Positions 1-64,000 of a stretch of 64,000 bases of DNA are shown here, one piece after another. Position numbers and translations under genes: made by a program. Positions within the stretch are counted from its first letter, which is position 1; every line of letters begins with the position of its first letter. Source of the stretch: Duganella sp. BuS-21 (GTDB lineage Bacteria > Pseudomonadota > Gammaproteobacteria > Burkholderiales > Burkholderiaceae_D); NCBI GenBank assembly GCA_041874725.1, contig CP097466.1, forward strand, positions 3,968,001-4,032,000. The letters are read 5' to 3'. Under the pieces are notes generated by a model. It made no database searches. It was not told the DNA's origin and saw nothing but the letters and a program-made list of their open reading frames with translations.

Positions 1-23
1 TTCGAATCCTCGTCAGGGCACCA
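1..23 (+). tRNA. tRNA 3' end (partial, cut by window start)
   Basis: The first bases read as a T-loop (TTCGAATC), the 3' side of the T stem, the 3' acceptor strand TCAGGGC, discriminator A and encoded CCA. The implied 5' acceptor is GCCCTGA, which resembles tRNA-Phe, but the anticodon lies outside the window so the identity is open. It marks the left edge of the catabolic region and sits about 20 bases from a broken transporter gene, a usual arrangement for a tRNA-associated island boundary. Confidence 0.75.
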
Positions 24-39
24 GTGTCTCCTGTTCATC

Positions 40-306
40 GTTGATGGACCTCCGCTCGCGCTGCGCTTCAAAAATCAGCAGATGTGGGTTGCGATCGCAC
101 TGGTGATCGCCGCTGGTGGCATGTTCGCCTCCACGGTAGCAGGCCCTGTATTCGCGTTTGTTGCGATATGTTTGACGGGCATTGGCTTCAAGGCCGCTTC
201 TTCCTTATTCTGGCCGATACCACAGGGTTACTGGGGGATGCGCCGGATTAGTCCGTGGCGGCAACGGAACCAGTCAGCTGATGCCGCGCCGCGTAACGAA
301 TACTAG
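40..306 (+). pseudogene. MFS transporter fragment
   Basis: The open frame from about base 40 encodes two hydrophobic stretches followed by FWPIPQGY, a segment typical of C-terminal transmembrane helices of anion/phthalate-type major facilitator transporters. After roughly base 240 the similarity stops and the frame runs into unrelated sequence ending at TAG. Only about 65 residues of a protein normally near 430 remain, with no start codon in family context, so it is a remnant. Its 3' part overlaps a small minus-strand frame. It probably records a deletion or recombination next to the tRNA. Confidence 0.6.
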
Positions 307-550
307 TCGATTGGATAGACTGACGGCGGGAAGCGTAGAAGTCGCCATCGTCTTCAAGGAAATGTGTCTTGACGCCGCTTTCGTTGCTGGCGCCCGGCGC
401 CGGGCCAAACAATGCGCTCACCAACGGATCTCGCGTCACCAGCGCATCCGGCCCGGTTACCACCAACACTGCGTCGTCCCAGAGCATGTATACGCTCCGC
501 GCGCTGGAGCCGCATGGCTCCAGCCGAATCGGGTTGGCGTAGCCCGGCAT
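248..550 (-). CDS. small hypothetical protein coupled to CitE-like gene
   Basis: A 100-residue frame starts at an ATG that overlaps the stop of the upstream lyase gene as ATGA, which indicates translational coupling and argues that the frame is real. The first 65 or so residues (PIRLEPCG, WDDAVLVVTGPDALVTRDPLV) have ordinary protein composition. The C-terminal 25 residues run antisense to the dead MFS fragment and may be an extension beyond the original stop. I recognise no family. It is the last gene of the minus-strand CoA operon. Alternative: a chance open frame in GC-rich DNA. Confidence 0.45.
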   Translation of the reverse strand: MPGYANPIRLEPCGSSARSVYMLWDDAVLVVTGPDALVTRDPLVSALFGPAPGASNESGVKTHFLEDDGDFYASRRQSIQSTSIRYAARHQLTGSVAATD

Positions 551-1377
551 CAGGCGCAGGTCCGCGCCGCGTGCGCCCGCAGCACCGCCTGCGCGCGCAG
601 GATCACCGGCCGGTCGACCATCTTGCCGTCGAGGCGGAACGCGCCGCTCTCGACCTCTGCGGCGGCCACCACCTTCCGCGCCCAGTCCATCTCCGCCGCG
701 CTGGGCGCGAACGCCGTGTTCACGGTGGCCAGCTGGTTCGGATGAATGCATAACTTGCCGCCAAAGCCAAGGCGTCGCGCGCGCCGCGCATCGGCCTCCA
801 ACCGCGCCGGGTCGGACACCGCCACCGTCACGCCGTCGACCGGCGCGGCGATGCCGGCCAAGCGCGACGCCAGCACCAGACCCGAGCGGAAGTACAGCAA
901 CTCGTCGCCCTCGCCGTCGATGCCGAGGTCGAGCTGGAAATCGATGCTGCCGAACACCAGCCGTTGCACCTGCGGGCAACGCGCCAACTCCCCGGCGACG
1001 CTGAAGCCGCGCGCGCTCTCGACCAGCGGCAACAGTGGCATCGTCGGAAGGCGCGCCGCCAGCGCCAGCAGCACCTCGCACGATTCGGCCTTGGGCAGCA
1101 TGACGCCGGCCACGCCATCCAATCCGCACAGCGCCACGTCATCGTCGAACCAGCGAGTATCTACGGCGTTGATGCGCACGATCACGCGCCGCCGCAGCCG
1201 CAGCCAGGCGGCGACCGCGTCGCGCGCCCCGGCCTTGTCGCCGGGCGCCACGGCGTCCTCAAGATCGATGATCACCGCGTCGGCGCCGCTGGCGCAGGCC
1301 TTGTCGAAACGGCGGGGCTCGCTGCCGGGGACGAACAGATACGAATACGGACCGGCGGCCGTCAGTAAAGCTTCCAT
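550..1377 (-). CDS. CitE-like CoA lyase (HpcH/HpaI aldolase family)
   Basis: The 275-residue protein belongs to the CitE / malyl-CoA / citramalyl-CoA lyase group of TIM-barrel aldolases. Visible markers are FVPGSEP at residues 15-21, the metal and CoA site segment IIDLEDAV at 36-43, and CIHPNQ near 210-215. Such enzymes cleave (S)-citramalyl-CoA to acetyl-CoA and pyruvate, or malyl-CoA to acetyl-CoA and glyoxylate. It starts one base after the stop of the CoA-transferase gene. With the transferase, dehydrogenase and hydratase upstream it matches the gene content of bacterial itaconate degradation (Ict-Ich-Ccl), where it would be the citramalyl-CoA lyase. The exact substrate is inferred. Confidence 0.88.
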   Translation of the reverse strand: MEALLTAAGPYSYLFVPGSEPRRFDKACASGADAVIIDLEDAVAPGDKAGARDAVAAWLRLRRRVIVRINAVDTRWFDDDVALCGLDGVAGVMLPKAESCEVLLALAARLPTMPLLPLVESARGFSVAGELARCPQVQRLVFGSIDFQLDLGIDGEGDELLYFRSGLVLASRLAGIAAPVDGVTVAVSDPARLEADARRARRLGFGGKLCIHPNQLATVNTAFAPSAAEMDWARKVVAAAEVESGAFRLDGKMVDRPVILRAQAVLRAHAARTCA

Positions 1378-1378
1378 C

Positions 1379-2557
1379 TCAAACCTCCTGCGCCAGGTGC
1401 AGCGCGTCGATCGCCGCCGCGTCCAGGCCCAGCTCCGCCAGGATGGCGTCGGTATGCTGCCCCAACGCCGGAACCGGCCCCATGCGCGCCGCGTCCAAGT
1501 CCTTGCGGCCGGGCGGCAGCAGGGCCGGAACGCTGCCGCGCTCGGTCGCCACCTCGGTCCAGCGCGCCCTCGCCTTCAATTGCGGATGCTCCCATACCGC
1601 CTGCATATCGTTCATGCGGGCGTTGGCGATCTGCGCCCGGTCCAGCCGCTGCGTCACCTGCTCCTGCGTCAGGCCGGCGAACAGCTCGACGATCAGCGCC
1701 CGCAAGGCGTCGCGGTGCTGCACCCGCTTGGCGTTTGCGTCGAACCGCGGATCGGCGGCCAGCTCTGCGCGCACCAGCACGCCGCTGCAGAAGACCTGCC
1801 ATTCGCGTTCGTTCTGCAGGCCGAACATCACCGTCTTGCCGTCGCCGGTGGGGAACGGCCCGTACGGATAGATGGTCGCGTGCGCGGCGCCGGTGCGCAA
1901 CGGTGGCGCAGCGCCATCGATGGCGTAGTACATCGGATAGCCCATCCACTCGACCATGCTCTCCAGCATCGAGACATCGATATGGCTACCCTTGCCGGTC
2001 TTGCCGCGCTCGATCAGCGCCGCCAGGATGTTTGAATACGCGTACATGCCGGCCGAGATGTCGGCGATCGAATTGCCTGCCTTGGACGGTTGCTCCGGGG
2101 TGCCGGTGATCGACAGCAGACCGGCTTCGCTTTGCACCAGCAAGTCATAGGCTTTCTTGTCGCGGTATGGGCCGTCGTTGCCGTAGCCAGAGATGTCGCA
2201 CACGATCAGCCTGGGGTGGCGCGCGTGCAGCGCCTCGAACGATAGCCCGAGACGTTCGGCCGCGCCGGGCGCCAAGTTTTGCACCAGCACGTCGGCGCGC
2301 GCCACCAGCGCATCCAGCGCGGCGCGCGCCGGCGCCTGCTTGACGTCGAGCGTGATGCTTTCCTTGGAACGGTTGGTCCAGACGAAATGCGAGGACAGGC
2401 CGTCGACCCGTCCGTCATAGGCGCGGGCGAAGTCGCCGCCGCCCGGGCGTTCGACCTTGATCACCCGCGCGCCGAGATCGGCCAGCTGACGGGTGCAAAA
2501 CGGCGCGGCGATGGCGTGTTCCAGCGCGACGACGGTGATTCCTTCAAGCGGACGCAT
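1379..2557 (-). CDS. CaiB/BaiF family (class III) CoA-transferase
   Basis: This 392-residue protein has the family III CoA-transferase layout: N-terminal LEGITVVALEHAIAAPFCTR, the VIKVERPGGGD segment at 32-42, and the catalytic Asp166 in SIADISAG. Enzymes of this family move CoA from a donor such as succinyl-CoA to a carboxylate through an aspartyl-CoA anhydride. In this operon it probably activates a C5-type dicarboxylate such as itaconate, mesaconate or citramalate for the downstream hydratase and lyase. It is 12 bases downstream of the acyl-CoA dehydrogenase and one base upstream of the lyase, clearly the same transcript. Length is normal. Confidence 0.92.
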   Translation of the reverse strand: MRPLEGITVVALEHAIAAPFCTRQLADLGARVIKVERPGGGDFARAYDGRVDGLSSHFVWTNRSKESITLDVKQAPARAALDALVARADVLVQNLAPGAAERLGLSFEALHARHPRLIVCDISGYGNDGPYRDKKAYDLLVQSEAGLLSITGTPEQPSKAGNSIADISAGMYAYSNILAALIERGKTGKGSHIDVSMLESMVEWMGYPMYYAIDGAAPPLRTGAAHATIYPYGPFPTGDGKTVMFGLQNEREWQVFCSGVLVRAELAADPRFDANAKRVQHRDALRALIVELFAGLTQEQVTQRLDRAQIANARMNDMQAVWEHPQLKARARWTEVATERGSVPALLPPGRKDLDAARMGPVPALGQHTDAILAELGLDAAAIDALHLAQEV

Positions 2558-2569
2558 ACATGCTCCTTG

Positions 2570-3727
2570 TTAGTACGAGCGCGGCAGCCCAAGCGTATGC
2601 TCGGCCACGTGCGACAGGATCATGTTGGTGGAGATCGGCGCGACCTGGTATAGCCGGGTCTCGCGGAACTTACGTTCGATGTCGTATTCGCAGGCGAAGC
2701 CGAAGCCGCCGTGGAACTGCAGGCAGGCGTTGGCGGCCTCCCACGACGCCTTGGCCGCCAGGTACTTGGCCATATTCGCTTCGCTGCCGCACGGCTGGCG
2801 CGCGTCGAACAGCTCGCAGGCGCGCCAGCGCATCAGGTTGGCCGCCTCGAGCTCGATATAGGCTTCGGCGATGGGGAATTGCACCCCCTGGTTCTGCCCG
2901 ATCGGGCGGCCGAACACCACCCGCTCCTTGGCGTACTTGGTGATCCGGTCGATGAACCAGTAGCCGTCGCCGATGCATTCGGCGGCGATCAGCGTGCGCT
3001 CGGCGTTCAGGCCGTCGAGGATGTAGCGGAAGCCCATGCCTTCGACGCCGATCAGGTTCTCGGCCGGGATCTCCAGATTGTCGAAGAACAGCTCGTTGGT
3101 CTCGTGGTTGACCATATTCAGGATAGGCTGTACCGTCAGGCCGTTGCCGATCGCTTCGCGCAGATCGACGATGAAGATCGACATGCCCTCGGATTTCTTC
3201 TTCACCTCGGCCAGCGGCGTGGTGCGCGCCAGCAGGATCATCAAGTCGGAATGCTGCACCCGAGAGATCCACACCTTTTGGCCGTTGACCACGTACTTGT
3301 CGCCTTGCCGCACCGCCGTGGTCTTGATCTTGGTGGTGTCGGTGCCGGTGGTCGGTTCGGTCACGGCCATGGTCTGCAGGCGCAGCGCGCCGCTGGCGAT
3401 CTGGGGCAGGTATTTTTGTTTCTGCGCCTCCGAGCCGTGGCGCAGCAGCGTGCCCATGTTGTACATCTGGCCGTGGCAGGCGCCGGAGTTACCGCCGCAG
3501 CGGTTGATTTCCTCCATGATCACCGAGGCTTCGGCCAGGCCCAGGCCGGAGCCGCCGTATTCCTCAGGGATCAGCGCGGCCAGCCAGCCGGCCTCGGTCA
3601 ATGCGTTGACGAACGCTTCCGGATAGCCGCGCTGTTCATCGATCTTGCGGAAGTATTCGTCCGGATAGGCTTTGCACAGGTCGCGCACGGCGTCGCGGAT
3701 GTCTTGATAGGGTAAGGTGGTTTGCAT
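2570..3727 (-). CDS. acyl-CoA dehydrogenase
   Basis: The 385-residue flavoprotein fits the acyl-CoA dehydrogenase family: helical N-terminus with IPEEYGGSGLG, the middle beta domain with AVTEPTTGTDTT for FAD and substrate contacts, and a C-terminal helical domain ending with FHGGFGFACEYDIER. It would introduce an alpha-beta double bond into an acyl-CoA, passing electrons to ETF. It lies between the hydratase and CoA-transferase genes. An acyl-CoA dehydrogenase is also found in the itaconate-degradation (rip) operon of Pseudomonas aeruginosa, although its step there is not essential to the known three-enzyme route, so its role here may be with a saturated or branched relative such as methylsuccinyl-CoA. 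Confidence 0.93.
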   Translation of the reverse strand: MQTTLPYQDIRDAVRDLCKAYPDEYFRKIDEQRGYPEAFVNALTEAGWLAALIPEEYGGSGLGLAEASVIMEEINRCGGNSGACHGQMYNMGTLLRHGSEAQKQKYLPQIASGALRLQTMAVTEPTTGTDTTKIKTTAVRQGDKYVVNGQKVWISRVQHSDLMILLARTTPLAEVKKKSEGMSIFIVDLREAIGNGLTVQPILNMVNHETNELFFDNLEIPAENLIGVEGMGFRYILDGLNAERTLIAAECIGDGYWFIDRITKYAKERVVFGRPIGQNQGVQFPIAEAYIELEAANLMRWRACELFDARQPCGSEANMAKYLAAKASWEAANACLQFHGGFGFACEYDIERKFRETRLYQVAPISTNMILSHVAEHTLGLPRSY

Positions 3728-3756
3728 GGTTTGCGATCAAAAAAAGTGGTTGGATG

Positions 3757-4605
3757 TCAGGCCAGGCGCGCCACGGCGTCCATGGCGAGTTGGCCATCGG
3801 CGTTGCGGGCCCACAGGGTGACGGTCTTGCTGTCGGTTTCGAGCCGGCCGCACAGCTCGAACGGCGCGTGGTCGAACAAAGCGCTGATTGCCTTGAACGA
3901 AAACGCCGCCAGCTGCGCGCCGGGCAGCTGGCGCCGCAGCAGGTCGATCAGCAGCGTGGCGATCAGAGGACCGTGCACCACCAGGCCCGGATAGGCCTCG
4001 ACCTCGCGCGCATAATCGCGGTCGTAGTGGATCCGGTGGCCGTTGAAGGTCAACGCCGAATAGCGGAACAACAGCACCGGGTCTGGCGTGACGCTGCGCG
4101 CGAACTGCTCGTCACGGCGCGCCATCGGCGCCGCCGGCGCCGGCGCGCCGAGCACGGCTGCCTCGCGATACACCAGATCCTGCTCCTCTTCCAGCAAGAC
4201 TGCGCGGCCGCAAGCGACCTTATGCTGCACGGTGACGAACACCAGCGCCCCGCTGCGGCCTTGCTTGGCGTTGACGTCGGTGACGGTCGAGGTGCGCACC
4301 ACGCGCTGGCCGACGTGCAACGGTTCAAGGAACGAGATGCGTCCACCGGCCCACATGCGGCGCGGGAGCGGCACCGGAGGCAGGAAGCCGCCGCGCTGCG
4401 GATGGCCGTCGGCGCCGATTTCCGACTGCGGCGCGCGCGGCAGGAAATACAACCAGTGCCACAGCGGCGGCACGGCGTCACCGTCCGCCATGCCAACCTC
4501 GGCGCCGAGGGTGGCCGCCAGACCGCCCAGCGGAGCCGGAGCGATCAATTCCTCGGCGCGCGTCTGCTGTCCGCGCCACTCATTCAGTTGGTCGATGCCG
4601 TCCAT
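3757..4605 (-). CDS. MaoC-like (FAS1/HTD2-type) hydratase, mesaconyl/itaconyl-CoA hydratase-like
   Basis: The 282-residue protein has two hot-dog halves: an N-terminal FAS1-like dehydratase region (PPLWHWLYFLPRAP, then RMWAGGRI) and a C-terminal MaoC half with HRIHYDRDYA and GLVVHGPLI, which carry the usual Asp/His site. Length and pattern match mesaconyl-C4-CoA and itaconyl-CoA hydratases, which add water to give citramalyl-CoA. It is the first gene of the minus-strand operon, divergent from the NIPSNAP operon. The 283-base gap between them carries the shared TATCC dyads. Substrate assignment rests on the neighbouring CoA-transferase and CitE-like lyase. Confidence 0.88.
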   Translation of the reverse strand: MDGIDQLNEWRGQQTRAEELIAPAPLGGLAATLGAEVGMADGDAVPPLWHWLYFLPRAPQSEIGADGHPQRGGFLPPVPLPRRMWAGGRISFLEPLHVGQRVVRTSTVTDVNAKQGRSGALVFVTVQHKVACGRAVLLEEEQDLVYREAAVLGAPAPAAPMARRDEQFARSVTPDPVLLFRYSALTFNGHRIHYDRDYAREVEAYPGLVVHGPLIATLLIDLLRRQLPGAQLAAFSFKAISALFDHAPFELCGRLETDSKTVTLWARNADGQLAMDAVARLA

Positions 4606-4683
4606 GGCTGTCCTTTACAATGAAGGAAATCAAGCCGGCAGTCTGTCGCAAGCCGTGCGCCGTGCCGAATCGGCGGGAGCCGC

Positions 4684-4700
4684 TATCCGGCCAGCGGATA
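4684..4700. promoter_or_regulatory. operator-like dyad TATCCG-N5-CGGATA (site 1)
   Basis: TATCCGGCCAGCGGATA is a perfect 6+6 inverted repeat with a 5-base spacer in the divergent gap between the hydratase operon and the NIPSNAP operon. The same dyad recurs before several other operons of the region, so it is probably a regulator binding site, with the IclR-type gene at 38826-39692 the best candidate. Confidence 0.7.
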
Positions 4701-4725
4701 GCCACGCCCGCCATGTGCGCCCGCT

Positions 4726-4742
4726 TATCCGCCAGACGGTCA
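4726..4742. promoter_or_regulatory. degenerate operator-like dyad (site 2)
   Basis: TATCCGCCAGACGGTCA keeps the left half TATCCG and CGG of the right half with the same 5-base spacing. It lies 42 bases (four helical turns) from site 1, suggesting paired operators. A third, weaker TATCCA half-site lies at 4775. Confidence 0.5.
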
Positions 4743-4888
4743 GCGCCGCGATCATCGTGGCGCAAGCGTGCGGCTATCCATAATGATCGCCACCACGATC
4801 GCCGCTTGTAAGCCGATGTGCAAGATTCTCCGCGCCGTCGAGCAGCTGCATAACCAGCGCCGCCCCTTTTACGACACCAGAGGACCCC

Positions 4889-5215
4889 ATGTTGATCGAA
4901 CTCCGCATCTACCACTGCCTTCCCGGCCGCCTGCCGGCGCTGCACCAGCGCTTCGAAAACGTCACCCTGGCCTTGTGGCGCAAGCATGGCATCGAACAAG
5001 CCGGGTTCTTCACCACCGCCATCGGCCCCAGCAACCAGACCCTGACCTATCTGCTCAAGTGGGACAGCCTGGCGCAGCGTGAAGTCCGCTGGAACGCCTT
5101 CCTGGCCGATCCGGAATGGATTGCCCAGCGGGCCGCCTCGGAAGCCGATGCGCCCATCGTGGCGCACATCGACAGCTCGCTGCTGTCGCCTACCGCCTAC
5201 TCGGCGTTGCGCTGA
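4889..5215 (+). CDS. NIPSNAP family protein (copy 1)
   Basis: A 108-residue dimeric alpha/beta-barrel protein of the NIPSNAP family, with IELRIYHC at the start and GPSNQTLTYLLKWDSLAQRE in the middle, ending PTAYSALR. Such proteins are small, cytosolic and of uncertain chemistry. In catabolic clusters they often sit beside monooxygenases and hydrolases and may act as isomerases, monooxygenases or binding proteins. It is the first gene of a plus-strand operon divergent from the CoA operon. A close paralogue closes the same operon at 9349-9675. Start ATG was chosen because it follows AGAGGACC and aligns with the paralogue. Confidence 0.88.
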   Translation: MLIELRIYHCLPGRLPALHQRFENVTLALWRKHGIEQAGFFTTAIGPSNQTLTYLLKWDSLAQREVRWNAFLADPEWIAQRAASEADAPIVAHIDSSLLSPTAYSALR

Positions 5216-5229
5216 GCGGTTCGCCCGAG

Positions 5230-5246
5230 TATCCACCCACCGGTTA
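5230..5246. promoter_or_regulatory. degenerate operator-like dyad (site 3)
   Basis: TATCCACCCACCGGTTA, between the first NIPSNAP gene and the EthD-like gene, keeps TATCC and the CGGxTA right half at the usual spacing. It suggests a secondary promoter in front of the EthD-like gene. Confidence 0.4.
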
Positions 5247-5360
5247 GAACGCGAGGCCGTTTTGCCGGCCGAAGTTGCACTCCGTATAGTTTCCTCGACA
5301 GCCAGCCTGCTTGCCTGACCGATCTCGGGCATAGGACAAGGCCCAACCTGGGAGAACCAC

Positions 5361-6293
5361 TTGAACGACATCACCGACCCGAGCGCCATCGAAAACGGCG
5401 CCGGCATTGCCCGCATCACCTGCGGCTGGAAAAAACCGCAGCTCGACCTCGCGCGCGTGCGCGGCTATTGGCGCGACGTCCACAGTCCGGCCATCTCGCG
5501 CCGTCCAGGCCTGTACGAATATCGCCACTACCAGTTCGAGGAGGTCAACGCCAGCCTGTTCGCGCCGGTCACCGGCGTCATCTACCAGGCGCCGCCCGGC
5601 CAGCAACTGATGTGGTTGTCGGATGTACGCTATCGCAACCAGGCCGCGCTGGAGCTCTCCACCGCCGCGCCGGCGCCGGAAGTGCGCGCAAAGATTCTGG
5701 GCGACATCGACCTGCTGGTCGACCAGAGCACCACCTACAAGTCGGTCGGCGCGGACGCCCACACTTACGTTGACCGCACCGGCACCGCCACCCCGGCTGG
5801 CCTAGCCCGCGACGGCAGCGTCAGCGTGTTCTTCCGCCAGCGCGGCGACGACGCGGCCTTCGCCGCCGGCATGCGCGCGCTGGCCGCGCGCTGGGCTGCG
5901 GTCACCGGCGTGCTGCGGGTGCGCCTGAGTATGTTCGAAGCACCCGACATGGAAGCCGAGCGCAAGGCAGGGTACCCGATCAAGACGCACGCCAAGGAGC
6001 TGCAGTACCAGGCTTGGATCGATCTGGTCATGGACAACAACGCCGTGGCGCAAACCCTGATGCAAGCCGGCGATGCCGAGTTCATCGCCACTGTGCATGC
6101 CTACCCGCTGTATTCGCTGTACACCTTCGTCTATAACGCCAAGCCGACCCTGGCCGCGCTGCGCGGCTACGCGGCGCACGCCGCGATCGAGTACTTCGGC
6201 GCCGGCGCGGCCCACCAGACCGACCACGGCCTGCTGTCGTGGATGTACGGTCCCATCGTCGACGGCATCCAACCCGAGGAGGACGCGGCATGA
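5361..6293 (+). CDS. EthD-like dimeric alpha/beta-barrel protein
   Basis: The 310-residue protein starts with TTG at a good distance from GGGAGA. The segment LARVRGYWRDVHSPAISRRPGLYEYRHYQF (residues about 29-58) resembles the EthD domain, where a conserved YW...H.P pattern lies on the ferredoxin-like barrel. A second barrel-like half is likely around 155-260, making it a tandem-domain member, longer than the usual 100-130 residues. EthD proteins accompany monooxygenases and polyketide/aromatic enzymes but have few firm functions. Its stop overlaps the next ATG (ATGA), so it is translationally coupled to the MmgE/PrpD gene. Confidence 0.65.
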   Translation: MNDITDPSAIENGAGIARITCGWKKPQLDLARVRGYWRDVHSPAISRRPGLYEYRHYQFEEVNASLFAPVTGVIYQAPPGQQLMWLSDVRYRNQAALELSTAAPAPEVRAKILGDIDLLVDQSTTYKSVGADAHTYVDRTGTATPAGLARDGSVSVFFRQRGDDAAFAAGMRALAARWAAVTGVLRVRLSMFEAPDMEAERKAGYPIKTHAKELQYQAWIDLVMDNNAVAQTLMQAGDAEFIATVHAYPLYSLYTFVYNAKPTLAALRGYAAHAAIEYFGAGAAHQTDHGLLSWMYGPIVDGIQPEEDAA

Positions 6294-7657
6294 AGACGGT
6301 ATCCGAACGCCTGGTCGCCTTCATCCAGGAATGGAAGCAGCGCGGCGTGCCCGATGCCGTGCTGCACGAAGCGCTGCGTCTGCTGGTGAACCAGCTGAAA
6401 GCCTCGATCGGCGCCACCGACCACCCGGCACTGCGCATCATGCATGCATGGGCGCTGGAGGAAGGCGCCAGTGCTGACAAGCCCGGCGCCAGCATGCTCT
6501 GGTTCGGCGGCCGCACCACACCGGCACAGGCCTGCATCATCAACGGCGCCCTGTTCGAGGTGCTGGACTTTAACGATACCTACATCCCGACCTTCATGCA
6601 TGCCGTCTCCGGCGTGCTGCCGGCGGTGCTGGCGCTGGCTGAAACCGGCCACTACAGCGGCCGCCAGATGCTCACCGCGCTGGCGCTCGGCATCGAGGCC
6701 GAACTGGCCTGCGCCACCATCCTGATGCCGACCGGCTACTACCGCGGCTTTGTTCCGGGCGGGTTGTCCGACGGCATCGGCGCGGCGGCGGCATGCGCCG
6801 TCCTAGCCGGCCTGGACGACGAAAAAATGCGTAACGCCATCGGCCTGGCGATGTGCACCGCGTTCGGCATCTACGAATCGGTCGGTAGCATGGCGTTACC
6901 CTACATCATGGGCACCACCGCGCGTTCCGGCTACACCGCGTTCCAAATGGCGGCGCGCGGCATGGATGCGCCGGCCACCGCCTTCGAGGGCGACAAGGGG
7001 ATGCTCGCCTCGTATTCCGACGAACCAGCCTCGAAAATCGACGGCGTGTTCGCCACGTTGGGACAAACCTGGCGCATTTTCGGCAACAGTTACAAAACCG
7101 TGCCTACCGAAACCATCACCCACGCCCCGGTCGAATGCGTGCTGGAAGTGCTGGCGCGCGCCAACGGCCGCACGGTGGAAAAGATGACTTTCGGCGTCGA
7201 GAAGATCGTGGTCAAGATCGCCGACGAACGGCGTGAGCGTTTCGGCAGACCAAGCAGCGAACTGGAAGCACGCTTCGACCTGCGGTTCTGCGCCGCCGCG
7301 GCATGGGTGCGCGGGCACTTCACGCTGGCCGAGATGCGCGAGGCGGCGTACACCGACGCCGCCATCCTGGCCCTGCGCGACCGCATCGACCTGGTCGGCG
7401 ATCCGAAACGACCGACCTTCGACGGTTGCTCTTTGGAGGTGTTGTACACCGACGGTAGCAGCGACCGCGCGAATGTCGACGACTTCCTCGGCACGCCGGG
7501 GCGGCCGATGAGCGACGCCCAATTATCCAGCGTGTTCCGCAGCGCCGCCAACGGCTTGCTGCCGGCGGGACGCGCCGAAGCGATCCTTGAGGCCGCTTGG
7601 GCCCTGCCCGATGCGCCCGATCTCAGGCGCCTGATGCAACTGTTGACGCTGCAATAA
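6290..7657 (+). CDS. MmgE/PrpD family protein
   Basis: A 455-residue member of the MmgE/PrpD family, which includes 2-methylcitrate dehydratase and cis-aconitate decarboxylase. Visible segments are NGALFEVLDFNDTY, GIEAELACA, KTVPTETITHAPVE and SSELEARFDLRFCAAAAW. The expected reaction is elimination or decarboxylation of a tricarboxylate or related hydroxy acid. The start MKTVSERLV overlaps the previous stop; a longer in-frame start upstream inside the EthD gene is unlikely. An MmgE/PrpD gene also occurs in the P. aeruginosa itaconate operon, supporting a link to the C5-CoA module next door. Substrate unknown. Confidence 0.88.
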   Translation: MKTVSERLVAFIQEWKQRGVPDAVLHEALRLLVNQLKASIGATDHPALRIMHAWALEEGASADKPGASMLWFGGRTTPAQACIINGALFEVLDFNDTYIPTFMHAVSGVLPAVLALAETGHYSGRQMLTALALGIEAELACATILMPTGYYRGFVPGGLSDGIGAAAACAVLAGLDDEKMRNAIGLAMCTAFGIYESVGSMALPYIMGTTARSGYTAFQMAARGMDAPATAFEGDKGMLASYSDEPASKIDGVFATLGQTWRIFGNSYKTVPTETITHAPVECVLEVLARANGRTVEKMTFGVEKIVVKIADERRERFGRPSSELEARFDLRFCAAAAWVRGHFTLAEMREAAYTDAAILALRDRIDLVGDPKRPTFDGCSLEVLYTDGSSDRANVDDFLGTPGRPMSDAQLSSVFRSAANGLLPAGRAEAILEAAWALPDAPDLRRLMQLLTLQ

Positions 7658-7691
7658 GATTGCTTAACTTCATACACCGAGAGCCCACATT

Positions 7692-8504
7692 ATGAGTACA
7701 GTCAAACTGCCGGGTGGCGAAACCATCTGGTACAAGAAAACCGGCAGCGGCGTCCCGCTGCTGCATATTCACGGCTCGGCCTACGGCCACCGTAATTTCG
7801 AAAAGCTCACGCCTCTCGTCTCGCAACATGCCGAAGTTATCGACTTCGACCTGCCCGGCTACGGCGAAAGCCTGATGGGTGCCACCAAGCCGTCCGACAT
7901 GGCCGGAATTTCCGACCAGGTCTACGATTTCATCCGCGCGCTCGGCTACAACAAAGTCAACCTGCACGGCACCTCGTTCGGCGCGATGCTCGGCCTGACC
8001 TTGGCGGCGCGCCATCCGGAAGTGGTCGACCGGCTGGTGCTGAGCTGCTTCCTGGCCCGTTACGACCAGGCGGCGCGGATGATGCGCGGCACCTGGAAGC
8101 GCGCCGCGCTCGACAGCGGCATGGAAGCGGTGGCCGACCTGACCTCGGTGGCAGGCTTCGCGCGTGGTTTTTACGACCGCCCGGAGGCGCAAGCGCAACT
8201 GCAATCGATGCGCGACGCATTCAGCAAAACCATTCCGGCCGCCTTCGTCGCCGGCACCGAGACCATCGAACGCACCGATCTCGGCCCCCTGGTGCCGATG
8301 GTGACGGCCCGAACCCTGCTGCTGGCCGGCGAAGAGGATAATATGTGTCCCTTCAAGCCGTCCGACAGCGGCATCGGCATCTACCAGATGAAGAAGACGC
8401 TGCCGAAGTGCGAATTGCGCATCGTGCCCGATTCCGGCCATTACCTGGTGGTGGAACAGCCGGCCATCACCGCCGACCTGATCGTCGAATTCCTGCAACC
8501 ATAG
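7692..8504 (+). CDS. alpha/beta hydrolase
   Basis: A 270-residue alpha/beta-fold hydrolase with HIHGSAYG (oxyanion region, 26-33), a canonical nucleophile elbow GTSFG with Ser95, LLAGEEDNMCP carrying the acid near 215, and the catalytic His in DSGHYLVVEQP near the C-terminus. No signal peptide, so cytosolic. It could hydrolyse an ester, lactone, enol-lactone or a C-C bond of a ring-cleavage product. It is the fourth gene of the plus-strand operon, 34 bases after MmgE/PrpD and 8 bases before the DUF1838 gene. Confidence 0.9.
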   Translation: MSTVKLPGGETIWYKKTGSGVPLLHIHGSAYGHRNFEKLTPLVSQHAEVIDFDLPGYGESLMGATKPSDMAGISDQVYDFIRALGYNKVNLHGTSFGAMLGLTLAARHPEVVDRLVLSCFLARYDQAARMMRGTWKRAALDSGMEAVADLTSVAGFARGFYDRPEAQAQLQSMRDAFSKTIPAAFVAGTETIERTDLGPLVPMVTARTLLLAGEEDNMCPFKPSDSGIGIYQMKKTLPKCELRIVPDSGHYLVVEQPAITADLIVEFLQP

Positions 8505-8512
8505 GAGCACTT

Positions 8513-9286
8513 ATGTCCAACATCGATTTGTACGAGGCGTACAAGCGCGTAATCGCCACCACCAAGGACGAGATCATCTGCTGGTGGTACTCCGGAGTGA
8601 TCTCGGCCCAACTCGACGACGGCCTCGACATCCAGTGCACCGGCTGCCAGACGCTGATGGCCTTCAAGGTGCAACACCTGTCGCCGACCAGCATGCGCAT
8701 CGACTGGCTCGAAACCTGTCTGCTACGCGACCTGGAAACCGGCGAGCTCAACGAGTATTACAATAATCCGCTGACCGGCCAGCGCGCCAAGCTGGCCAGC
8801 ACCTTCTACGACGGCCCGGTCACTTACTTCGTCAGCAAGAACGGCGACGGCGTCGATCTGCGCATCGAGCAACACGAAGCTGAAATCCTCTCGACCTCGA
8901 TCACCGCGACGGTGGCGGACGGCCGCATCCTGTTCCGCCAGCGCGAGGAAAAGCGCCGCTCGTTCGGCCAGCAGTCGGGCGGCGGCGCCAAGGAGGCCGG
9001 CGTGCACCTGCAGACCGAATTGCTGTTCGCCGCCGACCTGGCCGAGGCGACCAACCCGGCCAACGACAACGTCGCCTCGACCGGCTACTACAGCGCCGGC
9101 GTGGCTGGCATGATCAGCAAATGGATGGACTTCGGCCAGCGCGGCGGCAATTCGATGGTCAAGGGCGTCACCCACAAGGCGCGCGCAGATGAAATGGTCG
9201 TGCCGAAAGCCTGGGCCGTGTTCCGCGAACGCTTCCCCGACTTCTTCGACGGCGACCGCGTCTCGCCCAAGGAATGGCGCGGCTAA
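8513..9286 (+). CDS. DUF1838 family protein
   Basis: A 257-residue cytosolic protein I assign to DUF1838 from its overall pattern (WWYSGVI, ETCLLRDLETGELNEYYNNP, PKAWAVFRERFPDFF). The family has no settled biochemical role but is repeatedly found in catabolic clusters of proteobacteria. The start ATG follows the ribosome site AGGAGC by six bases, so a longer frame opening inside the previous gene was not used. It is followed by a short hairpin with four T's and then the second NIPSNAP gene. Confidence 0.75.
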   Translation: MSNIDLYEAYKRVIATTKDEIICWWYSGVISAQLDDGLDIQCTGCQTLMAFKVQHLSPTSMRIDWLETCLLRDLETGELNEYYNNPLTGQRAKLASTFYDGPVTYFVSKNGDGVDLRIEQHEAEILSTSITATVADGRILFRQREEKRRSFGQQSGGGAKEAGVHLQTELLFAADLAEATNPANDNVASTGYYSAGVAGMISKWMDFGQRGGNSMVKGVTHKARADEMVVPKAWAVFRERFPDFFDGDRVSPKEWRG

Positions 9287-9308
9287 ACTGCGCCGATCGA
9301 TGTAGCAC

Positions 9309-9332
9309 AGGGACCGCTTGCCGGTCCCTTTT
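9309..9332 (+). terminator. weak hairpin, possible attenuator
   Basis: AGGGACCG and CGGTCCCT form an 8-bp stem with a 5-base loop followed by TTTT, between the DUF1838 and second NIPSNAP genes. It may partly terminate the operon or protect mRNA. Confidence 0.45.
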
Positions 9333-9348
9333 CACACCAGGAGAACCT

Positions 9349-9675
9349 ATGATTATCGAATTGCGCGTCTATCACTGCGCGCCGGGCCATCTGCCGGCGC
9401 TGTGCAAAAGCTTTGAACAAGTCAGCTTGCCGTTCTGGGACAAGCACGGCATCCGCCAGGCCGGCTTCTTCACCACCCTGATAGGCCCCAGCAACCAGAC
9501 CCTGACCTATTTGTTGCAGTGGGACAGCCTGGCCGAGCGCGAACGCATCTGGAACAACTTCGTCACCGATCCGGAGTGGATCGCCTCGCGCAAGGCCACG
9601 GCGGCCACCTCGCCGGTGGTGGAGCGGGTGGAGACGTCGTTCCTGACCCCGACCTCGTTCTCGGCGCTGCGCTAA
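9349..9675 (+). CDS. NIPSNAP family protein (copy 2)
   Basis: A 108-residue NIPSNAP protein very similar along its whole length to the one at 4889-5215 (shared: IELR.YHC, QAGFFTT, IGPSNQTLTYLL, WDSLA, DPEWIA, SALR). It follows a clear ribosome site (AGGAG) and ends the plus-strand operon just before a strong bidirectional terminator. Two paralogues bracketing one operon suggest subunits of a heteromer or two related steps of one pathway. Reaction unknown. Confidence 0.88.
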   Translation: MIIELRVYHCAPGHLPALCKSFEQVSLPFWDKHGIRQAGFFTTLIGPSNQTLTYLLQWDSLAERERIWNNFVTDPEWIASRKATAATSPVVERVETSFLTPTSFSALR

Positions 9676-9686
9676 GCGCGGTCGAC

Positions 9687-9728
9687 AAAAAAGCCGTCAT
9701 TCCGCAAGCGCGGGATGACGGCTTTTTT
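9687..9728. terminator. bidirectional intrinsic terminator
   Basis: A hairpin with arms GCCGTCAT-T-CCGC and GCGG-G-ATGACGGC has an A-run before it and T7 after it. It separates the converging NIPSNAP operon (+) and the tannase operon (-) and can serve both. Confidence 0.88.
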
Positions 9729-9762
9729 TATTGAAGGCCAGGACGCTGAGCGCCGTTTCAGG

Positions 9763-11337
9763 TCACGGCTTCGCAGGCGCGGCTTCGAAGCTGGCGGCAT
9801 CGTTGGGGTCGCCCTTGCCCTTGTAGCGCGCCACGCCCGGATAGGCGTAGTGGGGCCGGGTGAAGCCGATCTTAGTACCAACCGGCAGCGGGAACGCGAT
9901 CGCCGCGCGCTGCGGCGCGCTACGCTCGATATGGCTGCCGATCAGCACCTCGGGCGCCTTGCCCTGCTCGACCCACTGTTCCAGCGCATCCAGATAATCG
10001 ATCGCATCGGCGCCGACGCCATCGTTGGTGCAGTGATTCGTCCCCGGCAACATGAACAGCCGGAAGAAGTCGCGCGTTTGCTGCGGCCCGCCCATGGTAC
10101 GCGTCACGGTCTGATAAAAATCCAGGAAGTTCAAGGGCACGATCTGCGGATCGTTCCAGCCCTGGAAACCGATCAACTTGCCGCCACGGGCCTTGAACTT
10201 GCGCAGGTCCGGATTCGATCCGCTGAAGTAGGGCTCGACCAGGCCGAAGCGCTGCGGATCGCGGTCGAAGTCGAACTGCTTCGCCTGCCAGTCCGGCCCA
10301 ACCGACGCGGCGAGTCCGATATGGCGCATGAATTCGCCACCCAGGTCGGTCGACGGCTTGCCGTCGGCGCTGACGAAGGCGCCCAGCCAATTCAGTTCCG
10401 AGCCGAGCGCCAGGCCGCCGGTGTACAGCGGCTTGCCTTGGGAGTCGTGTGGTCCGGCGTAGATCTTGCGCACCACGGCGACCTGGTCCGGGCTCAGGCA
10501 CTGGTCGGCCTGCGCCGCCGGGCACTGCAGGACCGCCGGATCGAAGTCGCAGCTGCGCGGGTCGGCGAGCTGGCCGTCGCGCAAGCCATCCTTGGCGTCG
10601 CACTGCCGCAACACCGCCGCGTGCAGGCGGCGCACATCCGCTTCCTTCACAATCTCACGGTTGTCGCGGTCGCGGTTGGCCAGCGTGGTCCACAGCAGCT
10701 GCATCGCCGCGCCGGTTTGGTTGATGATCGGGCCGCCGGCGATGATGCCGTCGAAGTCGTCGGGGAAGCGCTCGGCTTCCACCATCGCCTGGCGGCCGCC
10801 GGTGGAACAGCCATAAAAATACGATTTCTTCGGCTGGTCCTGATAAAAGCCGGCCACCAGCGCCTTGCCGACCAGCGCCGTCACATGGGTGGAACGGAAG
10901 GCGAAATCGACCAAGGCCTGCTGATCACGCCCCCAAATCCACTCCCGCGACGGACCGCTGTGGCCCATGTCGGTGCTGATGCACGCGTAGCCGCGGCTGA
11001 GCGGCTGTTCGCAGTAGTACTGCCGCGCCGTACCGCAGGATCCGCCGCAACCGTGCTGGAAGAATTTTTCGTTCCAGCCCTCCAGCGGCAGCGCCAGTGT
11101 AAAGTTCACCGCCGGCGCCACCACTCCGCTCACCAGACAAAGCGCCGGCTGCGTACCGGCGGCGGCCACCAACTCGGCTTTGATGATACGGGTCGGGGCT
11201 TCGGCCGGCATAGCCAATTGCGCACTCGGCAGCGCCGCGCAGCGTTCGGCGCCGGTCTGCGCCGAGGCATGGGCCATGGCGCCGGACGTCAGCAGCAGAG
11301 CAATCATCAAACGAAACAGGAAATTAATGCGCGGCAT
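9763..11337 (-). CDS. exported tannase/feruloyl esterase family protein (copy 1)
   Basis: The 524-residue protein has a Sec signal peptide (hydrophobic 8-25, cleavage near ASA-Q27) and the tannase/feruloyl-esterase pattern: GCGGSCG near 97-103, the nucleophile elbow YFYGCSTGGR with Ser178, and a C-terminal LPGTNHC with the catalytic His. The Cys before the Ser and the one after the His form the family's typical active-site disulfide. Such enzymes release aromatic acids or alcohols from esters in the periplasm or outside the cell. It is the last gene of a six-gene minus-strand operon and a full-length paralogue of its upstream neighbour, 24 bases away. Confidence 0.9.
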   Translation of the reverse strand: MPRINFLFRLMIALLLTSGAMAHASAQTGAERCAALPSAQLAMPAEAPTRIIKAELVAAAGTQPALCLVSGVVAPAVNFTLALPLEGWNEKFFQHGCGGSCGTARQYYCEQPLSRGYACISTDMGHSGPSREWIWGRDQQALVDFAFRSTHVTALVGKALVAGFYQDQPKKSYFYGCSTGGRQAMVEAERFPDDFDGIIAGGPIINQTGAAMQLLWTTLANRDRDNREIVKEADVRRLHAAVLRQCDAKDGLRDGQLADPRSCDFDPAVLQCPAAQADQCLSPDQVAVVRKIYAGPHDSQGKPLYTGGLALGSELNWLGAFVSADGKPSTDLGGEFMRHIGLAASVGPDWQAKQFDFDRDPQRFGLVEPYFSGSNPDLRKFKARGGKLIGFQGWNDPQIVPLNFLDFYQTVTRTMGGPQQTRDFFRLFMLPGTNHCTNDGVGADAIDYLDALEQWVEQGKAPEVLIGSHIERSAPQRAAIAFPLPVGTKIGFTRPHYAYPGVARYKGKGDPNDAASFEAAPAKP

Positions 11338-11361
11338 GGGAGTCTACTCCGATCTATAAAA

Positions 11362-12936
11362 TTAGTATTGCGGGCCTTCGACCCGTTCAAAACTGGCGGC
11401 GTCGTTCGGATCGCCCTTGCCCCGGTAGCGATGCTGCGCAGGGAACGGGAAATGCGGCCGGGTGAAGTCGACGTTCGACAGCGGGAAGGTCAGCGAGCGG
11501 CGGTACGGCACGTCGCGCACCACGTGGCTGCCCAGCATCATCTCCGGCGCCCGGCCCTGCTCCACCCATTGCTCAAGGTATTCCACATAGTTGATCGCGT
11601 CGGCGCCGACGCCGTCGCTGGAACAGTGGCGCATGCCGGGCACCATGAACAGGCGGAAAAAGTCGCCGGTCTGCTTCGGTCCATCCATCACCTTCACCAC
11701 GTTGCGATAATAATCAAGGTAGTTCAGCGGCACCACCGAATTATCGTCCCAGCCCTGGAAACCGATCATCTTGCCGCCGCGCGCCTTGAATTTGCGCAGG
11801 TCGGGATTATTGGCGTTGAAGATAGGCGAGACCAGCCCGACACGCTGCGGATCGCGCTCAAAATCAAAGTCGGTGGCTTTCCAAGCGGGACCGGGCGCCG
11901 GGCTGAAACCGGCGTAGCGCCACAAGTCGGTAATGAATCCGAGGTATAGCGGAGGCTTACCGTCGGCGCTGATGAAGGCGCCCAGCCAGCTCATTTCCGA
12001 GCCGGGCATCATACCGCCGGTGTACAACGGTTCACCGTTGGCGCGCTCGGGGCCGCTATAGATTTTCTTGGCGGCGGTCGATTGTTGCGCAGTCAGACAA
12101 ACCTTGTCGTCGCCGGCGCCGGCCTTGCACATCAGCGGCGCGAAATTCACCTTGCACTGGCGCGGATCTCCGATCAAGCCGTCGCGCAGGCCGTCGGCCG
12201 TATCGCATTGCTCGATCACCGCCCGGTGCAACAACGCCACCTGCGGCTGATGCAGAATCTCCCGGCCGTCACCGTCGAGATTGGCCAGCACGCTCCACAG
12301 CAGTTGAATGGCGGCGCCGGTCTCGTCGATCGCCGGCGCGCCGGCGATGATGCCGTCGAAATCGTCGGGGAACACTTGTGCCGCCATCAGGGCCTGACGG
12401 CCGCCGGTCGAGCAGCCATAGAAATACGACTTGGCGGCCGCCTGGCGATAATATGCCTGCAACACGGCGCGCCCGGCCAGCGTGGCGCGGTGCGTCGCGC
12501 GGAAGCCGAAATCGACCAGGGCCTTCAAGTCCTGGCCGAAACGCCAGTCGACCGTCGTGCCGCGGTGACCCATGTCGGTGCCGAGGCAGGCGTAATGGCG
12601 CTTCAGCGGCTCGTCGCAAAAATACAGCTTAGCGCTGCCGCAGGCGCCGCCGCAGCCGGTCTGGAAATATTTACCGTTCCAGCCGTCGAGCGGCATGGCG
12701 ATGAGGAAACCGATGCTACCGTCGATGGTGCCGCTGACCTGGCAGGCAGGCGGCAAGTCCGTCTGCACCTGCAGAACCTCGGTCTTGTCGATCCTGGTCG
12801 GTGCGTCCATCAAGGCATGCAGGTCTAGGCCGGCCAGCGCGGCGCAGCGCGCCTCGGCGTCGCTGGAGGCCTGCGCCGCCGGCGCCATTGCCATCCACGC
12901 GAATAGTACGATAAGGAGGTGCCGTAACGGTTTCAT
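11362..12936 (-). CDS. exported tannase/feruloyl esterase family protein (copy 2)
   Basis: Also 524 residues, with a signal peptide ending near AQA-S24, GCGGACG at 94-100, nucleophile Ser176 in FYGCSTGGR, and MVPGMRHC holding the catalytic His and paired Cys. The paralogue downstream has the same length and order of motifs, so the pair arose by tandem duplication and then diverged, perhaps to handle different esters of one substrate. The start is fixed by a near-perfect Shine-Dalgarno (AAGGAGG) eight bases upstream. It follows the isocitrate-lyase-type gene by 12 bases. Confidence 0.9.
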   Translation of the reverse strand: MKPLRHLLIVLFAWMAMAPAAQASSDAEARCAALAGLDLHALMDAPTRIDKTEVLQVQTDLPPACQVSGTIDGSIGFLIAMPLDGWNGKYFQTGCGGACGSAKLYFCDEPLKRHYACLGTDMGHRGTTVDWRFGQDLKALVDFGFRATHRATLAGRAVLQAYYRQAAAKSYFYGCSTGGRQALMAAQVFPDDFDGIIAGAPAIDETGAAIQLLWSVLANLDGDGREILHQPQVALLHRAVIEQCDTADGLRDGLIGDPRQCKVNFAPLMCKAGAGDDKVCLTAQQSTAAKKIYSGPERANGEPLYTGGMMPGSEMSWLGAFISADGKPPLYLGFITDLWRYAGFSPAPGPAWKATDFDFERDPQRVGLVSPIFNANNPDLRKFKARGGKMIGFQGWDDNSVVPLNYLDYYRNVVKVMDGPKQTGDFFRLFMVPGMRHCSSDGVGADAINYVEYLEQWVEQGRAPEMMLGSHVVRDVPYRRSLTFPLSNVDFTRPHFPFPAQHRYRGKGDPNDAASFERVEGPQY

Positions 12937-12948
12937 CGATAACCTCCT

Positions 12949-13824
12949 TTACTTGGCCCAGCGCTTTTCGAAATCCCACACCGCATCGAAGCCGATCAAC
13001 TCGCAGAATTCCATGAAGTCGTACATCGGCTGGTCAGGGGACTGGCTCAGACCCTGGTTTTTCAGGCGCAGCAGCGCCTGTTCCATGGCGCTGGCGGCGA
13101 CCAGGCTGGTCATCGAAGGATAAATGGCGAAGGCGTAGCCGAGTTCCTTCAAGCGCGTCGCCGGCAAGATCGGCGTCTTGCCGCCGTCGGCCATATTCGC
13201 CATCATCGGCAGCTCGAAAGCCGAGCAGGCGGTGCGCATTTCATCCTCCGACTGTGGCGCCTCGAAGAACAGCACATCGGCGCCGGCCTTGGCGTAGGCC
13301 TCCAGGCGGCGCAACGCGGCATCGACGCCCTCGCCCGCGCGGGCATCGGTACGGGCGATGATCAGGAAGTTTTCCTTGTCGGTGCGCGCTTCCGCCGCGA
13401 CCTGGATTTTCTCCGCCATGTCTTGGGCCGGGATGCAGCGCTTGTAAGGGGTATGGCCGCATTTCTTCGGAAACTCCTGGTCCTCCAGTTGGATCGCGGT
13501 GACGCCGACTGCCTCGTAACCCTTGACCGTGTGGTGCACATTGAGCAGCCCGCCGTAGCCGGTGTCGCCGTCGGCGATCACCGCCGCGTTGCTGCTGCGT
13601 ACCAGCGTCGCCATCCGGTCGACCATATCGGTGTAGGTCACGATGCCGGCGTCGGGCAGCCCGGCGTTCGACGCCGTCAGCCAGTACCCGGTGCCGTAGA
13701 CCAGGTCGAATCCGACCTTGTTAGCCATGGCCGTGGCGATCATGTCCTGCATGCCGGGCACGACGAAGAATTCTTTGGAGGCGAGTTTTTCGCGGAAAAT
13801 CGGGTTTGCCATCTTGGTATCCAT
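12949..13824 (-). CDS. isocitrate lyase/PEP mutase superfamily lyase
   Basis: A 291-residue TIM-barrel protein of the isocitrate lyase/PEP mutase superfamily. It shows ADGDTGYGG with metal-binding acids near 85-93, the lyase signature KKCGH (active-site Cys) near 120, and IARTDAR. The KKCGH loop separates true lyases from PEP mutase. Candidates are 2-methylisocitrate lyase, citramalate lyase-like, oxaloacetate hydrolase or 2,3-dimethylmalate lyase. Being directly downstream of LeuD and LeuC homologues favours a hydroxy-diacid such as (R)-citramalate or dimethylmalate made by that hydratase. An alternative start is Met5. Confidence 0.88.
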   Translation of the reverse strand: MDTKMANPIFREKLASKEFFVVPGMQDMIATAMANKVGFDLVYGTGYWLTASNAGLPDAGIVTYTDMVDRMATLVRSSNAAVIADGDTGYGGLLNVHHTVKGYEAVGVTAIQLEDQEFPKKCGHTPYKRCIPAQDMAEKIQVAAEARTDKENFLIIARTDARAGEGVDAALRRLEAYAKAGADVLFFEAPQSEDEMRTACSAFELPMMANMADGGKTPILPATRLKELGYAFAIYPSMTSLVAASAMEQALLRLKNQGLSQSPDQPMYDFMEFCELIGFDAVWDFEKRWAK

Positions 13825-13858
13825 TGAGGTTAAAAGTGAGTGGGCCGGCGGGCGCCGG

Positions 13859-14467
13859 TCAGCAATACAGCCAGGGCATGCCGTGCCGCTGCCGCGCTTC
13901 GAAGGCAGCGATGGCGGCGCTTTCCTGGTGTTGGATCATGGCGATTTCATCCCAGCCGTTCAACAAGGCGTTGCGGCGCCATGCTGGAATCTCGAAGGCG
14001 ATCGCCTCGCCATCGGCGCGCAGCACTTGCTGCCCCTGCAGATCGACCGTCAGCGCCAGTCCGGCTTCGGCGTCGCGCTGCAAGCCGGCCAGCGCCGCCG
14101 CCGATACCGTCACCGGCAACATGCTGTTGCGAAAGCAGTTGGCGTGAAAGATCTCGCCGAAACTGGTCGAGATCACACAGCGGATGCCAAAATCGTTCAG
14201 CGCCCACGGTGCCTGTTCACGACTCGATCCTGAGCCGAAATTGTCACCGGCGATCAGGATGCGGGCCTGGCGGAACGGCTCGCGGTTGAGCACGAAATCG
14301 GGCCGTTCCTGGCCTTCGGGGTCGAAGCGACGCTCGTAAAAGGCGTAACGCCCCAACCCTTTTTTTTCGGTCAGCAGCAGGAAGCGGGCCGGAAAAATGA
14401 TGTCGGTGTCGATATTCGCCTCGGGCAGCGAGGCGGCCGTGGCGCGCAGTATGGTGAATTTTTCCAT
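13859..14467 (-). CDS. leuD: LeuD-type isomerase/hydratase small subunit
   Basis: A 202-residue swivelling-domain subunit of the aconitase/isopropylmalate isomerase family: NIDTDIIFPARFL near 18-30 and GDNFGSGSSREQAPWAL near 75-91. It pairs with the LeuC-type subunit two bases upstream. Although the sequence looks like leuD, there is no leuB or leuA here; instead an isocitrate-lyase-type lyase follows. It is therefore probably not the leucine-pathway copy but a catabolic hydratase acting on citraconate, maleate or dimethylmaleate. Gene symbol is given for family only. Confidence 0.85.
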   Translation of the reverse strand: MEKFTILRATAASLPEANIDTDIIFPARFLLLTEKKGLGRYAFYERRFDPEGQERPDFVLNREPFRQARILIAGDNFGSGSSREQAPWALNDFGIRCVISTSFGEIFHANCFRNSMLPVTVSAAALAGLQRDAEAGLALTVDLQGQQVLRADGEAIAFEIPAWRRNALLNGWDEIAMIQHQESAAIAAFEARQRHGMPWLYC

Positions 14468-14469
14468 GG

Positions 14470-15872
<1,403 letters not shown>

Positions 15873-15873
<1 letters not shown>

Positions 15874-17360
15874 CACTTACCCAGGCCGAAACGCTGCATC
15901 TTGACCGGATCGATGGCGATGCTGGTGGTTTTGTACTCGGTGAAGAACTCGGCGCTGGTGGTGGCGCCGTCGCGGCCGACACCGGATTCCTTGTAGCCGC
16001 CGAACGGCGCGCGCAGTTCACGCATCATCGGCGTGTTGACCCACACCACGCCGGCGCGGATCTCGCGGCTGCAACGCATGGTTTCGTTCAAGCCTTCGGT
16101 CCACACATACGACACCAGGCCAAAACTGGAATTATTGGCGATGCGGATGGCGTCATCGAGCGTGTCGAAGATGACGAAGGTGGCGAACGGACCAAACACC
16201 TCCTCCTGGCAGATGCGCGCGTTGTCGCTGTCGACCAGCACCGCGGTCGGCTCAATATAGAAACCCTTGTCGAAGCCATCGGCGCGGCGGCCACCGGTCA
16301 GCAGGATGGCGCCGTCCTCGGTCGCCACCTCAACGAAGCTGAGCACGCGTTCCATGTGCTGACGGTAGGCGAGCGGACCCATTTCGGTCTGCTCCTGCGT
16401 CGGATCACCGATGCGGATGCGCTTGGCGCGCGCGACGAAATCAGCGATGAATTTGTCGGCGATGTCGCGCTGCAGCAGGATGCGCGAGCCGGCCAGGCAC
16501 TGCTGGCCATTGTTGGAGTAAATTCCGGCCAAGGTGCCGTCCAGCGCTTGTTCCAGGTCGGCGTTGTTGAACACGATGCTGGCCGACTTGCCGCCCAACT
16601 CAAGAATACAGGGTTTCAGATTCTGCCCGGCGGCGGCCATGATGGCGCGCCCGGTCGAGGAACCGCCGGTGAAGCCGACCATATCGATGCCGGGATGCGA
16701 GACGAGCGACACTCCGGTCACGCCGCCGCGCCCGTTGACCAGATTGACCACGCCCGGTGGCAGGCCCGCCTCGTGGAATAATTCGACCATGCGCAGCATC
16801 GACAGCGGTGTGTATTCCGACGGTTTCAGCACGCACGTGTTGCCGAAAGCTATGCAGGTGGCGACCCGCATCGACGCCAGCGCCAGCGGCGCGTTCCACG
16901 GCGCGATCAGCGCGCCCACGCCCTTCGGCTCGCGGGTAACATAGGTGAGGTAGTTGGCGGTTTGGGTATATGTCTGGCCGGCGACGTTGCTGGCGACCTC
17001 GGCGAACATCTCGAAGTTCTTGGCGGCGCGCTTGATGTGATGGCGCACGCCGGATATCGGCAGGCCGGTGTGCGCCACTTCCATCCGCAGCAGCTCCTCG
17101 CTGTTGGCCAGCAACACATCGTGGATTTTGTACAGGATATCTTTGCGCGCGTCGATGTCCATGCGGGGCCACGGTCCCTGGTCGAAAGCGCGCCGCGCGG
17201 CGAGCACCGCCAGATCGACCGCGCCGGCGTCGGCCTCGCGCAGTTGACCGATGACCTGCTCGGTGGCCGGGTCGATGACGGGAATGTCGAAGCCGCCGTC
17301 TTGCATTGGCAGCGCGGCGCCGTCGATGAAACTCGGAATTTGGGCGATGGATGTGGACAT
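15873..17360 (-). CDS. NAD(P)-dependent aldehyde dehydrogenase
   Basis: A 495-residue aldehyde dehydrogenase: cofactor segment [25 protein letters not shown], the general base Glu in [12 protein letters not shown] and the nucleophile Cys in [10 protein letters not shown]. It resembles the betaine/phenylacetaldehyde/hydroxymuconic-semialdehyde group more than GabD. It would oxidise an aldehyde intermediate to the acid using NAD. First gene of the minus-strand operon running through LeuCD, the lyase and two tannases. A longer in-frame start exists upstream but MSTSIAQIP fits the family. The divergent gap to 17563 holds operator-like dyads. Confidence 0.92.
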
Positions 17361-17440
17361 GGTGGCGTTCCGGTGGGCGTGTGGATAATGACAGCCACGA
17401 TACCGCGCCCACCCGCCGCCGAAAAACCGGCGGCGGCGAC

Positions 17441-17457
17441 TATCCACCGTGCGGAAT
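17441..17457. promoter_or_regulatory. operator-like dyad (site 4)
   Basis: TATCCACCGTGCGGAAT keeps TATCC and CGGA at the standard spacing, between the divergent aldehyde dehydrogenase operon and the alpha/beta hydrolase gene. A related TCTCCGCAGTGCGGTTG follows about 28 bases later, near 17471. Confidence 0.5.
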
Positions 17458-17562
17458 TAAGACCCCGTTTTCTCCGCAGTGCGGTTGCGCGGCGGTGATT
17501 ATCTGCGCCGCGCCGGCGCGCCGGTTATGTTAAGGATTTGACCAACCTGAAAGGACAGCAGC

Positions 17563-18414
17563 ATGCACAACCCACTTCCCAAGATGAGCCGCCGTTACGT
17601 GGAAACAGACCGTGGCGACATCCATCTGGCCGAAGCCGGCGCCGGCGACAACACCTTGGTTATGCTCAGCATCACCTCCTTCGGTGGCGTACTGCTCGAC
17701 CAGGCCCTGCCCCAACTGGCGGCGCGCGGCTACCGCGTTCTGGCGCTGGACCTGATGGGTTACGGCCGCTCGGACCGGCGCACCGATGTATGGCGCGTCG
17801 AAGACTTCGCCGACAATATCGTGCAGGCGCTGGAACGGCTGGAGGTTACGCCGCGCGGCCTGGTTTGCGGTCATTTTTCCGGTTGGACCGGCATTGAGAT
17901 CGCCTCGCGCGGCCATCCCGGCCTGCAAGGACTGGTATTGGACGGCACCCCCATCATCGCGCGCGCGACCCGGGAAGCCAACAAATTGAAGCCGCCGGCG
18001 CCGCCAGCGCCATGGACCGAGGACGGCGCCCACGCGGTGGCCAAATGGAAGATGGTGTATGGCCTGATCAAGAAGCTGGACCCGCACATGATTCTGGAGG
18101 CGTCGCCAAGCATGAAATTCCGCCAGGCCTATCTGGCGCTGCTGGAATCAGTGTCGTTCGATCCAGGCACCATGGACGCCGCGACCTGGTTCGAGATCGA
18201 AGAAAAAATGCCGCTGGTGCGCCAGCCGACTCTGGTCATGTGCGGCGACTACGACTGGAACCTACCGCACCACCCGGCGATCGTGGCGGCCCTGCCGGAC
18301 GCGCGCGAGGTCCGCTTCGCTGACACCCATCCACTACATGAGCTGTCGCGCCCCGACCGCGCGGCGGAATATGTGGAACAGCTCGACCGCTTCTTCCTCG
18401 GCCTATCCACCTGA
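17563..18414 (+). CDS. alpha/beta hydrolase with atypical nucleophile elbow
   Basis: A 283-residue alpha/beta-fold protein with DLMGYGRSDR near 63-72 and a C-terminal His in DTHPLHELSRP. At the nucleophile elbow it reads GHFSG (103-107): the residue at the Ser position of G-x-S-x-G is Phe105, with Ser shifted to 106. It may use Ser106, another residue, or be non-hydrolytic. It stands alone on the plus strand, divergent from the aldehyde dehydrogenase operon, and is followed by a strong terminator shared with the DUF1993 gene. Confidence 0.85.
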   Translation: MHNPLPKMSRRYVETDRGDIHLAEAGAGDNTLVMLSITSFGGVLLDQALPQLAARGYRVLALDLMGYGRSDRRTDVWRVEDFADNIVQALERLEVTPRGLVCGHFSGWTGIEIASRGHPGLQGLVLDGTPIIARATREANKLKPPAPPAPWTEDGAHAVAKWKMVYGLIKKLDPHMILEASPSMKFRQAYLALLESVSFDPGTMDAATWFEIEEKMPLVRQPTLVMCGDYDWNLPHHPAIVAALPDAREVRFADTHPLHELSRPDRAAEYVEQLDRFFLGLST

Positions 18415-18422
18415 GGCCGAAA

Positions 18423-18456
18423 AAAACGCCGGGTTCTGAACAGAACCCGGCGTTTT
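18423..18456. terminator. bidirectional intrinsic terminator
   Basis: A perfect 16-bp stem (arms AAAACGCCGGGTTCTG and CAGAACCCGGCGTTTT) with a two-base centre sits between the converging alpha/beta hydrolase (+) and DUF1993 (-) genes, with A/T runs suited to both directions. Confidence 0.92.
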
Positions 18457-18482
18457 CCCGTCGGCGCGCGGCGCCCGCCGGT

Positions 18483-18989
18483 TCAATACACGTGCAGGTA
18501 ATCCGGCTTTTGCAGCTTGACGCCGTTGTTGCGCAGGATATCGTAGGCGGTGGTCACGTGGAAGGCGAACTGCGGCATCACCGCGTGCAACAAGTAGGGT
18601 TGGCCCAGATAGCGGCGGGTGGTGGTGGCGACCATGTAGGTGATCTCCTTATCCTCGCTGCCGTTGATCTGTTCCGGCGTCAGTGTGTCGAGAAAGGCCA
18701 GCACCGCCGCGATGCGTCCCTGCGCTTCGGCGAAGCCGCCTTCGACGCCCTCGTACTTGGGCACGTCCAGCCCGGCCAGGCGCGCGGCGCAGCTCTTGGA
18801 AAACTCGGTCGCCACCAACACCTGGCGCGCCAGGTTGAACATATTGGGATACAGCCGCGCCGTCAGCAGCACCTCGGCATCTGCGTGCAACTCCTCGGCG
18901 TAGGCCTCACCCTTAGCCAGCACGGCCGACAGGCCGCCCAGCAACTGCTTGAAAACCGGAACCGAAGCGGCGTACATCGAAATGCTCAT
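18483..18989 (-). CDS. DUF1993 family protein
   Basis: A 168-residue, mostly helical cytosolic protein of the DUF1993 family (start MSISMYAASVPVFKQLLGGL, conserved YPNMFNLARQV and LPHAVMPQFAFHVTTAYDILR-like end). The family resembles DinB-like four-helix proteins but has no established role. Last gene of the TonB receptor operon, 34 bases after the decarboxylase-like gene. Confidence 0.8.
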   Translation of the reverse strand: MSISMYAASVPVFKQLLGGLSAVLAKGEAYAEELHADAEVLLTARLYPNMFNLARQVLVATEFSKSCAARLAGLDVPKYEGVEGGFAEAQGRIAAVLAFLDTLTPEQINGSEDKEITYMVATTTRRYLGQPYLLHAVMPQFAFHVTTAYDILRNNGVKLQKPDYLHVY

Positions 18990-19022
18990 GGGATACTTTC
19001 ATCTAAGAAGGAATAAATCAAA

Positions 19023-19769
19023 TCACATCGACGACATCAATCGGCCCAGGCCGTCGCGGCGGTCGTTGATGCCGCAGGTGCGCAGCGCGTGCCAATAGGT
19101 GGCGGTGTTGATCGCTATCACCGGCTTGCCCAGCCATACCTCGGCCTCTGCGGCCAGCTTCACCATCGACAGGTTAGTGCCGACCTGAACGATGGCGTCG
19201 ATGTCGTCGCCGTCGATCGCAAGCAGCGTGGTGCGCAGTCGCGCCTCGTCGACCTTGGCGATGTCGGTCCAGCTCTTGCAGCGCAGCGCCACATCGCGCT
19301 TGACCTCAAAACCGCTGTCGTTCAAGAACCGGGTCACATGGGCGTTGGCGGCCGGATAGTACGGCGAAATGAAAGCGACCTTCTTGATCCCGCCGTAGGT
19401 GCGCATGGCGTCGGCCAAGGCCAGCGAGCCGACGCTGATGTCGAGCCCGGTGTAGTCCTGGACCTGTTTGACGAAGGTGTTCGCGCCGTCCAGGCCGCCC
19501 ATGAAAGAGATCGCCGACACGCCCAGCACCAGGTAGTCGGGCTTACAGGTGACGGCGGTGCGCAGGCTGTCGCGCATGCCGTCGCTGATCTTGGCGGCGC
19601 CGGCCATGAAGGCCTCGTCGGACAGCGCCTCGGGATCCTCGACGTAAATGTCGCGGTACTGATTGGTGACCCCGGCGGGACGCATCAATTCCATGTCCGG
19701 CTGCACCACCGTGTTGGTCGATGGGCCGATCACGGCGAACACCTTGCGCCAACCTAAAACGTCCGTCAT
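19023..19769 (-). CDS. arylmalonate decarboxylase / maleate isomerase-like protein lacking the usual cysteines
   Basis: A 248-residue Asp/Glu racemase-superfamily protein closest in layout to arylmalonate decarboxylases and maleate cis-trans isomerases: N-terminal IGPSTNTVVQPDMELMRP, VLGVSAISFMGG near 83-94, and GTNLSMVKLAAEAE near 190-203. Family enzymes use one or two Cys; here the first position reads G-V-S (as the glycine of arylmalonate decarboxylase) and the second, normally in SCGG or ACVQ, reads VQVGTN without Cys. It may catalyse a different reaction or bind a diacid. The start follows AGGAGA; an upstream in-frame extension was rejected. Confidence 0.75.
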   Translation of the reverse strand: MTDVLGWRKVFAVIGPSTNTVVQPDMELMRPAGVTNQYRDIYVEDPEALSDEAFMAGAAKISDGMRDSLRTAVTCKPDYLVLGVSAISFMGGLDGANTFVKQVQDYTGLDISVGSLALADAMRTYGGIKKVAFISPYYPAANAHVTRFLNDSGFEVKRDVALRCKSWTDIAKVDEARLRTTLLAIDGDDIDAIVQVGTNLSMVKLAAEAEVWLGKPVIAINTATYWHALRTCGINDRRDGLGRLMSSM

Positions 19770-19809
19770 GTGATTCTCCTGTGAAACTACTGTCGTGTCG
19801 AAATCTGGA

Positions 19810-20676
19810 TTAGTCGCGCGGTCCGGTCTTGGCCGCTTCCTCCGGCGGCCACACCAGCGGGAAGAACTCACCGCGCGGCTTGGCGCCGATCGGCATGGTG
19901 CTGGTGTCGACACCGACGGTGCCGGAGCCGGTCGCGCCGGGGGTCGGATAGAAGCGCACATCGTCGCCGATCCAGCGGGTGGTGATGGCGACGCGGCGGC
20001 CGAAATTTCCCTTGTTGCCGCTGGCGCCGTGGATCACATATGGGTGCAGGATGATGGCGTCGCCCGGCTCGCAATCCCAGGTAATGATGTTTTCCTTGCC
20101 TTCGCGCACCAGTGCGTCGAAGTCAGGCGTCGCCATCAGGCCCTGGGTTTTCATCAGGTCGGTCGCGTAAAGGCCCTGCGCGGTTTTATGGCTTTTGTCG
20201 ATGAACATCAGACGGCTGCGTTCGGCGCTGCTCGGCGTCATGGCCATCCACAGCGAGCCCAGTTGGTCGCCCTTGAAGGCGAAAGCCGCCACGTCGTGGT
20301 GCCAGCCGGTGCCGGCGCCGGTTTCGCCGTCCGGCGCGCCGTTGTGGATGAAGGTCAGGTCGAACCAGAAACGCAACTGTTTGCTGCCGATCACGCGCGC
20401 CAGCGGCTCGGCCAGCGCCGACTGCAGCATGAATTCGCGGATGGTGTCGATCTCGCGCCACATGTGGCGGATCGTCATGCGTCCTTCGGCCTTGCCGAAA
20501 TTAAGCGACTGCCCTTCCGCGCGCGGCGCGTCGCTCAGTTTCGATACCTCGTCGATGGTGGCGAGGATGCGTTCCACCCACGCGGGGCCCACCAGGCCGG
20601 GCAGGCGCACCACGCCGTGCTCCTCGTAAAAGGCCTTGAATTCCGCGATTTCCTCATCCGAATACTGCTTGATCAT
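19810..20676 (-). CDS. phytanoyl-CoA dioxygenase family protein
   Basis: A 288-residue Fe(II)/2-oxoglutarate oxygenase of the phytanoyl-CoA dioxygenase family. The HxD iron ligands are in TGWHHDVAAF near 137-146, the distal His in LHPYVIHGASG near 210-220, and the 2-oxoglutarate Arg in RRVAITTRW. It would hydroxylate an aliphatic position of the substrate. It starts after AGGAGAGC and lies between the TonB receptor and the decarboxylase-like gene on one minus-strand transcript. Confidence 0.9.
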   Translation of the reverse strand: MIKQYSDEEIAEFKAFYEEHGVVRLPGLVGPAWVERILATIDEVSKLSDAPRAEGQSLNFGKAEGRMTIRHMWREIDTIREFMLQSALAEPLARVIGSKQLRFWFDLTFIHNGAPDGETGAGTGWHHDVAAFAFKGDQLGSLWMAMTPSSAERSRLMFIDKSHKTAQGLYATDLMKTQGLMATPDFDALVREGKENIITWDCEPGDAIILHPYVIHGASGNKGNFGRRVAITTRWIGDDVRFYPTPGATGSGTVGVDTSTMPIGAKPRGEFFPLVWPPEEAAKTGPRD

Positions 20677-20826
20677 GACGCTCTCCTGATATCTCGTTGA
20701 TGCAACCCGGCGCCCACGCCGGGATGATGACGTTACTGTCGCAGATCGGCCGCCCCTGGTCCAACGAGGGCGGCCGTCTGTTCGCCACGCGGTTAGCGCG
20801 CACCGCGCGCCAACCGTCCCGGCGGC

Positions 20827-23274
20827 TTAGAAGCTGTAGTTGACCTGCACGCCGGCAGTGCGCGATGCCGGCAGGTAGGCCAGCGGGTTGGCCACGAAGT
20901 CGTTCAGACGGGTGTTGGTGGCGGCGTAGGACGGCACCCGATTGTCGGTCAGGTTGTTGACGAAGACCGCCACGCGCCATTTGTCGCTCTCGACGCCGGT
21001 GCGCAGGTTGACCACGGTACGCGAACCCCAGTAGCTCAGATTGATCGGCGCCATATACTGCTTGGTTTCATGGCGCGCGTCGACGCGGCCGAAGTACGAC
21101 CAGTTTTCCGATATCGGCGTGATGTAGTTCGCGCCGAGCGAGGTCTGCACCTTGCTGACGCGTTGCGGCGTCAGGCCGGCCAGATTCACCACGCTGCGCG
21201 CGCCTTGCGCGGTCTGGATCGTCACCACGCGCGGGGCGCAGCTCGGGATCGCCGCGCAGGCCGCCGCGTTCGAGAAGTCGTAGCTACCGTTGTCGAACTT
21301 CGGATCGGTGTACGCCACGCCGCCGGTCAACGTCAAGCCGGTTATTGGACGCGCCGTCACTTCCAGCTCCAGGCCCTTGCTGGTGGTCCCGCCGAAGTTG
21401 CGCGTCACCAGGCCCGTGGCGAGTGGATTGTCCGACGGCGCCAGCACCTGCAGGTCCTTCGATGTAATGCGGTAGGCCGCGACGTTCACCTGCAGGCGAT
21501 TGCCAAGGAAACTGTTTTTCGAACCGACTTCGATGGTATCGCTGGTTTCCGGATTGTAGGTCAGTTCCGAAGTGATCGTGGCGCGCGGGTTATAGCCGCC
21601 GGCCTTGGTGCCGTTGGCCGAGCTCAGGTACAGCAGGTTGGCCTTGGTGACTTTCCAGTTCAGCGTGGCGCGGTAGTTGTTATAGCTGAAGCCGGCGTCG
21701 GGCAGGTAGCCAAACGGCCGCACGGTATTGGCCACAGCGGTGCTACGCAGCAGGTCGTACGATTTGTCCTCCTGGGTGTGGCGACCCTCGGCCGAGGCGG
21801 TCAGATTGGGCAGGATGTCGAATTCGCCGCCGAGGAACTCAGACAGCAGTTTGGTTTTGCCGGCGCCGACGGTCTGGTAGGCCTGGCTGAACGAGCCATC
21901 GGCGGTCAGGTACTGCTTGGCGGTGGCGCTGGTCAGGGTCTGGCCGGGCGTCAGCTTCGAGCCGTCGATGCCGATGATGGTCGACGCGATGTTCTTGGCG
22001 TCGAAGTAGTAGAAGCCGCCGGACCAGCGCAGACGTTGATCCTGTTTCGACGACAGGCGGAATTCGCCGCTGAAGTCGTCATTGTTGGCGTCGCTGCCGA
22101 ACAGTTCCGGCAGTGAAACCACGCCGCCATTGGTCAGCGCGAACGGGATTCCGTCGCGGCGACCCGTGAAGTCCGAGAAGCGCTGCTGCGTCACCTTGTT
22201 GTAGCCGAACAGGGCGGAGCCGTCGGCGCCGCCGAAATCATAGGAGACTTTCAGGCTGCCGCTGGTTACCTTGCGGTCGTTGCCCGAGGCGCCGGCGCTG
22301 CCGGCGATCTTGGCCACTTCGACCGATTTGCCGCTGCTGCTGATCTCGCCGCAGTACTGGGTGTACTGACCGGCCGTGACACCGGCGGCGACTTTCGGGC
22401 CGCAGTTGTCTTCCAGGTAGATCGAGGCCGGTTCGTCGAAGAAGTCCTTGCCGTAATACAGCGCGCCGTTGATGACCAGGTCCTTGCTCGGCGTCAGTTC
22501 AAACGACACTTGCGCGTCCTTCTTCTCGTGGCCGCCGGCGCGCAGCTTGGTGACGCTATCCTTGAAGGTGCCGTCGGTGCTGTCGTAACCGATCGCCACA
22601 CGGCCTTTCAGCAGGCCGGGAATGACGCTGCCGCCGACCGAGCCGGTGACCGATTTCATGCCGTATTGGCCGAGCGTGACGCCGACCGTACCGGAGAGTT
22701 TTTCCGGCGGCGGCTTGGACACGTAGTTGATCGCGCCGGCGAAGGCGTTGCGGCCGTACAGCGAGCTGACCGGACCTTTCACCACTTCGATGCGCTCCAG
22801 ATCGATCAGGCCCAGGCTCACCGAGGCCGGGTTGGCCAGGTAGACGCCGTCGAGGAAAATGGCGACGTTCGGATCGCCTTCGCCCAGCTTGGCCATGCCG
22901 CGGATCACCGGCGTCACTTGCGATTCGGTGCCGTCATCGTTGATCGACATGCCCGGCGTCAGCGCCGACAGGTCCTGCAGAGTGCGCACGCCGGCCGCTT
23001 CCAGCGTCGCGCTGCCGAACGCCGAGATGGCCAACGGCACGTCCTGCAGGCGTTCCTTGCGTTTGCGGGCGGTCACCACCACTTCCTGGATCTGCTCCGG
23101 TTGCGCGGCCGGCGCCGCAGCGCTGGCGTTGGCGGCGGCCGTGGTGTCCTGCGCCGTGGCGCTGCCGGCGGCGATGCCAGCGGCCAGCGAAAAGCCGTAG
23201 GCCAGGACCATCCAGCGGGTGCTCGTGCTAAGGCGGGCGGAACGAAGGGAGCTGCTTTGTTGAGTGGTTGTCAT
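20827..23274 (-). CDS. TonB-dependent outer membrane receptor
   Basis: An 815-residue TonB-dependent receptor: signal peptide to about residue 42, a TonB-box-like EQIQEVVVTARKRKERLQ, plug domain (PLAISAFGSATLEAAGVRTL, VPVIRGMAKLG-type segment, YGRNAFAGAINYVSKPP) and a long beta-barrel ending in aromatic Phe (VQVNYSF). It resembles receptors of sphingomonad-type catabolic clusters rather than siderophore receptors. It probably imports the substrate of the surrounding pathway. The start chosen (MTTTQQ) gives a plausible signal peptide; an in-frame start 16 codons earlier is less likely. No TATCC dyad was found upstream. Confidence 0.92.
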   Translation of the reverse strand: MTTTQQSSSLRSARLSTSTRWMVLAYGFSLAAGIAAGSATAQDTTAAANASAAAPAAQPEQIQEVVVTARKRKERLQDVPLAISAFGSATLEAAGVRTLQDLSALTPGMSINDDGTESQVTPVIRGMAKLGEGDPNVAIFLDGVYLANPASVSLGLIDLERIEVVKGPVSSLYGRNAFAGAINYVSKPPPEKLSGTVGVTLGQYGMKSVTGSVGGSVIPGLLKGRVAIGYDSTDGTFKDSVTKLRAGGHEKKDAQVSFELTPSKDLVINGALYYGKDFFDEPASIYLEDNCGPKVAAGVTAGQYTQYCGEISSSGKSVEVAKIAGSAGASGNDRKVTSGSLKVSYDFGGADGSALFGYNKVTQQRFSDFTGRRDGIPFALTNGGVVSLPELFGSDANNDDFSGEFRLSSKQDQRLRWSGGFYYFDAKNIASTIIGIDGSKLTPGQTLTSATAKQYLTADGSFSQAYQTVGAGKTKLLSEFLGGEFDILPNLTASAEGRHTQEDKSYDLLRSTAVANTVRPFGYLPDAGFSYNNYRATLNWKVTKANLLYLSSANGTKAGGYNPRATITSELTYNPETSDTIEVGSKNSFLGNRLQVNVAAYRITSKDLQVLAPSDNPLATGLVTRNFGGTTSKGLELEVTARPITGLTLTGGVAYTDPKFDNGSYDFSNAAACAAIPSCAPRVVTIQTAQGARSVVNLAGLTPQRVSKVQTSLGANYITPISENWSYFGRVDARHETKQYMAPINLSYWGSRTVVNLRTGVESDKWRVAVFVNNLTDNRVPSYAATNTRLNDFVANPLAYLPASRTAGVQVNYSF

Positions 23275-23476
23275 GATCAGGTCCAAGGTAAAGGAAGGAT
23301 GGCTCAAAAATCGTATAAACAAATTACGTCCCTAATGTCTCAAAAACGTCATCAATTTGAAACAATCAATCACCCGAATAATCGTCTGGTGGAGAAATCG
23401 GGGCGCTGCCGCCGGCGCGTTCAACACTGTTGTTCCTATCATGTTTTCATAGCGTCGGCGGCGCCGCCGGATTAGC

Positions 23477-23507
23477 AAAAAAGCGCCATCGGATGGCGCT
23501 TTTTTTT
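23477..23507 (-). terminator. intrinsic terminator after molybdenum hydroxylase operon
   Basis: GCGCCAT-CGG-ATGGCGC with A6 before and T8 after; on the minus strand it ends the transcript of the gene at 23547-25682, and it can act in both directions. Confidence 0.85.
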
Positions 23508-23546
23508 GTTCATTTAACGCGGTTGTAAAACCACACAAGCCTCCCG

Positions 23547-25682
23547 CTACAGCGACAGCTCGGACAACGGCAGCACCCGTACCGGCTTGCCGCTAAGGCG
23601 CGCCAACGCGTTCGCCACCGCCGCCCCGGTGACCACCACCACCGGTTCGCCAACGCCGGTCGGCGCCGCCGTCGAGGGCACGATGTGCACCTCGATCGCG
23701 CGCGGCATCTGGTTCATCCGCAGCACTTGGTAATCGTGGAAATTGCTTTGCTCGACCTGACCGTCCTTGAGCGTTATCTTCCCAAGCAGCGCCACACCGA
23801 AGGCGAAACCCGCGCCACCCTCCACTTGCGCGCGCACGTTGTCGGGATTGAGCACCAGGCCGCAATCGATGGCGCACACCAGCCGCTCCACCTTCACCAC
23901 GCCGTCGGCCACGCTCACCTCCACCACCTGCGCGATGAACGACTTATGCGACTCCTGCACCGCCAGTCCGCGCGCCCTGCCAAGCGCCACCGGGGTGTCC
24001 CAGCCGGCCTTCTCGCAAGCCAGCGCCAGCACCGTCGCCTGACGTGGATGTTTCCCTAGATGGCGCAGGCGGAATGCCAGGGGATCGGCGCCGGCGGCGC
24101 GCGCCAGCTCGTCCATGAATACCTCTTTGCTGAAGGTGGTATGGTTGTAGCCGAGCGCGCGGAACATATGCACCGGCACCTTGGCCGGCGGGTTGACCCA
24201 GTCGACGCTGGCGTCGGCGATGTCGTAGCGGTCGGCCATACTGCCTTCGAGCGCGGTCGGATCGGGCTTGTTCTTGACGCCGGGCTTGGGCGCGCCGAAC
24301 AAGAACGATTGCACCACGATGGTCTGGCTCACGGCGACGATGCGGCCTTCCGCGTCGAGTCCGGCGCGCAGCTTGTGGAAACTGAGCGGGCGATAAAACC
24401 CGCCCTGGATGTCGTCGGCGCGGCTCCACATCATCTTCACCGGATAGCGCGCGCCGGTGGCCTTGACCACCTCCGCCAGCTCCGCGATCCAGTCCGAGGA
24501 AAACGTGGCGCGTCGGCCAAAGCTGCTGCCGGCGTACAACGTGTGTAGACGCACCCGTTGCAGCGGCAGCCCGAGTATTTTCGCCGCCGCCGCCTGGTCG
24601 CCGCTCTGGCTCTGGATACCACCCCAGATCTCGCAGGCGCCGTCGCGCATCTCGCAGACCGCCGACAACGGTTCCATCGGCGCATGCGCCAGATAGGGTT
24701 GTTCGTAGTCGGCCTCGACGATCTTGACCGCGCGGGCGAACGCCGCCGCACTATCGCCCCGCTTGATGTAGGACACCGGATCGGCTTCCAACGCCAGCGC
24801 GCGGAACTGCTCGATGATCTGCGGTGACGAGCGCTGCTCGGCGTCGCTGAAGTCCCACTCCACCACCAGCGCCTGCTGCGCCTCGCGCGCGGCCCAGGTA
24901 TTGTTGGCGACCACGGCGACGCCGTTCGGCACCTGCACCACCTCGACCACGCCTTTGATCTTGCGCGCGGCACCGGCGTCGAAGCGCGCCACCTTGCCGC
25001 CGAAGCGCGGCGATCGCACGATCATCGCGATCTTCTGACCCGGCCGGCGTACATCGATGCCGTAGATGATTTTTCCGCGAGCTTTGTCGGCCACGTCGAG
25101 ACGCGGCAAGACCTTGCCCAGGATCTCGAATTTGGCCGGGTCCTTGAGCGTGACGCTGTCGGCCGCGGGCACCGCCAGCAACGCGGCGGCGCCGGCCAGT
25201 TCGCCGAAGCCGGCTTCGCGGCCGCTCACGTGCCGCAGCCGGCCGCGCGCGACGCCAATCTCGCCGGTCGGCACCCGCCACAGCGCGGCCGCAGCCTGCA
25301 CCAGCATCAGCCGCGCCACCGCGCCGGCGCGGCGATACTGGTCCCAGCTATTCGCGATCGAGGTCGAGCCGCCGGTCGTCTGTGCGCCGAAGGCCAGGTT
25401 TTTGTAAAGCGCCTTGTCGGCCGGCGCGCCCTCGACCCTGATCTGTTCCCATGCGGCGTCGAGTTCCTCGGCGACGATCGAGGCCAGGCCGGTCCAGATT
25501 CCCTGCCCCATGTCGAGATGCTTGGCCAGCACCGTAACGCTGCCGTCGGCGGCGATGCGCAGGAACGGCTGCGCCAGTTGGGGCGCATCGGCGGCGGCGG
25601 TCGCGACCGGCAGCAGCGCCAGCGTCAGGCCGGCGCCGGCCAGCGTGATGAAACCGCGTCGGCTGATGGTGGGGGCGCTCAT
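23547..25682 (-). CDS. molybdopterin-binding subunit, isoquinoline 1-oxidoreductase-like (beta)
   Basis: A 711-residue large subunit of the xanthine oxidase/isoquinoline 1-oxidoreductase group. The N-terminus carries a twin-arginine signal (SRRGFITLAG at 7-16), so the folded enzyme is exported to the periplasm. Segments such as DMGQGIWTGLASIVAEELDA, MFRALGYNHTTFSKEVFMDELA and TGVGEPVVVVTGAAVANAL are typical, the last holding the active-site Glu. Such enzymes hydroxylate N-heterocycles or oxidise aldehydes with water as oxygen source. The start overlaps the stop of the iron-sulfur subunit (ATGA). No FAD subunit or cytochrome gene is adjacent. Confidence 0.92.
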   Translation of the reverse strand: MSAPTISRRGFITLAGAGLTLALLPVATAAADAPQLAQPFLRIAADGSVTVLAKHLDMGQGIWTGLASIVAEELDAAWEQIRVEGAPADKALYKNLAFGAQTTGGSTSIANSWDQYRRAGAVARLMLVQAAAALWRVPTGEIGVARGRLRHVSGREAGFGELAGAAALLAVPAADSVTLKDPAKFEILGKVLPRLDVADKARGKIIYGIDVRRPGQKIAMIVRSPRFGGKVARFDAGAARKIKGVVEVVQVPNGVAVVANNTWAAREAQQALVVEWDFSDAEQRSSPQIIEQFRALALEADPVSYIKRGDSAAAFARAVKIVEADYEQPYLAHAPMEPLSAVCEMRDGACEIWGGIQSQSGDQAAAAKILGLPLQRVRLHTLYAGSSFGRRATFSSDWIAELAEVVKATGARYPVKMMWSRADDIQGGFYRPLSFHKLRAGLDAEGRIVAVSQTIVVQSFLFGAPKPGVKNKPDPTALEGSMADRYDIADASVDWVNPPAKVPVHMFRALGYNHTTFSKEVFMDELARAAGADPLAFRLRHLGKHPRQATVLALACEKAGWDTPVALGRARGLAVQESHKSFIAQVVEVSVADGVVKVERLVCAIDCGLVLNPDNVRAQVEGGAGFAFGVALLGKITLKDGQVEQSNFHDYQVLRMNQMPRAIEVHIVPSTAAPTGVGEPVVVVTGAAVANALARLSGKPVRVLPLSELSL

Positions 25683-26140
25683 GCCTTGCCTTTCAGCGCG
25701 GCGGCGGCGCTGTGGATCGCGGCGCGGATGCGCGCATAGGTTGCGCAACGGCAGATGTTGCCGGACATCGCGTCGTCGATTTGCGCATCGGTCGGCGCCG
25801 GCGTCGCCTGCAGCAGCGCCTGCGCCGACATCAACTGGCCGGACTGGCAGTAGCCGCATTGGGCCACCTGGTGCTGGACCCACGCCGCGCGCAAGGCCAA
25901 CGCCACCTTTCCCGCCACGCCTTCTATGGTGGTGATGCGGGCCTTTGCCAGGCCGCCGACCGGGGTCACGCAAGAGCGCACCGGTTGGCCGTCGACATGC
26001 ACGGTGCAGGCGCCGCACAGGCCCATGCCGCAGCCGAATTTACTGCCGGTGAGCCCGACTTCGTCGCGCAATGCCCACAGCAGCGGCATTGCAGGGTCCA
26101 CGTCGAGTTGATGCTGCTTGCCATTGATCTTCAATTTCAT
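25679..26140 (-). CDS. [2Fe-2S] subunit, isoquinoline 1-oxidoreductase-like (alpha)
   Basis: A 153-residue iron-sulfur subunit. The plant-ferredoxin cluster is CGMGLCGAC (Cys37, 42, 45) with Cys57, and the second [2Fe-2S] site is QCGYCQSGQ with NICRCATYARI. It passes electrons from the Mo site of the downstream subunit to an unknown acceptor. It lacks a signal peptide, as expected if it is carried out with the Tat-tagged partner. The promoter region contains a perfect TATCCG-N5-CGGATA dyad about 70 bases upstream. Confidence 0.93.
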   Translation of the reverse strand: MKLKINGKQHQLDVDPAMPLLWALRDEVGLTGSKFGCGMGLCGACTVHVDGQPVRSCVTPVGGLAKARITTIEGVAGKVALALRAAWVQHQVAQCGYCQSGQLMSAQALLQATPAPTDAQIDDAMSGNICRCATYARIRAAIHSAAAALKGKA

Positions 26141-26207
26141 GCCACCTCCGGAGTCTGCTTTGATTGAACGCCGGCGGTCGCCTCCGGCGCAAGCCGCATC
26201 GCCGGTC

Positions 26208-26224
26208 TATCCGCCTGGCGGATA
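26208..26224. promoter_or_regulatory. operator-like dyad TATCCG-N5-CGGATA (site 5)
   Basis: TATCCGCCTGGCGGATA is a perfect inverted repeat between the MFS gene stop and the [2Fe-2S] subunit start, placing an internal promoter and operator before the molybdenum hydroxylase genes. Confidence 0.7.
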
Positions 26225-26229
26225 GCGCG

Positions 26230-27456
26230 TTATTCGGCGCCGTTGCCGCGCAGTGGCAGCCAGGCCAGCCAGGCACTGAGCAAGGCGGCACAGATGCCGA
26301 ACCAGCCCAGCCAATCCATGCGCACCAGCGCGCCGCCGGGCGCGGTGTACAGCACTTGACCACACACCAGCAGTATCAGCGCCGAAGCGGCCTGGTTGTT
26401 GGCGCCGATCAGCGACATGAATCGGCCGCGGTTGCCGGCGCGCGAGGCCAGTGAGTTGATCGTTTGGATCAGCACGAAACGCGCGCTGACGCAGGCCATG
26501 AAGACACAGAACATCAGCATCGGCGCCAGCGTGGTCCCGGTCTGCACGAAGAACAGGTAGAAGGCCGGCACCGTCAGTACGCTGACGCCCCAGAACATGC
26601 GGACCGCGCCCAGCCTGTCCGATAAATGACTGGCCAGCTGCGACCCGGCCAGCCCGGCGACACCGCCGGCCGACCAGATGAATTTCAGGTCCGACTGCGG
26701 CACGCCCAGGTTGTACACCAGGTAGGACGCCAGGTTCGACGCCAGCGCATGGGTGCTGGCGAACACCAGCCCGGTGGCACCCAGCGCCATCAGCGTCGAG
26801 CGCTGCGCCAGCATGCCGCGGAAATCCGCCCAAACCTCGCGGCCGTTCTGGCGCGACAGATGGCCCAAGCGGTTCGGCAACAGCAGCGCCGCGCCGAGCG
26901 CCAGCGCCAAGCCCAGCAGGCCTGCCAGCAGGAACATCACGCGCCAGCCGACCCATTCCGCGGTGACCAGCGCCAGCGGGACGCCGAGGATGATGGCCAG
27001 GCCGGAGCCGGCCGCCACCGCGCCGATCGCGCGGCCACGCACCTCGACCGGTGCGGTGTCCCCGATCACCGCCAGTCCCAGCGCGGCGGCCGGACCTCCG
27101 CACAAGCCGGCTATGAAGCGACACCACATCAGACCTTCCAGGCTGCTGGCCAGGGCCGCCATGCCGGTGGCGACCGCCAAGCCTCCGAGCGCGACCGACA
27201 GCGCCACGCGCCGCTCGAAGCGGTCGAGGAACAACGAACCTATCAGGCCGGCGATCGCGGCCGCCGCGAGGAAACTACTATTCAGATAACCGAGATGATC
27301 GGTGGGAAATCCAAGCGCATCGGATAGCATCGGACCCAGCGGCAAGAGCATCGATCCTTCCAGCGCCACGAAGAACTGCACCGCCGCCACCAGAGCGGCG
27401 CATTTGACAACCAGCGGCCAATCCGTTGCCGGCGCCGCGACTACACACTGTGACAT
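26230..27456 (-). CDS. MFS transporter (copy 1)
   Basis: A 408-residue protein with about 12 hydrophobic helices and the MFS loop motif LDRFERRVALS after helix 2, plus GDTAPVEVRGRAIG in the middle. It has the drug/metabolite or AraJ-like single-polypeptide layout. Located directly downstream of another MFS gene, 7 bases apart, it probably moves the substrate or an intermediate across the inner membrane. Substrate cannot be read from sequence. Confidence 0.88.
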   Translation of the reverse strand: MSQCVVAAPATDWPLVVKCAALVAAVQFFVALEGSMLLPLGPMLSDALGFPTDHLGYLNSSFLAAAAIAGLIGSLFLDRFERRVALSVALGGLAVATGMAALASSLEGLMWCRFIAGLCGGPAAALGLAVIGDTAPVEVRGRAIGAVAAGSGLAIILGVPLALVTAEWVGWRVMFLLAGLLGLALALGAALLLPNRLGHLSRQNGREVWADFRGMLAQRSTLMALGATGLVFASTHALASNLASYLVYNLGVPQSDLKFIWSAGGVAGLAGSQLASHLSDRLGAVRMFWGVSVLTVPAFYLFFVQTGTTLAPMLMFCVFMACVSARFVLIQTINSLASRAGNRGRFMSLIGANNQAASALILLVCGQVLYTAPGGALVRMDWLGWFGICAALLSAWLAWLPLRGNGAE

Positions 27457-27463
27457 AGGGTTC

Positions 27464-28825
27464 CTAGGACTGGCTGACGGGACGTTTGAACACTGCGCGG
27501 TCGCCCGACTTGAACACCAGATAGGCGCCCAGCACAGCGAACAGCAGGTTCAGTATTCCCACCAGCACGAACGGCGCCGAGTAGCCCACCGAGTCGAACA
27601 GGTGGCCGCCGATGAAGCTGATGAACACTACGCTGACGATACCGACCATGGAGAACATGCCCATCGCCGCGCCACGCAGCTCGCCAGGGGCCTCTTCGCC
27701 AAACACCGACTGCGAACTGATGATCAGCGCACTTTCAGTAATGCCAATGGCGGCGACCACCAGGTGGATGCCCAAGCCCATGACATCGCTGATGAACAGC
27801 GTTGCGCACAGCGAGGTGCCGGTCAGCGCCAGCGACAGCACCAGCAGAATGGTGCGGTTGACCCGGTCGGCCACCAGGCCGAACAACAGCGGTGAAACCA
27901 GGGTGGCGATCTTGAACACTGCAAGCAGCGTGCCGGCGGTCTTGAGCGCATCGACGCTACTGACGCCCTGCCCCGAGGCCGCGTTGATCACCCACAGTGA
28001 CATGAACGACAGGATCACGGCATAATCCGAGCGGATCACAAAGCCCATCATGACCACCAAGCCGAAGCGTGGATTTTTCCGGGCGTGCGCCAGCACCTTC
28101 TGATAATCGCTCTTGAATCCGGCCAGCGCCTGGGAGATGGTCTTTTTCTCGCCCGCGCCGACCGGAGGTTTCGGATTTTTCAGGAACAGCGCGCCCAGCA
28201 CCAGGCCGATCACCCCGAAGCCGGCCACCGCCCAGCACGCATAGCGCCCGGCCAGCGCCGGCGAGACGCCATTGGCGACCAGCGCCGCCGGAATCCGTGC
28301 GCCGAGCCAGCCGACCACGATCGCGCCGGCGATGCCCTGCACCACGATCATCAGGCCGGTGAACTTGCCGCGCGAGCCGTTGTCAGGAAAATCAACCATC
28401 ATCGTCGCGCCGCCGGCAGTGTGCGCGCTCCACGCCACGCCATACAGGAACTGCGCGCAGAACAGCATCGTCAGCGTGCTCGATAACGGGTACACCGACA
28501 GGCAAATGCAGTAGCCGCACAGCGCCATCAACAGCACTTTGCGGCGGCCGATGCGGTCGGCCAGCGCCCCCCAGACGCCGACGCACAGCAGCATCGCCAG
28601 TTGCTGAACCGTCGCCAGGTTGCCCGCAGTGACACCTTGCTGGTTACGCGGAATGTGCAGGATCTCGTTGAAGATATAGGCCTGCACCAGCGGCAGGAAG
28701 TTGAGCATGCAGATCGCCGCGATGATAACGATCAGGAAAATACCGATCTGGGCCGGCGCGACGCCGGGGGCCAGTTTGATCGGACCGAGGAAGCGTTGGG
28801 CTGGTGGCGCGGTCTGGCTGCTCAT
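27464..28825 (-). CDS. MFS transporter (copy 2)
   Basis: A 453-residue 12-helix MFS protein with the motif GALADRIGRRKVLL after helix 2 and a longer central loop. It resembles aromatic-acid or sugar-acid type permeases, and is not closely similar to its MFS neighbour. It follows the FAD hydroxylase gene by 37 bases. Together with the TonB receptor it gives the island its own route across both membranes. One of the two carriers may export an intermediate. Confidence 0.88.
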   Translation of the reverse strand: MSSQTAPPAQRFLGPIKLAPGVAPAQIGIFLIVIIAAICMLNFLPLVQAYIFNEILHIPRNQQGVTAGNLATVQQLAMLLCVGVWGALADRIGRRKVLLMALCGYCICLSVYPLSSTLTMLFCAQFLYGVAWSAHTAGGATMMVDFPDNGSRGKFTGLMIVVQGIAGAIVVGWLGARIPAALVANGVSPALAGRYACWAVAGFGVIGLVLGALFLKNPKPPVGAGEKKTISQALAGFKSDYQKVLAHARKNPRFGLVVMMGFVIRSDYAVILSFMSLWVINAASGQGVSSVDALKTAGTLLAVFKIATLVSPLLFGLVADRVNRTILLVLSLALTGTSLCATLFISDVMGLGIHLVVAAIGITESALIISSQSVFGEEAPGELRGAAMGMFSMVGIVSVVFISFIGGHLFDSVGYSAPFVLVGILNLLFAVLGAYLVFKSGDRAVFKRPVSQS

Positions 28826-28862
28826 GGCGTATCCTTGATAAAAAACGATGATGGTCGATGCA

Positions 28863-30065
28863 TTAAACGATGGCTGCGGCGTCTTCGAGGCTGGTGAACA
28901 TGGCCTGGCGCTTGAGGAAGGCGCGGCGCAGCGTGGCGTCGGCGTTCAGCTTGGCCATGCGCTCGCGGCGCAATTCGCGCGCCGCCCCCGGCCCTTCGCG
29001 CATCATCTTGGTGTTGTCGATGGTTTGCGTCTGCACGAAGTCGGTGGTGACCTGGTGGCGCTGGCGGTGGAACTGCTGCACCAAGGCGTGATCGCCGCCC
29101 TGGCGCAGGATGCGCACCAGTTTTTCGCCCAGATTGATGCCGTCGTGGATACCGCTGTTCATGCCGAAACCACCCATCGGGCTGTTGAGGTGGGCGGCGT
29201 CGCCGATCAGGCACACCCGGCCAACCGCGAATTGCGACACCACGCGTTGATGAACGCGGTAGATGGTGCGGTGGCGAGTGACGACCTCGTCATCGGACTT
29301 GAGCATGCGGCGGAACAGCTCGTTCTTGGTCGCGTCCGACAACAAGGTGGCGTCGCTCACGTCGTTGGCGGCCGGCACCAGCACGCGCCACAGTCCCGGC
29401 ACCCGCAGCAACACCATCCACTCCTCCGGATCGGAGATGTAGTTGACATGGCTCAGGCCCTCGAACGCGTTCTCGATCGGATACTCGGTCGAGTAGCACA
29501 GGAATTTGTCGTTATAGGTGAAGCCGGGGAAGTCCAGATCCAGCAGCTTGCGCACAATGCTGCTGGCGCCATCGGCGCCGATCACATACTTGGCGCGATA
29601 CTTTTCGACCGCCAGCGGGGTCTCGACCCAGGCGGTGACGCCGTCCTCATCCTGCTCCATGAACACCAGCCGCTGGTGGTAGGCCACTTGCGCCGTTCCT
29701 TCCAGCGCCAGCGTCTCGGCCACCTCGTGCGCGACGCGGTGCTGCTCGCATTGGATGCGGTAAGGGAAGCGCGTGATGTCAGCCAGTTCGCCCATGTCGA
29801 AGTTGAACACTTCGTTGGTCTTGCGGTCGCGGTGCTGGTAGCGCGGCGCGATCAACCCTTCGGTCTTGAGCTTGGTGGCGACGCCCAGATCGTCCAGCAT
29901 TTCGATGGTCGGCGGATGAAAGGTCGAGGCGCGCAAATCGGTGGCGCCGAGCGCGGCGCATTCGATCGCCGCCACGCTGATGCCGTGGCGAGCCAGGTAC
30001 AGCGCCGTGGTGGAGCCGACCGGCCCCAGTCCAACCAGTAAAACTTCAACGTCGTGAGTGATCAT
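28863..30065 (-). CDS. FAD-dependent aromatic hydroxylase (PheA/TfdB-type)
   Basis: A 400-residue class A flavin monooxygenase: Rossmann GLGPVG at 12-17, the DG motif VIGADGASSIVR near 160, and the GD motif CLIGDAAHLNSPMGGFGMNSGIHD near 295. These enzymes hydroxylate phenolic or hydroxypyridine rings ortho to an existing group with NAD(P)H. The C-terminal thioredoxin-like extension of phenol hydroxylases is absent, so it is nearer to the MhpA or hydroxynicotinate type in size. The start MITHDVEV was chosen over an upstream in-frame Met. A hairpin with a T-tail separates it from the gene before it. Confidence 0.9.
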   Translation of the reverse strand: MITHDVEVLLVGLGPVGSTTALYLARHGISVAAIECAALGATDLRASTFHPPTIEMLDDLGVATKLKTEGLIAPRYQHRDRKTNEVFNFDMGELADITRFPYRIQCEQHRVAHEVAETLALEGTAQVAYHQRLVFMEQDEDGVTAWVETPLAVEKYRAKYVIGADGASSIVRKLLDLDFPGFTYNDKFLCYSTEYPIENAFEGLSHVNYISDPEEWMVLLRVPGLWRVLVPAANDVSDATLLSDATKNELFRRMLKSDDEVVTRHRTIYRVHQRVVSQFAVGRVCLIGDAAHLNSPMGGFGMNSGIHDGINLGEKLVRILRQGGDHALVQQFHRQRHQVTTDFVQTQTIDNTKMMREGPGAARELRRERMAKLNADATLRRAFLKRQAMFTSLEDAAAIV

Positions 30066-30088
30066 GCGAGTTGGCCCAAAAAGGGTTA

Positions 30089-30114
30089 CAAAAGTGCCGG
30101 CCAGCGCCGGCACT
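30089..30114 (-). terminator. intra-operon hairpin with T-tail
   Basis: On the minus strand, AGTGCCGG and CCGGCACT form an 8-bp stem followed by TTTT, between the NmrA-like gene and the FAD hydroxylase gene. It may attenuate transcription into the hydroxylase and MFS genes. Confidence 0.5.
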
Positions 30115-30134
30115 GATAGGGAGACAAACCTGGA

Positions 30135-30983
30135 TTAACGCGCCAGGTAGGCCGCCAGCGTGCGGGCTTTCGGCACAACCGAGCGCAGCAACGCTGGGTC
30201 GGCACGGTAGCCGGTGTCTTCCAGCCAGCGCAGCATCAGAAAGTATTCCTGGCCCATGGCTTTCTGATAATCGTCCCAAGGCGTCTGCACGTAGTTGACG
30301 GTCAGCCCGCGCGCCGCGCCGGCGGCGGCGGCCGAGTCGCTCATGCTCAGATCGTCTCCGGCCAGCTCGGCTGTCTGCCCGAGCCATGTTGCCGGATCGG
30401 CGAAGGTGGCGGCCACGAAGGCGCCGATGTCGTCCACGCAGATTTGCTGCAAGTGGGTATCCGGCGAAAGCGGCTGCGCCATCACGCCCTTGGCGAACGA
30501 GGCTTCCGACCAGGCCCAGTTGTCCATGAAGTACACCGGACGCACGATGGTGAACGGCACGCCGGAGGCGCGCAAGTGCTGTTCGATGACGAACTTGCTG
30601 TCGAACAGCGGCACGCCGGTGCTCTGGTCCGCGCTGGCCACCGAGCTGTAGACGAATTGCCGCACGCCCGCCTGTTTCGCCGCGTCGACCAGCGCCTTGC
30701 CCTGAGCGACTTCAACCACGGTGCCCACGCCACGTGGATTCTGCACCGAATAGACGCCGCTCACGCCGCTCATTGCCGCCACCAGCGACGCGGCGTCGTC
30801 GAGATCGCCCACCACCAGTTCGATACCCTTGGCCGCCAGAGCCTTGGCCTTGTCGCTGTCCGGGTTGCGCACCAGCGCCTTGACGGCGAAGCCGCCCGCC
30901 AGCAGGTGGCGCGCCACTGCGCCGCCTTGTTGACCGGTGGCGCCGGTGACCAGAATACTATTTTTCAAATGCGGGTTTGTCAT
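30135..30983 (-). CDS. NmrA-like NAD(P)-binding reductase
   Basis: A 282-residue atypical short-chain dehydrogenase of the NmrA group. The N-terminal nucleotide site is ILVTGATGQQGGAVARHLL (12-30), followed by ALVRNPDS and ELVVGDLDDAASL, with IVRPVYFMDNWA further on. The Tyr-Lys catalytic pair of classical SDRs is not obvious, so it may be a quinone/enone reductase or a redox sensor. It lies between the VOC gene (31 bases) and the FAD hydroxylase gene. Confidence 0.88.
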   Translation of the reverse strand: MTNPHLKNSILVTGATGQQGGAVARHLLAGGFAVKALVRNPDSDKAKALAAKGIELVVGDLDDAASLVAAMSGVSGVYSVQNPRGVGTVVEVAQGKALVDAAKQAGVRQFVYSSVASADQSTGVPLFDSKFVIEQHLRASGVPFTIVRPVYFMDNWAWSEASFAKGVMAQPLSPDTHLQQICVDDIGAFVAATFADPATWLGQTAELAGDDLSMSDSAAAAGAARGLTVNYVQTPWDDYQKAMGQEYFLMLRWLEDTGYRADPALLRSVVPKARTLAAYLAR

Positions 30984-31013
30984 GGATATTCCTATTGATG
31001 GGATTGAATTGGA

Positions 31014-31943
31014 TTACTCGGCCAGACTGGCGGCGTGTTCGCGCGCGCGGCGGTTCGCTTCCAGGTTTTCGGCCAGGATGAATTTCTCGGGGGCATATTG
31101 GCCGGGGTGGTAGCCTTGTTCGGCGCCCAACACCGTGCCTTCGGGATCGGCAAAGTACATCAGGTCGGCCCAGTGCAGCGGAATCTGGCGGTTGACGATC
31201 TGCGCGCCGGCCGCATCGAGGTCGGCGCGCAGGCGGGCGATGTCGTCGACCCGGAACAACGTGGCACTGGCCGCCTGCTGGCGGTCGGTCGGCGCCGGTT
31301 GCGCCTTGCCGCCCGGTGCCAGTTCAAAGATGATGTTGTCGCCGGCATCGAACAACACATGCTCGCCTTCCGTGCCGATCGGCGTCAGGCCGACCACGTC
31401 GCGATAGAAGACGGTCATGGCGTCCAGGTCGGCGACGCGGCGCACCACCCAACCCAGTTCCTGCAGACCGGCCGGCATCGATTTGCAGCCCGGGTTGTAG
31501 GCCTCGCCGCGACGGCCGCGGCGCCGCGCTTCGATGTCCTGCGGCAATGCCGCTTCGGCGCCTCGCTCGCGCAGCCCTATCCAATAGCCGTCGGTGTCGA
31601 CGAAATACGCCTCGCGGCCGCTAGCGCCGGCCGTTGCCGCAGTAGTGGTGACACCAGCGGCGTTCAGGCTAGCCAGCAACTGGTCCATGCCGGTCACGCG
31701 GAACACCGGCAGTGCCGGTGCGGTCAGCGGATCGGTTTCGGCGACCACCTGCTTGTCGGCCACATACACCACCTCGAACACGGCGCACTCGCCTGCCCAG
31801 TAAATATCGGCGTTGGCGCCGACCTTGCGGATCAGCGGCAGGCCGACCTGCTTTTCAAAGAAGGCGTTGGAGGTCGACTCCTTCGAGGCGAACCGAATGA
31901 ACATTCCAAGGGCGTGGACATTGCTGTGGTCTGGTTGGTGCAT
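31014..31943 (-). CDS. two-domain VOC (glyoxalase/extradiol-like) protein
   Basis: A 309-residue protein made of two vicinal-oxygen-chelate repeats, the first at about 8-125 and the second at about 155-300 (LGWVVRRVADLDAMTVFYRDVVGL, with Glu in IIFELAPGG). The full His-His-Glu metal set of extradiol dioxygenases is not clear by eye, so ring cleavage is only a possibility; isomerase or binding roles are open. A glyoxalase-type gene is also part of the P. aeruginosa itaconate operon. A TATCC dyad lies about 115 bases upstream. Confidence 0.8.
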   Translation of the reverse strand: MHQPDHSNVHALGMFIRFASKESTSNAFFEKQVGLPLIRKVGANADIYWAGECAVFEVVYVADKQVVAETDPLTAPALPVFRVTGMDQLLASLNAAGVTTTAATAGASGREAYFVDTDGYWIGLRERGAEAALPQDIEARRRGRRGEAYNPGCKSMPAGLQELGWVVRRVADLDAMTVFYRDVVGLTPIGTEGEHVLFDAGDNIIFELAPGGKAQPAPTDRQQAASATLFRVDDIARLRADLDAAGAQIVNRQIPLHWADLMYFADPEGTVLGAEQGYHPGQYAPEKFILAENLEANRRAREHAASLAE

Positions 31944-32057
31944 GGTGGACTCCGGCGCGGACGCGATCGATGCGGTTAAGCGGTTAAAAAGAAAGGGATT
32001 ACCTGATGCTCAAGAATGACACGGCGCCGGCACGGTGGGCAATGGCGCGCCCCCGCG

Positions 32058-32074
32058 TGACCGCCACGTGGATA
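32058..32074. promoter_or_regulatory. operator-like dyad (site 6, minus orientation)
   Basis: Read on the minus strand, TATCCACGTGGCGGTCA keeps TATCCA and CGG with the standard spacing. It lies between the stop of the iron alcohol dehydrogenase and the start of the VOC gene. Confidence 0.5.
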
Positions 32075-32086
32075 ATCTGGCCAGGT

Positions 32087-33253
32087 TCACAACGCGGCGG
32101 CGTAGATATCGCGCGCATCCTGCCATACCAGCGGACGCGGATTGTTTTGTAATAGACGAGTCTGCAACATTGCATCCGTCGCCAGCTGGTCCAGGTCGGC
32201 CTCCGCGATGCCGACCTGGCGCAAGGTGCGCTCGATCCCTGCGGCGGCGATCAGGCCCTCCAGCGCGGCGATCAGCGCCAGCGCGCGCGCCTCCTCGGAA
32301 CCGGTTGCCTCGGGCGCGACGATGCCAGCCAGCTCGGCGTACCAGTGGGCGGCGTCGGGCAGATTGAAGCGCAGCACGTGCGGCAGCACCAGCGCGTTCG
32401 ACAAGCCGTGCGGCACATGGTAAGTGCCGCCGATCGGATAGGCCAGCGCGTGCACCGCCGCCACCGGCGAATTGGAAAACGCCTGGCCGGCCAGCATGGC
32501 GCCGAACAACATCGCCTGGCGCGCGCCTAAGTCGGCGCCGTTGCGGCAGGTCGGCAGCAAATTAGCGGACAGCAGCCGCAGCGCTTCGCGCGCGCACAAG
32601 TCGGACTGCACGTTTTTCTTGTGGACGCTGGTATAGGCCTCGATCGCGTGCACCATCGCGTCGATGCCGGTGGCGGCACTGATCCTGGCGGGCAGCCCCA
32701 GCGTCAACCCGGCGTCCAGCACGGCGACGTCGGCGTACAGCTGCGGCGCTACCACGCCCATCTTGGTGTGTGCGCCGGTGCTGACGATGGCGATGTTGGT
32801 CACCTCGGACCCGGTGCCGGCGGTGGTCGGGATCTGCATCAGCGGCAAGCGCTTGCCGCGCACATTGCCGATGCCGTAGATGGCGCCAATCTCCTGGCCG
32901 CCGGGGGCCAGCACGGCGATCAACTTGGCCACGTCCATCGAACTGCCGCCGCCGATGCCGATGATCAGGTCGGCGCCGAAAGCGCGCGCGGCCTCGACCG
33001 CTGCCAGCACCACGGCCTCCGGCGGATCGGCCACCACGTCGGCGTACACATGCACCGCGAAGCCGGACGCCTCCAGGCTGGTCGCCGGCTGCTCGACCAG
33101 GCCGGTGGTGAGGAAACCGTGATCGGTCACCAGCAGCACGCGCTGGGCGTCGGCGAAGAACTGGCGCGTCAGCGCGCCGAGCCGCTGCGCCGCCGCGTTT
33201 TCGCAGATCACATGGGGAACGGTACTAAAAGAGAAGTTGGCTTGGGTCGTCAT
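32087..33253 (-). CDS. iron-containing alcohol dehydrogenase / maleylacetate reductase-like
   Basis: A 388-residue group III metal-dependent alcohol dehydrogenase. The NAD-binding GGGSSMDVAK and TTAGTGSE are visible, and all four metal ligands can be traced: Asp and His in GIDAMVHAIEAY, His in VAAVHALAYPIGG and His in YHVPHGLSNA. The family includes 4-hydroxybutyrate and lactaldehyde dehydrogenases and maleylacetate reductase. With the GabD-like gene diverging from it, a 4-hydroxybutyrate/succinate-semialdehyde type route or reduction of an oxo-diacid is plausible. The start MTTQANF was chosen; the longer frame upstream crosses the palindrome at 33331. Confidence 0.9.
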   Translation of the reverse strand: MTTQANFSFSTVPHVICENAAAQRLGALTRQFFADAQRVLLVTDHGFLTTGLVEQPATSLEASGFAVHVYADVVADPPEAVVLAAVEAARAFGADLIIGIGGGSSMDVAKLIAVLAPGGQEIGAIYGIGNVRGKRLPLMQIPTTAGTGSEVTNIAIVSTGAHTKMGVVAPQLYADVAVLDAGLTLGLPARISAATGIDAMVHAIEAYTSVHKKNVQSDLCAREALRLLSANLLPTCRNGADLGARQAMLFGAMLAGQAFSNSPVAAVHALAYPIGGTYHVPHGLSNALVLPHVLRFNLPDAAHWYAELAGIVAPEATGSEEARALALIAALEGLIAAAGIERTLRQVGIAEADLDQLATDAMLQTRLLQNNPRPLVWQDARDIYAAAL

Positions 33254-33330
33254 CGGGGTCCTGGGCTGTGCTGGGATAAAAGTCGCAATCGAGAAGTCGC
33301 CCAGCGTACGCAGATGAGAGCGCGATGAAA

Positions 33331-33379
33331 ACCCGGCGCCGGCGTGTAACCGCCAGCCGGTTACACGCCGGCGCCGGGT
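33331..33379. repeat. 49-bp perfect palindrome containing an operator-like core (site 7)
   Basis: Two 22-base arms, perfectly complementary, flank the 5-base spacer CCAGC. The centre at 33347-33363 reads TAACCG-CCAGC-CGGTTA, the same 6-5-6 architecture as the TATCCG-N5-CGGATA sites. It lies in the divergent gap between the iron alcohol dehydrogenase and the aldehyde dehydrogenase, 78 and 68 bases from their starts. It could be an extended operator or, in RNA, a very stable hairpin. Confidence 0.8.
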
Positions 33380-33446
33380 GGCGGCGCCCACCCCGCCATG
33401 CCACAGTGCCGTCCTGCCCCCTGCCCATTTATTTTCTGGAGACACC

Positions 33447-34901
33447 ATGTTATACCTGGACGACCCTTCCCTGCTGCGCCAGCAAGCCTACATCGGCGGC
33501 GTCTGGTGCGACGCCGACAACGGCGCCACCACCATCGTCACCAATCCCGCCACCGGCGCGCAACTGGGCACCGTGCCGCGCATGGGTGTCGACGAAACCC
33601 GCCGCGCCATCGCCGCCGCCGACGCCGCCTGGCCGGCCTGGCGTCGGCGCGGCGCCAAGGAACGCGCGATCATCCTGCGCGCCTGGCACGATTTGATGCT
33701 GGCCAACAGCACCGATCTGGCCCGCATCATGACGGCCGAACAGGGCAAGCCGCTGGCCGAGTCCACCGGTGAGATCGGCTACGCCGCCTCGTTCATCGAA
33801 TGGTTCGCCGAGGAAGCCAAGCGCGTAGCCGGCGACACCCTGGCTTCGCCCTGGCCGGACCGCCGCATCCTGGTTACGCGCGAGCCGATCGGCGTCTGCG
33901 CCGCCATCACACCGTGGAACTTCCCGTCGGCGATGATCACCCGCAAGGCCGGTCCGGCGCTGGCCGCCGGTTGCCCAATGGTACTTAAGCCGGCCGAACT
34001 GACGCCGTTCTCGGCGCTGGCGCTGGCGGTCCTGGCCGAACGTGCCGGTGTGCCGCCGGGTGTGTTCAGCGTCGTCACCGGCGCCTCGCGCGCCATCGGC
34101 GGCGAGATGACCGCCAACCCCACGGTGCGCAAGCTGACCTTCACCGGTTCGACCGAGGTCGGCCGCGTACTGATGGCGCAATCGGCACCCACCATCAAGA
34201 AGCTGTCGCTCGAATTGGGCGGCAACGCGCCGTTCATCGTCTTCGACGACGCTGACTTGGACCAGGCGGTGATCGGCGCCATGGCCTCAAAATTCCGCAA
34301 CGCCGGCCAGACCTGCGTGTGCGCCAACAGGCTGTACGTGCAGGCCGGCGTGTACGAGGCGTTCGCCGCCAAGCTGGCGGTGGCGGTGGCTGCGTTGAAG
34401 GTCGGCGACGGCATGGAGGCCGGCGTGACGCAAGGCCCGCTGATCGAGGAAAAGGCGGTCCACAAGATAGAACAGCATATCGCCGACGCCCTGCGGCAAG
34501 GCGCGCGCCTGGTCAGCGGCGGCAAGCGCCATGCTCTGGGCAGCACCTTCTTCGAGCCGACCATCCTGGCCGACGTCACCAAGGACATGCTGGTGGCGCG
34601 CGAGGAAACCTTCGGCCCCCTGGCGCCGCTGTTCCGATTCGAGCACGAGGCCGAGGTTTTGACGCTGGCCAACGACACCGAATTCGGCCTGGCCGCCTAC
34701 TTCTACACGCGCGACGTGGGACGCGTGTGGCGCGTGTCGGAAGGACTGGAAAGCGGCATGGTGGGCGTCAATACCGGCTTGATCTCGACCGAGATGGCGC
34801 CGTTCGGCGGCGTCAAGCAATCGGGCCTGGGCCGCGAAGGCTCGCGCTACGGCATGGACGATTACCTGGTCACCAAGTACGTCTGTATCGGCGGGATCTG
34901 A
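33447..34901 (+). CDS. succinate-semialdehyde dehydrogenase-like aldehyde dehydrogenase
   Basis: A 484-residue aldehyde dehydrogenase with the GabD pattern: MTAEQGKPLAESTGEI near 95-110, AAITPWNFPSAMITRK, general base Glu in LELGGNAPFIVFDDADLDQ and nucleophile Cys in NAGQTCVCANR. GabD-type enzymes oxidise succinate, glutarate or malonate semialdehydes with NAD(P). It is divergent from the iron alcohol dehydrogenase across the 49-bp palindrome. The start follows CTGGAGACACC. It would deliver a dicarboxylate to central metabolism. Confidence 0.93.
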   Translation: MLYLDDPSLLRQQAYIGGVWCDADNGATTIVTNPATGAQLGTVPRMGVDETRRAIAAADAAWPAWRRRGAKERAIILRAWHDLMLANSTDLARIMTAEQGKPLAESTGEIGYAASFIEWFAEEAKRVAGDTLASPWPDRRILVTREPIGVCAAITPWNFPSAMITRKAGPALAAGCPMVLKPAELTPFSALALAVLAERAGVPPGVFSVVTGASRAIGGEMTANPTVRKLTFTGSTEVGRVLMAQSAPTIKKLSLELGGNAPFIVFDDADLDQAVIGAMASKFRNAGQTCVCANRLYVQAGVYEAFAAKLAVAVAALKVGDGMEAGVTQGPLIEEKAVHKIEQHIADALRQGARLVSGGKRHALGSTFFEPTILADVTKDMLVAREETFGPLAPLFRFEHEAEVLTLANDTEFGLAAYFYTRDVGRVWRVSEGLESGMVGVNTGLISTEMAPFGGVKQSGLGREGSRYGMDDYLVTKYVCIGGI

Positions 34902-34922
34902 ACGCCTTGCCGCACAATGCGC

Positions 34923-34939
34923 TATCCACAGGCTGGATA
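34923..34939. promoter_or_regulatory. operator-like dyad TATCCA-N5-TGGATA (site 8)
   Basis: TATCCACAGGCTGGATA is a perfect inverted repeat about 95 bases before the alpha/beta hydrolase start, placing a regulated promoter before the hydrolase-amidase operon. Confidence 0.68.
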
Positions 34940-34974
34940 GCGCGGCGGCGCCGATTGTAGCGGCGCCGCCGCGC
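34940..34974. terminator. GC-rich hairpin after aldehyde dehydrogenase
   Basis: A perfect 14-bp GC stem (34940-34953 with 34961-34974) and 7-base loop directly follow operator site 8. There is no T-run, so it may be a weak or factor-dependent terminator of the upstream gene or a structured leader of the next. Confidence 0.45.
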
Positions 34975-35034
34975 TGCTACATTGGCACCATCGCGGTCCG
35001 GGCCTTGCCGGCCGCATTGAAAAGGATACCTCTC

Positions 35035-35835
35035 GTGAAACGTGGATATGTCGATGGCCGCTATGGCCAGGTGCATTATTGGGAACATGGCGCGAGCGGC
35101 ACCCTGCCCGACTTGTATTGCCTGCATGCGACCGCCTATTCGGGCCAAACGCTGCTGCCGCTGCTGGAAAGGCTGGGACGGGACCGGCGCGTGATCGCGC
35201 TCGACACACCCGGCTATGGCGGCTCGGACGCGCCGCCGGCGCCGATTCCCTTCGAAGCCTACGGCCTAGCGATCGCCGAAGCGATCCGCGCGGCACGCGG
35301 CGCCGCATCGGCGCCGGTCGACCTGTTCGGCTACCACACCGGGGCGCTGCTGGCGACCGAGGTGGCGGCGGCCGATGCGGCGCTGGTGGCGCGCCTGGTC
35401 CTGATCGGCGTGCCGTTCTTCAGCGCGGAGGAAAACGCCGCCTGGCGCGACAAGCTGGTGCACAAGTCCGTGCTCACCGAGTCGTTCGACCAGTTTCGCG
35501 CCCGCTGGGATTATTTCATCACCAACCGCACGCCGGGCTTGCCGCTGCGACGTGCCTTCGACTGCTTCGTCGACGAGCTGCGAGTCTACCCGCGCGACTG
35601 GTGGGCCCACGGCGCGCTGATGGACTACCGCGCCGATCTGCGCCTGCCGCTGGCCAGCGCGCCGGCGCTGGTGATCAATCCGCGTGGCTCGCTGGAACAA
35701 CAGTCGCGCAATGCGGCGCGGGCCATGCCGCGCTGCACGCTGGTCGAACTGCCGCAGGTGGGCGGCGCGCCGTTCGACCTGGCGCCCGACGCGCTGGCCG
35801 ACGCCATGCGCGAGTTCCTGACGGCCACGGCATGA
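35035..35835 (+). CDS. alpha/beta hydrolase with GYHTG elbow
   Basis: A 266-residue alpha/beta-fold protein. GTG at 35035 is the start because AAAAGGA precedes it by nine bases. DTPGYGGSD near 57-65 is typical, but the nucleophile elbow reads GYHTG (99-103), with His101 where Ser is expected. GxHTG forms are known in a subgroup of these proteins whose chemistry is unclear. Its stop overlaps the amidase start (ATGA), so the two are coupled and may act in sequence. Confidence 0.85.
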   Translation: MKRGYVDGRYGQVHYWEHGASGTLPDLYCLHATAYSGQTLLPLLERLGRDRRVIALDTPGYGGSDAPPAPIPFEAYGLAIAEAIRAARGAASAPVDLFGYHTGALLATEVAAADAALVARLVLIGVPFFSAEENAAWRDKLVHKSVLTESFDQFRARWDYFITNRTPGLPLRRAFDCFVDELRVYPRDWWAHGALMDYRADLRLPLASAPALVINPRGSLEQQSRNAARAMPRCTLVELPQVGGAPFDLAPDALADAMREFLTATA

Positions 35836-37121
35836 AGACCGAACCATCGCAACTCAGCGCCAGCGAACTGGCGCCCTTGCTGGCCAGCGGCCGGCTGACG
35901 GCGGAAGCCGTGGCGCGCAGCTGCCTGGAACGGGTGAGCCTGCGCGACGGCGAATTGCGCGCCTGGGCCTTCGTCGCGCCCGACGCGGTCATCGAGCAGG
36001 CGCGCGCGCTGGATCGCGCCGGTCCGCGCGGCCCGCTGTTCGGCATCCCGGTCGGAGTCAAGGACGTGATCCTGACGCGGGACATGCCGACCCAGTACAA
36101 CTCGCAGATCTACCGGGGTTTCCATCCGCGCATCGACGCCGCCTGCGTGGCCACGCTGCGCGCCGCCGGCGCCCTGATCTTCGGCAAAGTCGACACGGTG
36201 GAATTCGCCGCCACCGGCCGCCCGGCGCCGACCCGCAATCCGCACCATCCGGCGCATACGCCGGGCGGCTCGTCGAGCGGTTCCGCCGCCGCCGTGGCGG
36301 ACTTCCACGTGCCGCTGGCGCTGGGGACGCAAACAGGCGGCTCGATGATCCGCCCCGCCTCCTACTGCGGCGTATATGGCTTCAAGCCGACCTGGAACTT
36401 GGTCAGCCCTGAAGGCGCCAAGATGTTTTCGGCCACGCTCGACACCATCGGCTGGTTCGGCCGCTCCGCCGCCGATCTGGCGCTGATGCTGCGGGTGTTT
36501 GACCCGGAATCGGCGCCGCCGCTGGCCCTCGCCGGCGCCCGCGTCGCGCTGTGCCGCTCGCCGGTATGGCGGCAGGCCGACGCCGACACCCGCGCAGCGT
36601 TCGAGGGCGCCGCCGAACGGCTGCGCCTCGCCGGCGCCGAAGTGGTCGAACTGACGTTGCCGGCTCCGTTCGAACGCTTGCCCGCGCTGCAGTTGCTGAT
36701 CATGCGCGCCGAGGCGCGCGGCACCTTCCTGGCCGAGCACCGCATGCACGCCGCCGAACTGCATGCGAGCCTGAACGCGATGGTCGAGAACGCCCACGGC
36801 ATCAGCCGCGCCCAACTGTGCGAGGCGTACGATACGGCGGCGGCCTGCCGCGCCGCATTCGATCGCATCGCCGCCGCCTACGACGTGGTATTGACGCCGA
36901 GCACCGTCGGCTGCGCCCCGGCCGGCCTGGAGCAGACCGGACCGTTGACCTTCAACGGCATCTGGTCGCTGCTGCAGGTGCCGGTGGCAAATGTGCCAGG
37001 CTTCACCGGCGCCGGCGGCCTGCCGGTGGGCCTGAGCGTGACCGGCCCACGCTTCGCCGACGCCCGCGTGCTGGCCGCCGCGCAGGCACTGGGCGCACTG
37101 TTCGAGCCGCTATCCATCTGA
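35832..37121 (+). CDS. amidase signature family hydrolase
   Basis: A 429-residue amidase-signature enzyme. The Ser-cisSer-Lys triad can be traced: Lys77 in GIPVGVKDVI, Ser147 in GGSSSGSAA and the nucleophile Ser171 in LGTQTGGSMIRP. It hydrolyses a linear amide, or in some cases an ester, in the cytosol. The short ATG start overlaps the preceding hydrolase stop; a much longer open frame starting inside that gene is a shadow. An amidase supports a nitrogen-containing substrate or intermediate. Confidence 0.93.
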   Translation: MKTEPSQLSASELAPLLASGRLTAEAVARSCLERVSLRDGELRAWAFVAPDAVIEQARALDRAGPRGPLFGIPVGVKDVILTRDMPTQYNSQIYRGFHPRIDAACVATLRAAGALIFGKVDTVEFAATGRPAPTRNPHHPAHTPGGSSSGSAAAVADFHVPLALGTQTGGSMIRPASYCGVYGFKPTWNLVSPEGAKMFSATLDTIGWFGRSAADLALMLRVFDPESAPPLALAGARVALCRSPVWRQADADTRAAFEGAAERLRLAGAEVVELTLPAPFERLPALQLLIMRAEARGTFLAEHRMHAAELHASLNAMVENAHGISRAQLCEAYDTAAACRAAFDRIAAAYDVVLTPSTVGCAPAGLEQTGPLTFNGIWSLLQVPVANVPGFTGAGGLPVGLSVTGPRFADARVLAAAQALGALFEPLSI

Positions 37122-37208
37122 CGGACAAAGGCCGGCCGGCGGTTGATGGCGCCGACCGGGGCCGGTATAGTCGAACCATCCTTCATCACAACCACTTAAA
37201 GGCGCAAC

Positions 37209-38063
37209 ATGACAGACGTGAACAATCTCATGATTCAAGGACGGGCGGGCAAGCTGTCGGTCCGCACCAAGGGCATCGCAGCCAAACCAGCCAACGTGGT
37301 GATCCTGGTGCAAGGCGCCAACATGTCGGGCCAGATGGGCTATGACTTCAGCTTCCCGGGCTCGACCGACTACTCGATGATGGACGCGATGGTCGAGGGA
37401 GGCTTCGGTGTGGTGACCTTCTCGGTGCGCGGCTACGCCGCCTCGGAAGGCCCGGCCGACCTGTTTGAAGTGCAGACCGACGCCGCCATCGAAGACCTGG
37501 CCAGCGTGGTCGACTGGGTGCGCGCCGAACTCGGCTACAAGCGCCCCCACCTGCTGGGCTGGTCTTGGGGCGGCCGCATCACCGGCCGCTATGTCGAGGA
37601 CCACGCGGACAAGGTCGATCGCCTGATCATGCTCGACCCGGCCATCGGCGGAGGCAACAAGATCCTGCCGGTGCCGACCGACGCCACCTGGCTCAACAGC
37701 TACGACTACTTCAAGGACCGCCTGGTGGCCGAATTCGCCGACCCGGCGGTGCAGGAACTGCTGGCGCGCCGCATGGATAAAGAAGAACTGCGCGCGCCGA
37801 ACGGCATTCGCATGGAAAACGCCATGGGCAGCAAAGCCGTCGATCCGAGCAAAGTCACCCGCCCGACGATGATGTCGTACGGGATCAAGGCCGGCGCGCA
37901 AAACTACATGCACGGCGGTTGGGACCGGCTGGAGTTCTTCAACGCTCTGGCGACCGACGACAAGAGCTTCGCCATCGTCCCAGGCGGCGGCGACTACGCC
38001 CACCTCGAGCAAGCGCGCACGCGCGTGTTCGCCGACTGCATCGCCTTCCTGCGCGCGGCCTAA
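37209..38063 (+). CDS. alpha/beta hydrolase
   Basis: A 284-residue alpha/beta-fold hydrolase with LVQGANMSGQMGYDF as the oxyanion region (37-51), the canonical elbow GWSWGG with Ser near 119, and a C-terminal His in GGDYAHLEQARTR. Start ATG follows AAAGGCGCAAC. It is the third gene of the plus-strand operon, 87 bases after the amidase. It may act on a ring-cleavage product, for example in the way deformylases or enol-lactone hydrolases do. Confidence 0.9.
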   Translation: MTDVNNLMIQGRAGKLSVRTKGIAAKPANVVILVQGANMSGQMGYDFSFPGSTDYSMMDAMVEGGFGVVTFSVRGYAASEGPADLFEVQTDAAIEDLASVVDWVRAELGYKRPHLLGWSWGGRITGRYVEDHADKVDRLIMLDPAIGGGNKILPVPTDATWLNSYDYFKDRLVAEFADPAVQELLARRMDKEELRAPNGIRMENAMGSKAVDPSKVTRPTMMSYGIKAGAQNYMHGGWDRLEFFNALATDDKSFAIVPGGGDYAHLEQARTRVFADCIAFLRAA

Positions 38064-38108
38064 ATCCGGCCGGCGCGCCGGCTCGTCTGACACTTTTTCG
38101 GATCGCTC

Positions 38109-38762
38109 ATGAGCCAAGAAAAACCCGGCCTGCTCGAGGCAGACTATCAGCGCGCCGGCTTCGGCGCCCACCTGCCGTTCGGGACCCGTCCCGCGTTGCT
38201 GGTGGTCGATGTGGTGGAAGCCTACCTGCGTCCGGAAAGCGGCCTGTATGCGCCGGCCTTCGTCGCCGCGCTGGAATCGAACATCCGCCTGGTGGCGGCG
38301 GCGCGCCAGGCCGGCGTGCCGGTCATTTTCACCACCATGCTGTATTGCGCGGGAACGGCCGGCCTGGACGGCGGCGTGTTCTTCCGCAAGGCTCCGGCCT
38401 TGCGTGCCTATCTGGCCGGCTCGCCGCTGGCCGCCTTTTCGCCGCGGCTGCTGCCGCGCGCCGACGAGATCGTGGTGAGCAAGCAGTATGCGTCCGCGTT
38501 CTTCGGCACGTCGCTGGCCTCCACCCTGAACGCGATGCGCATCGACACGGTGATGTTGACGGGCTTCTCGACCTCGGGCTGCGTACGCGCGAGCACGCTC
38601 GACGCCATGCAGCACGGCTTCGTGCCGTTCGTCGTGCGCGAGGCCTGCGGCGACCGCGACGCCCGCCCGCATGAGGCGAACCTGTTCGATCTGCAGGCCA
38701 AGTATGCGGAGGTGGTGGGGGAGCAGCAAGCGCTCGCCCTGCTTGCCGGCCAAGACGGTTGA
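38109..38762 (+). CDS. isochorismatase-like hydrolase (maleamate/carbamoylsarcosine amidase type)
   Basis: A 217-residue cysteine hydrolase with the triad Asp34 (LLVVDVVEAY), Lys125 (VVSKQYASAFFGT) and Cys158 (TGFSTSGCVRAS). The N-terminal extension and the SGCVR nucleophile site fit the N-carbamoylsarcosine amidase/maleamate amidohydrolase (NicF-like) group rather than true isochorismatases. Such an enzyme would release ammonia from a maleamate-like intermediate. It closes the operon, with a hairpin separating it from the converging IclR gene. Confidence 0.9.
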   Translation: MSQEKPGLLEADYQRAGFGAHLPFGTRPALLVVDVVEAYLRPESGLYAPAFVAALESNIRLVAAARQAGVPVIFTTMLYCAGTAGLDGGVFFRKAPALRAYLAGSPLAAFSPRLLPRADEIVVSKQYASAFFGTSLASTLNAMRIDTVMLTGFSTSGCVRASTLDAMQHGFVPFVVREACGDRDARPHEANLFDLQAKYAEVVGEQQALALLAGQDG

Positions 38763-38790
38763 AGGCCGACGCAAAGTAGTCGCCGTACCA

Positions 38791-38815
38791 GCGGGCCGGC
38801 GCGTCGCCGGCCCGC
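38791..38815. terminator. hairpin between converging genes
   Basis: GCGGGCCGGCG and CGCCGGCCCGC form a perfect 11-bp stem with a CGT loop between the isochorismatase-like gene (+) and the IclR gene (-). The T-run is poor, so efficiency is uncertain. Confidence 0.55.
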
Positions 38816-38825
38816 TCTGATGCCT

Positions 38826-39692
38826 TTAATGCATCATCACCTGCGCCTCGATCTCGGCGATCGCCGCCTTGGCCTTGCGCGCGCGTTCTGCTGGCGCCGG
38901 AATCACCCGCGGAGCCTGCGAATCGGCCGTGACCTTGTCGCTGATTTCCTGCGCCACCTGTTTCAAATCCGGCATATAGCGCTTGAGCGCCTCGGCCATC
39001 GTCATCGACGATGAGAAGAAGGTCAAGGTCAGGATCGCCACCAGGCGGCCGTTGTCGAACAGCGGCACGCTCATCGACGAGGTCTTGCCGGGGCTCAGCG
39101 ATATGCGGTTGCGGTCGTGCGTGGCGTAGCCGTCTTCGCGGATGCGCTCCACCAATTTACCCGACTCGAACATCGACAGCGTCAGCGAACGTCCTTCCAT
39201 TTCGATGATACCGTTCAGCACGCACTGGCGTTCCTCTTCGGAAGCGTAGGCCAGATAGGCATGGCCGCAGGCGCTCTCAAGAATCGGGAAGGTGTAACCG
39301 GGATCGTAATTATTGAATGTCAGCGAACTCAGCGAATGGGTCGAATCGCGCACGATCATCCACTGGCCGACGTGGGTGGCGATGGAAACCGGCCAGGAGA
39401 CCTTCTTGGTCAGGCCGACGATGTGCGGACGGGCGAGCACCAGCATATTGCCTTCGCTGTGGAACCCTGCCGAAAGAGACTTCACCAGGGCGGTCGCGCG
39501 GTAGCGCTTGCGGGTCGGTTCACATTCGATCAGGCCCTCGTAAATCAAGGTCTGAATGATGCGGCAAGCGGTCGGGTATGGCAGCTCGATCATTTTAGCG
39601 ATCTCCATCAGCGACAGCGAACCGTGCCGATTGATTGCTTGAAGCGCCGCGATGCTCCGACAGACCGCGCGGACTGGGATACCTCTTTCCAT
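38826..39692 (-). CDS. IclR family transcriptional regulator (MhpR-like)
   Basis: A 288-residue IclR protein. The winged helix-turn-helix is at about 8-65 (VRAVCRSIAALQAIN, SLMEIAKMIELPYPTACRII), and the effector domain follows (WPVSIATHVGQWMIVRDSTH, PILESACGHAYLAY, LTLTFFSSSMTMAEAL). The spacing and motifs are close to E. coli MhpR, an activator of aromatic acid catabolism. The start MERGIPVR is fixed by AAAGGTGAG; an upstream in-frame Met would add 17 residues. It is the only regulator in the 43-kb catabolic region and the best candidate to bind the recurrent TATCCG-N5-CGGATA dyads. Confidence 0.92.
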   Translation of the reverse strand: MERGIPVRAVCRSIAALQAINRHGSLSLMEIAKMIELPYPTACRIIQTLIYEGLIECEPTRKRYRATALVKSLSAGFHSEGNMLVLARPHIVGLTKKVSWPVSIATHVGQWMIVRDSTHSLSSLTFNNYDPGYTFPILESACGHAYLAYASEEERQCVLNGIIEMEGRSLTLSMFESGKLVERIREDGYATHDRNRISLSPGKTSSMSVPLFDNGRLVAILTLTFFSSSMTMAEALKRYMPDLKQVAQEISDKVTADSQAPRVIPAPAERARKAKAAIAEIEAQVMMH

Positions 39693-39936
39693 AAATCTCA
39701 CCTTTACTAGAAACGTGCTAATTACCTCAAGAGCGACTGTCAAGCGCCTGCTCAGGCAGTCCTCGCCGTACTACGACGCAAAGATCATGCCATCAAGGAA
39801 ATTTAGATATCAAATAAACATCTTTCCAGGCCGGGATCCAAAGCACATGGGCGACGCTTGTCGCACCATTGTGTCATCGCGCAGTCACAATTGATTCTAG
39901 TCCTAAAGCCGCCACTGTTGTGCCGCGATGCCTCCC

Positions 39937-39953
39937 TATCCACCAGGCGGATA
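39937..39953. promoter_or_regulatory. operator-like dyad TATCCA-N5-CGGATA (site 9)
   Basis: TATCCACCAGGCGGATA matches the dyad with one asymmetric base, about 105 bases before the GST-like gene and 245 bases from the IclR start, where it could serve both. Confidence 0.68.
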
Positions 39954-39968
39954 CGAAAAAGATACACC

Positions 39969-39985
39969 TATCCGCCAAGTGGTGA
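39969..39985. promoter_or_regulatory. degenerate operator-like dyad (site 10)
   Basis: TATCCGCCAAGTGGTGA keeps the left half and GG of the right, 32 bases (three helical turns) from site 9, repeating the paired arrangement seen at 4684 and 4726. Confidence 0.5.
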
Positions 39986-40055
39986 CCGGCCGCCGCAGGC
40001 CTGACAGGTGCATCGCGCACGGCCATGCTGTGGCACCACCAGCAAGGAGTGAGCA

Positions 40056-40847
40056 ATGGACCAGCAAATCATCATGTACCATTTTCCAGGTTGTCCGTTT
40101 TCCGAACGGATTGAAATTCTGATGGCGCTCAAGGGCCAGTCGGCGCGACTGAGCATGGTCGATATCGACTTGTCCAGCCCGCGCCCGGAGTGGCTGTTGA
40201 AAAAAACACGGGGCGGCACGGCGCTCCCAGCCATCGACGTCCCGCAGGGAACGATCAAGGACAGCATGGTCATCATGCGCTATCTTGACAGCGCCTTCCC
40301 GGCCCGCCCGGTTGCCCATCCAACGCCCTATCTGCACGCGCTCGAAGAGATGCTGGCCGGGCTCGCGCCGGCGCTGTCGACCGCGGCTTACAAAATGATT
40401 CAGAACCGTGACCCTCAGTTATGCGCACCATTGCGGTGCCAAGTCGACATCCAGTTTGGTGCGATCGACGCTTTTCTTCGCCTATACAGCTCGGACGGCG
40501 ATTTACTGCTCGACCACTTCGGTTGGGCCGAAACCATTTTGACGCCGGTGTTCAAGAGGCTCTGGTTCCTGGAGTATTACGAAAACTACGCTATCCCGCC
40601 ACAATACGAACGCGTCATCCGCTGGCGCGCGCAATGCCTGGCCCATCCTGCCGCGCAGGCGCACGACCACAAGGAAATAATCAAACTCTATTACGACTAT
40701 AGCCAGGGCGCGGGAGGCGGCCGGCTGGCGCCGGGCCGCGCCGTGTCCAGCTTCACGCTAAGCGTGGATGTCGGCGCCCGCCCAATGCCACCGCGCGACA
40801 AATGGCTGCCCACGACCGATCAGTCGCTGGGATTGGTGCTTGGCTGA
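40056..40847 (+). CDS. glutathione S-transferase-like protein
   Basis: A 263-residue protein with an N-terminal thioredoxin-like domain (MYHFPGCPFSERIEILMALKG, then LPAIDVPQG and DSMVIMRYLDSAFP) and an all-helical C-terminal domain, as in GSTs. The PGCPFSER site keeps a Cys, so thiol chemistry such as dehalogenation, ring-opening isomerisation (maleylacetoacetate isomerase-like) or glutathione lyase activity is possible. It carries a C-terminal tail of about 40 residues beyond the usual fold. First gene of a three-gene operon with a Baeyer-Villiger monooxygenase and an esterase. Confidence 0.82.
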   Translation: MDQQIIMYHFPGCPFSERIEILMALKGQSARLSMVDIDLSSPRPEWLLKKTRGGTALPAIDVPQGTIKDSMVIMRYLDSAFPARPVAHPTPYLHALEEMLAGLAPALSTAAYKMIQNRDPQLCAPLRCQVDIQFGAIDAFLRLYSSDGDLLLDHFGWAETILTPVFKRLWFLEYYENYAIPPQYERVIRWRAQCLAHPAAQAHDHKEIIKLYYDYSQGAGGGRLAPGRAVSSFTLSVDVGARPMPPRDKWLPTTDQSLGLVLG

Positions 40848-40867
40848 GCGCAGCCGTGGTGCGCCGA

Positions 40868-40884
40868 CTATCCACAAGGAGAAC
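40868..40884. promoter_or_regulatory. half operator-like site (site 11)
   Basis: TATCCACAAGGAGAACA has only the left half of the dyad, between the GST-like and Baeyer-Villiger genes. It could be chance. Confidence 0.25.
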
Positions 40885-40979
40885 AAACCCAAAAGAAAAT
40901 GGCTAGCCAGGCCACCAAGCCGCATGCTGCAGGAAACCGGAGCGATACAGATCGCTATGACATCTTGGAGGGTAACAAA

Positions 40980-42467
40980 ATGCGGGACAATCATTTAAAC
41001 GTGGTCGATGTCGTGATCCTGGGCGCCGGCTTCGGCGGGCTGGGCATGGGCGCCCAACTCAAAATCGCGGGGCTGGACAACTTCGTCATCGTAGAGCGCG
41101 CCGCGCGGATAGGCGGCGTATGGCGCGACAACGCCTATCCGGGCGCCGCCTGCGACACCGAGTCGCATCTGTATTGCTACAACTTCCATCCCCATTTACG
41201 CGTGAGCAAGATGTACGCCGGGCGCGACGAATTGCTGGCCTATATGGACAGCCTGGTCGAGCGCTACCGCCTGGCGCCGCATTTGCGGCTTTCGTCCGAA
41301 CTGGTCAGCGCCACCTGGAATGAAAACGATCACCTGTGGGACTTCGAACTGGCCGGCGGCGCCGTCCTGCGCGCCCGCTTTTTCGTGCCGGCCTGGGGCC
41401 AGTTGAACGAGCCGCTGATCCCCCCCTTCAAAGGGCTTGAAAAGTTCGCCGGAAGCGCCTTCCATTCGGCCGCTTGGGTGGAAGGCGTGGGGTTGGAGGG
41501 AAAGCGCGTGGCCAGCATCGGCGCGGCCGCCAGCGCGGTCCAATACGTGCCCGAAGTGGCCAAGGTCGCCGCGCACCTGACGGTATTCCAACGCAGCGCC
41601 AACTGGATTATGCCACGCAACCAGAGCGCTTACGACGACGCCCAGTTAGACGCCTTTAGCGCCGACCCGGCGCTGTTCGAAAAAAGCCGCCAACATCTGC
41701 ACGCGTTTCGCGAAGCGGGCTTCCAGCGCACCCGCCATGGCAGCGACGCGCAACGCGAAGGCATGGTGCTGGCACAGGCCCATCTGGCCAGACAGGTGAC
41801 CGATCCGGCGTTGCGCGCCAAGCTCACGCCGGACTACGAGTTCGCCTGCAAGCGCATCCTGCGCTCGGACGACTACTATCCGGCCTTGTCGCGCGAGAAC
41901 GTACGGTTGGAAACATCGGCGCCGCAGGAATTCACCGCCCATGGCATCCGTACCGCCGATGGCGTGTTGCACCGGTTCGACGTGGTAATCTTCGGCACCG
42001 GATTCGCCAGCCAGGCATTCCAGGGCAAGCTGGAGGTGCGCGGCGTGGATGGCGACAATCTGCGCCAGCGCTGGGCCGATGGCGCCGAGGCGTATCTCGG
42101 CATGACGGTGCCCGGCTTCCCGAATATGTTCTTGATTTACGGGCCGAACACCAATCTGAACCACAACTCCATCATCACCATGCTGGAGATCCAGCAGCGC
42201 TACATCGTCCAGGCCTTACGGCATGTGTTGCCCTTGCGCGGTGTCGCGGTCGATGTCGACGCCGACGTCTGCGCCGACTTCAATCAAACGCTGCAAGCGA
42301 ACATGAAGACATCGGCGTTCTCCCAGGACTGCTCAAGCTGGTACAAGAACGCCGCCGGCAAGGTCATCAACAATTGGAGCGGCACCGTGGACGAATACCT
42401 CGCCTTGGCCGAACACTGGCGCGCCGCCGATTTCGCCGTGTTGCCGGCGGCGGAGGCGCGGTCATGA
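40980..42467 (+). CDS. type I Baeyer-Villiger flavin monooxygenase
   Basis: A 495-residue flavoprotein with FAD-binding GAGFGG (15-20), a second nucleotide site near VASIGAAASAVQ, and the Baeyer-Villiger fingerprint FxGxxxHxxxW as FAGSAFHSAAW near residue 160. It inserts an oxygen next to a ketone to give an ester or lactone, using NADPH and O2. The start ATG follows GGAGGG by seven bases; an upstream in-frame Met would add 27 residues of low similarity. The esterase that follows overlaps by ATGA, a classic pair in ketone breakdown: oxygenation to ester, then hydrolysis. Confidence 0.93.
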   Translation: MRDNHLNVVDVVILGAGFGGLGMGAQLKIAGLDNFVIVERAARIGGVWRDNAYPGAACDTESHLYCYNFHPHLRVSKMYAGRDELLAYMDSLVERYRLAPHLRLSSELVSATWNENDHLWDFELAGGAVLRARFFVPAWGQLNEPLIPPFKGLEKFAGSAFHSAAWVEGVGLEGKRVASIGAAASAVQYVPEVAKVAAHLTVFQRSANWIMPRNQSAYDDAQLDAFSADPALFEKSRQHLHAFREAGFQRTRHGSDAQREGMVLAQAHLARQVTDPALRAKLTPDYEFACKRILRSDDYYPALSRENVRLETSAPQEFTAHGIRTADGVLHRFDVVIFGTGFASQAFQGKLEVRGVDGDNLRQRWADGAEAYLGMTVPGFPNMFLIYGPNTNLNHNSIITMLEIQQRYIVQALRHVLPLRGVAVDVDADVCADFNQTLQANMKTSAFSQDCSSWYKNAAGKVINNWSGTVDEYLALAEHWRAADFAVLPAAEARS

Positions 42468-43489
42468 ACACGCTCACGTCGGAAGCGCCTGTGCTGAACG
42501 GCATGATCCCGCTGAGTGATGCGGCGCCCGATATGCGGCCGCTGCTGGCGGCGTTCCGACAGAATGGTGGACGCCCGTTCCATCAGCTTCCCTTGTTCGA
42601 AGGACGCAAGAACTACGTGACGACGTGCGAATTGAATGGCTTGACGAGCGAACCCGTGGCGTCGGTCGAGACCGTCCGCTGCCCGGTCGACAATGGCAGC
42701 ATCGCGTTGCGTCTTTACCGGGGCATGGGCGTCTCGGCCTTCAAACATAGTCCGGTGATCCTGTTCATTCACGGCGGCGGTTGGGTGATCGGTAATCTTG
42801 AAAGTCACGACGCGCTGTGCCGCCATTTAGCCAACAGCACCGGTTCGACGGTGGTGGCGGTGGACTACCGCCTGGCGCCCGAGCACAAGTTCCCGGTGCC
42901 GCTCAACGATTGTCGCGCGGCGCTGGCCCATTTGGCTAAGCACGCTTCGCGCTGGCGACTGGATCTGTCGTCGCTGGTGATCGCCGGGGACAGCGCAGGC
43001 GGCAACATGACGACGCTGTTGGCAAGCCGTGCCGAACTGCGCCCGACCCGAATCACGGTCGCGGCTCAAGTGTTGTTGTATCCGGTGACCGATCTGAGCG
43101 CGTCAAGCGCGTCCTACGGCCGCGTCAGCAGCGGCTTTCCGCTGACCGCCGACACCATGTTCTGGTTCCGCTCCATGTACGCGGCGGAGGACGCGGATTT
43201 CCGCGATCCCTTGTTGTCACCCTTGTTCGGACCGGATGACCTCACGCAGCCGCCCATGTTTATCGTCACCGTGGGCCTCGATCCGCTCGCCGACGAAGGA
43301 ATCGCTTACGCCGCCAAGGCCGCCGCTGCGGGTTGCCGCGTGCTGCACCACCATTTACCGCAGCACATGCACGGAATTTTCACCTCCGCCGGCAAGGTTG
43401 CGACCGCGCGCGCGATGCTTACCGAGGCGGCCGCATTCATCCTGGCGAGCAGGTCAGGGCCGGCTAGCTTGGATCTGAGCGCCACATGA
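42464..43489 (+). CDS. alpha/beta hydrolase fold-3 esterase (HSL family)
   Basis: A 341-residue esterase of the hormone-sensitive-lipase family: HGGG oxyanion motif at 103-106, nucleophile Ser177 in GDSAGG, the acid in DPLADEG near 283 and a C-terminal His in HMHGIF. It has no signal peptide. Coupled by ATGA overlap to the Baeyer-Villiger gene, it most likely cleaves the ester or lactone that enzyme makes. It is the last functional gene of the catabolic region; downstream the sequence becomes AT-richer with tRNA remnants. Confidence 0.92.
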   Translation: MNTLTSEAPVLNGMIPLSDAAPDMRPLLAAFRQNGGRPFHQLPLFEGRKNYVTTCELNGLTSEPVASVETVRCPVDNGSIALRLYRGMGVSAFKHSPVILFIHGGGWVIGNLESHDALCRHLANSTGSTVVAVDYRLAPEHKFPVPLNDCRAALAHLAKHASRWRLDLSSLVIAGDSAGGNMTTLLASRAELRPTRITVAAQVLLYPVTDLSASSASYGRVSSGFPLTADTMFWFRSMYAAEDADFRDPLLSPLFGPDDLTQPPMFIVTVGLDPLADEGIAYAAKAAAAGCRVLHHHLPQHMHGIFTSAGKVATARAMLTEAAAFILASRSGPASLDLSAT

Positions 43490-43631
43490 ATTGCGAGGAA
43501 GACCTACAGACAATTGATGACAGCGTTCCCGAATCACTAGCAATCGTTGTCTGCTGTAAAGCACTGGTAATCGACCATAAGAGCTACATCAGATGGCCGC
43601 ACCGTCGCCGCAGCCTGTAAAAGCCGTTGGT

Positions 43632-43687
43632 CGGCTCTCGACCTCAACCTTGGCAAGGTTGCGCTCTACCAACTGAGCTATTCCCGC
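43632..43687 (-). pseudogene. truncated tRNA-Gly (GCC)
   Basis: On the minus strand the sequence begins GCGGGAATAGCTCAGTTGG and continues through a perfect anticodon arm with GCC (ACCTTGCCAAGGT) to the variable loop GAGGTCGAGAG, then departs. The T arm and 3' acceptor strand (expected to end TCCCGCTCCA) are missing, so it cannot fold as a tRNA. The break at about 43635 is probably a recombination point. Confidence 0.88.
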
Positions 43688-43704
43688 TTGGAATTCAAAT
43701 TGTC

Positions 43705-43779
43705 TGGAGGCGAGGACGGGAATCACACCGGTCTACGCGGCTTTGCAGGCTGCTGCAAAACCGCCCAAAGACCGCTCAC
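43705..43779 (-). pseudogene. decayed tRNA-Cys (GCA)
   Basis: On the minus strand an anticodon loop CTGCAAA (GCA) lies in the stem GCAGC/GCCGC, which has a mismatch. The T arm reads GTGTGATT instead of GTTCGATT and the 3' end is CCTCGCCTCCA with encoded CCA. The D arm is scrambled. It lies 17 bases upstream of the truncated tRNA-Gly, so both come from a tandem Cys-Gly array. Confidence 0.82.
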
Positions 43780-43888
43780 TGACTCAATACCGGATTGATC
43801 CAAGCCGTGAACGCCGTTGATAATTCAAACGCCCCCCATAAAAGAAATCCATTATTTTTCTTTCTAATCATGGACTTATAGTAGATTC

Positions 43889-43904
43889 CTCACTCCCATT
43901 CGAT
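43889..43904. repeat. att-like copy of the guaA 3' end
   Basis: CTCACTCCCATTCGAT matches 15 of 16 bases with CTCACTCCCACTCGAT at 46383-46398, the last codons and stop of guaA read on the plus strand. The 3' end of guaA is a known integration site for tyrosine-recombinase islands. The two copies bracket a 2.5-kb toxin-antitoxin segment in direct orientation, as att sites would. Confidence 0.65.
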
Positions 43905-44023
43905 TATTCATCTAGCACCCAAGATGTTGATTTAACTAGCAATTTCAAAAATAGCCAACAGCAATACCATCAAAAGTACCATCAATCAGGAGCGTGCAAT
44001 GCACGTTGTGTACAACCAGAAAT

Positions 44024-44389
44024 TTACGCTCCAGCCAGGCTGGAAACGGCATCCTGTACCTGGCCATACAGCCCGGGAAGATCGGCGTGGATGGTCCTCC
44101 AGACAATCTCGTAATCAACCTTGAAATATCCATGGGCAACCGCATTGCGCATCTGGTAGGCAAATGCGAGAGGCAATTCCGGATGCTGGGCTGCAAAGTC
44201 GGGATAGTGCCGTTGAACATTATTACTGGCTTCACCAAGGATTTCCAGATTGCGTATTACCGCATCTTGCACCAGTTCGTTTTGAAGAAAGGCTACCTCA
44301 TCCAGTAGTTCGGTATAACGGGTGATACGCTCAATGGCCTGCAGCATATGCGCCAGATAGTCCACCAAGCGCTGTCCGTCCTTGCTCAT
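44024..44389 (-). CDS. hepT: HepT-like ribonuclease toxin
   Basis: A 121-residue helical HEPN-domain protein of the HepT family. The active RNase motif R-x4-H is visible in RNAVAHGY near 84-91, followed by the conserved Tyr that partner enzymes AMPylate. It begins four bases inside the end of the nucleotidyltransferase gene (ATGA overlap), the usual HepT/MntA arrangement. The toxin cleaves RNA unless modified by MntA. It lies in the guaA-linked island. Confidence 0.9.
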   Translation of the reverse strand: MSKDGQRLVDYLAHMLQAIERITRYTELLDEVAFLQNELVQDAVIRNLEILGEASNNVQRHYPDFAAQHPELPLAFAYQMRNAVAHGYFKVDYEIVWRTIHADLPGLYGQVQDAVSSLAGA

Positions 44390-44676
44390 ACGGCGACGGC
44401 CTCGGCCAGGACTGCGGCCCGAAACTTCTCAGGTAACGCCTTCGGCGTCAGCACATCAACTGGCACGCCTAACAACTCCAGCAGTTCATGCCTGATCGCG
44501 CCAATGTCAAGCAGCGTCGTCTCGGGTGTCGGGTCAACCAGGATGTCCAGATCGCTGTGTTCTGTATCACAACCTTGCGCTACTGAACCGAATACCCGAG
44601 GATTGCATGCGCGATACCGTTCCACGATCACGCGGATCGCGGCGCGGTGGGCTTGAAAAGCGTTCGATGGTTTCAT
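44386..44676 (-). CDS. mntA: MntA-like nucleotidyltransferase antitoxin
   Basis: A 96-residue minimal nucleotidyltransferase with GSVAQGCDTEHSDLDILVD near 30-48, that is GS-x10-D-x-D, the catalytic signature of MntA antitoxins that AMPylate HepT. The start MKPSNAF was chosen; an in-frame upstream Met would add 21 residues. It is the first gene of the two-gene toxin-antitoxin operon. Confidence 0.9.
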   Translation of the reverse strand: MKPSNAFQAHRAAIRVIVERYRACNPRVFGSVAQGCDTEHSDLDILVDPTPETTLLDIGAIRHELLELLGVPVDVLTPKALPEKFRAAVLAEAVAV

Positions 44677-44720
44677 GACTGAGAAGCGTACCAAACGATA
44701 ATAAATATGGCCGATTGTAG

Positions 44721-45266
44721 CATCGTAGCGCTCCGCCATGTGACCGGGACGTAATCAACCCAAACGCACTAGGCGCTGACCTCGTTATCGGAGCTGAATA
44801 CAAGACAGACTCATCCTTCAATGTCCAAGTTGCAACATATGGAGGGCTACCTGCGCTCGCAATAAGCGGGGCATACATACTCGGAGCTGTTCTGATTTTT
44901 CTCGGCGTTGGATTACTTTTGCGTCAAATCGCATTGGACATCCGTAAAGAGCGGCGCCAATTGTTGATTGCGGTAGAGCTGAGAGGGCTTCATGGCGCGC
45001 CCGATACCCCCGCAAAAGACGTCATCATGCGTGATTTCTTGGGGCAACGTCAGTCGATAGTTTTGGATTTTCGTCCGCAGCGAAGTGGCGAGCTTGTCAA
45101 CAGGCACCTTGTTTTGGAGCGGCTTGCCACTTTGATGCCGACCATTGAAGTTCTGTCAACTGGACGGGACCGGGCCGACGTCTTCGTGGCAGTCGGCGGC
45201 CTTGCTGCGGTTCCCGCGCTTTTTCTCGCAGGAGCCCTGTTGGATGACGAGTCACATATCAGTTAG
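44721..45266 (+). pseudogene. 5'-truncated membrane protein gene
   Basis: An open frame from 44721 to the TAG at 45264-45266 has no ATG or GTG in its first 65 codons; the first usable codon is a TTG at 44919, inside the protein. It encodes two hydrophobic helices (LPALAISGAYILGAVLIFLGVGLLL region and FVAVGGLAAVPALFLAGALL) around a hydrophilic middle. The end (RADVFVAVGG...ALFLAGALL) loosely recalls SAVED-type sensor domains of CBASS defence genes, but that is a guess by eye. Probably a remnant cut by the arrival of the HepT/MntA cassette. Confidence 0.5.
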
Positions 45267-45325
45267 TTTAAAAACGCAAAAAATAGTGCAATAATGAGGC
45301 ACAATAAGTGCGCAAAGGATTGATC

Positions 45326-45742
45326 ATGGCTACCGTAAAAATGACGCCCCAGGCAGTGGAGACCGTTCCTGTCTTCAATCGCAACTTCGAAGACTTCTTG
45401 GATTTCCTGAATGCAGAGGCTAGTCCGTCGATTTCCCCCAAACGATTCAGTCTCGTTTTCAGGGTTGATATGCAAACGTTGGCTGCGCAGGCTCGGGTTC
45501 ACAGAAATACCCTCAGCCGGGCGCCGGATACCGAGTCCGTCCAATCGTACTTGCGAGAATCGCTGCGCGTCATGCGCGCGGCAACCGATGTATCTGACAG
45601 CATCGAGAAAGCGATCTTCTGGTTTAAGAACAACCCACTACCTGCATTCGACTACAAGACACCACAGAACCTCGTTTCAGAAAAGCGCACGGAAGCCCTT
45701 ATTAGGTACCTCCAGTCGCTCCGAGCAGGATACACAGGATGA
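45326..45742 (+). CDS. Xre/MbcA/ParS-type antitoxin
   Basis: A 138-residue antitoxin with an Xre-like N-terminal part and a C-terminal toxin-binding domain (SDSIEKAIFWFKNNPLPAFDYKTPQNLVSEKRTEALIRYLQSL), the hallmark of the MbcA/ParS/Xre group, which blocks RES toxins. The start at 45326 follows AAAGGA; a GTG six codons earlier is less likely. Near-repeats GTGCAATAA and GCACAATAA just upstream may be its own operator. Translationally coupled to the toxin gene. Confidence 0.9.
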   Translation: MATVKMTPQAVETVPVFNRNFEDFLDFLNAEASPSISPKRFSLVFRVDMQTLAAQARVHRNTLSRAPDTESVQSYLRESLRVMRAATDVSDSIEKAIFWFKNNPLPAFDYKTPQNLVSEKRTEALIRYLQSLRAGYTG

Positions 45743-46251
45743 TTGTCATCGCTCTCGACTCGGCGGCCTACAGGGTCCATCAGCCGAAATGGGCGATATC
45801 CCCAACCTCGGGGGCCGGTGCCGGTGCCCATGGCGGACGCGCCAATCGACCTGGCGTCAATGCGCTTTATTTATCATTGAAATTGGAGACCGCTCTGGCC
45901 GAGTATCAGCAGCTCGATACACTGTTACCGCCAGGGCTCATGGTCAGCTATAGCATCAACATCAACGCGATTGCGGACTTCCGTGGCGGCTACACCGGCG
46001 ACTGGGACCCGATTTGGGAGGATTTTTACTGCGATTGGCGGAAGGCGCACTTTAACCAAGGCATTGAGCCGCCGTCCTGGGTCATCGGCGATCAGGTTTT
46101 AGCAGCGGGCGTGAAAGGCATCCTGTTCAACTCCGCGATCACAGGTGACGCGAACCTGGTCATTTACACCGATACGCTCACTGACACTGACAGCATCAAG
46201 GTATATGATCCAAACAATGCGCTACCCAAGAATCAACAATCTTGGGAATAA
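45739..46251 (+). CDS. RES-domain NAD+-degrading toxin
   Basis: A 170-residue RES-family protein. Expected active-site residues are visible: Arg in AYRVHQPKWA near 11, Glu in YLSLKLETALAEY near 50 and Ser in ILFNSAI near 131. RES toxins destroy NAD+ by phosphorolysis or hydrolysis, halting growth when the antitoxin is lost. The start overlaps the antitoxin stop (ATGA). The length is normal and the frame intact, so the module looks functional. Confidence 0.9.
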   Translation: MIVIALDSAAYRVHQPKWAISPTSGAGAGAHGGRANRPGVNALYLSLKLETALAEYQQLDTLLPPGLMVSYSININAIADFRGGYTGDWDPIWEDFYCDWRKAHFNQGIEPPSWVIGDQVLAAGVKGILFNSAITGDANLVIYTDTLTDTDSIKVYDPNNALPKNQQSWE

Positions 46252-46315
46252 GACCGAGACGATTATCCACATAGCATTTCGTGCTGCCAGTGTTACCCTT
46301 GCTGTAGCGACAAAA

Positions 46316-46339
46316 AAAGCCCTGTAAGATCAGGGCTTT
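46316..46339. terminator. intrinsic terminator between RES toxin and guaA
   Basis: AAAGCCCTG and CAGGGCTTT form a 9-bp stem with A-run before; on the minus strand this gives a strong T-tail after guaA, and it can also stop the toxin transcript. Confidence 0.85.
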
Positions 46340-46382
46340 ACCATCTCAATTAACTGCAATCGAGAATATTTCCAAAGGGAAA

Positions 46383-46398
46383 CTCACTCCCACTCGAT
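46383..46398. repeat. att-like repeat at guaA 3' end
   Basis: Direct partner of the copy at 43889-43904 (15 of 16 bases). It contains the guaA stop and final codons, so insertion of the island would have kept guaA intact. Confidence 0.65.
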
Positions 46399-47994
46399 GG
46401 TCGCGGGCGGTTTGCCGCTGATGTCGTACACCACGCGGTTGATGCCGCGCACTTCGTTGATGATGCGGTTCGACACTTTGCCCAGCAGCGCGTGCGGCAG
46501 GTGGGCCCAGTGGGCGGTCATGAAGTCCTGGGTCTGCACCGCGCGCAAGGCCACCACGTATTCGTAGGTGCGGCCGTCGCCCATCACACCGACCGATTTC
46601 ACTGGCAGGAACACGGCAAACGCTTGCGAGGTCGCTTCGTACCAATTCTTCGGCTCGCTATCCTGATCGAAGCCCGGCACGATGGTCGCCTCGTATGGCG
46701 TGTTGCGCAGTTCTTCGATGAAGATGGCGTCGGCCTGGCGCAGCAGGTCGGCGTAGTCCTTCTTCACTTCGCCCAGAATACGCACGCCCAGGCCCGGGCC
46801 CGGGAACGGGTGACGGTAGACCATCTCATGCGGCAAGCCCAATGCTACGCCCAGCTTGCGCACTTCGTCCTTGAACAGTTCGCGCAGCGGTTCCAGCAGC
46901 GACAGCTTCATGTGTTCCGGCAGGCCGCCAACGTTGTGGTGCGACTTGATGGTCTGGCCCTTCTTGCCCTTGCCGGCCGACTCGATCACGTCCGGGTAGA
47001 TGGTGCCCTGCGCCAGCCACTTGGCGTTGACCAGCTTGCCCGATTCCTGGTCGAACACGACGACGAATTCGCGGCCGATGATCTTGCGCTTCTGCTCGGG
47101 GTCGCTGACGCCGGCCAGGTGGCCCATGAACTGCTCTTCCGCATCGACACGGATGACTTTCACGCCCAGGTTGTTGGCGAACATGTCCATGACCATTTTG
47201 CCTTCGTTCAGGCGCAGCAGGCCGTGGTCGACGAACACGCAGGTCAGCTGGTCGCCGATGGCGCGATGGATCAGCGCCGCCGCCACCGACGAATCGACGC
47301 CGCCGGACAGGCCCAGGATCACTTCATCGGTGCCCACTTGCGCGCGGATTTTCTCGACCGCTTCGGTGATATAGTCCGGCATATTCCAGTCCGACTTGCA
47401 GCCGCAGATTTCGTGCACGAAGCGGCTCAGCATGACCTTGCCCTGCACCGTGTGCGTGACCTCCGGGTGCCATTGCACGCCGTAGAAATTCTTCTCTTCG
47501 TTGGCCATGGCGGCGATCGGGCACGACGGCGTGTCGCCCATCAGCACGAAGCCCGGCGGCATGTCCAGCACCTTGTCGCCGTGGCTCATCCAGACCTTCT
47601 GCATGCCGTGGCCTTCGTCGGTGACGAAGTCGACGATGCCGTTCAACAGCTTGGTGTGGTTGCGTGCGCGCACTTCGGCGTAACCGAATTCACGCACTGT
47701 GCCGTTCTCGACCTTGCCGCCCAGCTGGGCTGCCATGGTTTGCATGCCGTAGCAGATGCCCAGTACCGGCACGCCCAGTTCGAACACGGCGTCCGGCGCG
47801 CGCGGCGCGTCGCCTTCCAGGGTGGAGCTGTGGCTGCCCGACAGGATCACGCCGGCGGCGCCGTAGTTGCGCACGAACTCGTCGCTTACGTCGTACGGGA
47901 ACACTTCCGAGAACACGCCGGAATCGCGCACGCGGCGGGCGATCAGCTGGGTCACTTGGGAGCCGAAATCGAGAATCAGAATTTTAGAGTGCAT
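46384..47994 (-). CDS. guaA: GMP synthase (glutamine-hydrolysing)
   Basis: A 536-residue GuaA that aminates XMP to GMP. The class I glutamine amidotransferase domain (1-200) has the nucleophile Cys in [12 protein letters not shown], and the ATP-pyrophosphatase domain has the P-loop [17 protein letters not shown] near 232-248, followed by the dimerisation domain ending PPATIEWE. It follows guaB, from which it is separated by a terminator, so it probably has its own promoter or depends on read-through. Its 3' end seems to be an integration site. Confidence 0.98.
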
Positions 47995-48020
47995 GGACTT
48001 GTACGGAAGAGGAGAGTATA

Positions 48021-48049
48021 GAAAAACGCCGGCTGACTCAGCCGGCGTT
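48021..48049 (-). terminator. terminator between guaB and guaA
   Basis: On the minus strand AACGCCGGCTGA and TCAGCCGGCGTT pair perfectly over 12 bases (tip bases form the loop) and are followed by TTTTTC. It would reduce transcription from guaB into guaA. Confidence 0.85.
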
Positions 48050-48060
48050 GCAAGGAGGTC

Positions 48061-49596
<1,536 letters not shown>

Positions 49597-49685
49597 CAGC
49601 TACGCCCAACAAATTCTTTATCACCCCCCAGTTATAAAAAGCATCACAAATCATACCGACTATATATTCAGATTGAAAATCTACC

Positions 49686-49755
49686 GTCACCTGTTTGGGT
49701 GATTTCCGTCTTTCCGTTCGCGCCGCCGCCTCGCCAGCCGGGGCTTGCTAACGCC
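49686..49755 (+). repeat. dispersed repeat Y, copy 1
   Basis: About 70 bases similar to 51647-51700 plus 51847-51861 (TCACCTGTTT.GGTGATTT, TTCGCGCC.CCGCC.CGCCAGCCGG, GGCTT...ACGCC), roughly 80 percent. The second copy is interrupted by the 136-bp element. Confidence 0.6.
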
Positions 49756-50075
49756 TACTCGCTGTCACTGCCAACAGCGATGAGGGACCGGAACGCGAAC
49801 TCGACCTGGTGAGGCCGATGCCTGTTGAGAGCCTACGCGATGCGCTCCCGTCCGCCTGCAATTCCTTCCGCACCTCGGACATACCTGGGGCACTTACAGC
49901 CCATCGATGCATTATTAGGGTAATACTGCCTTTTGCTATACACTGTGGGACCCACCTCGGTACTTCCTCACCGTCCTGTTTCCTTCCTGTTTAGGCCTAG
50001 CCCATTCCTGTCCGATTCTCGACCAACGGCTCTACTTTAGAGTTGGGCACATTCGTCCACAGCTAGGAGCAACAT

Positions 50076-50294
50076 ATCAGTATTCATACAGGAACTATCC
50101 ATTGGTTTAGTCGGTTAAAAGGTATCGGTCAGATCAGGCCGAATGCCGGTGGTTATGACGTCATGGCCAACATAAATGATTTCGTTGAGGCGCAGCCAGC
50201 AGGCTCGCTTGAACACAGGCTTGTATCGTACAAGCTCGCCAACTCAGATTTCGGCGGACAAGCTCGACAAATCCACCTCACACAGGGGATCTAA
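50076..50294 (+). CDS. diverged cold-shock-like protein, non-ATG start (or decayed csp)
   Basis: The frame encodes HTGTIHWFSRLKGIGQIRP then NAGGYDVMANINDFV, which lines up with CspA (GTVKWFN..KGFGFI.P..GG.DVFVHIS). The protein keeps the length and the first Trp-Phe but has lost the key aromatics of both RNA-binding motifs (KGFGFI to KGIGQI, VFVH to VMAN). There is no ATG at the expected place: AGGAG is followed after six bases by ATC, with ATT two codons later where the family Met would be. It ends three bases before the infA start, so it forms an operon with IF-1. Either a pseudogene or a new function with a rare start codon. Confidence 0.55.
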   Translation: MSIHTGTIHWFSRLKGIGQIRPNAGGYDVMANINDFVEAQPAGSLEHRLVSYKLANSDFGGQARQIHLTQGI

Positions 50295-50297
50295 GCC

Positions 50298-50564
50298 ATG
50301 GCAAAAGAAGAACTCATCGAGATGCAAGGTGTTGTCCAAGACATCCTGCCCGACAGCCGTTTCCGCGTGGAATTAGAGAACGGCCACAAATTGATTGCCT
50401 ACACCGCTGGCCGAATGAAGAAAAACTTCATTCGCATTCTCGCCGGCGATCGCGTCACCCTAGAGCTGTCCGCATACGACTTAAGCAAGGGCCGCATTAC
50501 GTTCCGCCATATCGATTCGCCGAGAGCGACAAGCTCTCGCCCGGCTTTCCGAAATAAGCGCTGA
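50298..50564 (+). CDS. infA: translation initiation factor IF-1 (second type)
   Basis: An 88-residue IF-1: [19 protein letters not shown] at the start, then [21 protein letters not shown] and [22 protein letters not shown], the S1-like OB fold. It has a C-terminal tail of about 15 residues beyond the usual 72, rich in Arg and Ser. It occupies the ribosomal A site during initiation. Betaproteobacteria often carry an extra infA outside the ribosomal operon, paired with a cold-shock gene, which fits the frame just upstream. The ribosome site is AGGGGAT. Confidence 0.95.
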
Positions 50565-50712
50565 ACAACCTCGGCACAAGCTGAGCGACAAGGCTATCAC
50601 GCGACGTCGACCACCGACAGGCCCTGAACGTTTATCGCGGATTCGGTAACACGTTATAAGCACGGTCACGCAGGGCGGTCGCGGATTAGGCCACGACGTC
50701 TACAAGCGGAAA

Positions 50713-50738
50713 TAAAAAAAGCCGCCCGAAGGCGGCTC
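50713..50738 (-). terminator. intrinsic terminator of PEP-CTERM gene
   Basis: AGCCGCC-CGAA-GGCGGCT with A7 before it; on the minus strand this is a stem followed by T7, placed 17 bases after the PEP-CTERM stop. Confidence 0.9.
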
Positions 50739-50754
50739 ATCTGAGTGCGACTGC

Positions 50755-51489
50755 TTACGCGCGTTGCTTCCGGCGTGCAGCGAAGCCAACTAGGCCCAGG
50801 CCAGCCAGCAGCATGGCGTAGGTTGCTGGTTCGGGCACAGCAGTAACGTTCAACGACACATTATCCAGAGCAAATATCGCTGGCCCGGTGTAGTTCTGGG
50901 GAATGGTTTCCTTGAACGCTAATACGTAGCTGCCCGCGCCCAGGGTATTGAATGCGCTTGTTAAGTCCAAACTTATGTTATTAACGGACCAATCGGAAAT
51001 TTGGTAAGGCAAAACATAGTTGTAAATGTTAAGGAGCAAAGTGGTGCCATCGGCGCTTAAGATATTGACGTCAAGTTGTCGCTGGACACCGCTGTAGGAA
51101 GATTCCGCAGCAAACGAAAACTTGAAATCAGCACTGGCTATGTTGCCCGTCAGCGCAAAACCCTGCTTTAACGAAAATACACCTGCGTCGCCATCAAAGC
51201 CGTTGAAAAGGCTATACCCCGAAATTGGGCTCACCACCGAATTCATGTACGAATTCTGATTGCGGACGTACCATACTTTCCCACCGCTGCCACCGCCAAA
51301 AACGATTTGGCTATTCTTGTTGTCATTCAAGGCGCCCTCATACGATGTGAACTGAGTAGAAGTGGCAGACCAGCCTGCAACAGTGCCAGTTTCAAATCCG
51401 CCGTTCACGATCAATTCCTCGGCTTGGCCAACTAACGACGATAGCATGCAGACGAGCACGGCGGCTTTCGCAAAATGTATTGATTTCAT
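50755..51489 (-). CDS. PEP-CTERM sorting-domain protein
   Basis: A 244-residue exported protein: signal peptide to about residue 22 (LVGQAEE), ELIVNGGFETGTVAGWS typical of a carbohydrate-binding-like jelly roll, and the C-terminal sorting signal VPEPATYAMLLAGLGLVGFAARRKQRA made of VPEP, a hydrophobic helix and basic tail. PEP-CTERM proteins are processed by exosortase and linked to exopolysaccharide. The start at 51489 follows GGAACG; Met codons 5 and 13 codons upstream are possible. No exosortase gene is in the window. Confidence 0.92.
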   Translation of the reverse strand: MKSIHFAKAAVLVCMLSSLVGQAEELIVNGGFETGTVAGWSATSTQFTSYEGALNDNKNSQIVFGGGSGGKVWYVRNQNSYMNSVVSPISGYSLFNGFDGDAGVFSLKQGFALTGNIASADFKFSFAAESSYSGVQRQLDVNILSADGTTLLLNIYNYVLPYQISDWSVNNISLDLTSAFNTLGAGSYVLAFKETIPQNYTGPAIFALDNVSLNVTAVPEPATYAMLLAGLGLVGFAARRKQRA

Positions 51490-51646
51490 TATGTTTCGTT
51501 CCATGTGGGTTGAGAGTACTGGGCGCAATGCTGATCAGGCTATAACAAGGACATGAGCAATGACCAAACATTGCAACTGCTATCCGTGAAAATTACAAAA
51601 CATATCACGACTGATAATTACTATACAATTCTGATTGCCACTTTAC

Positions 51647-51861
51647 ATCACCTGTTTTGGTGATTTCGACGCTCAGTTCGCGCCACCGCCCCGCCAGCCG
51701 GTAATGCCGTTAAGTTAAGCTGAAAATAGGCTTCGTCATTCCCGCGAATGCGGGAATCCATGAGGTGCATGCCCGGCTAACTCAGCATGGATCCCGGCTT
51801 TCGCCGGGACGACATCGCTTAACTTAACGGCATTACCCGCCAGCCGGGGCTTTTTTACGCC
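51647..51861 (+). repeat. dispersed repeat Y, copy 2 (interrupted)
   Basis: Same 70-base unit as 49686-49755, with the 136-bp element inserted within CGCCAGCCGG. When the insert and one target copy are removed, GCCCC-GCCAGCC-GGGGC followed by T6 appears, an intrinsic terminator that the insertion has split. Confidence 0.6.
51701..51836. mobile_element. 136-bp MITE-like element
   Basis: The ends GTAATGCCGTTAAGTTAAGC (51701-51720) and its exact reverse complement (51817-51836) are perfect 20-base terminal inverted repeats. The decamer CCGCCAGCCG stands on both sides (51691-51700 and 51837-51846), a 10-bp target duplication. No coding capacity. The interior carries two smaller palindromes (ATTCCCGCGAATGCGGGAAT and ATCCCGGCTTTCGCCGGGA) in opposed arrangement. 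Target length suits an IS4-type transposase acting in trans; that family is inferred. Confidence 0.88.
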
Positions 51862-51985
51862 CGCAGATTCAGGCTTCAACGACTTCACCAAATTAATTAA
51901 TCCTTTGGTTAAATATTGCTTGACCCTAAGTTTATCTTTTTGGTAAAGCAACTCCATTGACACCCCAACAACTATGGAGCGCCAA

Positions 51986-52075
51986 ATGTCCCACGCAGAA
52001 CCCGCAGCACTCGCAGCACCCGGAGAAGCCACGCAACGCGGTGATGCCGCCTTCGCCGCGCAGGTGGCGAAATGA
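51986..52075 (+). CDS. small phage-type ORF
   Basis: A 29-codon Ala-rich frame (MSHAEPAALAAPGE...) preceded by GGAGCGCCAA and ending in an ATGA overlap with the next frame. The tight stacking of tiny genes is typical of phage early regions. It may be a decayed remnant; no family recognised. Confidence 0.4.
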   Translation: MSHAEPAALAAPGEATQRGDAAFAAQVAK

Positions 52076-52452
52076 TCGCCCTTATCTTCGCCACCAGCGT
52101 CGGCAGCGCGCTGAACTTCACCGAGATTACCGCCGACACGGTTCGCGCAATCTCGCCAGCTCGCAAGTTGAGCCAGGTCCAGAAGGTCGCAGCGCCGACT
52201 GCCGACGGCAAGCTCACCGTGGCGCAGTTCTGCCGTGCTCGCGGCGCTGAGCCGCGCCGCCGGCCTGGTGCGGACAGGCGCTGCAGCGTGAGCCTCCAAG
52301 ACATGCTGATGACCTGGCCGCGCGAGCGCCTGGCCAAGGATCTGGCGCAGCAGGCCAAGGAAAATGCGGCGCTACCTTCATCTACGCGAAGTACGTCCCC
52401 GATTCGAACCCACTCGCGAAACTGGGGCTTCAGCGAGTCGGCCACGACCTGA
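52072..52452 (+). CDS. hypothetical prophage-remnant ORF
   Basis: A 126-codon frame beginning with the overlapping ATG. Residues 1-60 (MIALIFATSVGSALNF, ARKLSQVQKVAAP) have ordinary composition; later residues become Arg- and Ser-rich and overlap the integrase reading frame from about 52360, suggesting the true gene is cut or frameshifted. No family recognised. Confidence 0.35.
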   Translation: MIALIFATSVGSALNFTEITADTVRAISPARKLSQVQKVAAPTADGKLTVAQFCRARGAEPRRRPGADRRCSVSLQDMLMTWPRERLAKDLAQQAKENAALPSSTRSTSPIRTHSRNWGFSESATT

Positions 52453-52979
52453 CGGTCGGCGATCTGCTGCGCCAGCAGTTCGAAATCTACGAACGGACCC
52501 TGTCACCCAGCACGCTCCTGAACTACCGGCGCCACGCAGACGCGCACCTACTCCCGAAGTGGGAGGATGTGCTACTGGCAAACGCGACCCCGGCTGCGCT
52601 GCGCGCTTGGCTGCCGGCGCTCGAACTCAAGGCGCGGTCGTTGAATCAGGTTCTTATCCCGCTGCGCGACGCCTACGATATCGAGTCCGAGACTGATCCA
52701 TTCAGCTTGACCGAAATTTCGGCACTCATCGGTAGCTACCCTGGCCAGGTCCGGAACGTATTTCTGTTCGCCTTTTGCACCGGCATGCGGCCTTCCAAGA
52801 TCATAACCTTGCGGTGGGGCGCCATCGATAGGCTCGGGATGCAGGTAAAAGTCGAGGTATGTTGCGAAGCAAATGGGCACAAAGACACCACGATGATCAC
52901 GCGGACTTACGGAAGATGGATCGAGCAGGAAGATGATGTGCTACCCGATATCTACCTCCGTATGCCGCATGAATACTAG
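52362..52979 (+). pseudogene. tyrosine integrase remnant
   Basis: One frame reads TFIYAKYVPDSN, LTVGDLLRQQFEIYERTLSPS (SAM-like core-binding domain), then FLFAFCTGMRPSKIITLRWG with the first catalytic Arg, and ends GHKDTTMITRTYGRWI with the Tyr nucleophile region. The middle of the catalytic domain, about 70 residues with the Lys and HxxR, is missing between IDRLGMQVKVE and GHKDTT, and the N-terminal arm-binding part is lost. It is an inactive phage or island integrase. Confidence 0.82.
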
Positions 52980-52992
52980 CGTTGGGTGTGCT

Positions 52993-53045
52993 AAAGCAAT
53001 TTATACAGAAAACCGGCGATTCCGGCTGGAACATCTTTTCGGCCG
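52993..53045 (+). repeat. dispersed repeat X, copy 2
   Basis: Partner of 49544-49596, starting 14 bases after the integrase remnant stop. Position next to an integrase gene is where an attachment site would be, but the similarity is too diffuse to call att. Confidence 0.45.
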
Positions 53046-53208
53046 TTTCCCCAAAAGCAATTGTTAAATATTGCAGCGCGGAATTGGTGTTGTTTTAACA
53101 CCAATCTAAGAAAAACGTTATGGTTGTTCACGTCGCTGCAGTGCGACAAAAAATCTCTGGCGGCTGAGTCGCTGGTTATCAATAACTAACGTTTTTAGGG
53201 GTTCTACG

Positions 53209-53682
53209 ATGAAACTGAAATTTCTTGCTGCTGCACTACTGGCCGGCGCTGCATTCTCCGCTTCGGCTGACGACCAGAACCTGACCATCGGCCTGGGCAC
53301 CACCACCTTCCAAGGCATGGGCTCCCTGCTGTCCGGCGGTTCGGACACCTTCTACTTCGACGGCCTGGCATCCGGCGTGTACAACGTGACCGTATCGTAC
53401 CAGGGCAACTTCCTGGATATCGATTCCGTAACGCTGAACAACAACGCCGGCATCACCTTCACCGCCAACCTGCCAACCGGCTCGTTCACCGTTGGTGGCC
53501 TGAGCCTGTCGGCCCAGTCGCCATTCACCCTGGTGCTGAGTGGTGATCAAGCCACTTCGGCATTTGCTCAATACGGTGGCGCCATCACCGTAACCGCCGT
53601 ACCAGAACCAGCAACCTATGGCATGCTGCTGGGCGGCCTGGGCCTGCTGGGTCTGGCTGCACGTCGCAAAAAGCAGTCGTAA
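53209..53682 (+). CDS. PEP-CTERM protein (FxDxF-like)
   Basis: A 157-residue exported protein: signal peptide ending ASA-D21, a compact beta-rich body (SDTFYFDGLASGVYNVTVSYQGNFLDIDSVTLNN) like the FxDxF-type PEP-CTERM group, and the sorting tail VPEPATYGMLLGGLGLLGLAARRKKQS. It is a likely exosortase substrate at the cell surface. Codon use is strongly biased to C-ending codons, hinting at high expression. Start ATG follows AGGGG. Confidence 0.93.
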   Translation: MKLKFLAAALLAGAAFSASADDQNLTIGLGTTTFQGMGSLLSGGSDTFYFDGLASGVYNVTVSYQGNFLDIDSVTLNNNAGITFTANLPTGSFTVGGLSLSAQSPFTLVLSGDQATSAFAQYGGAITVTAVPEPATYGMLLGGLGLLGLAARRKKQS

Positions 53683-53777
53683 TACGTCGCACGAACTACC
53701 TGCGCTCCAGTTGACTCCAGTTGACACTTGCCATGAATCATGGCGAAATCGCTGTATGCTTAACTGGAGCGCTTTTT

Positions 53778-54275
53778 ATGAACCATCGCAACACGCTGCT
53801 GGCAGTCATGCTGCTGACCCTGTCTCCACTGGCACTAGCACAGTACATGTGGCTCGATGACAAAGGCGTCAAGCAGTTCTCCGACCGCCCGCCTCCAGCC
53901 AATATACCGGCACAGCGCATCCTCAAAGCGCCCGGCAAGCCGCTGTTCAATCCCAACGCCCCTGCCGAACCGGCAGCTGGCACAGAAACGCCCCCCGCCG
54001 CCGCCAGGCCGTCCCCGACAATAGCCGAGCGCAACACCGATTTCAATCAACGCAAGAGCGGAGCCGCCGAAGCCGAGAAGCAATCCGCCGCCTATGCCCA
54101 GCGTAAAGCCGACGCAGCCGCCAATTGCAACGCGGCGCGCCAGAACCAGCAGGCGCTGGACCAGGGCCTGCGCCTCAGCACCTACGATAAAAACGGCGAA
54201 CGCGGCTATATGGACGACCAGCAACGCGAAGATTTGCGTAAAAATACGCAAAAAGTGTTGGCCGATTGCAAATAA
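53778..54275 (+). CDS. DUF4124 domain exported protein
   Basis: A 165-residue protein with a signal peptide (LLAVMLLTLSPLALA, cleavage before Q22) and the DUF4124 segment YMWLDDKGVKQFSDRPPP. The rest is Pro/Ala-rich with a coiled Lys/Ala region (KSGAAEAEKQSAAYAQRKADAAANCNAARQNQ). Such small periplasmic proteins are common in betaproteobacteria, function unknown. Start chosen after GGAG; an in-frame upstream start would break the signal peptide. Confidence 0.85.
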   Translation: MNHRNTLLAVMLLTLSPLALAQYMWLDDKGVKQFSDRPPPANIPAQRILKAPGKPLFNPNAPAEPAAGTETPPAAARPSPTIAERNTDFNQRKSGAAEAEKQSAAYAQRKADAAANCNAARQNQQALDQGLRLSTYDKNGERGYMDDQQREDLRKNTQKVLADCK

Positions 54276-54304
54276 CCGCTCTTACTTTGGTCCCAGCTGC
54301 CGTA

Positions 54305-54318
54305 TGATATCGCTATCA
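54305..54318. promoter_or_regulatory. GntR-type operator, site 1
   Basis: TGATATCGCTATCA, 20 bases before the regulator gene. It shares TA-N-CGCTATCA with sites before gntK and the symporter, so the regulator probably controls itself and both genes. Confidence 0.65.
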
Positions 54319-54338
54319 ATATCACACAGATCGCAGCA

Positions 54339-55367
54339 ATGACGAAGACTCTAGCGGGCAAGAGCCGGGCCAGCGGCCGTATCACCCTGGCCATGGTGGC
54401 GGCGAAGGCGGGCGTGGCCACCATGACCGCCTCGCGCGCCATTACCCAGCCGGAGATGGTGTCCCAAGCCCTGCGCGACCGCGTCGACCAGGCCGTGACC
54501 GAACTCGGCTATGTGCCCAACCGCGCCGCCCGTGCGCTGGCCTCGTCGCAGTCGAAAGTCATCGCGGTGCTGGTGCCGTCGCTGTCGAACGCCGTGTTCA
54601 CCGAAGTGTTGGCCGGCATCCAGGATGCGCTGGACGCCGACGACTACCAGATCCTGATCGGCAATACCCGCTATTCCGACAAGGAAGAAGAAAAGCTGAT
54701 CGGCACTTACCTGCAGTCGAATCCGGACGGCATGCTGCTGTCCGGCCTCACCCACAGCCCGCGCGTGCAGCAAATCCTCACCTCCTCGCGCGTGCCGGTG
54801 GTGTCGATGATGGACATGTCCACCAATCCGGAACAGCTGACGGTCGGCTTCTCGCAATTCCAGGCCGGTTACGCCATGACGCGCTACCTGCTCGACAAGG
54901 GTCACCAGCGCATCGGTTTCATCGGCGCCCAGCTGGACGAACGTACCCTGCGCCGCGCCGAAGGCTACCGCAAGGCCATGCAGGAAGCCGGCCGCGCCGA
55001 CACCAGGCTGGAGGTGATGGTGGCCGAGCCGTCCACCATCGCGCTCGGCGCCGAGCTGCTGGGCCGCATGCTGGCCCAAGCCCCCGACTGCGAAGCCATT
55101 TTCTGCTGCAACGACGACTTGGCCCACGGCGCCATCTATCAGTGCCAACGGCGCGGCATTTCCGTGCCGTCGCAGCTGGCAATCTGCGGCTTCAACGATT
55201 TGCCGGCCTCGGCGTGGATGAATCCTTCACTGACCACCATCGGCACGCCGCGCTACCGCATCGGTTTCGAAGCGGCCACCCTGCTGCGCGCCGTCATCAA
55301 GGGCGAAAATCCGCCCAGCCGGCAGATCGATCTCGGCTTTACGTTGATGGCGCGCGAAAGCGCATAA
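54339..55367 (+). CDS. gntR: LacI family regulator, GntR (gluconate) type
   Basis: A 342-residue LacI-family repressor: helix-turn-helix at about 15-40 (ITLAMVAAKAGVATMTASRAI), hinge PNRAARALASSQS, then a periplasmic-binding-protein-like effector domain. The DNA-binding helix and effector region resemble E. coli GntR, which senses gluconate. It sits upstream of gluconokinase with a matching operator before each of the next two genes, so gluconate released from the sugar acid is the likely inducer. Confidence 0.9.
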   Translation: MTKTLAGKSRASGRITLAMVAAKAGVATMTASRAITQPEMVSQALRDRVDQAVTELGYVPNRAARALASSQSKVIAVLVPSLSNAVFTEVLAGIQDALDADDYQILIGNTRYSDKEEEKLIGTYLQSNPDGMLLSGLTHSPRVQQILTSSRVPVVSMMDMSTNPEQLTVGFSQFQAGYAMTRYLLDKGHQRIGFIGAQLDERTLRRAEGYRKAMQEAGRADTRLEVMVAEPSTIALGAELLGRMLAQAPDCEAIFCCNDDLAHGAIYQCQRRGISVPSQLAICGFNDLPASAWMNPSLTTIGTPRYRIGFEAATLLRAVIKGENPPSRQIDLGFTLMARESA

Positions 55368-55447
55368 GCAAATTGTGTTGCTTGCTGCTGCGGCGCAGCA
55401 TCGATAGTTCTTTACAAATTTCTCAATCCGTCTAAACTCGCTCAAAC

Positions 55448-55461
55448 TGTTAGCGCTATCA
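55448..55461. promoter_or_regulatory. GntR-type operator, site 2
   Basis: TGTTAGCGCTATCA immediately before the gluconokinase start, matching sites 1 and 3 and resembling the TGTTACC-GTATCA type of E. coli GntR sites. Confidence 0.65.
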
Positions 55462-55466
55462 TTCAT

Positions 55467-55979
55467 ATGCTCAAAAGTGTAAAAATCAATGCTCCACGCT
55501 GGGTCGTCATGGGCGTCAGCGGTTGCGGCAAGAGTTCGGTCGGATTGCAACTCGCCAGCGCGCTGGCGTTACCCTTCCTGGAAGGCGACACCTACCACTC
55601 CTTTGAGAACGTGGCCAAGATGACGGCCGGCGTGCCGCTCACCGATGCCGACCGGGCCGACTGGTTGTGGGCGCTGCACCGCGAAATCCGCGCGGCCCGC
55701 CTGCGCCAATCGGGCCTGGTGCTGTCCTGCTCATCGCTGAAGCGGCGCTACCGCGACCTGCTGCGTAGCGCCGATCCTGAACTGCGCTTCGCCCACCTGG
55801 CCGGCCCGCGCGAGTTGATCGCCGACCGCATGGCGGCACGCAAGGATCATTACATGCCGCCCGCCCTGCTCGACAGCCAGTTGGCCACGCTGGAGCCGCT
55901 GGAAGACGATGAAGCCGGCATCGTGCTGGATATCGCCAGCGCGCCGCCCGAACTGGTGCGGCAGATATTGCGTCAATAA
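55467..55979 (+). CDS. gntK: gluconokinase
   Basis: A 170-residue P-loop kinase of the GntK type that phosphorylates gluconate to 6-phosphogluconate. Walker A is GVSGCGKSS (residues 17-25), followed by FLEGDTYHSFENVAKMTAGVPLTDADR, the gluconate and Mg region, LSCSSLKRRYRDLLR and DHYMPPALLDSQLATLEPLE. Length is standard. It lies 99 bases after the regulator gene and its own operator abuts the start. Confidence 0.96.
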   Translation: MLKSVKINAPRWVVMGVSGCGKSSVGLQLASALALPFLEGDTYHSFENVAKMTAGVPLTDADRADWLWALHREIRAARLRQSGLVLSCSSLKRRYRDLLRSADPELRFAHLAGPRELIADRMAARKDHYMPPALLDSQLATLEPLEDDEAGIVLDIASAPPELVRQILRQ

Positions 55980-55987
55980 ATAAAGAT

Positions 55988-56001
55988 AGTTACCGCTATC
56001 A
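55988..56001. promoter_or_regulatory. GntR-type operator, site 3
   Basis: AGTTACCGCTATCA between gntK and the symporter gene, third member of the set. Confidence 0.6.
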
Positions 56002-56066
56002 AAACCGAGCTCTCCCCGGAACCCTAGCAAGTTCCGTTCAGGCAGTGATACGCTGCCTGCTTTTAC

Positions 56067-57422
56067 ATGCGTTTGAAAGTGATCGTGAACAAAAAACTGA
56101 CCTGGCGCGAAAAAATCAGCTACGGCGTCGCGGACATGGGCTTCAATTTTTATTGGACCAATGTCGCCACCTTCCTGCTGATTTTCTACACCGACACCTT
56201 CGGCATGTCGGCCGCAGCCGCCGCGTCGATGATGTTCACGATCAAAATCATCAACGCCTTCACCGATCCCATGATCGGCGCGGCCGCCGACCGCACCAAT
56301 ACGCGCTGGGGCAAGTTCCGCCCCTACCTGATCTGGGTACCGGTGCCGCTGGCCTGCGCGGCCTTCCTCACCTACACCACGCCCGACCTGTCGCATGACG
56401 GCAAGCTGATCTGGGCCTACGGCACCTATCTCGCCATGATGGTGTGCTACACCTGCATCAACATCCCGTACAACGCGCTGTCCGGCGTGCTGTCGGCCGA
56501 TCCGCAGGAGCGCTCCACGGTCAACGGCCTGCGCTTCATCTTCGCCTTTGCCGGCGGCACGCTGGTGACGGCGGCCACGCCGGCGCTGGTGCAGTGGCTG
56601 GGCGGCGGCAACGACAAACTCGGATGGCAGCTGACCATGCTCACCTGGAGCGTGTTCGCCTCGCTGCTGTTCGTGTTCACCTTCCTCAATACGCGCGAAC
56701 GCATCGCCCCATCGCCGGAGCAGAACTCCAACGTCTGGCAGGACGTGCGCGACCTGTCGCAGAACCGGCCATGGGTCGCGCTGTTCTTCCTGGCGCTGAT
56801 CATCATGATCACCATCACGCTGCGCACCAGCAGCGCCGCCTATTACTTCAAGTACGTGGTGAACCGTCCGGAACTGATGGCGGGCTTCGTTCCCGCCTAT
56901 ATGCTGGCCGCAGCCGCCGGCGCCTCGCTCACGCCGCTGATGACGCGCTTCATCGACAAGCGCAAGCTGATGATGATCCTGATGACCATCACCGCCGTGC
57001 TGTCGTCGGCCTTCTTCTTCGTGCCCAAAGACCAGATCGTGCTGATGTTCGCGCTGCAGGTCGGCATGGGCCTGGCGCTGGGGCCGAAGTCGCCGCTGGC
57101 CTTCTCCATGTACGCCGACACCGCCGACTACAATGAGTGGCGCACCGGCCGCCGCGCCACCGCCATGACCTTCGCTGCCGCCACCTTCTCGCAGAAGCTG
57201 GGCACGGCCATCGCCGTGGCGGTGATCGGCTCCATCTTCACCCAGCTCGGCTACGTCGCCAACGCAGCGCAGACGGCGGTGTCGCAGGCCGGCATCGTCT
57301 GGCTGATGTCCTTCATTCCCGCCGCCTTCGCCCTGCTGGCGGTGGCGGTCATGTTCTTCTATAACCTCGACAACCAAAAACTGCTGCAGATCCAGGCGGA
57401 TCTCGAAGCGCGCAAATCCTGA
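56067..57422 (+). CDS. GPH-family sugar (acid):cation symporter
   Basis: A 451-residue 12-helix permease of the glycoside-pentoside-hexuronide family, with KISYGVADMGFNFYW at the start, NAFTDPMIGAAADRTNTRWGKFRPYL (the family motif after helix 2) and IPYNALSGVLSADPQERSTVN. It imports a glycoside by cation symport. Next to a GH94 phosphorylase and gluconokinase, cellobionate or a related aldonic disaccharide is the likely cargo. Fifteen bases separate it from the phosphorylase gene. ATG at 56067 used; Met9 start is possible. Confidence 0.93.
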   Translation: MRLKVIVNKKLTWREKISYGVADMGFNFYWTNVATFLLIFYTDTFGMSAAAAASMMFTIKIINAFTDPMIGAAADRTNTRWGKFRPYLIWVPVPLACAAFLTYTTPDLSHDGKLIWAYGTYLAMMVCYTCINIPYNALSGVLSADPQERSTVNGLRFIFAFAGGTLVTAATPALVQWLGGGNDKLGWQLTMLTWSVFASLLFVFTFLNTRERIAPSPEQNSNVWQDVRDLSQNRPWVALFFLALIIMITITLRTSSAAYYFKYVVNRPELMAGFVPAYMLAAAAGASLTPLMTRFIDKRKLMMILMTITAVLSSAFFFVPKDQIVLMFALQVGMGLALGPKSPLAFSMYADTADYNEWRTGRRATAMTFAAATFSQKLGTAIAVAVIGSIFTQLGYVANAAQTAVSQAGIVWLMSFIPAAFALLAVAVMFFYNLDNQKLLQIQADLEARKS

Positions 57423-57437
57423 CGGAGAGATAGACCT

Positions 57438-59807
57438 ATGTTACGCCCCACCCACAATGGCGACCGCTACGAACTGACCAGCCCCACGGCCATGCCGCAG
57501 GCGGCGGGCTTCTTGTGGAACCAGAAGATGATGATCCAGATCACCTGCCGCGGCTACGCCACCGCGCAGTTCATGCAGCCGGAGCCGGCCAAGTATGCGT
57601 ACGCGCCCAACCTGGAGGCCAAGACCTTCATGCAGCCGGAGCAGAATTACTACGCTCACCATCCGGGCCGCTTCTTCTACGTCAAGGATGAAGAAACGGG
57701 CGAGCTGTTCTCCGCGCCGTACGAACCGGTGCGCACGGCGGTGGACAGCTACAGCTTCTCGGTCGGCAAAAGCAATCTGGCCTGGACCATCGAGCACTTG
57801 GGGGTGCGCGTCGAGCTGACTCTGGGCCTGCCGGTGGCGGATGTGGTGGAAATGTGGTCGCTGCGCGTGACCAACCTGTCCGGCCGCGCGCGCAAGCTGA
57901 GCGTCTATCCCTACTTCCCGATCGGTTATATGTCGTGGATGAACCAGTCCGGCGAATACCGTCCGGACCTGGGCGCGGTGGTGGCCAGCAGCGTCACCCC
58001 GTACCAGAAGGTGGCCGACTACTTCAAGCAGAAGAACTTCAAGGACAAAACCTACTTCCTGTGCGAGCAGGCGCCCGATGCCTGGGAAGTACGCCAGTCC
58101 GCATTCGAGGGTGAAGGCGGCTTGCATCGCCCTTCCGCCATCGACGCCGAGCAAATGGGCAATAGCGACGCGCGCTACGAGACGCCGACCGCCGCACTCC
58201 AATACCGCCTGTCGCTGGCCGACGGCGAAGCACGCGACTACCGCTTCCTGTTCGGTCCCGCCTTCGACGACGCCGAGATCAGGGCGGTGCGCGCCAAGTA
58301 CCTGAACGCCGCAGCCTTCGCCGCCACCCAACAGGAATACGCCGACTACATCGCCAGCGGCCACGGCTGCCTGCGCATCGAAACGCCCGACGCGGACCTC
58401 GACAACTTCGTCAACCACTGGCTGCCGCGCCAGGTGTTCTACCACGGCGACGTCAATCGCCTCAGCACCGATCCGCAGACCCGCAACTACCTGCAGGACA
58501 ATATGGGCATGAGCTTCATCAAGCCCAGTGTGATGCGCAAGGCCTTCCTGCACGCGCTGTCGCAGCAGGAAGCCAACGGCGCCATGCCGGACGGGATTCT
58601 GCTGGCCGAAGGCGCGGAACTCAAATACATCAACCAGGTGCCGCACACCGACCACTGCGTGTGGCTGCCGGTGGCGCTGAAAGTCTACCTGGACGAAACC
58701 GGCGACTACGACATCCTGCATGAAGACGTGATCGGCGCCGACACCGGCGTCGCCCTTACGGTTTCAGAACGCGTGAGCAGCGCCATGGACTGGCTGCTGC
58801 AGGCGCGCGACAAGCGCGGCCTGAGCTACATCGCCCAGGGCGACTGGTGCGATCCGATGAACATGGTCGGCTACAAAGGGCGAGGCGTGTCAGGCTGGTT
58901 GACCGTGGCCACCGCCTATGCGCTCAATCTGTGGGCCGAGATCTGCGAAACCACCGGCGCCAGCTCCTCGCTGGCCGAAAGCGCCAAGCATTTCCGCGCC
59001 GGCGCCCGCGCCGTCAACCGCGCCGCCAACGAACACCTGTGGGACGGCGACTGGTTCGCGCGCGGCATCACCGACGACGACGTGGTGTTCGGCACCAGCA
59101 AGGACAAGGAAGGCCGCATCTGGCTCAACCCGCAAGCCTGGGCGATCCTCGGTGGCGCCGCCAACGCCGGCCAGCGCGCGGCCATGGTGGCGCAGGTGGA
59201 AGACCAGCTGTGTACACCATACGGCGTGCAGATGTTCGCGCCGCCGTTCAGCGCCATGCGCGACGATGTCGGCCGCGTCACCCAGAAGCATCCGGGTTCG
59301 GCGGAGAACGGCGCGGTCTACAACCACGCGGCCGTGTTCTACATCTACAGCCTGTACACCATCGGCGAAGGCGACCGCGCCTACCAACTGCTGCGCCAGA
59401 TGCTGCCCGGCCCGAGCCAGGCCGACTACCTGCAGCGCGGCCAACTGCCGGTGTTCATTCCCAACTACTATCGCGGCGCCTGGCGCGAGTATCCGCGCAC
59501 GGCCGGCCGTTCCAGCCAGCTGTTCAACACCGGTACCGTGTCATGGGCTTACCAATGCTTCATCGAAGGCCTGTGCGGCTTGAAGGGCAACAGCGAAGGC
59601 CTGGTCATCAAGCCGCAGCTGCCCGCGCACTGGGACGGCATGAAGGTGGTGCGCCAGTTCCGCCATGCGAGCTTCAACGTGTCTATACAACGCGCGGACG
59701 TCGCAGAAATACAGGTCTGGCATGAAGGTAGGTGTTTGACTGAAAACGTTTTCACCGGTATTGTTGCAGGCGGAGCATACGCGCTGGAGGTCTTGGTCCC
59801 GCGCTGA
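57438..59807 (+). CDS. GH94 phosphorylase, probable cellobionic acid phosphorylase
   Basis: A 789-residue GH94 protein: N-terminal beta-sandwich (1-300), linker, and (alpha/alpha)6 barrel. The catalytic Asp is in [13 protein letters not shown] near 474-479, preceded by ADTGV and followed by [30 protein letters not shown] is another family block. GDWCDP, rather than the GDWND-G of cellobiose phosphorylase, and the flanking gluconokinase and GntR suggest cellobionic acid phosphorylase: 4-O-glucosyl-gluconate plus phosphate to glucose-1-phosphate plus gluconate. No signal peptide, cytosolic. Chitobiose or cellobiose specificity is the alternative. Confidence 0.88.
59741..59754. promoter_or_regulatory. 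LacI-type palindrome upstream of GH3 gene
   Basis: TGAAAACGTTTTCA, a perfect 14-base dyad of the form bound by many LacI-family proteins, lies inside the last codons of the phosphorylase gene and about 90 bases before the GH3 start. It differs from the GntR sites, so another regulator may act here. Confidence 0.4.
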
Positions 59808-59842
59808 CACATCAACTAAAATTATAAGGACATCGTAATCGT

Positions 59843-62101
59843 ATGAAGAAGCGTCTCTGCTTGTCTCTGGCCCTGGCCTACCCTCTTATGCTGTCGTTCA
59901 CTTACGGCGGCACCGTACACGCGGCAGACGCCAAGCAGCCGTGGCTCGACGCCGCGCAGTCGCCCGACGCGCGCGCCGAGCAACTGGTCAAGGCGATGAC
60001 ACTGGATGAAAAAATCCAGACCGTGTTCGCCTACTTCTCCACCGAATTCCAGCCGAAGAAATTCGAGCAGCCGAAGGAAGGCCGTCCCGGCTCCGCCGGC
60101 TGGGTGCCGGGCGTGCCGCGCCTCGGCCTGCCGTCGCAATGGCAGTCGGACGCCGGTGTCGGCGTGGCCACGCAAGCCGTCTCCAAGACGCCATACGAGC
60201 GCACCTCCCTGCCTTCGGGCCTGGGCACCACCGCCACCTGGAATCCGAAGCTGGCCTTCGCCGGCGGCGCAATGATCGGCAGCGAAGCCCGTTCGACCGG
60301 CTTCAACGTGCTGCTGGCCGGCGGCGTGAACCTGATGCGCGAACCGCGCAACGGCCGCAATTTCGAATACGGCGGTGAAGACCCGCTGCTGGCCGGCATC
60401 ATGGTCGGCGAACAGATACGCGGCATTCAATCGAACCACATCGTTTCCACGCTCAAGCACTACGCTTTCAACGACCAGGAAACCAACCGCAACCACGTCA
60501 ACGTCAAGATCGAAGACCAGGCCGGCCGCATGTCGGACCTGCTGGCGCTGCAGTTTGCGCTGGAGCGCGGCCAGCCCGGTTCGGTGATGTGCGCGTATAA
60601 CCGCGTCAACGGCGACTACGCCTGCGAAAACGACTACCTGCTGAACGAAGTGCTGAAGAAGGACTGGAAATTCCCCGGCTACGTGATGTCCGACTGGGGT
60701 GGCACCCACTCGACGATTCCGGCCGCGACGCGCGGCCTGGACCAGCAGTCCGGCTTCCCGTTCGATAAATCGGACTACTTCAACGCGCCGCTGAAGGAAG
60801 CGGTGGTCAACCGCCACGTGCCGGAAGCGCGCCTGGACGACATGGTCAAGCGCATTACGCGGGCCATGTTCGCCAACGGCGTGATGGAACATCCAGTGGC
60901 GACGCCGACTTCCGCCGACGCCGGCATCGACTTCGCCGCGCACGGCAAGATCACCCAGGCCGACGCCGAAGAAGCCATCGTGCTGCTGAAGAACGACAAC
61001 AGCCTGCTGCCGCTGGCGGCCGGCGTGCGCAGCATCGCCATCATCGGCGGCCACGCGAATGTCGGCGTGCTGTCGGGCGGCGGTTCGGCGCAGGTGTATC
61101 CGAAGGGCGGATCGGCGGTGCCGAATGAAGGCCCGGCCTACTTCCCCGGTCCTATCGTCTACCACCGCTCGTCGCCGATGGGCGAACTGGCCAAGCTGAC
61201 CAAGGCCAAGCTGACCTACAACGACGGCAAGGACGCCGCCGCAGCCGCCAAGCTGGCCGCCAACAGCGACGTCGTGATCGTGTTCGGCACCCAGTGGCTG
61301 GCAGAGAGCTTCGACGCCGACGACCTGAACCTGCCGGGCAAACAGGATGCGCTGATCGCCGCCGTCGCCAAGGCCAATCCGAAAACCGTGGTGGTGCTGC
61401 AGACCGGCGGCCCGGTGGTCATGCCGTGGCTAAACCATGTCGGCGCGGTGCTGGAAGCCTGGTATCCGGGCACCAGCGGCGGCGCGGCCATTGCGCGCGT
61501 GCTGGCCGGCGATGTCAATCCGTCGGGCCGTTTGCCGGCCACCTTCCCGGCTTCGGTGGCGCAGTTGCCGCGTCCAGTGATCGATGGCGACGCCAAGACC
61601 AAGGATGACAATATCCTGGAAAAGATCACCACCGACTACAACATCGAAGGCGCGGCCGTCGGCTACAAATGGTTCGACCTGAAGGGCCACAAGCCGCTGT
61701 TCCCGTTCGGTTACGGCCTGTCGTACACCAGCTTCGCGTATGCCGACCTGAGCGCCAAGCCGGCGGGCACCGGCATCGCCGTCACCTTCAACATCAAGAA
61801 CACCGGCAAGCGCGATGGCAAGGCGGTGGGCCAGGTCTACGTGTCGCCGATTTCGGGCGGCTGGGAAGCGCCTAAGCGCCTGGGGGGCTGGGACAAGCTG
61901 GAGCTGAAGGCCGGCACCAGCGGCAAGGCCACCGTGCAGATCGATCCGCGCCTGCTGGGCGTGTACGACAGCGCCAGCAAAACCTGGAAGATCGCCGCCG
62001 GCGACTACCTGGTGACCCTGGCCGACTCGGCCGGCGCCAAGCCTGCGGCCAGCGTCAAGGTCAAGCTGGATGCCAAAACGGTGGACGTCAACGGCCGTTG
62101 A
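59843..62101 (+). CDS. exported GH3 beta-glucosidase
   Basis: A 752-residue GH3 glycosidase. Signal peptide to about residue 28 (VHA-A), barrel domain with AYNRVNGDYACEN and the nucleophile Asp in GYVMSDWGGTHS near 290, second domain with LLKNDNSLLPLA, GGGSAQVYP and the C-terminal fibronectin-III-like domain from about 640. It hydrolyses terminal beta-glucosyl units in the periplasm, probably trimming cello-oligosaccharides or their oxidised forms before uptake. It follows the phosphorylase by 35 bases and converges with the next gene. Confidence 0.94.
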   Translation: MKKRLCLSLALAYPLMLSFTYGGTVHAADAKQPWLDAAQSPDARAEQLVKAMTLDEKIQTVFAYFSTEFQPKKFEQPKEGRPGSAGWVPGVPRLGLPSQWQSDAGVGVATQAVSKTPYERTSLPSGLGTTATWNPKLAFAGGAMIGSEARSTGFNVLLAGGVNLMREPRNGRNFEYGGEDPLLAGIMVGEQIRGIQSNHIVSTLKHYAFNDQETNRNHVNVKIEDQAGRMSDLLALQFALERGQPGSVMCAYNRVNGDYACENDYLLNEVLKKDWKFPGYVMSDWGGTHSTIPAATRGLDQQSGFPFDKSDYFNAPLKEAVVNRHVPEARLDDMVKRITRAMFANGVMEHPVATPTSADAGIDFAAHGKITQADAEEAIVLLKNDNSLLPLAAGVRSIAIIGGHANVGVLSGGGSAQVYPKGGSAVPNEGPAYFPGPIVYHRSSPMGELAKLTKAKLTYNDGKDAAAAAKLAANSDVVIVFGTQWLAESFDADDLNLPGKQDALIAAVAKANPKTVVVLQTGGPVVMPWLNHVGAVLEAWYPGTSGGAAIARVLAGDVNPSGRLPATFPASVAQLPRPVIDGDAKTKDDNILEKITTDYNIEGAAVGYKWFDLKGHKPLFPFGYGLSYTSFAYADLSAKPAGTGIAVTFNIKNTGKRDGKAVGQVYVSPISGGWEAPKRLGGWDKLELKAGTSGKATVQIDPRLLGVYDSASKTWKIAAGDYLVTLADSAGAKPAASVKVKLDAKTVDVNGR

Positions 62102-62104
62102 TCG

Positions 62105-62956
62105 TCACTCCGCGTCGGCCGCCGACAAGGCCGTGAGCAACGGCCCCTGGCCTTGTCGGAAGGTGCGCTTGATGATGGCCTCATCGAGATAGCGTGCGTA
62201 GACGGTGCGGATGTACTGGTCCGCCACCATCGTTTTCAAGGCGGCGGCATAACGCTGGCGCGCCGCTTCGGGCAGCGTTTTCTTCGACAGATAGATCCCG
62301 GTAAAGCGCGGCGCCGATTCCGACACGGCAAGCACCACGGCCCGGCCCTCCAGCTTGCTTTGCTTCAGATACTTGCCGTAGATCGGCGGCGTGGCCAGCG
62401 TGCCTTCGGCACGTCCCATTTGCAGCTTGCCGAATACGGTCTCGTAATCGTTCACCACTTCCAATCGCCCGGCGGCGGCCAGCAGCGCCAGTTGGGCTTC
62501 CACCGCCGCGCCATAGGTGATGCCGCGCGTGATATTGAGCCGTCCCTTGCTGTGCTCCACATAGTCGGCCAGACTGCGGTACCGACGCGCCGGCGCACCG
62601 GCCAGCACCAGGTCGTACTGCAAGTAAGCGTAGGGCAGATGGCGGGCATAGGCATCGCGCTGCGGCGTGTTGGCCGAGCCCATCGTCATGTCGACATGGC
62701 CGGCCTCCAGCTCGATGAACAGGCGCTGGCGCGGATACCAGTGGAACTCGAATTTGCAGCCGGTACGACGCGCCAGTTCATCGGCGAGGTCGACGGCAAT
62801 GCCGCCGATGCGGCCCTGCGCGCGGTAGGACATATAGCCGAGATCGCTTAGGCCGACGCGCGTCACCGGCGGACACACCGCACCGGCTCTGGCCCTGGCC
62901 ATGGGCAAGCTGCAGCACAACACGGCGATCAGGAACAACCGATTGCGTCTCATCAT
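62105..62956 (-). CDS. periplasmic solute-binding (PBP2-type) protein
   Basis: A 283-residue type 2 periplasmic binding protein: signal peptide to about residue 24, then VGLSDLGYMSYRAQGRIGGIAVDLADELARRTGCKF and EAGHVDMTMGSANTPQRDAYARHLPY, the usual amino-acid-binding layout. No transporter subunits are adjacent, as with many orphan binding proteins of this family that sense or scavenge amino acids. Met2 is an alternative start. It converges with the GH3 gene with three bases between stops. Confidence 0.88.
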   Translation of the reverse strand: MMRRNRLFLIAVLCCSLPMARARAGAVCPPVTRVGLSDLGYMSYRAQGRIGGIAVDLADELARRTGCKFEFHWYPRQRLFIELEAGHVDMTMGSANTPQRDAYARHLPYAYLQYDLVLAGAPARRYRSLADYVEHSKGRLNITRGITYGAAVEAQLALLAAAGRLEVVNDYETVFGKLQMGRAEGTLATPPIYGKYLKQSKLEGRAVVLAVSESAPRFTGIYLSKKTLPEAARQRYAAALKTMVADQYIRTVYARYLDEAIIKRTFRQGQGPLLTALSAADAE

Positions 62957-63142
62957 GAACTCTTTACGGGTGGTAATGATGAGTGTATCTTAGGTTGTCT
63001 CGGCAAGGCACGGAAGCCCTATCGCTGCAAACCCGCTTTGCAACAATGCAGATGGATGCCGCAGTTCGTGTATCATTTGATATGAAATGCGCCAGTCAGG
63101 CAGGGCAGCATTTGCCCGATCAGCCGTCAAGGAGGGAGTATT

Positions 63143-64000
63143 ATTTTTAGCCGACGCTCTATATTGCGCTACGCAGCATTCGCCGCTTTTCTATTGTCAG
63201 GTTTCTGGCAAGCGGGACGTGCTGCGGATTTGCCAGTAGTCCCCCTCAGCGTCGCACCCGCCGGTATTGCGCTGGCTGGACGAATCGGGTTCTTTGATGA
63301 TGCGCAGGGCACGCTGGACATTAGCAGCATTCGATCCAGCGTCGTCGACAAACAGTTTTCCATCCCACCTCATGCGATCCAGGCCGGCGTGGACCGTCAC
63401 GCCAGATGGTTCAAAATCAGGCTGCATCAAAATGAACAATCGGGGACATGGCTGCTCGACAGCAAAATAACAGCAGCCACTTCGTTTGATGTGTACGGAC
63501 CATATGACGCCAGTGGACAACTACTGGCACCGCCACTGACGGCGGGAATAGCGGCGGCCGCGGCCGGCAGGTACCAGCTGAATTCAGACCGCTTTAATTT
63601 CCGATTTAACTTGGAGCAAGCAGGGGATTACACGATCTATGTCCGGGTCACTTCAGAATTTCCTGAATACCATAACTTTACTGTATGGGAGCCTACGCAA
63701 TTTGGCTATGCAGAGCAGCGGTTGTCGATGTTCAACGGCGTTTGCTATGGCTTATTCATCGGGATGATCTTCTATAATTTAATGCTGTTATGGGTCTTCA
63801 AGGAGTCGCTGTATTTCTACAACGGTATGTCCTGCTGGTTTGCGTTGCTTGCGCTGAGCGGCATTAATGGTCATCTGGGACGCTATGTGCTGACCAACCA
63901 CGCCGGCGTCATCCCGGTATTACTACCCACTGTTATCGTACTATGGCTGGCCTTTGCCGGCATGTTCGGGCGCGGCTTTCTGGGATTGCCAAAAATCGCC
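63143..64000 (+). CDS. 7TMR-DISM membrane sensor (3' end beyond window), ATT start
   Basis: The frame encodes a signal peptide (RRSILRYAAFAAFLLSGF...AAD), a periplasmic 7TMR-DISMED2-like beta domain (about 35-180), and the first helices of the seven-helix region (MFNGVCYGLFIGMIFYNLMLL, YNGMSCWFALLALSGING). Such proteins usually end in GGDEF or histidine kinase domains, which would lie past the window. No ATG precedes the signal peptide: AAGGAGG at 63129-63135 is followed after seven bases by ATT. A TTG nine codons later is too far from any ribosome site and truncates the signal. Confidence 0.8.
   Translation, partial: MFSRRSILRYAAFAAFLLSGFWQAGRAADLPVVPLSVAPAGIALAGRIGFFDDAQGTLDISSIRSSVVDKQFSIPPHAIQAGVDRHARWFKIRLHQNEQSGTWLLDSKITAATSFDVYGPYDASGQLLAPPLTAGIAAAAAGRYQLNSDRFNFRFNLEQAGDYTIYVRVTSEFPEYHNFTVWEPTQFGYAEQRLSMFNGVCYGLFIGMIFYNLMLLWVFKESLYFYNGMSCWFALLALSGINGHLGRYVLTNHAGVIPVLLPTVIVLWLAFAGMFGRGFLGLPKIA

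Follow-up and report, generated by a model that had tools for sequence, protein, structure and literature searches.

The window, a stretch of 64,000 nucleotides from the genome of Duganella sp. BuS-21, carries a cluster of predicted catabolic, uptake and transport genes together with a gene for an IclR-family regulator, arranged as follows.

550 to 4605, minus strand: HpcH/HpaI lyase, CoA-transferase III, acyl-CoA dehydrogenase, MaoC-like hydratase
4889 to 9675, plus strand: NIPSNAP, unknown (5361-6293), MmgE/PrpD, alpha/beta hydrolase, unknown, NIPSNAP
9763 to 17447, minus strand: two tannase-family proteins, ICL/PEP-mutase-like, LeuD-like, LeuC-like, aldehyde dehydrogenase
19023 to 26140, minus strand: AMDase-like, PhyH, TonB receptor, MoCo large subunit, 2Fe-2S subunit
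26230 to 33448, minus strand: two MFS transporters, FAD monooxygenase, NmrA, glyoxalase/dioxygenase fold, Fe-ADH
33378 to 38762, plus strand: aldehyde dehydrogenase, alpha/beta hydrolase, amidase, alpha/beta hydrolase, isochorismatase-family amidohydrolase
38826 to 39692, minus strand: IclR-family regulator, MhpR-like, 288 aa from ATG, HTH_IclR and IclR_C above gathering scores
40056 to 43489, plus strand: GST-like, FMO-like, alpha/beta hydrolase

The best structural relatives of the cluster enzymes are mixed and indicate no single substrate. The regulator is placed in the IclR family by its HTH_IclR (31.5 bits, cut-off 22) and IclR_C (32.5 bits, cut-off 24) domains, and many of its relatives are named 'mhp operon activator' in one source. 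Its scores fall short of two narrower models: 139.7-141.4 bits against the PRK09834 models for MhpR, which require 251-299, and 73.5 bits against the PcaR/PcaU/PobR model TIGR02431, which requires 284.75.

Throughout the cluster, predicted promoters are accompanied by a dyad, TATCCG-N5-CGGATA, whose full form is close to TATCCGCCWGGCGGATA. The sites are given below with their matrix scores and, where noted, the -35 and -10 hexamers, the spacer between them and their offsets from the operator.

4684 to 4700, minus strand: predicted operator, 22.3 bits; faces MaoC-like gene 3757-4605; TCGGCA-17-CAGACT at 15/38
4726 to 4742, plus strand: predicted operator, 17.5 bits; faces NIPSNAP gene 4889-5215; GTGGCG-16-CATAAT at 14/36
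5230 to 5246, plus strand: predicted operator, 15.7 bits; faces gene run 5361-9675; TTGCCG-17-TATAGT at 15/38
17441 to 17457, minus strand: weak predicted operator, 7.7 bits; faces aldehyde dehydrogenase gene and run to 9763; TTTTCG-17-TATCGT at 15/38
20779 to 20795, minus strand: predicted operator, 10.9 bits; faces PhyH gene 19810-20676
23379 to 23395, minus strand: predicted operator, 10.2 bits; faces TonB-dependent receptor gene 20827-23322
26208 to 26224, minus strand: perfect predicted operator, 27.9 bits; faces 2Fe-2S (25679-26140) and molybdopterin subunit genes; TTGCGC-18-TTCAAT at 15/39
32058 to 32074, minus strand: predicted operator, 12.8 bits; faces glyoxalase/dioxygenase-fold gene 31014-31943 and run to MFS gene 26230
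33347 to 33363, no strand assigned: predicted operator variant TAACCG-N5-CGGTTA, 16.4 bits; between divergent Fe-ADH (minus) and ALDH (plus) genes
34923 to 34939, plus strand: predicted operator TATCCA/TGGATA, 17.5 bits; faces alpha/beta hydrolase gene 35005-35835 and amidase; TTGTAG-17-TACATT at 15/38
37111 to 37127, plus strand: predicted operator, 19.3 bits; faces alpha/beta hydrolase gene 37209-38063; TTGATG-17-TATAGT at 15/38
39937 to 39953, minus strand: predicted operator, 26.2 bits; faces the IclR gene itself; TAGAAT at offset 37
39969 to 39985, plus strand: predicted operator, 14.0 bits; faces GST-like gene 40056-40847; CTGACA-17-CATGCT at 15/38
40869 to 40885, plus strand: doubtful half-site, 9.3 bits; 14 bp before FMO-like gene

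An earlier, sequence-only reading had listed eleven sites, all of them intergenic. A pattern scan recovers exact copies at 4684 and 26208, and the site at 39937 carries one mismatch; the fourth copy that had been described as complete or one-mismatch, at 34923 (TATCCACAGGCTGGATA), departs from the consensus at two positions, yet its own half-sites are symmetric. The variant at 33347 (TAACCGCCAGCCGGTTA) is present as described and lies inside a perfect 22-bp inverted repeat (33331-33379), with a promoter score of 8.5 on the minus side and 0.4 on the plus side. Weaker copies were likewise found at 4726, 5230, 17441, 32058 and 39969, the one at 17441 having a promoter at the common offset despite its low score, whereas the site given as 40868 begins at 40869, amounts to little beyond a half-site and could still be a chance occurrence. 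The list is also longer than had been thought, since the matrix adds 37111, 20779 and 23379. Eleven of 13 site centres are intergenic, against an intergenic share of 6.2% of positions 4501-41000 as judged by the longest open reading frames; of the two others, 33347 lies within an ORF start that is probably over-extended, and 37111 spans a stop codon. The start of the aldehyde dehydrogenase ORF (15873-17447) is probably over-extended as well. Outside the cluster, a strong matrix match (61097, 16.1 bits) lies within an ORF.

By strict and trained scans the dyad is real and above chance. The exact pattern TATCCRN5YGGATA occurs at four places in the 6.49-Mb genome, all within the window, which makes up 1% of the genome, and its reversed control occurs nowhere; the random genome-wide distribution that the sequence-only reading had named as evidence against a regulon is thus ruled out. 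A scoring matrix was built from operator sites of other genomes, and because these were picked by similarity to the half-sites first noticed here, it is independent of the window in its spacer columns but not wholly so elsewhere. At 9 bits or more it finds 13 sites in 4501-41000, where 0.4 are expected, and three in 280 kb taken from elsewhere in this genome; at 12 bits or more the counts are ten and zero. Looser criteria blur the signal: with up to three mismatches in the window alone, 25 places compare with 18.8 in shuffles, 10 of 100 shuffles reaching 25 (not significant), and with up to two mismatches genome-wide, 151 dyad places against 113 for the reversed control are too noisy to decide.

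The motif also accompanies the regulator gene beyond this genus. Among the best 80 of 113 foreign IclR loci, many of them close kin (Novosphingobium, Caulobacter), 56 have a site with at most two mismatches in the 300 bp that precede the homologous IclR gene, bearing out the expected co-occurrence, whereas 179 permuted half-sites give a mean of 0.96 and a highest count of 9. Such a site is missing upstream of the gene in 24 of these 80 loci, and a site of at least 11 bits in 19. As to spacing, in the same best 80 of 113 loci the 5-bp gap yields 46 exact and 35 one-mismatch copies, and other gaps from 0 to 13 yield at most one and seven, respectively. The IclR gene is found in this genome alone among 74 congeneric genomes (none in the other 73 at E<=1e-15), and those 73 hold 40 exact motif places in total against 78 for the reversed control, that is, background, which rules out conservation of the motif in relatives without the gene. 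Three congeners considered as exceptions (G289, G177 and G067; TATCCGTCAGGCGGATA) were set aside, their sites lying in one conserved stretch with no window orthologue nearby; this stretch is 85-90% identical among the three over most of 18 kb and reads as coding by eye. Across 294 genomes of the family, the IclR gene and the hydrolase at 37209 co-occur in the same two, and in the second (G036) a site (L092:9876) precedes a 75%-identical orthologue of that hydrolase. Of 210 foreign sites of at least 11 bits, 106 are without a window orthologue starting less than about 350 bp away. The recurring enzymes of the island are an FAD monooxygenase, an AMDase-like isomerase, an isochorismatase-family amidohydrolase, a LeuCD-like hydratase and an ICL-like lyase.

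Gene-facing operators have a common layout of 15 bp, a -35 hexamer, 17 bp and a -10 hexamer, resembling sigma-70 promoters. Scored with tables of approximate hexamer frequencies, the 11 gene-facing arms in the window give a single peak, with -35 at offset 15 and -10 at offset 38 (mean 4.17 against -2.8 at the next offset), which none of 20000 circular shifts equals and which survives removal of 5230 and 37111; no promoter peak appears on the opposite arms (p 0.16). Poorly fitting promoters are those at 4684, 20779 and 40869, and several -35 hexamers are poor. In 203 dereplicated arms from other genomes the 15/38 pair ranks first among 60 offsets. A scan with a combined operator-promoter model covered the best 80 of 113 loci and the 280-kb background. 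The fixed position upstream of -35 is that of an upstream-binding (class I-like) activator, and the geometry suggests an operator near -59 and activation from upstream. The pairs 4684/4726 and 39937/39969 are indeed spaced by 42 and 32 bp, as the sequence-only reading had it. However, cooperative tandem binding at helically spaced sites was dropped, since a promoter at the common offset stands on the outward arm only and close pairs in relatives lie 51, 54, 70 and 72 bp apart, with no common spacing; each pair is best read as one operator per divergent promoter.

Since the motif precedes a related regulator gene in many bacteria and stands at a fixed distance from predicted promoters, it very probably serves as the binding site for the IclR protein. 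We therefore propose, with a probability of about 0.86, that the dyad is the operator of the regulator encoded at 38826-39692, which would activate the cluster promoters from near -59. One regulator dimer would bind each operator copy, whose end at most target promoters is placed 15 bp before the -35 hexamer and whose centre near -59 from the predicted start; the inducer-bound protein would most likely aid RNA polymerase in starting, as MhpR-type activators do. About a dozen promoters, and some 36 catabolic, uptake and transport genes if operons read through, would thereby answer to one regulator that also controls its own gene. Confinement of the motif and its cross-genus link to the regulator gene, like the fixed promoter spacing, are computed and support the idea of a single IclR regulon; binding, activation over repression, the inducer, the substrate and the response of all ~36 genes are inferred.

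The most serious alternative, to which we give roughly one chance in five, is that the IclR protein does occupy these sites but acts mainly as a repressor, leaving upon arrival of the inducer. Many IclR proteins are repressors (PMC8222616 and PMC13273656). In the 41 IclR-facing arms of other genomes the 15/38 promoter was sought and not found, and the best -10 offset, 8, would make the operator overlap the regulator gene's own -35; control of that gene may thus be of another sign than that of the targets. At the target promoters, however, the operator lies 15 bp upstream of -35 in fixed phase, which suits polymerase contact better than blocking, and several -35 hexamers are poor. It is improbable that the dyad is bound by a different regulator, encoded in the cluster or elsewhere, with the IclR gene as just one of its targets. 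The Pfam comparison took in 51 of 220 ORFs of at least 90 aa, which leaves room for such a protein, but regulator domains turned up in only two of the 51, the IclR protein and a protein of the LacI family (54339-55367, outside the cluster). Moreover, the motif follows the IclR gene through two locus classes with different neighbours, shows no excess in the 73 IclR-less congeners, and broadly resembles IclR group-1 motifs (PMC8222616). That the dyads are chance palindromes of GC-rich intergenic DNA, as the non-significant loose scan of the window might suggest, is refuted for the strong sites by the exact scan, the foreign loci, the matrix and the promoter geometry, and is exceedingly improbable overall.

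Activation by an IclR-family protein has precedents. MhpR, an IclR-family activator of 3-(3-hydroxyphenyl)propionate catabolism, has its operator centred at -58 and serves one operon, where about a dozen promoters are predicted here; PobR and PcaU play a dual role, activating their targets and repressing their own genes. According to PMC8222616, the Escherichia coli MhpR operator is GGTGCACCTGGTGCACA; it and the dyad here, as TATCCGCCTGGCGGATA, are both 17-bp palindromes with a common CCTGG centre and 10 of 17 bases identical. The Acinetobacter baylyi PobR operator in the same paper is TTGTCCGATSATCGGACAR, whose half-site TGTCCG is one base apart from TATCCG, with an equal 5-bp gap. Compared with the IclR group-1 motif GKTYCRYW3-4RYGRAMC and its subgroup TGT-11-ACA (Suvorova and Gelfand 2021, PMC8222616), the dyad shares the 17-bp length and the YCRY...RYGR core but has outer TA/TA instead of TG/CA and a C-W-G centre instead of W3, and it matches none of the four group-1 subgroups exactly. 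PheR of Sphingobium sp. SHPJ-2 is likewise an IclR-family protein that governs uptake and aromatic catabolism in a proteobacterium, but it is a repressor, and its 44-bp protected region has a GCAACG core and no TATCCG dyad (PMC13273656). Among the papers listed by our literature searches there was no report of a TATCCG-N5-CGGATA operator or regulon. The operators are predicted to be of a known, group-1-like kind; the fixed operator-promoter distance is new here, and the predicted regulon is unusually large.

More tentatively, and at clearly less than even odds, the regulator may represent an undescribed branch of MhpR-like activators in Alpha- and Betaproteobacteria, with a TAT-11-ATA operator near -59 and a scattered island as one regulon, whose recurring enzymes would form an uncharacterised ring-opening pathway, perhaps from an alkylated N-heterocycle to branched dicarboxylates. 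As a rule, an IclR protein controls its own gene and one or two neighbouring operons, so that a member apparently running about a dozen promoters would stand above the family norm (PMC8222616). If the proposal is true, operator and fixed promoter spacing would be a signature by which many bacteria of soil and plants could be searched for the genes of an uncharacterised catabolic pathway that their neighbourhood alone does not reveal, and would identify both the regulator and a ready sensor part.

The dyad TATCCG-N5-CGGATA, the predicted operator of the window's IclR-family regulator, is not randomly distributed in the genome. An exact search of all 6,489,671 bp with TATCCR-N5-YGGATA found four places, every one of them inside the window (C1:3968001-4032000; sites are named by start position: 4684, 26208, 34923 and 39937); the reversed control has no match. 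The dyads listed by the sequence-only reading are present, with two corrections: 34923 lies two bases off the consensus, and 40868 is really 40869, which rises barely above a half-site. Looser scans were uninformative: at three mismatches the window has 25 dyads where 18.8 are expected, and at two the genome has 151 places where the reversed control has 113.

A matrix was built from 37 distinct 17-mers of other genomes, without any window DNA, and run across the window, with another 280 kb of this genome as background. At 9 bits or more it finds 13 sites in 4501-41000 (0.39 expected) versus 3 in the background, and at 12 bits or more 10 versus 0; the half-site columns behind these counts are not independent, because the foreign training sites were selected for resemblance to the half-sites of the sequence-only reading, and the spacer columns (a C-W-G centre) are independent of those half-sites. 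Only 6.2% of the sequence is intergenic, yet 11 of the 13 site centres are. Nine of the sites listed earlier are recovered, 40869 reaches 9.3 bits and 17441 only 7.7 bits, and three sites are added (37111, 20779 and 23379). A strong match (61097-61113, 16.1 bits) within ORF 59843-62101, about 20 kb beyond the cluster, is read as chance.

Two genes recur in the comparison with other genomes:
37209-38063 (+), alpha/beta hydrolase gene behind operator 37111
38826-39692, IclR-family gene (ATG start), both IclR Pfam domains present

A profile of 31 regulator relatives led to loci from named genomes, of which the best 80 of 113 were used (1.5 Mb in total; Novosphingobium, Caulobacter, Sphingomonas, Niveispirillum, Polaromonas, Variovorax, Roseateles and others). 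With its 5-bp gap the dyad occurs there in 46 exact and 35 one-mismatch copies; 180 half-site orderings, the real one counted, average 4.2 such copies with a runner-up of 39. No other gap length tried (0-4 and 6-13) exceeds 1 exact and 7 one-mismatch copies. A copy with at most two mismatches lies no more than 300 bp ahead of the IclR start in 56 of these 80 loci (35 exact), and 24 lack one; 179 permuted half-sites reach 0.96 such loci on average and 9 at best. Because many of them are close kin, the 80 loci do not count as 80 independent events.

The regulator is absent from all 73 other genomes of the genus (E ≤ 1e-15), and the motif is not kept in these IclR-less relatives, where its retention would have spoken against the sequence-only reading: TATCCRN5YGGATA has 40 exact places, at most two per genome, versus 78 for the reversed control. 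Among 18 regulator-bearing genomes (17 picked from the 80 loci, plus G036, the second such genome in the family sample), 15 contain matches, at 44 places where the control has 2, and often several on the regulator's own contig; those of loci L010, L012 and L020 have none despite the regulator. Of the 294 genomes sampled from the family, two have the regulator, and the 37209 hydrolase is found in those same two; at E ≤ 1e-80, one of the 74 congeners has the ICL-like gene. Contig C22 of G036 carries orthologues (40-75% identity) of the window's amidase, hydrolase, PhyH, 2Fe-2S and MoCo genes, and of its acyl-CoA dehydrogenase, CoA-transferase and MaoC-like genes, and one of the two exact sites in G036 directly precedes the hydrolase orthologue, matching 37111. 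This betaproteobacterial genome has two such regulators, on contigs C48 and C10, sharing 63% and 60% identity with the one in the window.

For 11 sites (39937 and 40869 omitted), the gene-facing arm, that is, the flanking DNA read outward from the operator, was assigned from gene layout before all promoter scoring; 33347 was entered on the + side, though its - side scores better. On these arms the -10 score peaks at an offset of 38 from the operator (2.16 versus an average of -5.06, reached by 1 of 20,000 circular shifts). The -35 score has its maximum at offset 15, which leaves precisely a 17-bp spacer between the two elements. The combined 15/38 peak (4.17 versus -2.8 at the next offset; 0 of 20,000 shifts as high) persists after dropping the two TATAGT promoters, those of 5230 and 37111; the opposite arms show no combined peak (p 0.16). 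Nine window arms exceed the best background value of the combined operator-promoter score, 19.2, in the 280 kb. Across 203 dereplicated foreign arms the 15/38 pair again comes first when 60 offsets are simply ranked (-6.51; mean -8.19, s.d. 0.52). With the predicted +1 placed seven bases beyond the -10, the operator centre falls near -59, and we read this geometry as that of an activator contacting polymerase from upstream. The 41 IclR-facing arms in other genomes have no 15/38 promoter, and their best -10 lies at offset 8, so there the regulator may repress its own gene. In the window the arm facing IclR has TAGAAT at offset 37, and autoregulation could be of either sign.

Sites 4684 and 39937 have a promoter solely on the left arm, 4726 and 39969 solely on the right. 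The spacings of 42 and 32 bp, previously described as whole helical turns, stand; since each site has its promoter on the outward arm only, the pairs are now read as separate, back-to-back operators of divergent promoters. At 33331-33379, between divergent genes, operator 33347 forms the centre of an inverted repeat whose 22-bp arms match perfectly around a 5-bp loop, so that operator-proximal sequence is common to both promoters.

According to Suvorova and Gelfand (2021, PMC8222616), IclR group-1 motifs follow GKTYCRYW3-4RYGRAMC in four subgroups; the window's TAT-11-ATA form shares the core and fits none of the four outer patterns given there. The nearest operators printed there are that of PobR, differing by one base per half-site, and that of MhpR, the same at 10 of 17 bases. 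The regulator scores below the curated thresholds of both the MhpR-like and the PcaR/PcaU/PobR models and is thus not proven MhpR; it is an IclR protein predicted to work like MhpR.

Some 36 genes (550-43489) would stand behind the predicted operators, provided that transcription continues through each run. Further features in and beside the cluster are:
550-4605, HpcH/HpaI lyase, CoA-transferase III, acyl-CoA dehydrogenase and MaoC-like hydratase in a single run, reminiscent of a methylsuccinate/mesaconate-type route
4889-5215 and 9274-9675, NIPSNAP genes, apparently duplicated within the cluster
9763-11337 and 11362-12936, adjacent tannase-family genes, apparently duplicated within the cluster
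50755-51528, PEP-CTERM protein past the guaA/guaB-like genes right of the cluster, where GC is reduced (0.505 at 50001-52000)

Searches of 83 relatives' loci (two pairs share a contig) located the ICL-like gene in 50 of them, an isochorismatase-like gene in 38, and the AMDase-like, LeuC-like and FAD monooxygenase genes in 36, 33 and 31 respectively. Sites of at least 11 bits are enriched over random near starts of FAD monooxygenase (10 versus 1.45), LeuC-like (7 versus 1.75), TonB receptor (5 versus 0.8) and ALDH genes (10 versus 3.35), with no excess at ICL-like (3 versus 3.35) or isochorismatase starts (2 versus 2.9); 106 of the 210 such sites have no start of a window orthologue within 350 bp. 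The best solved relatives of the cluster enzymes point in several directions: the FAD monooxygenase is closest to PnpA and HspB, the isochorismatase-like protein to N-carbamoylsarcosine amidohydrolase, and the MoCo subunit to aldehyde oxidoreductases. Methylisocitrate and 2,3-dimethylmalate lyases are among the best solved relatives of the ICL-like protein, there are weak matches to arylmalonate decarboxylase and maleate isomerase, and the 37209 hydrolase has no solved relative at 1e-8. A pyridine-type pathway is at most a lead. Two relatives' loci each hold five strong sites in about 10 kb, L086 (9895, 9965, 10835, 16547 and 20529) and L017 (9699, 9928, 14675, 14726 and 19282), and these relatives are good material for regulon experiments.
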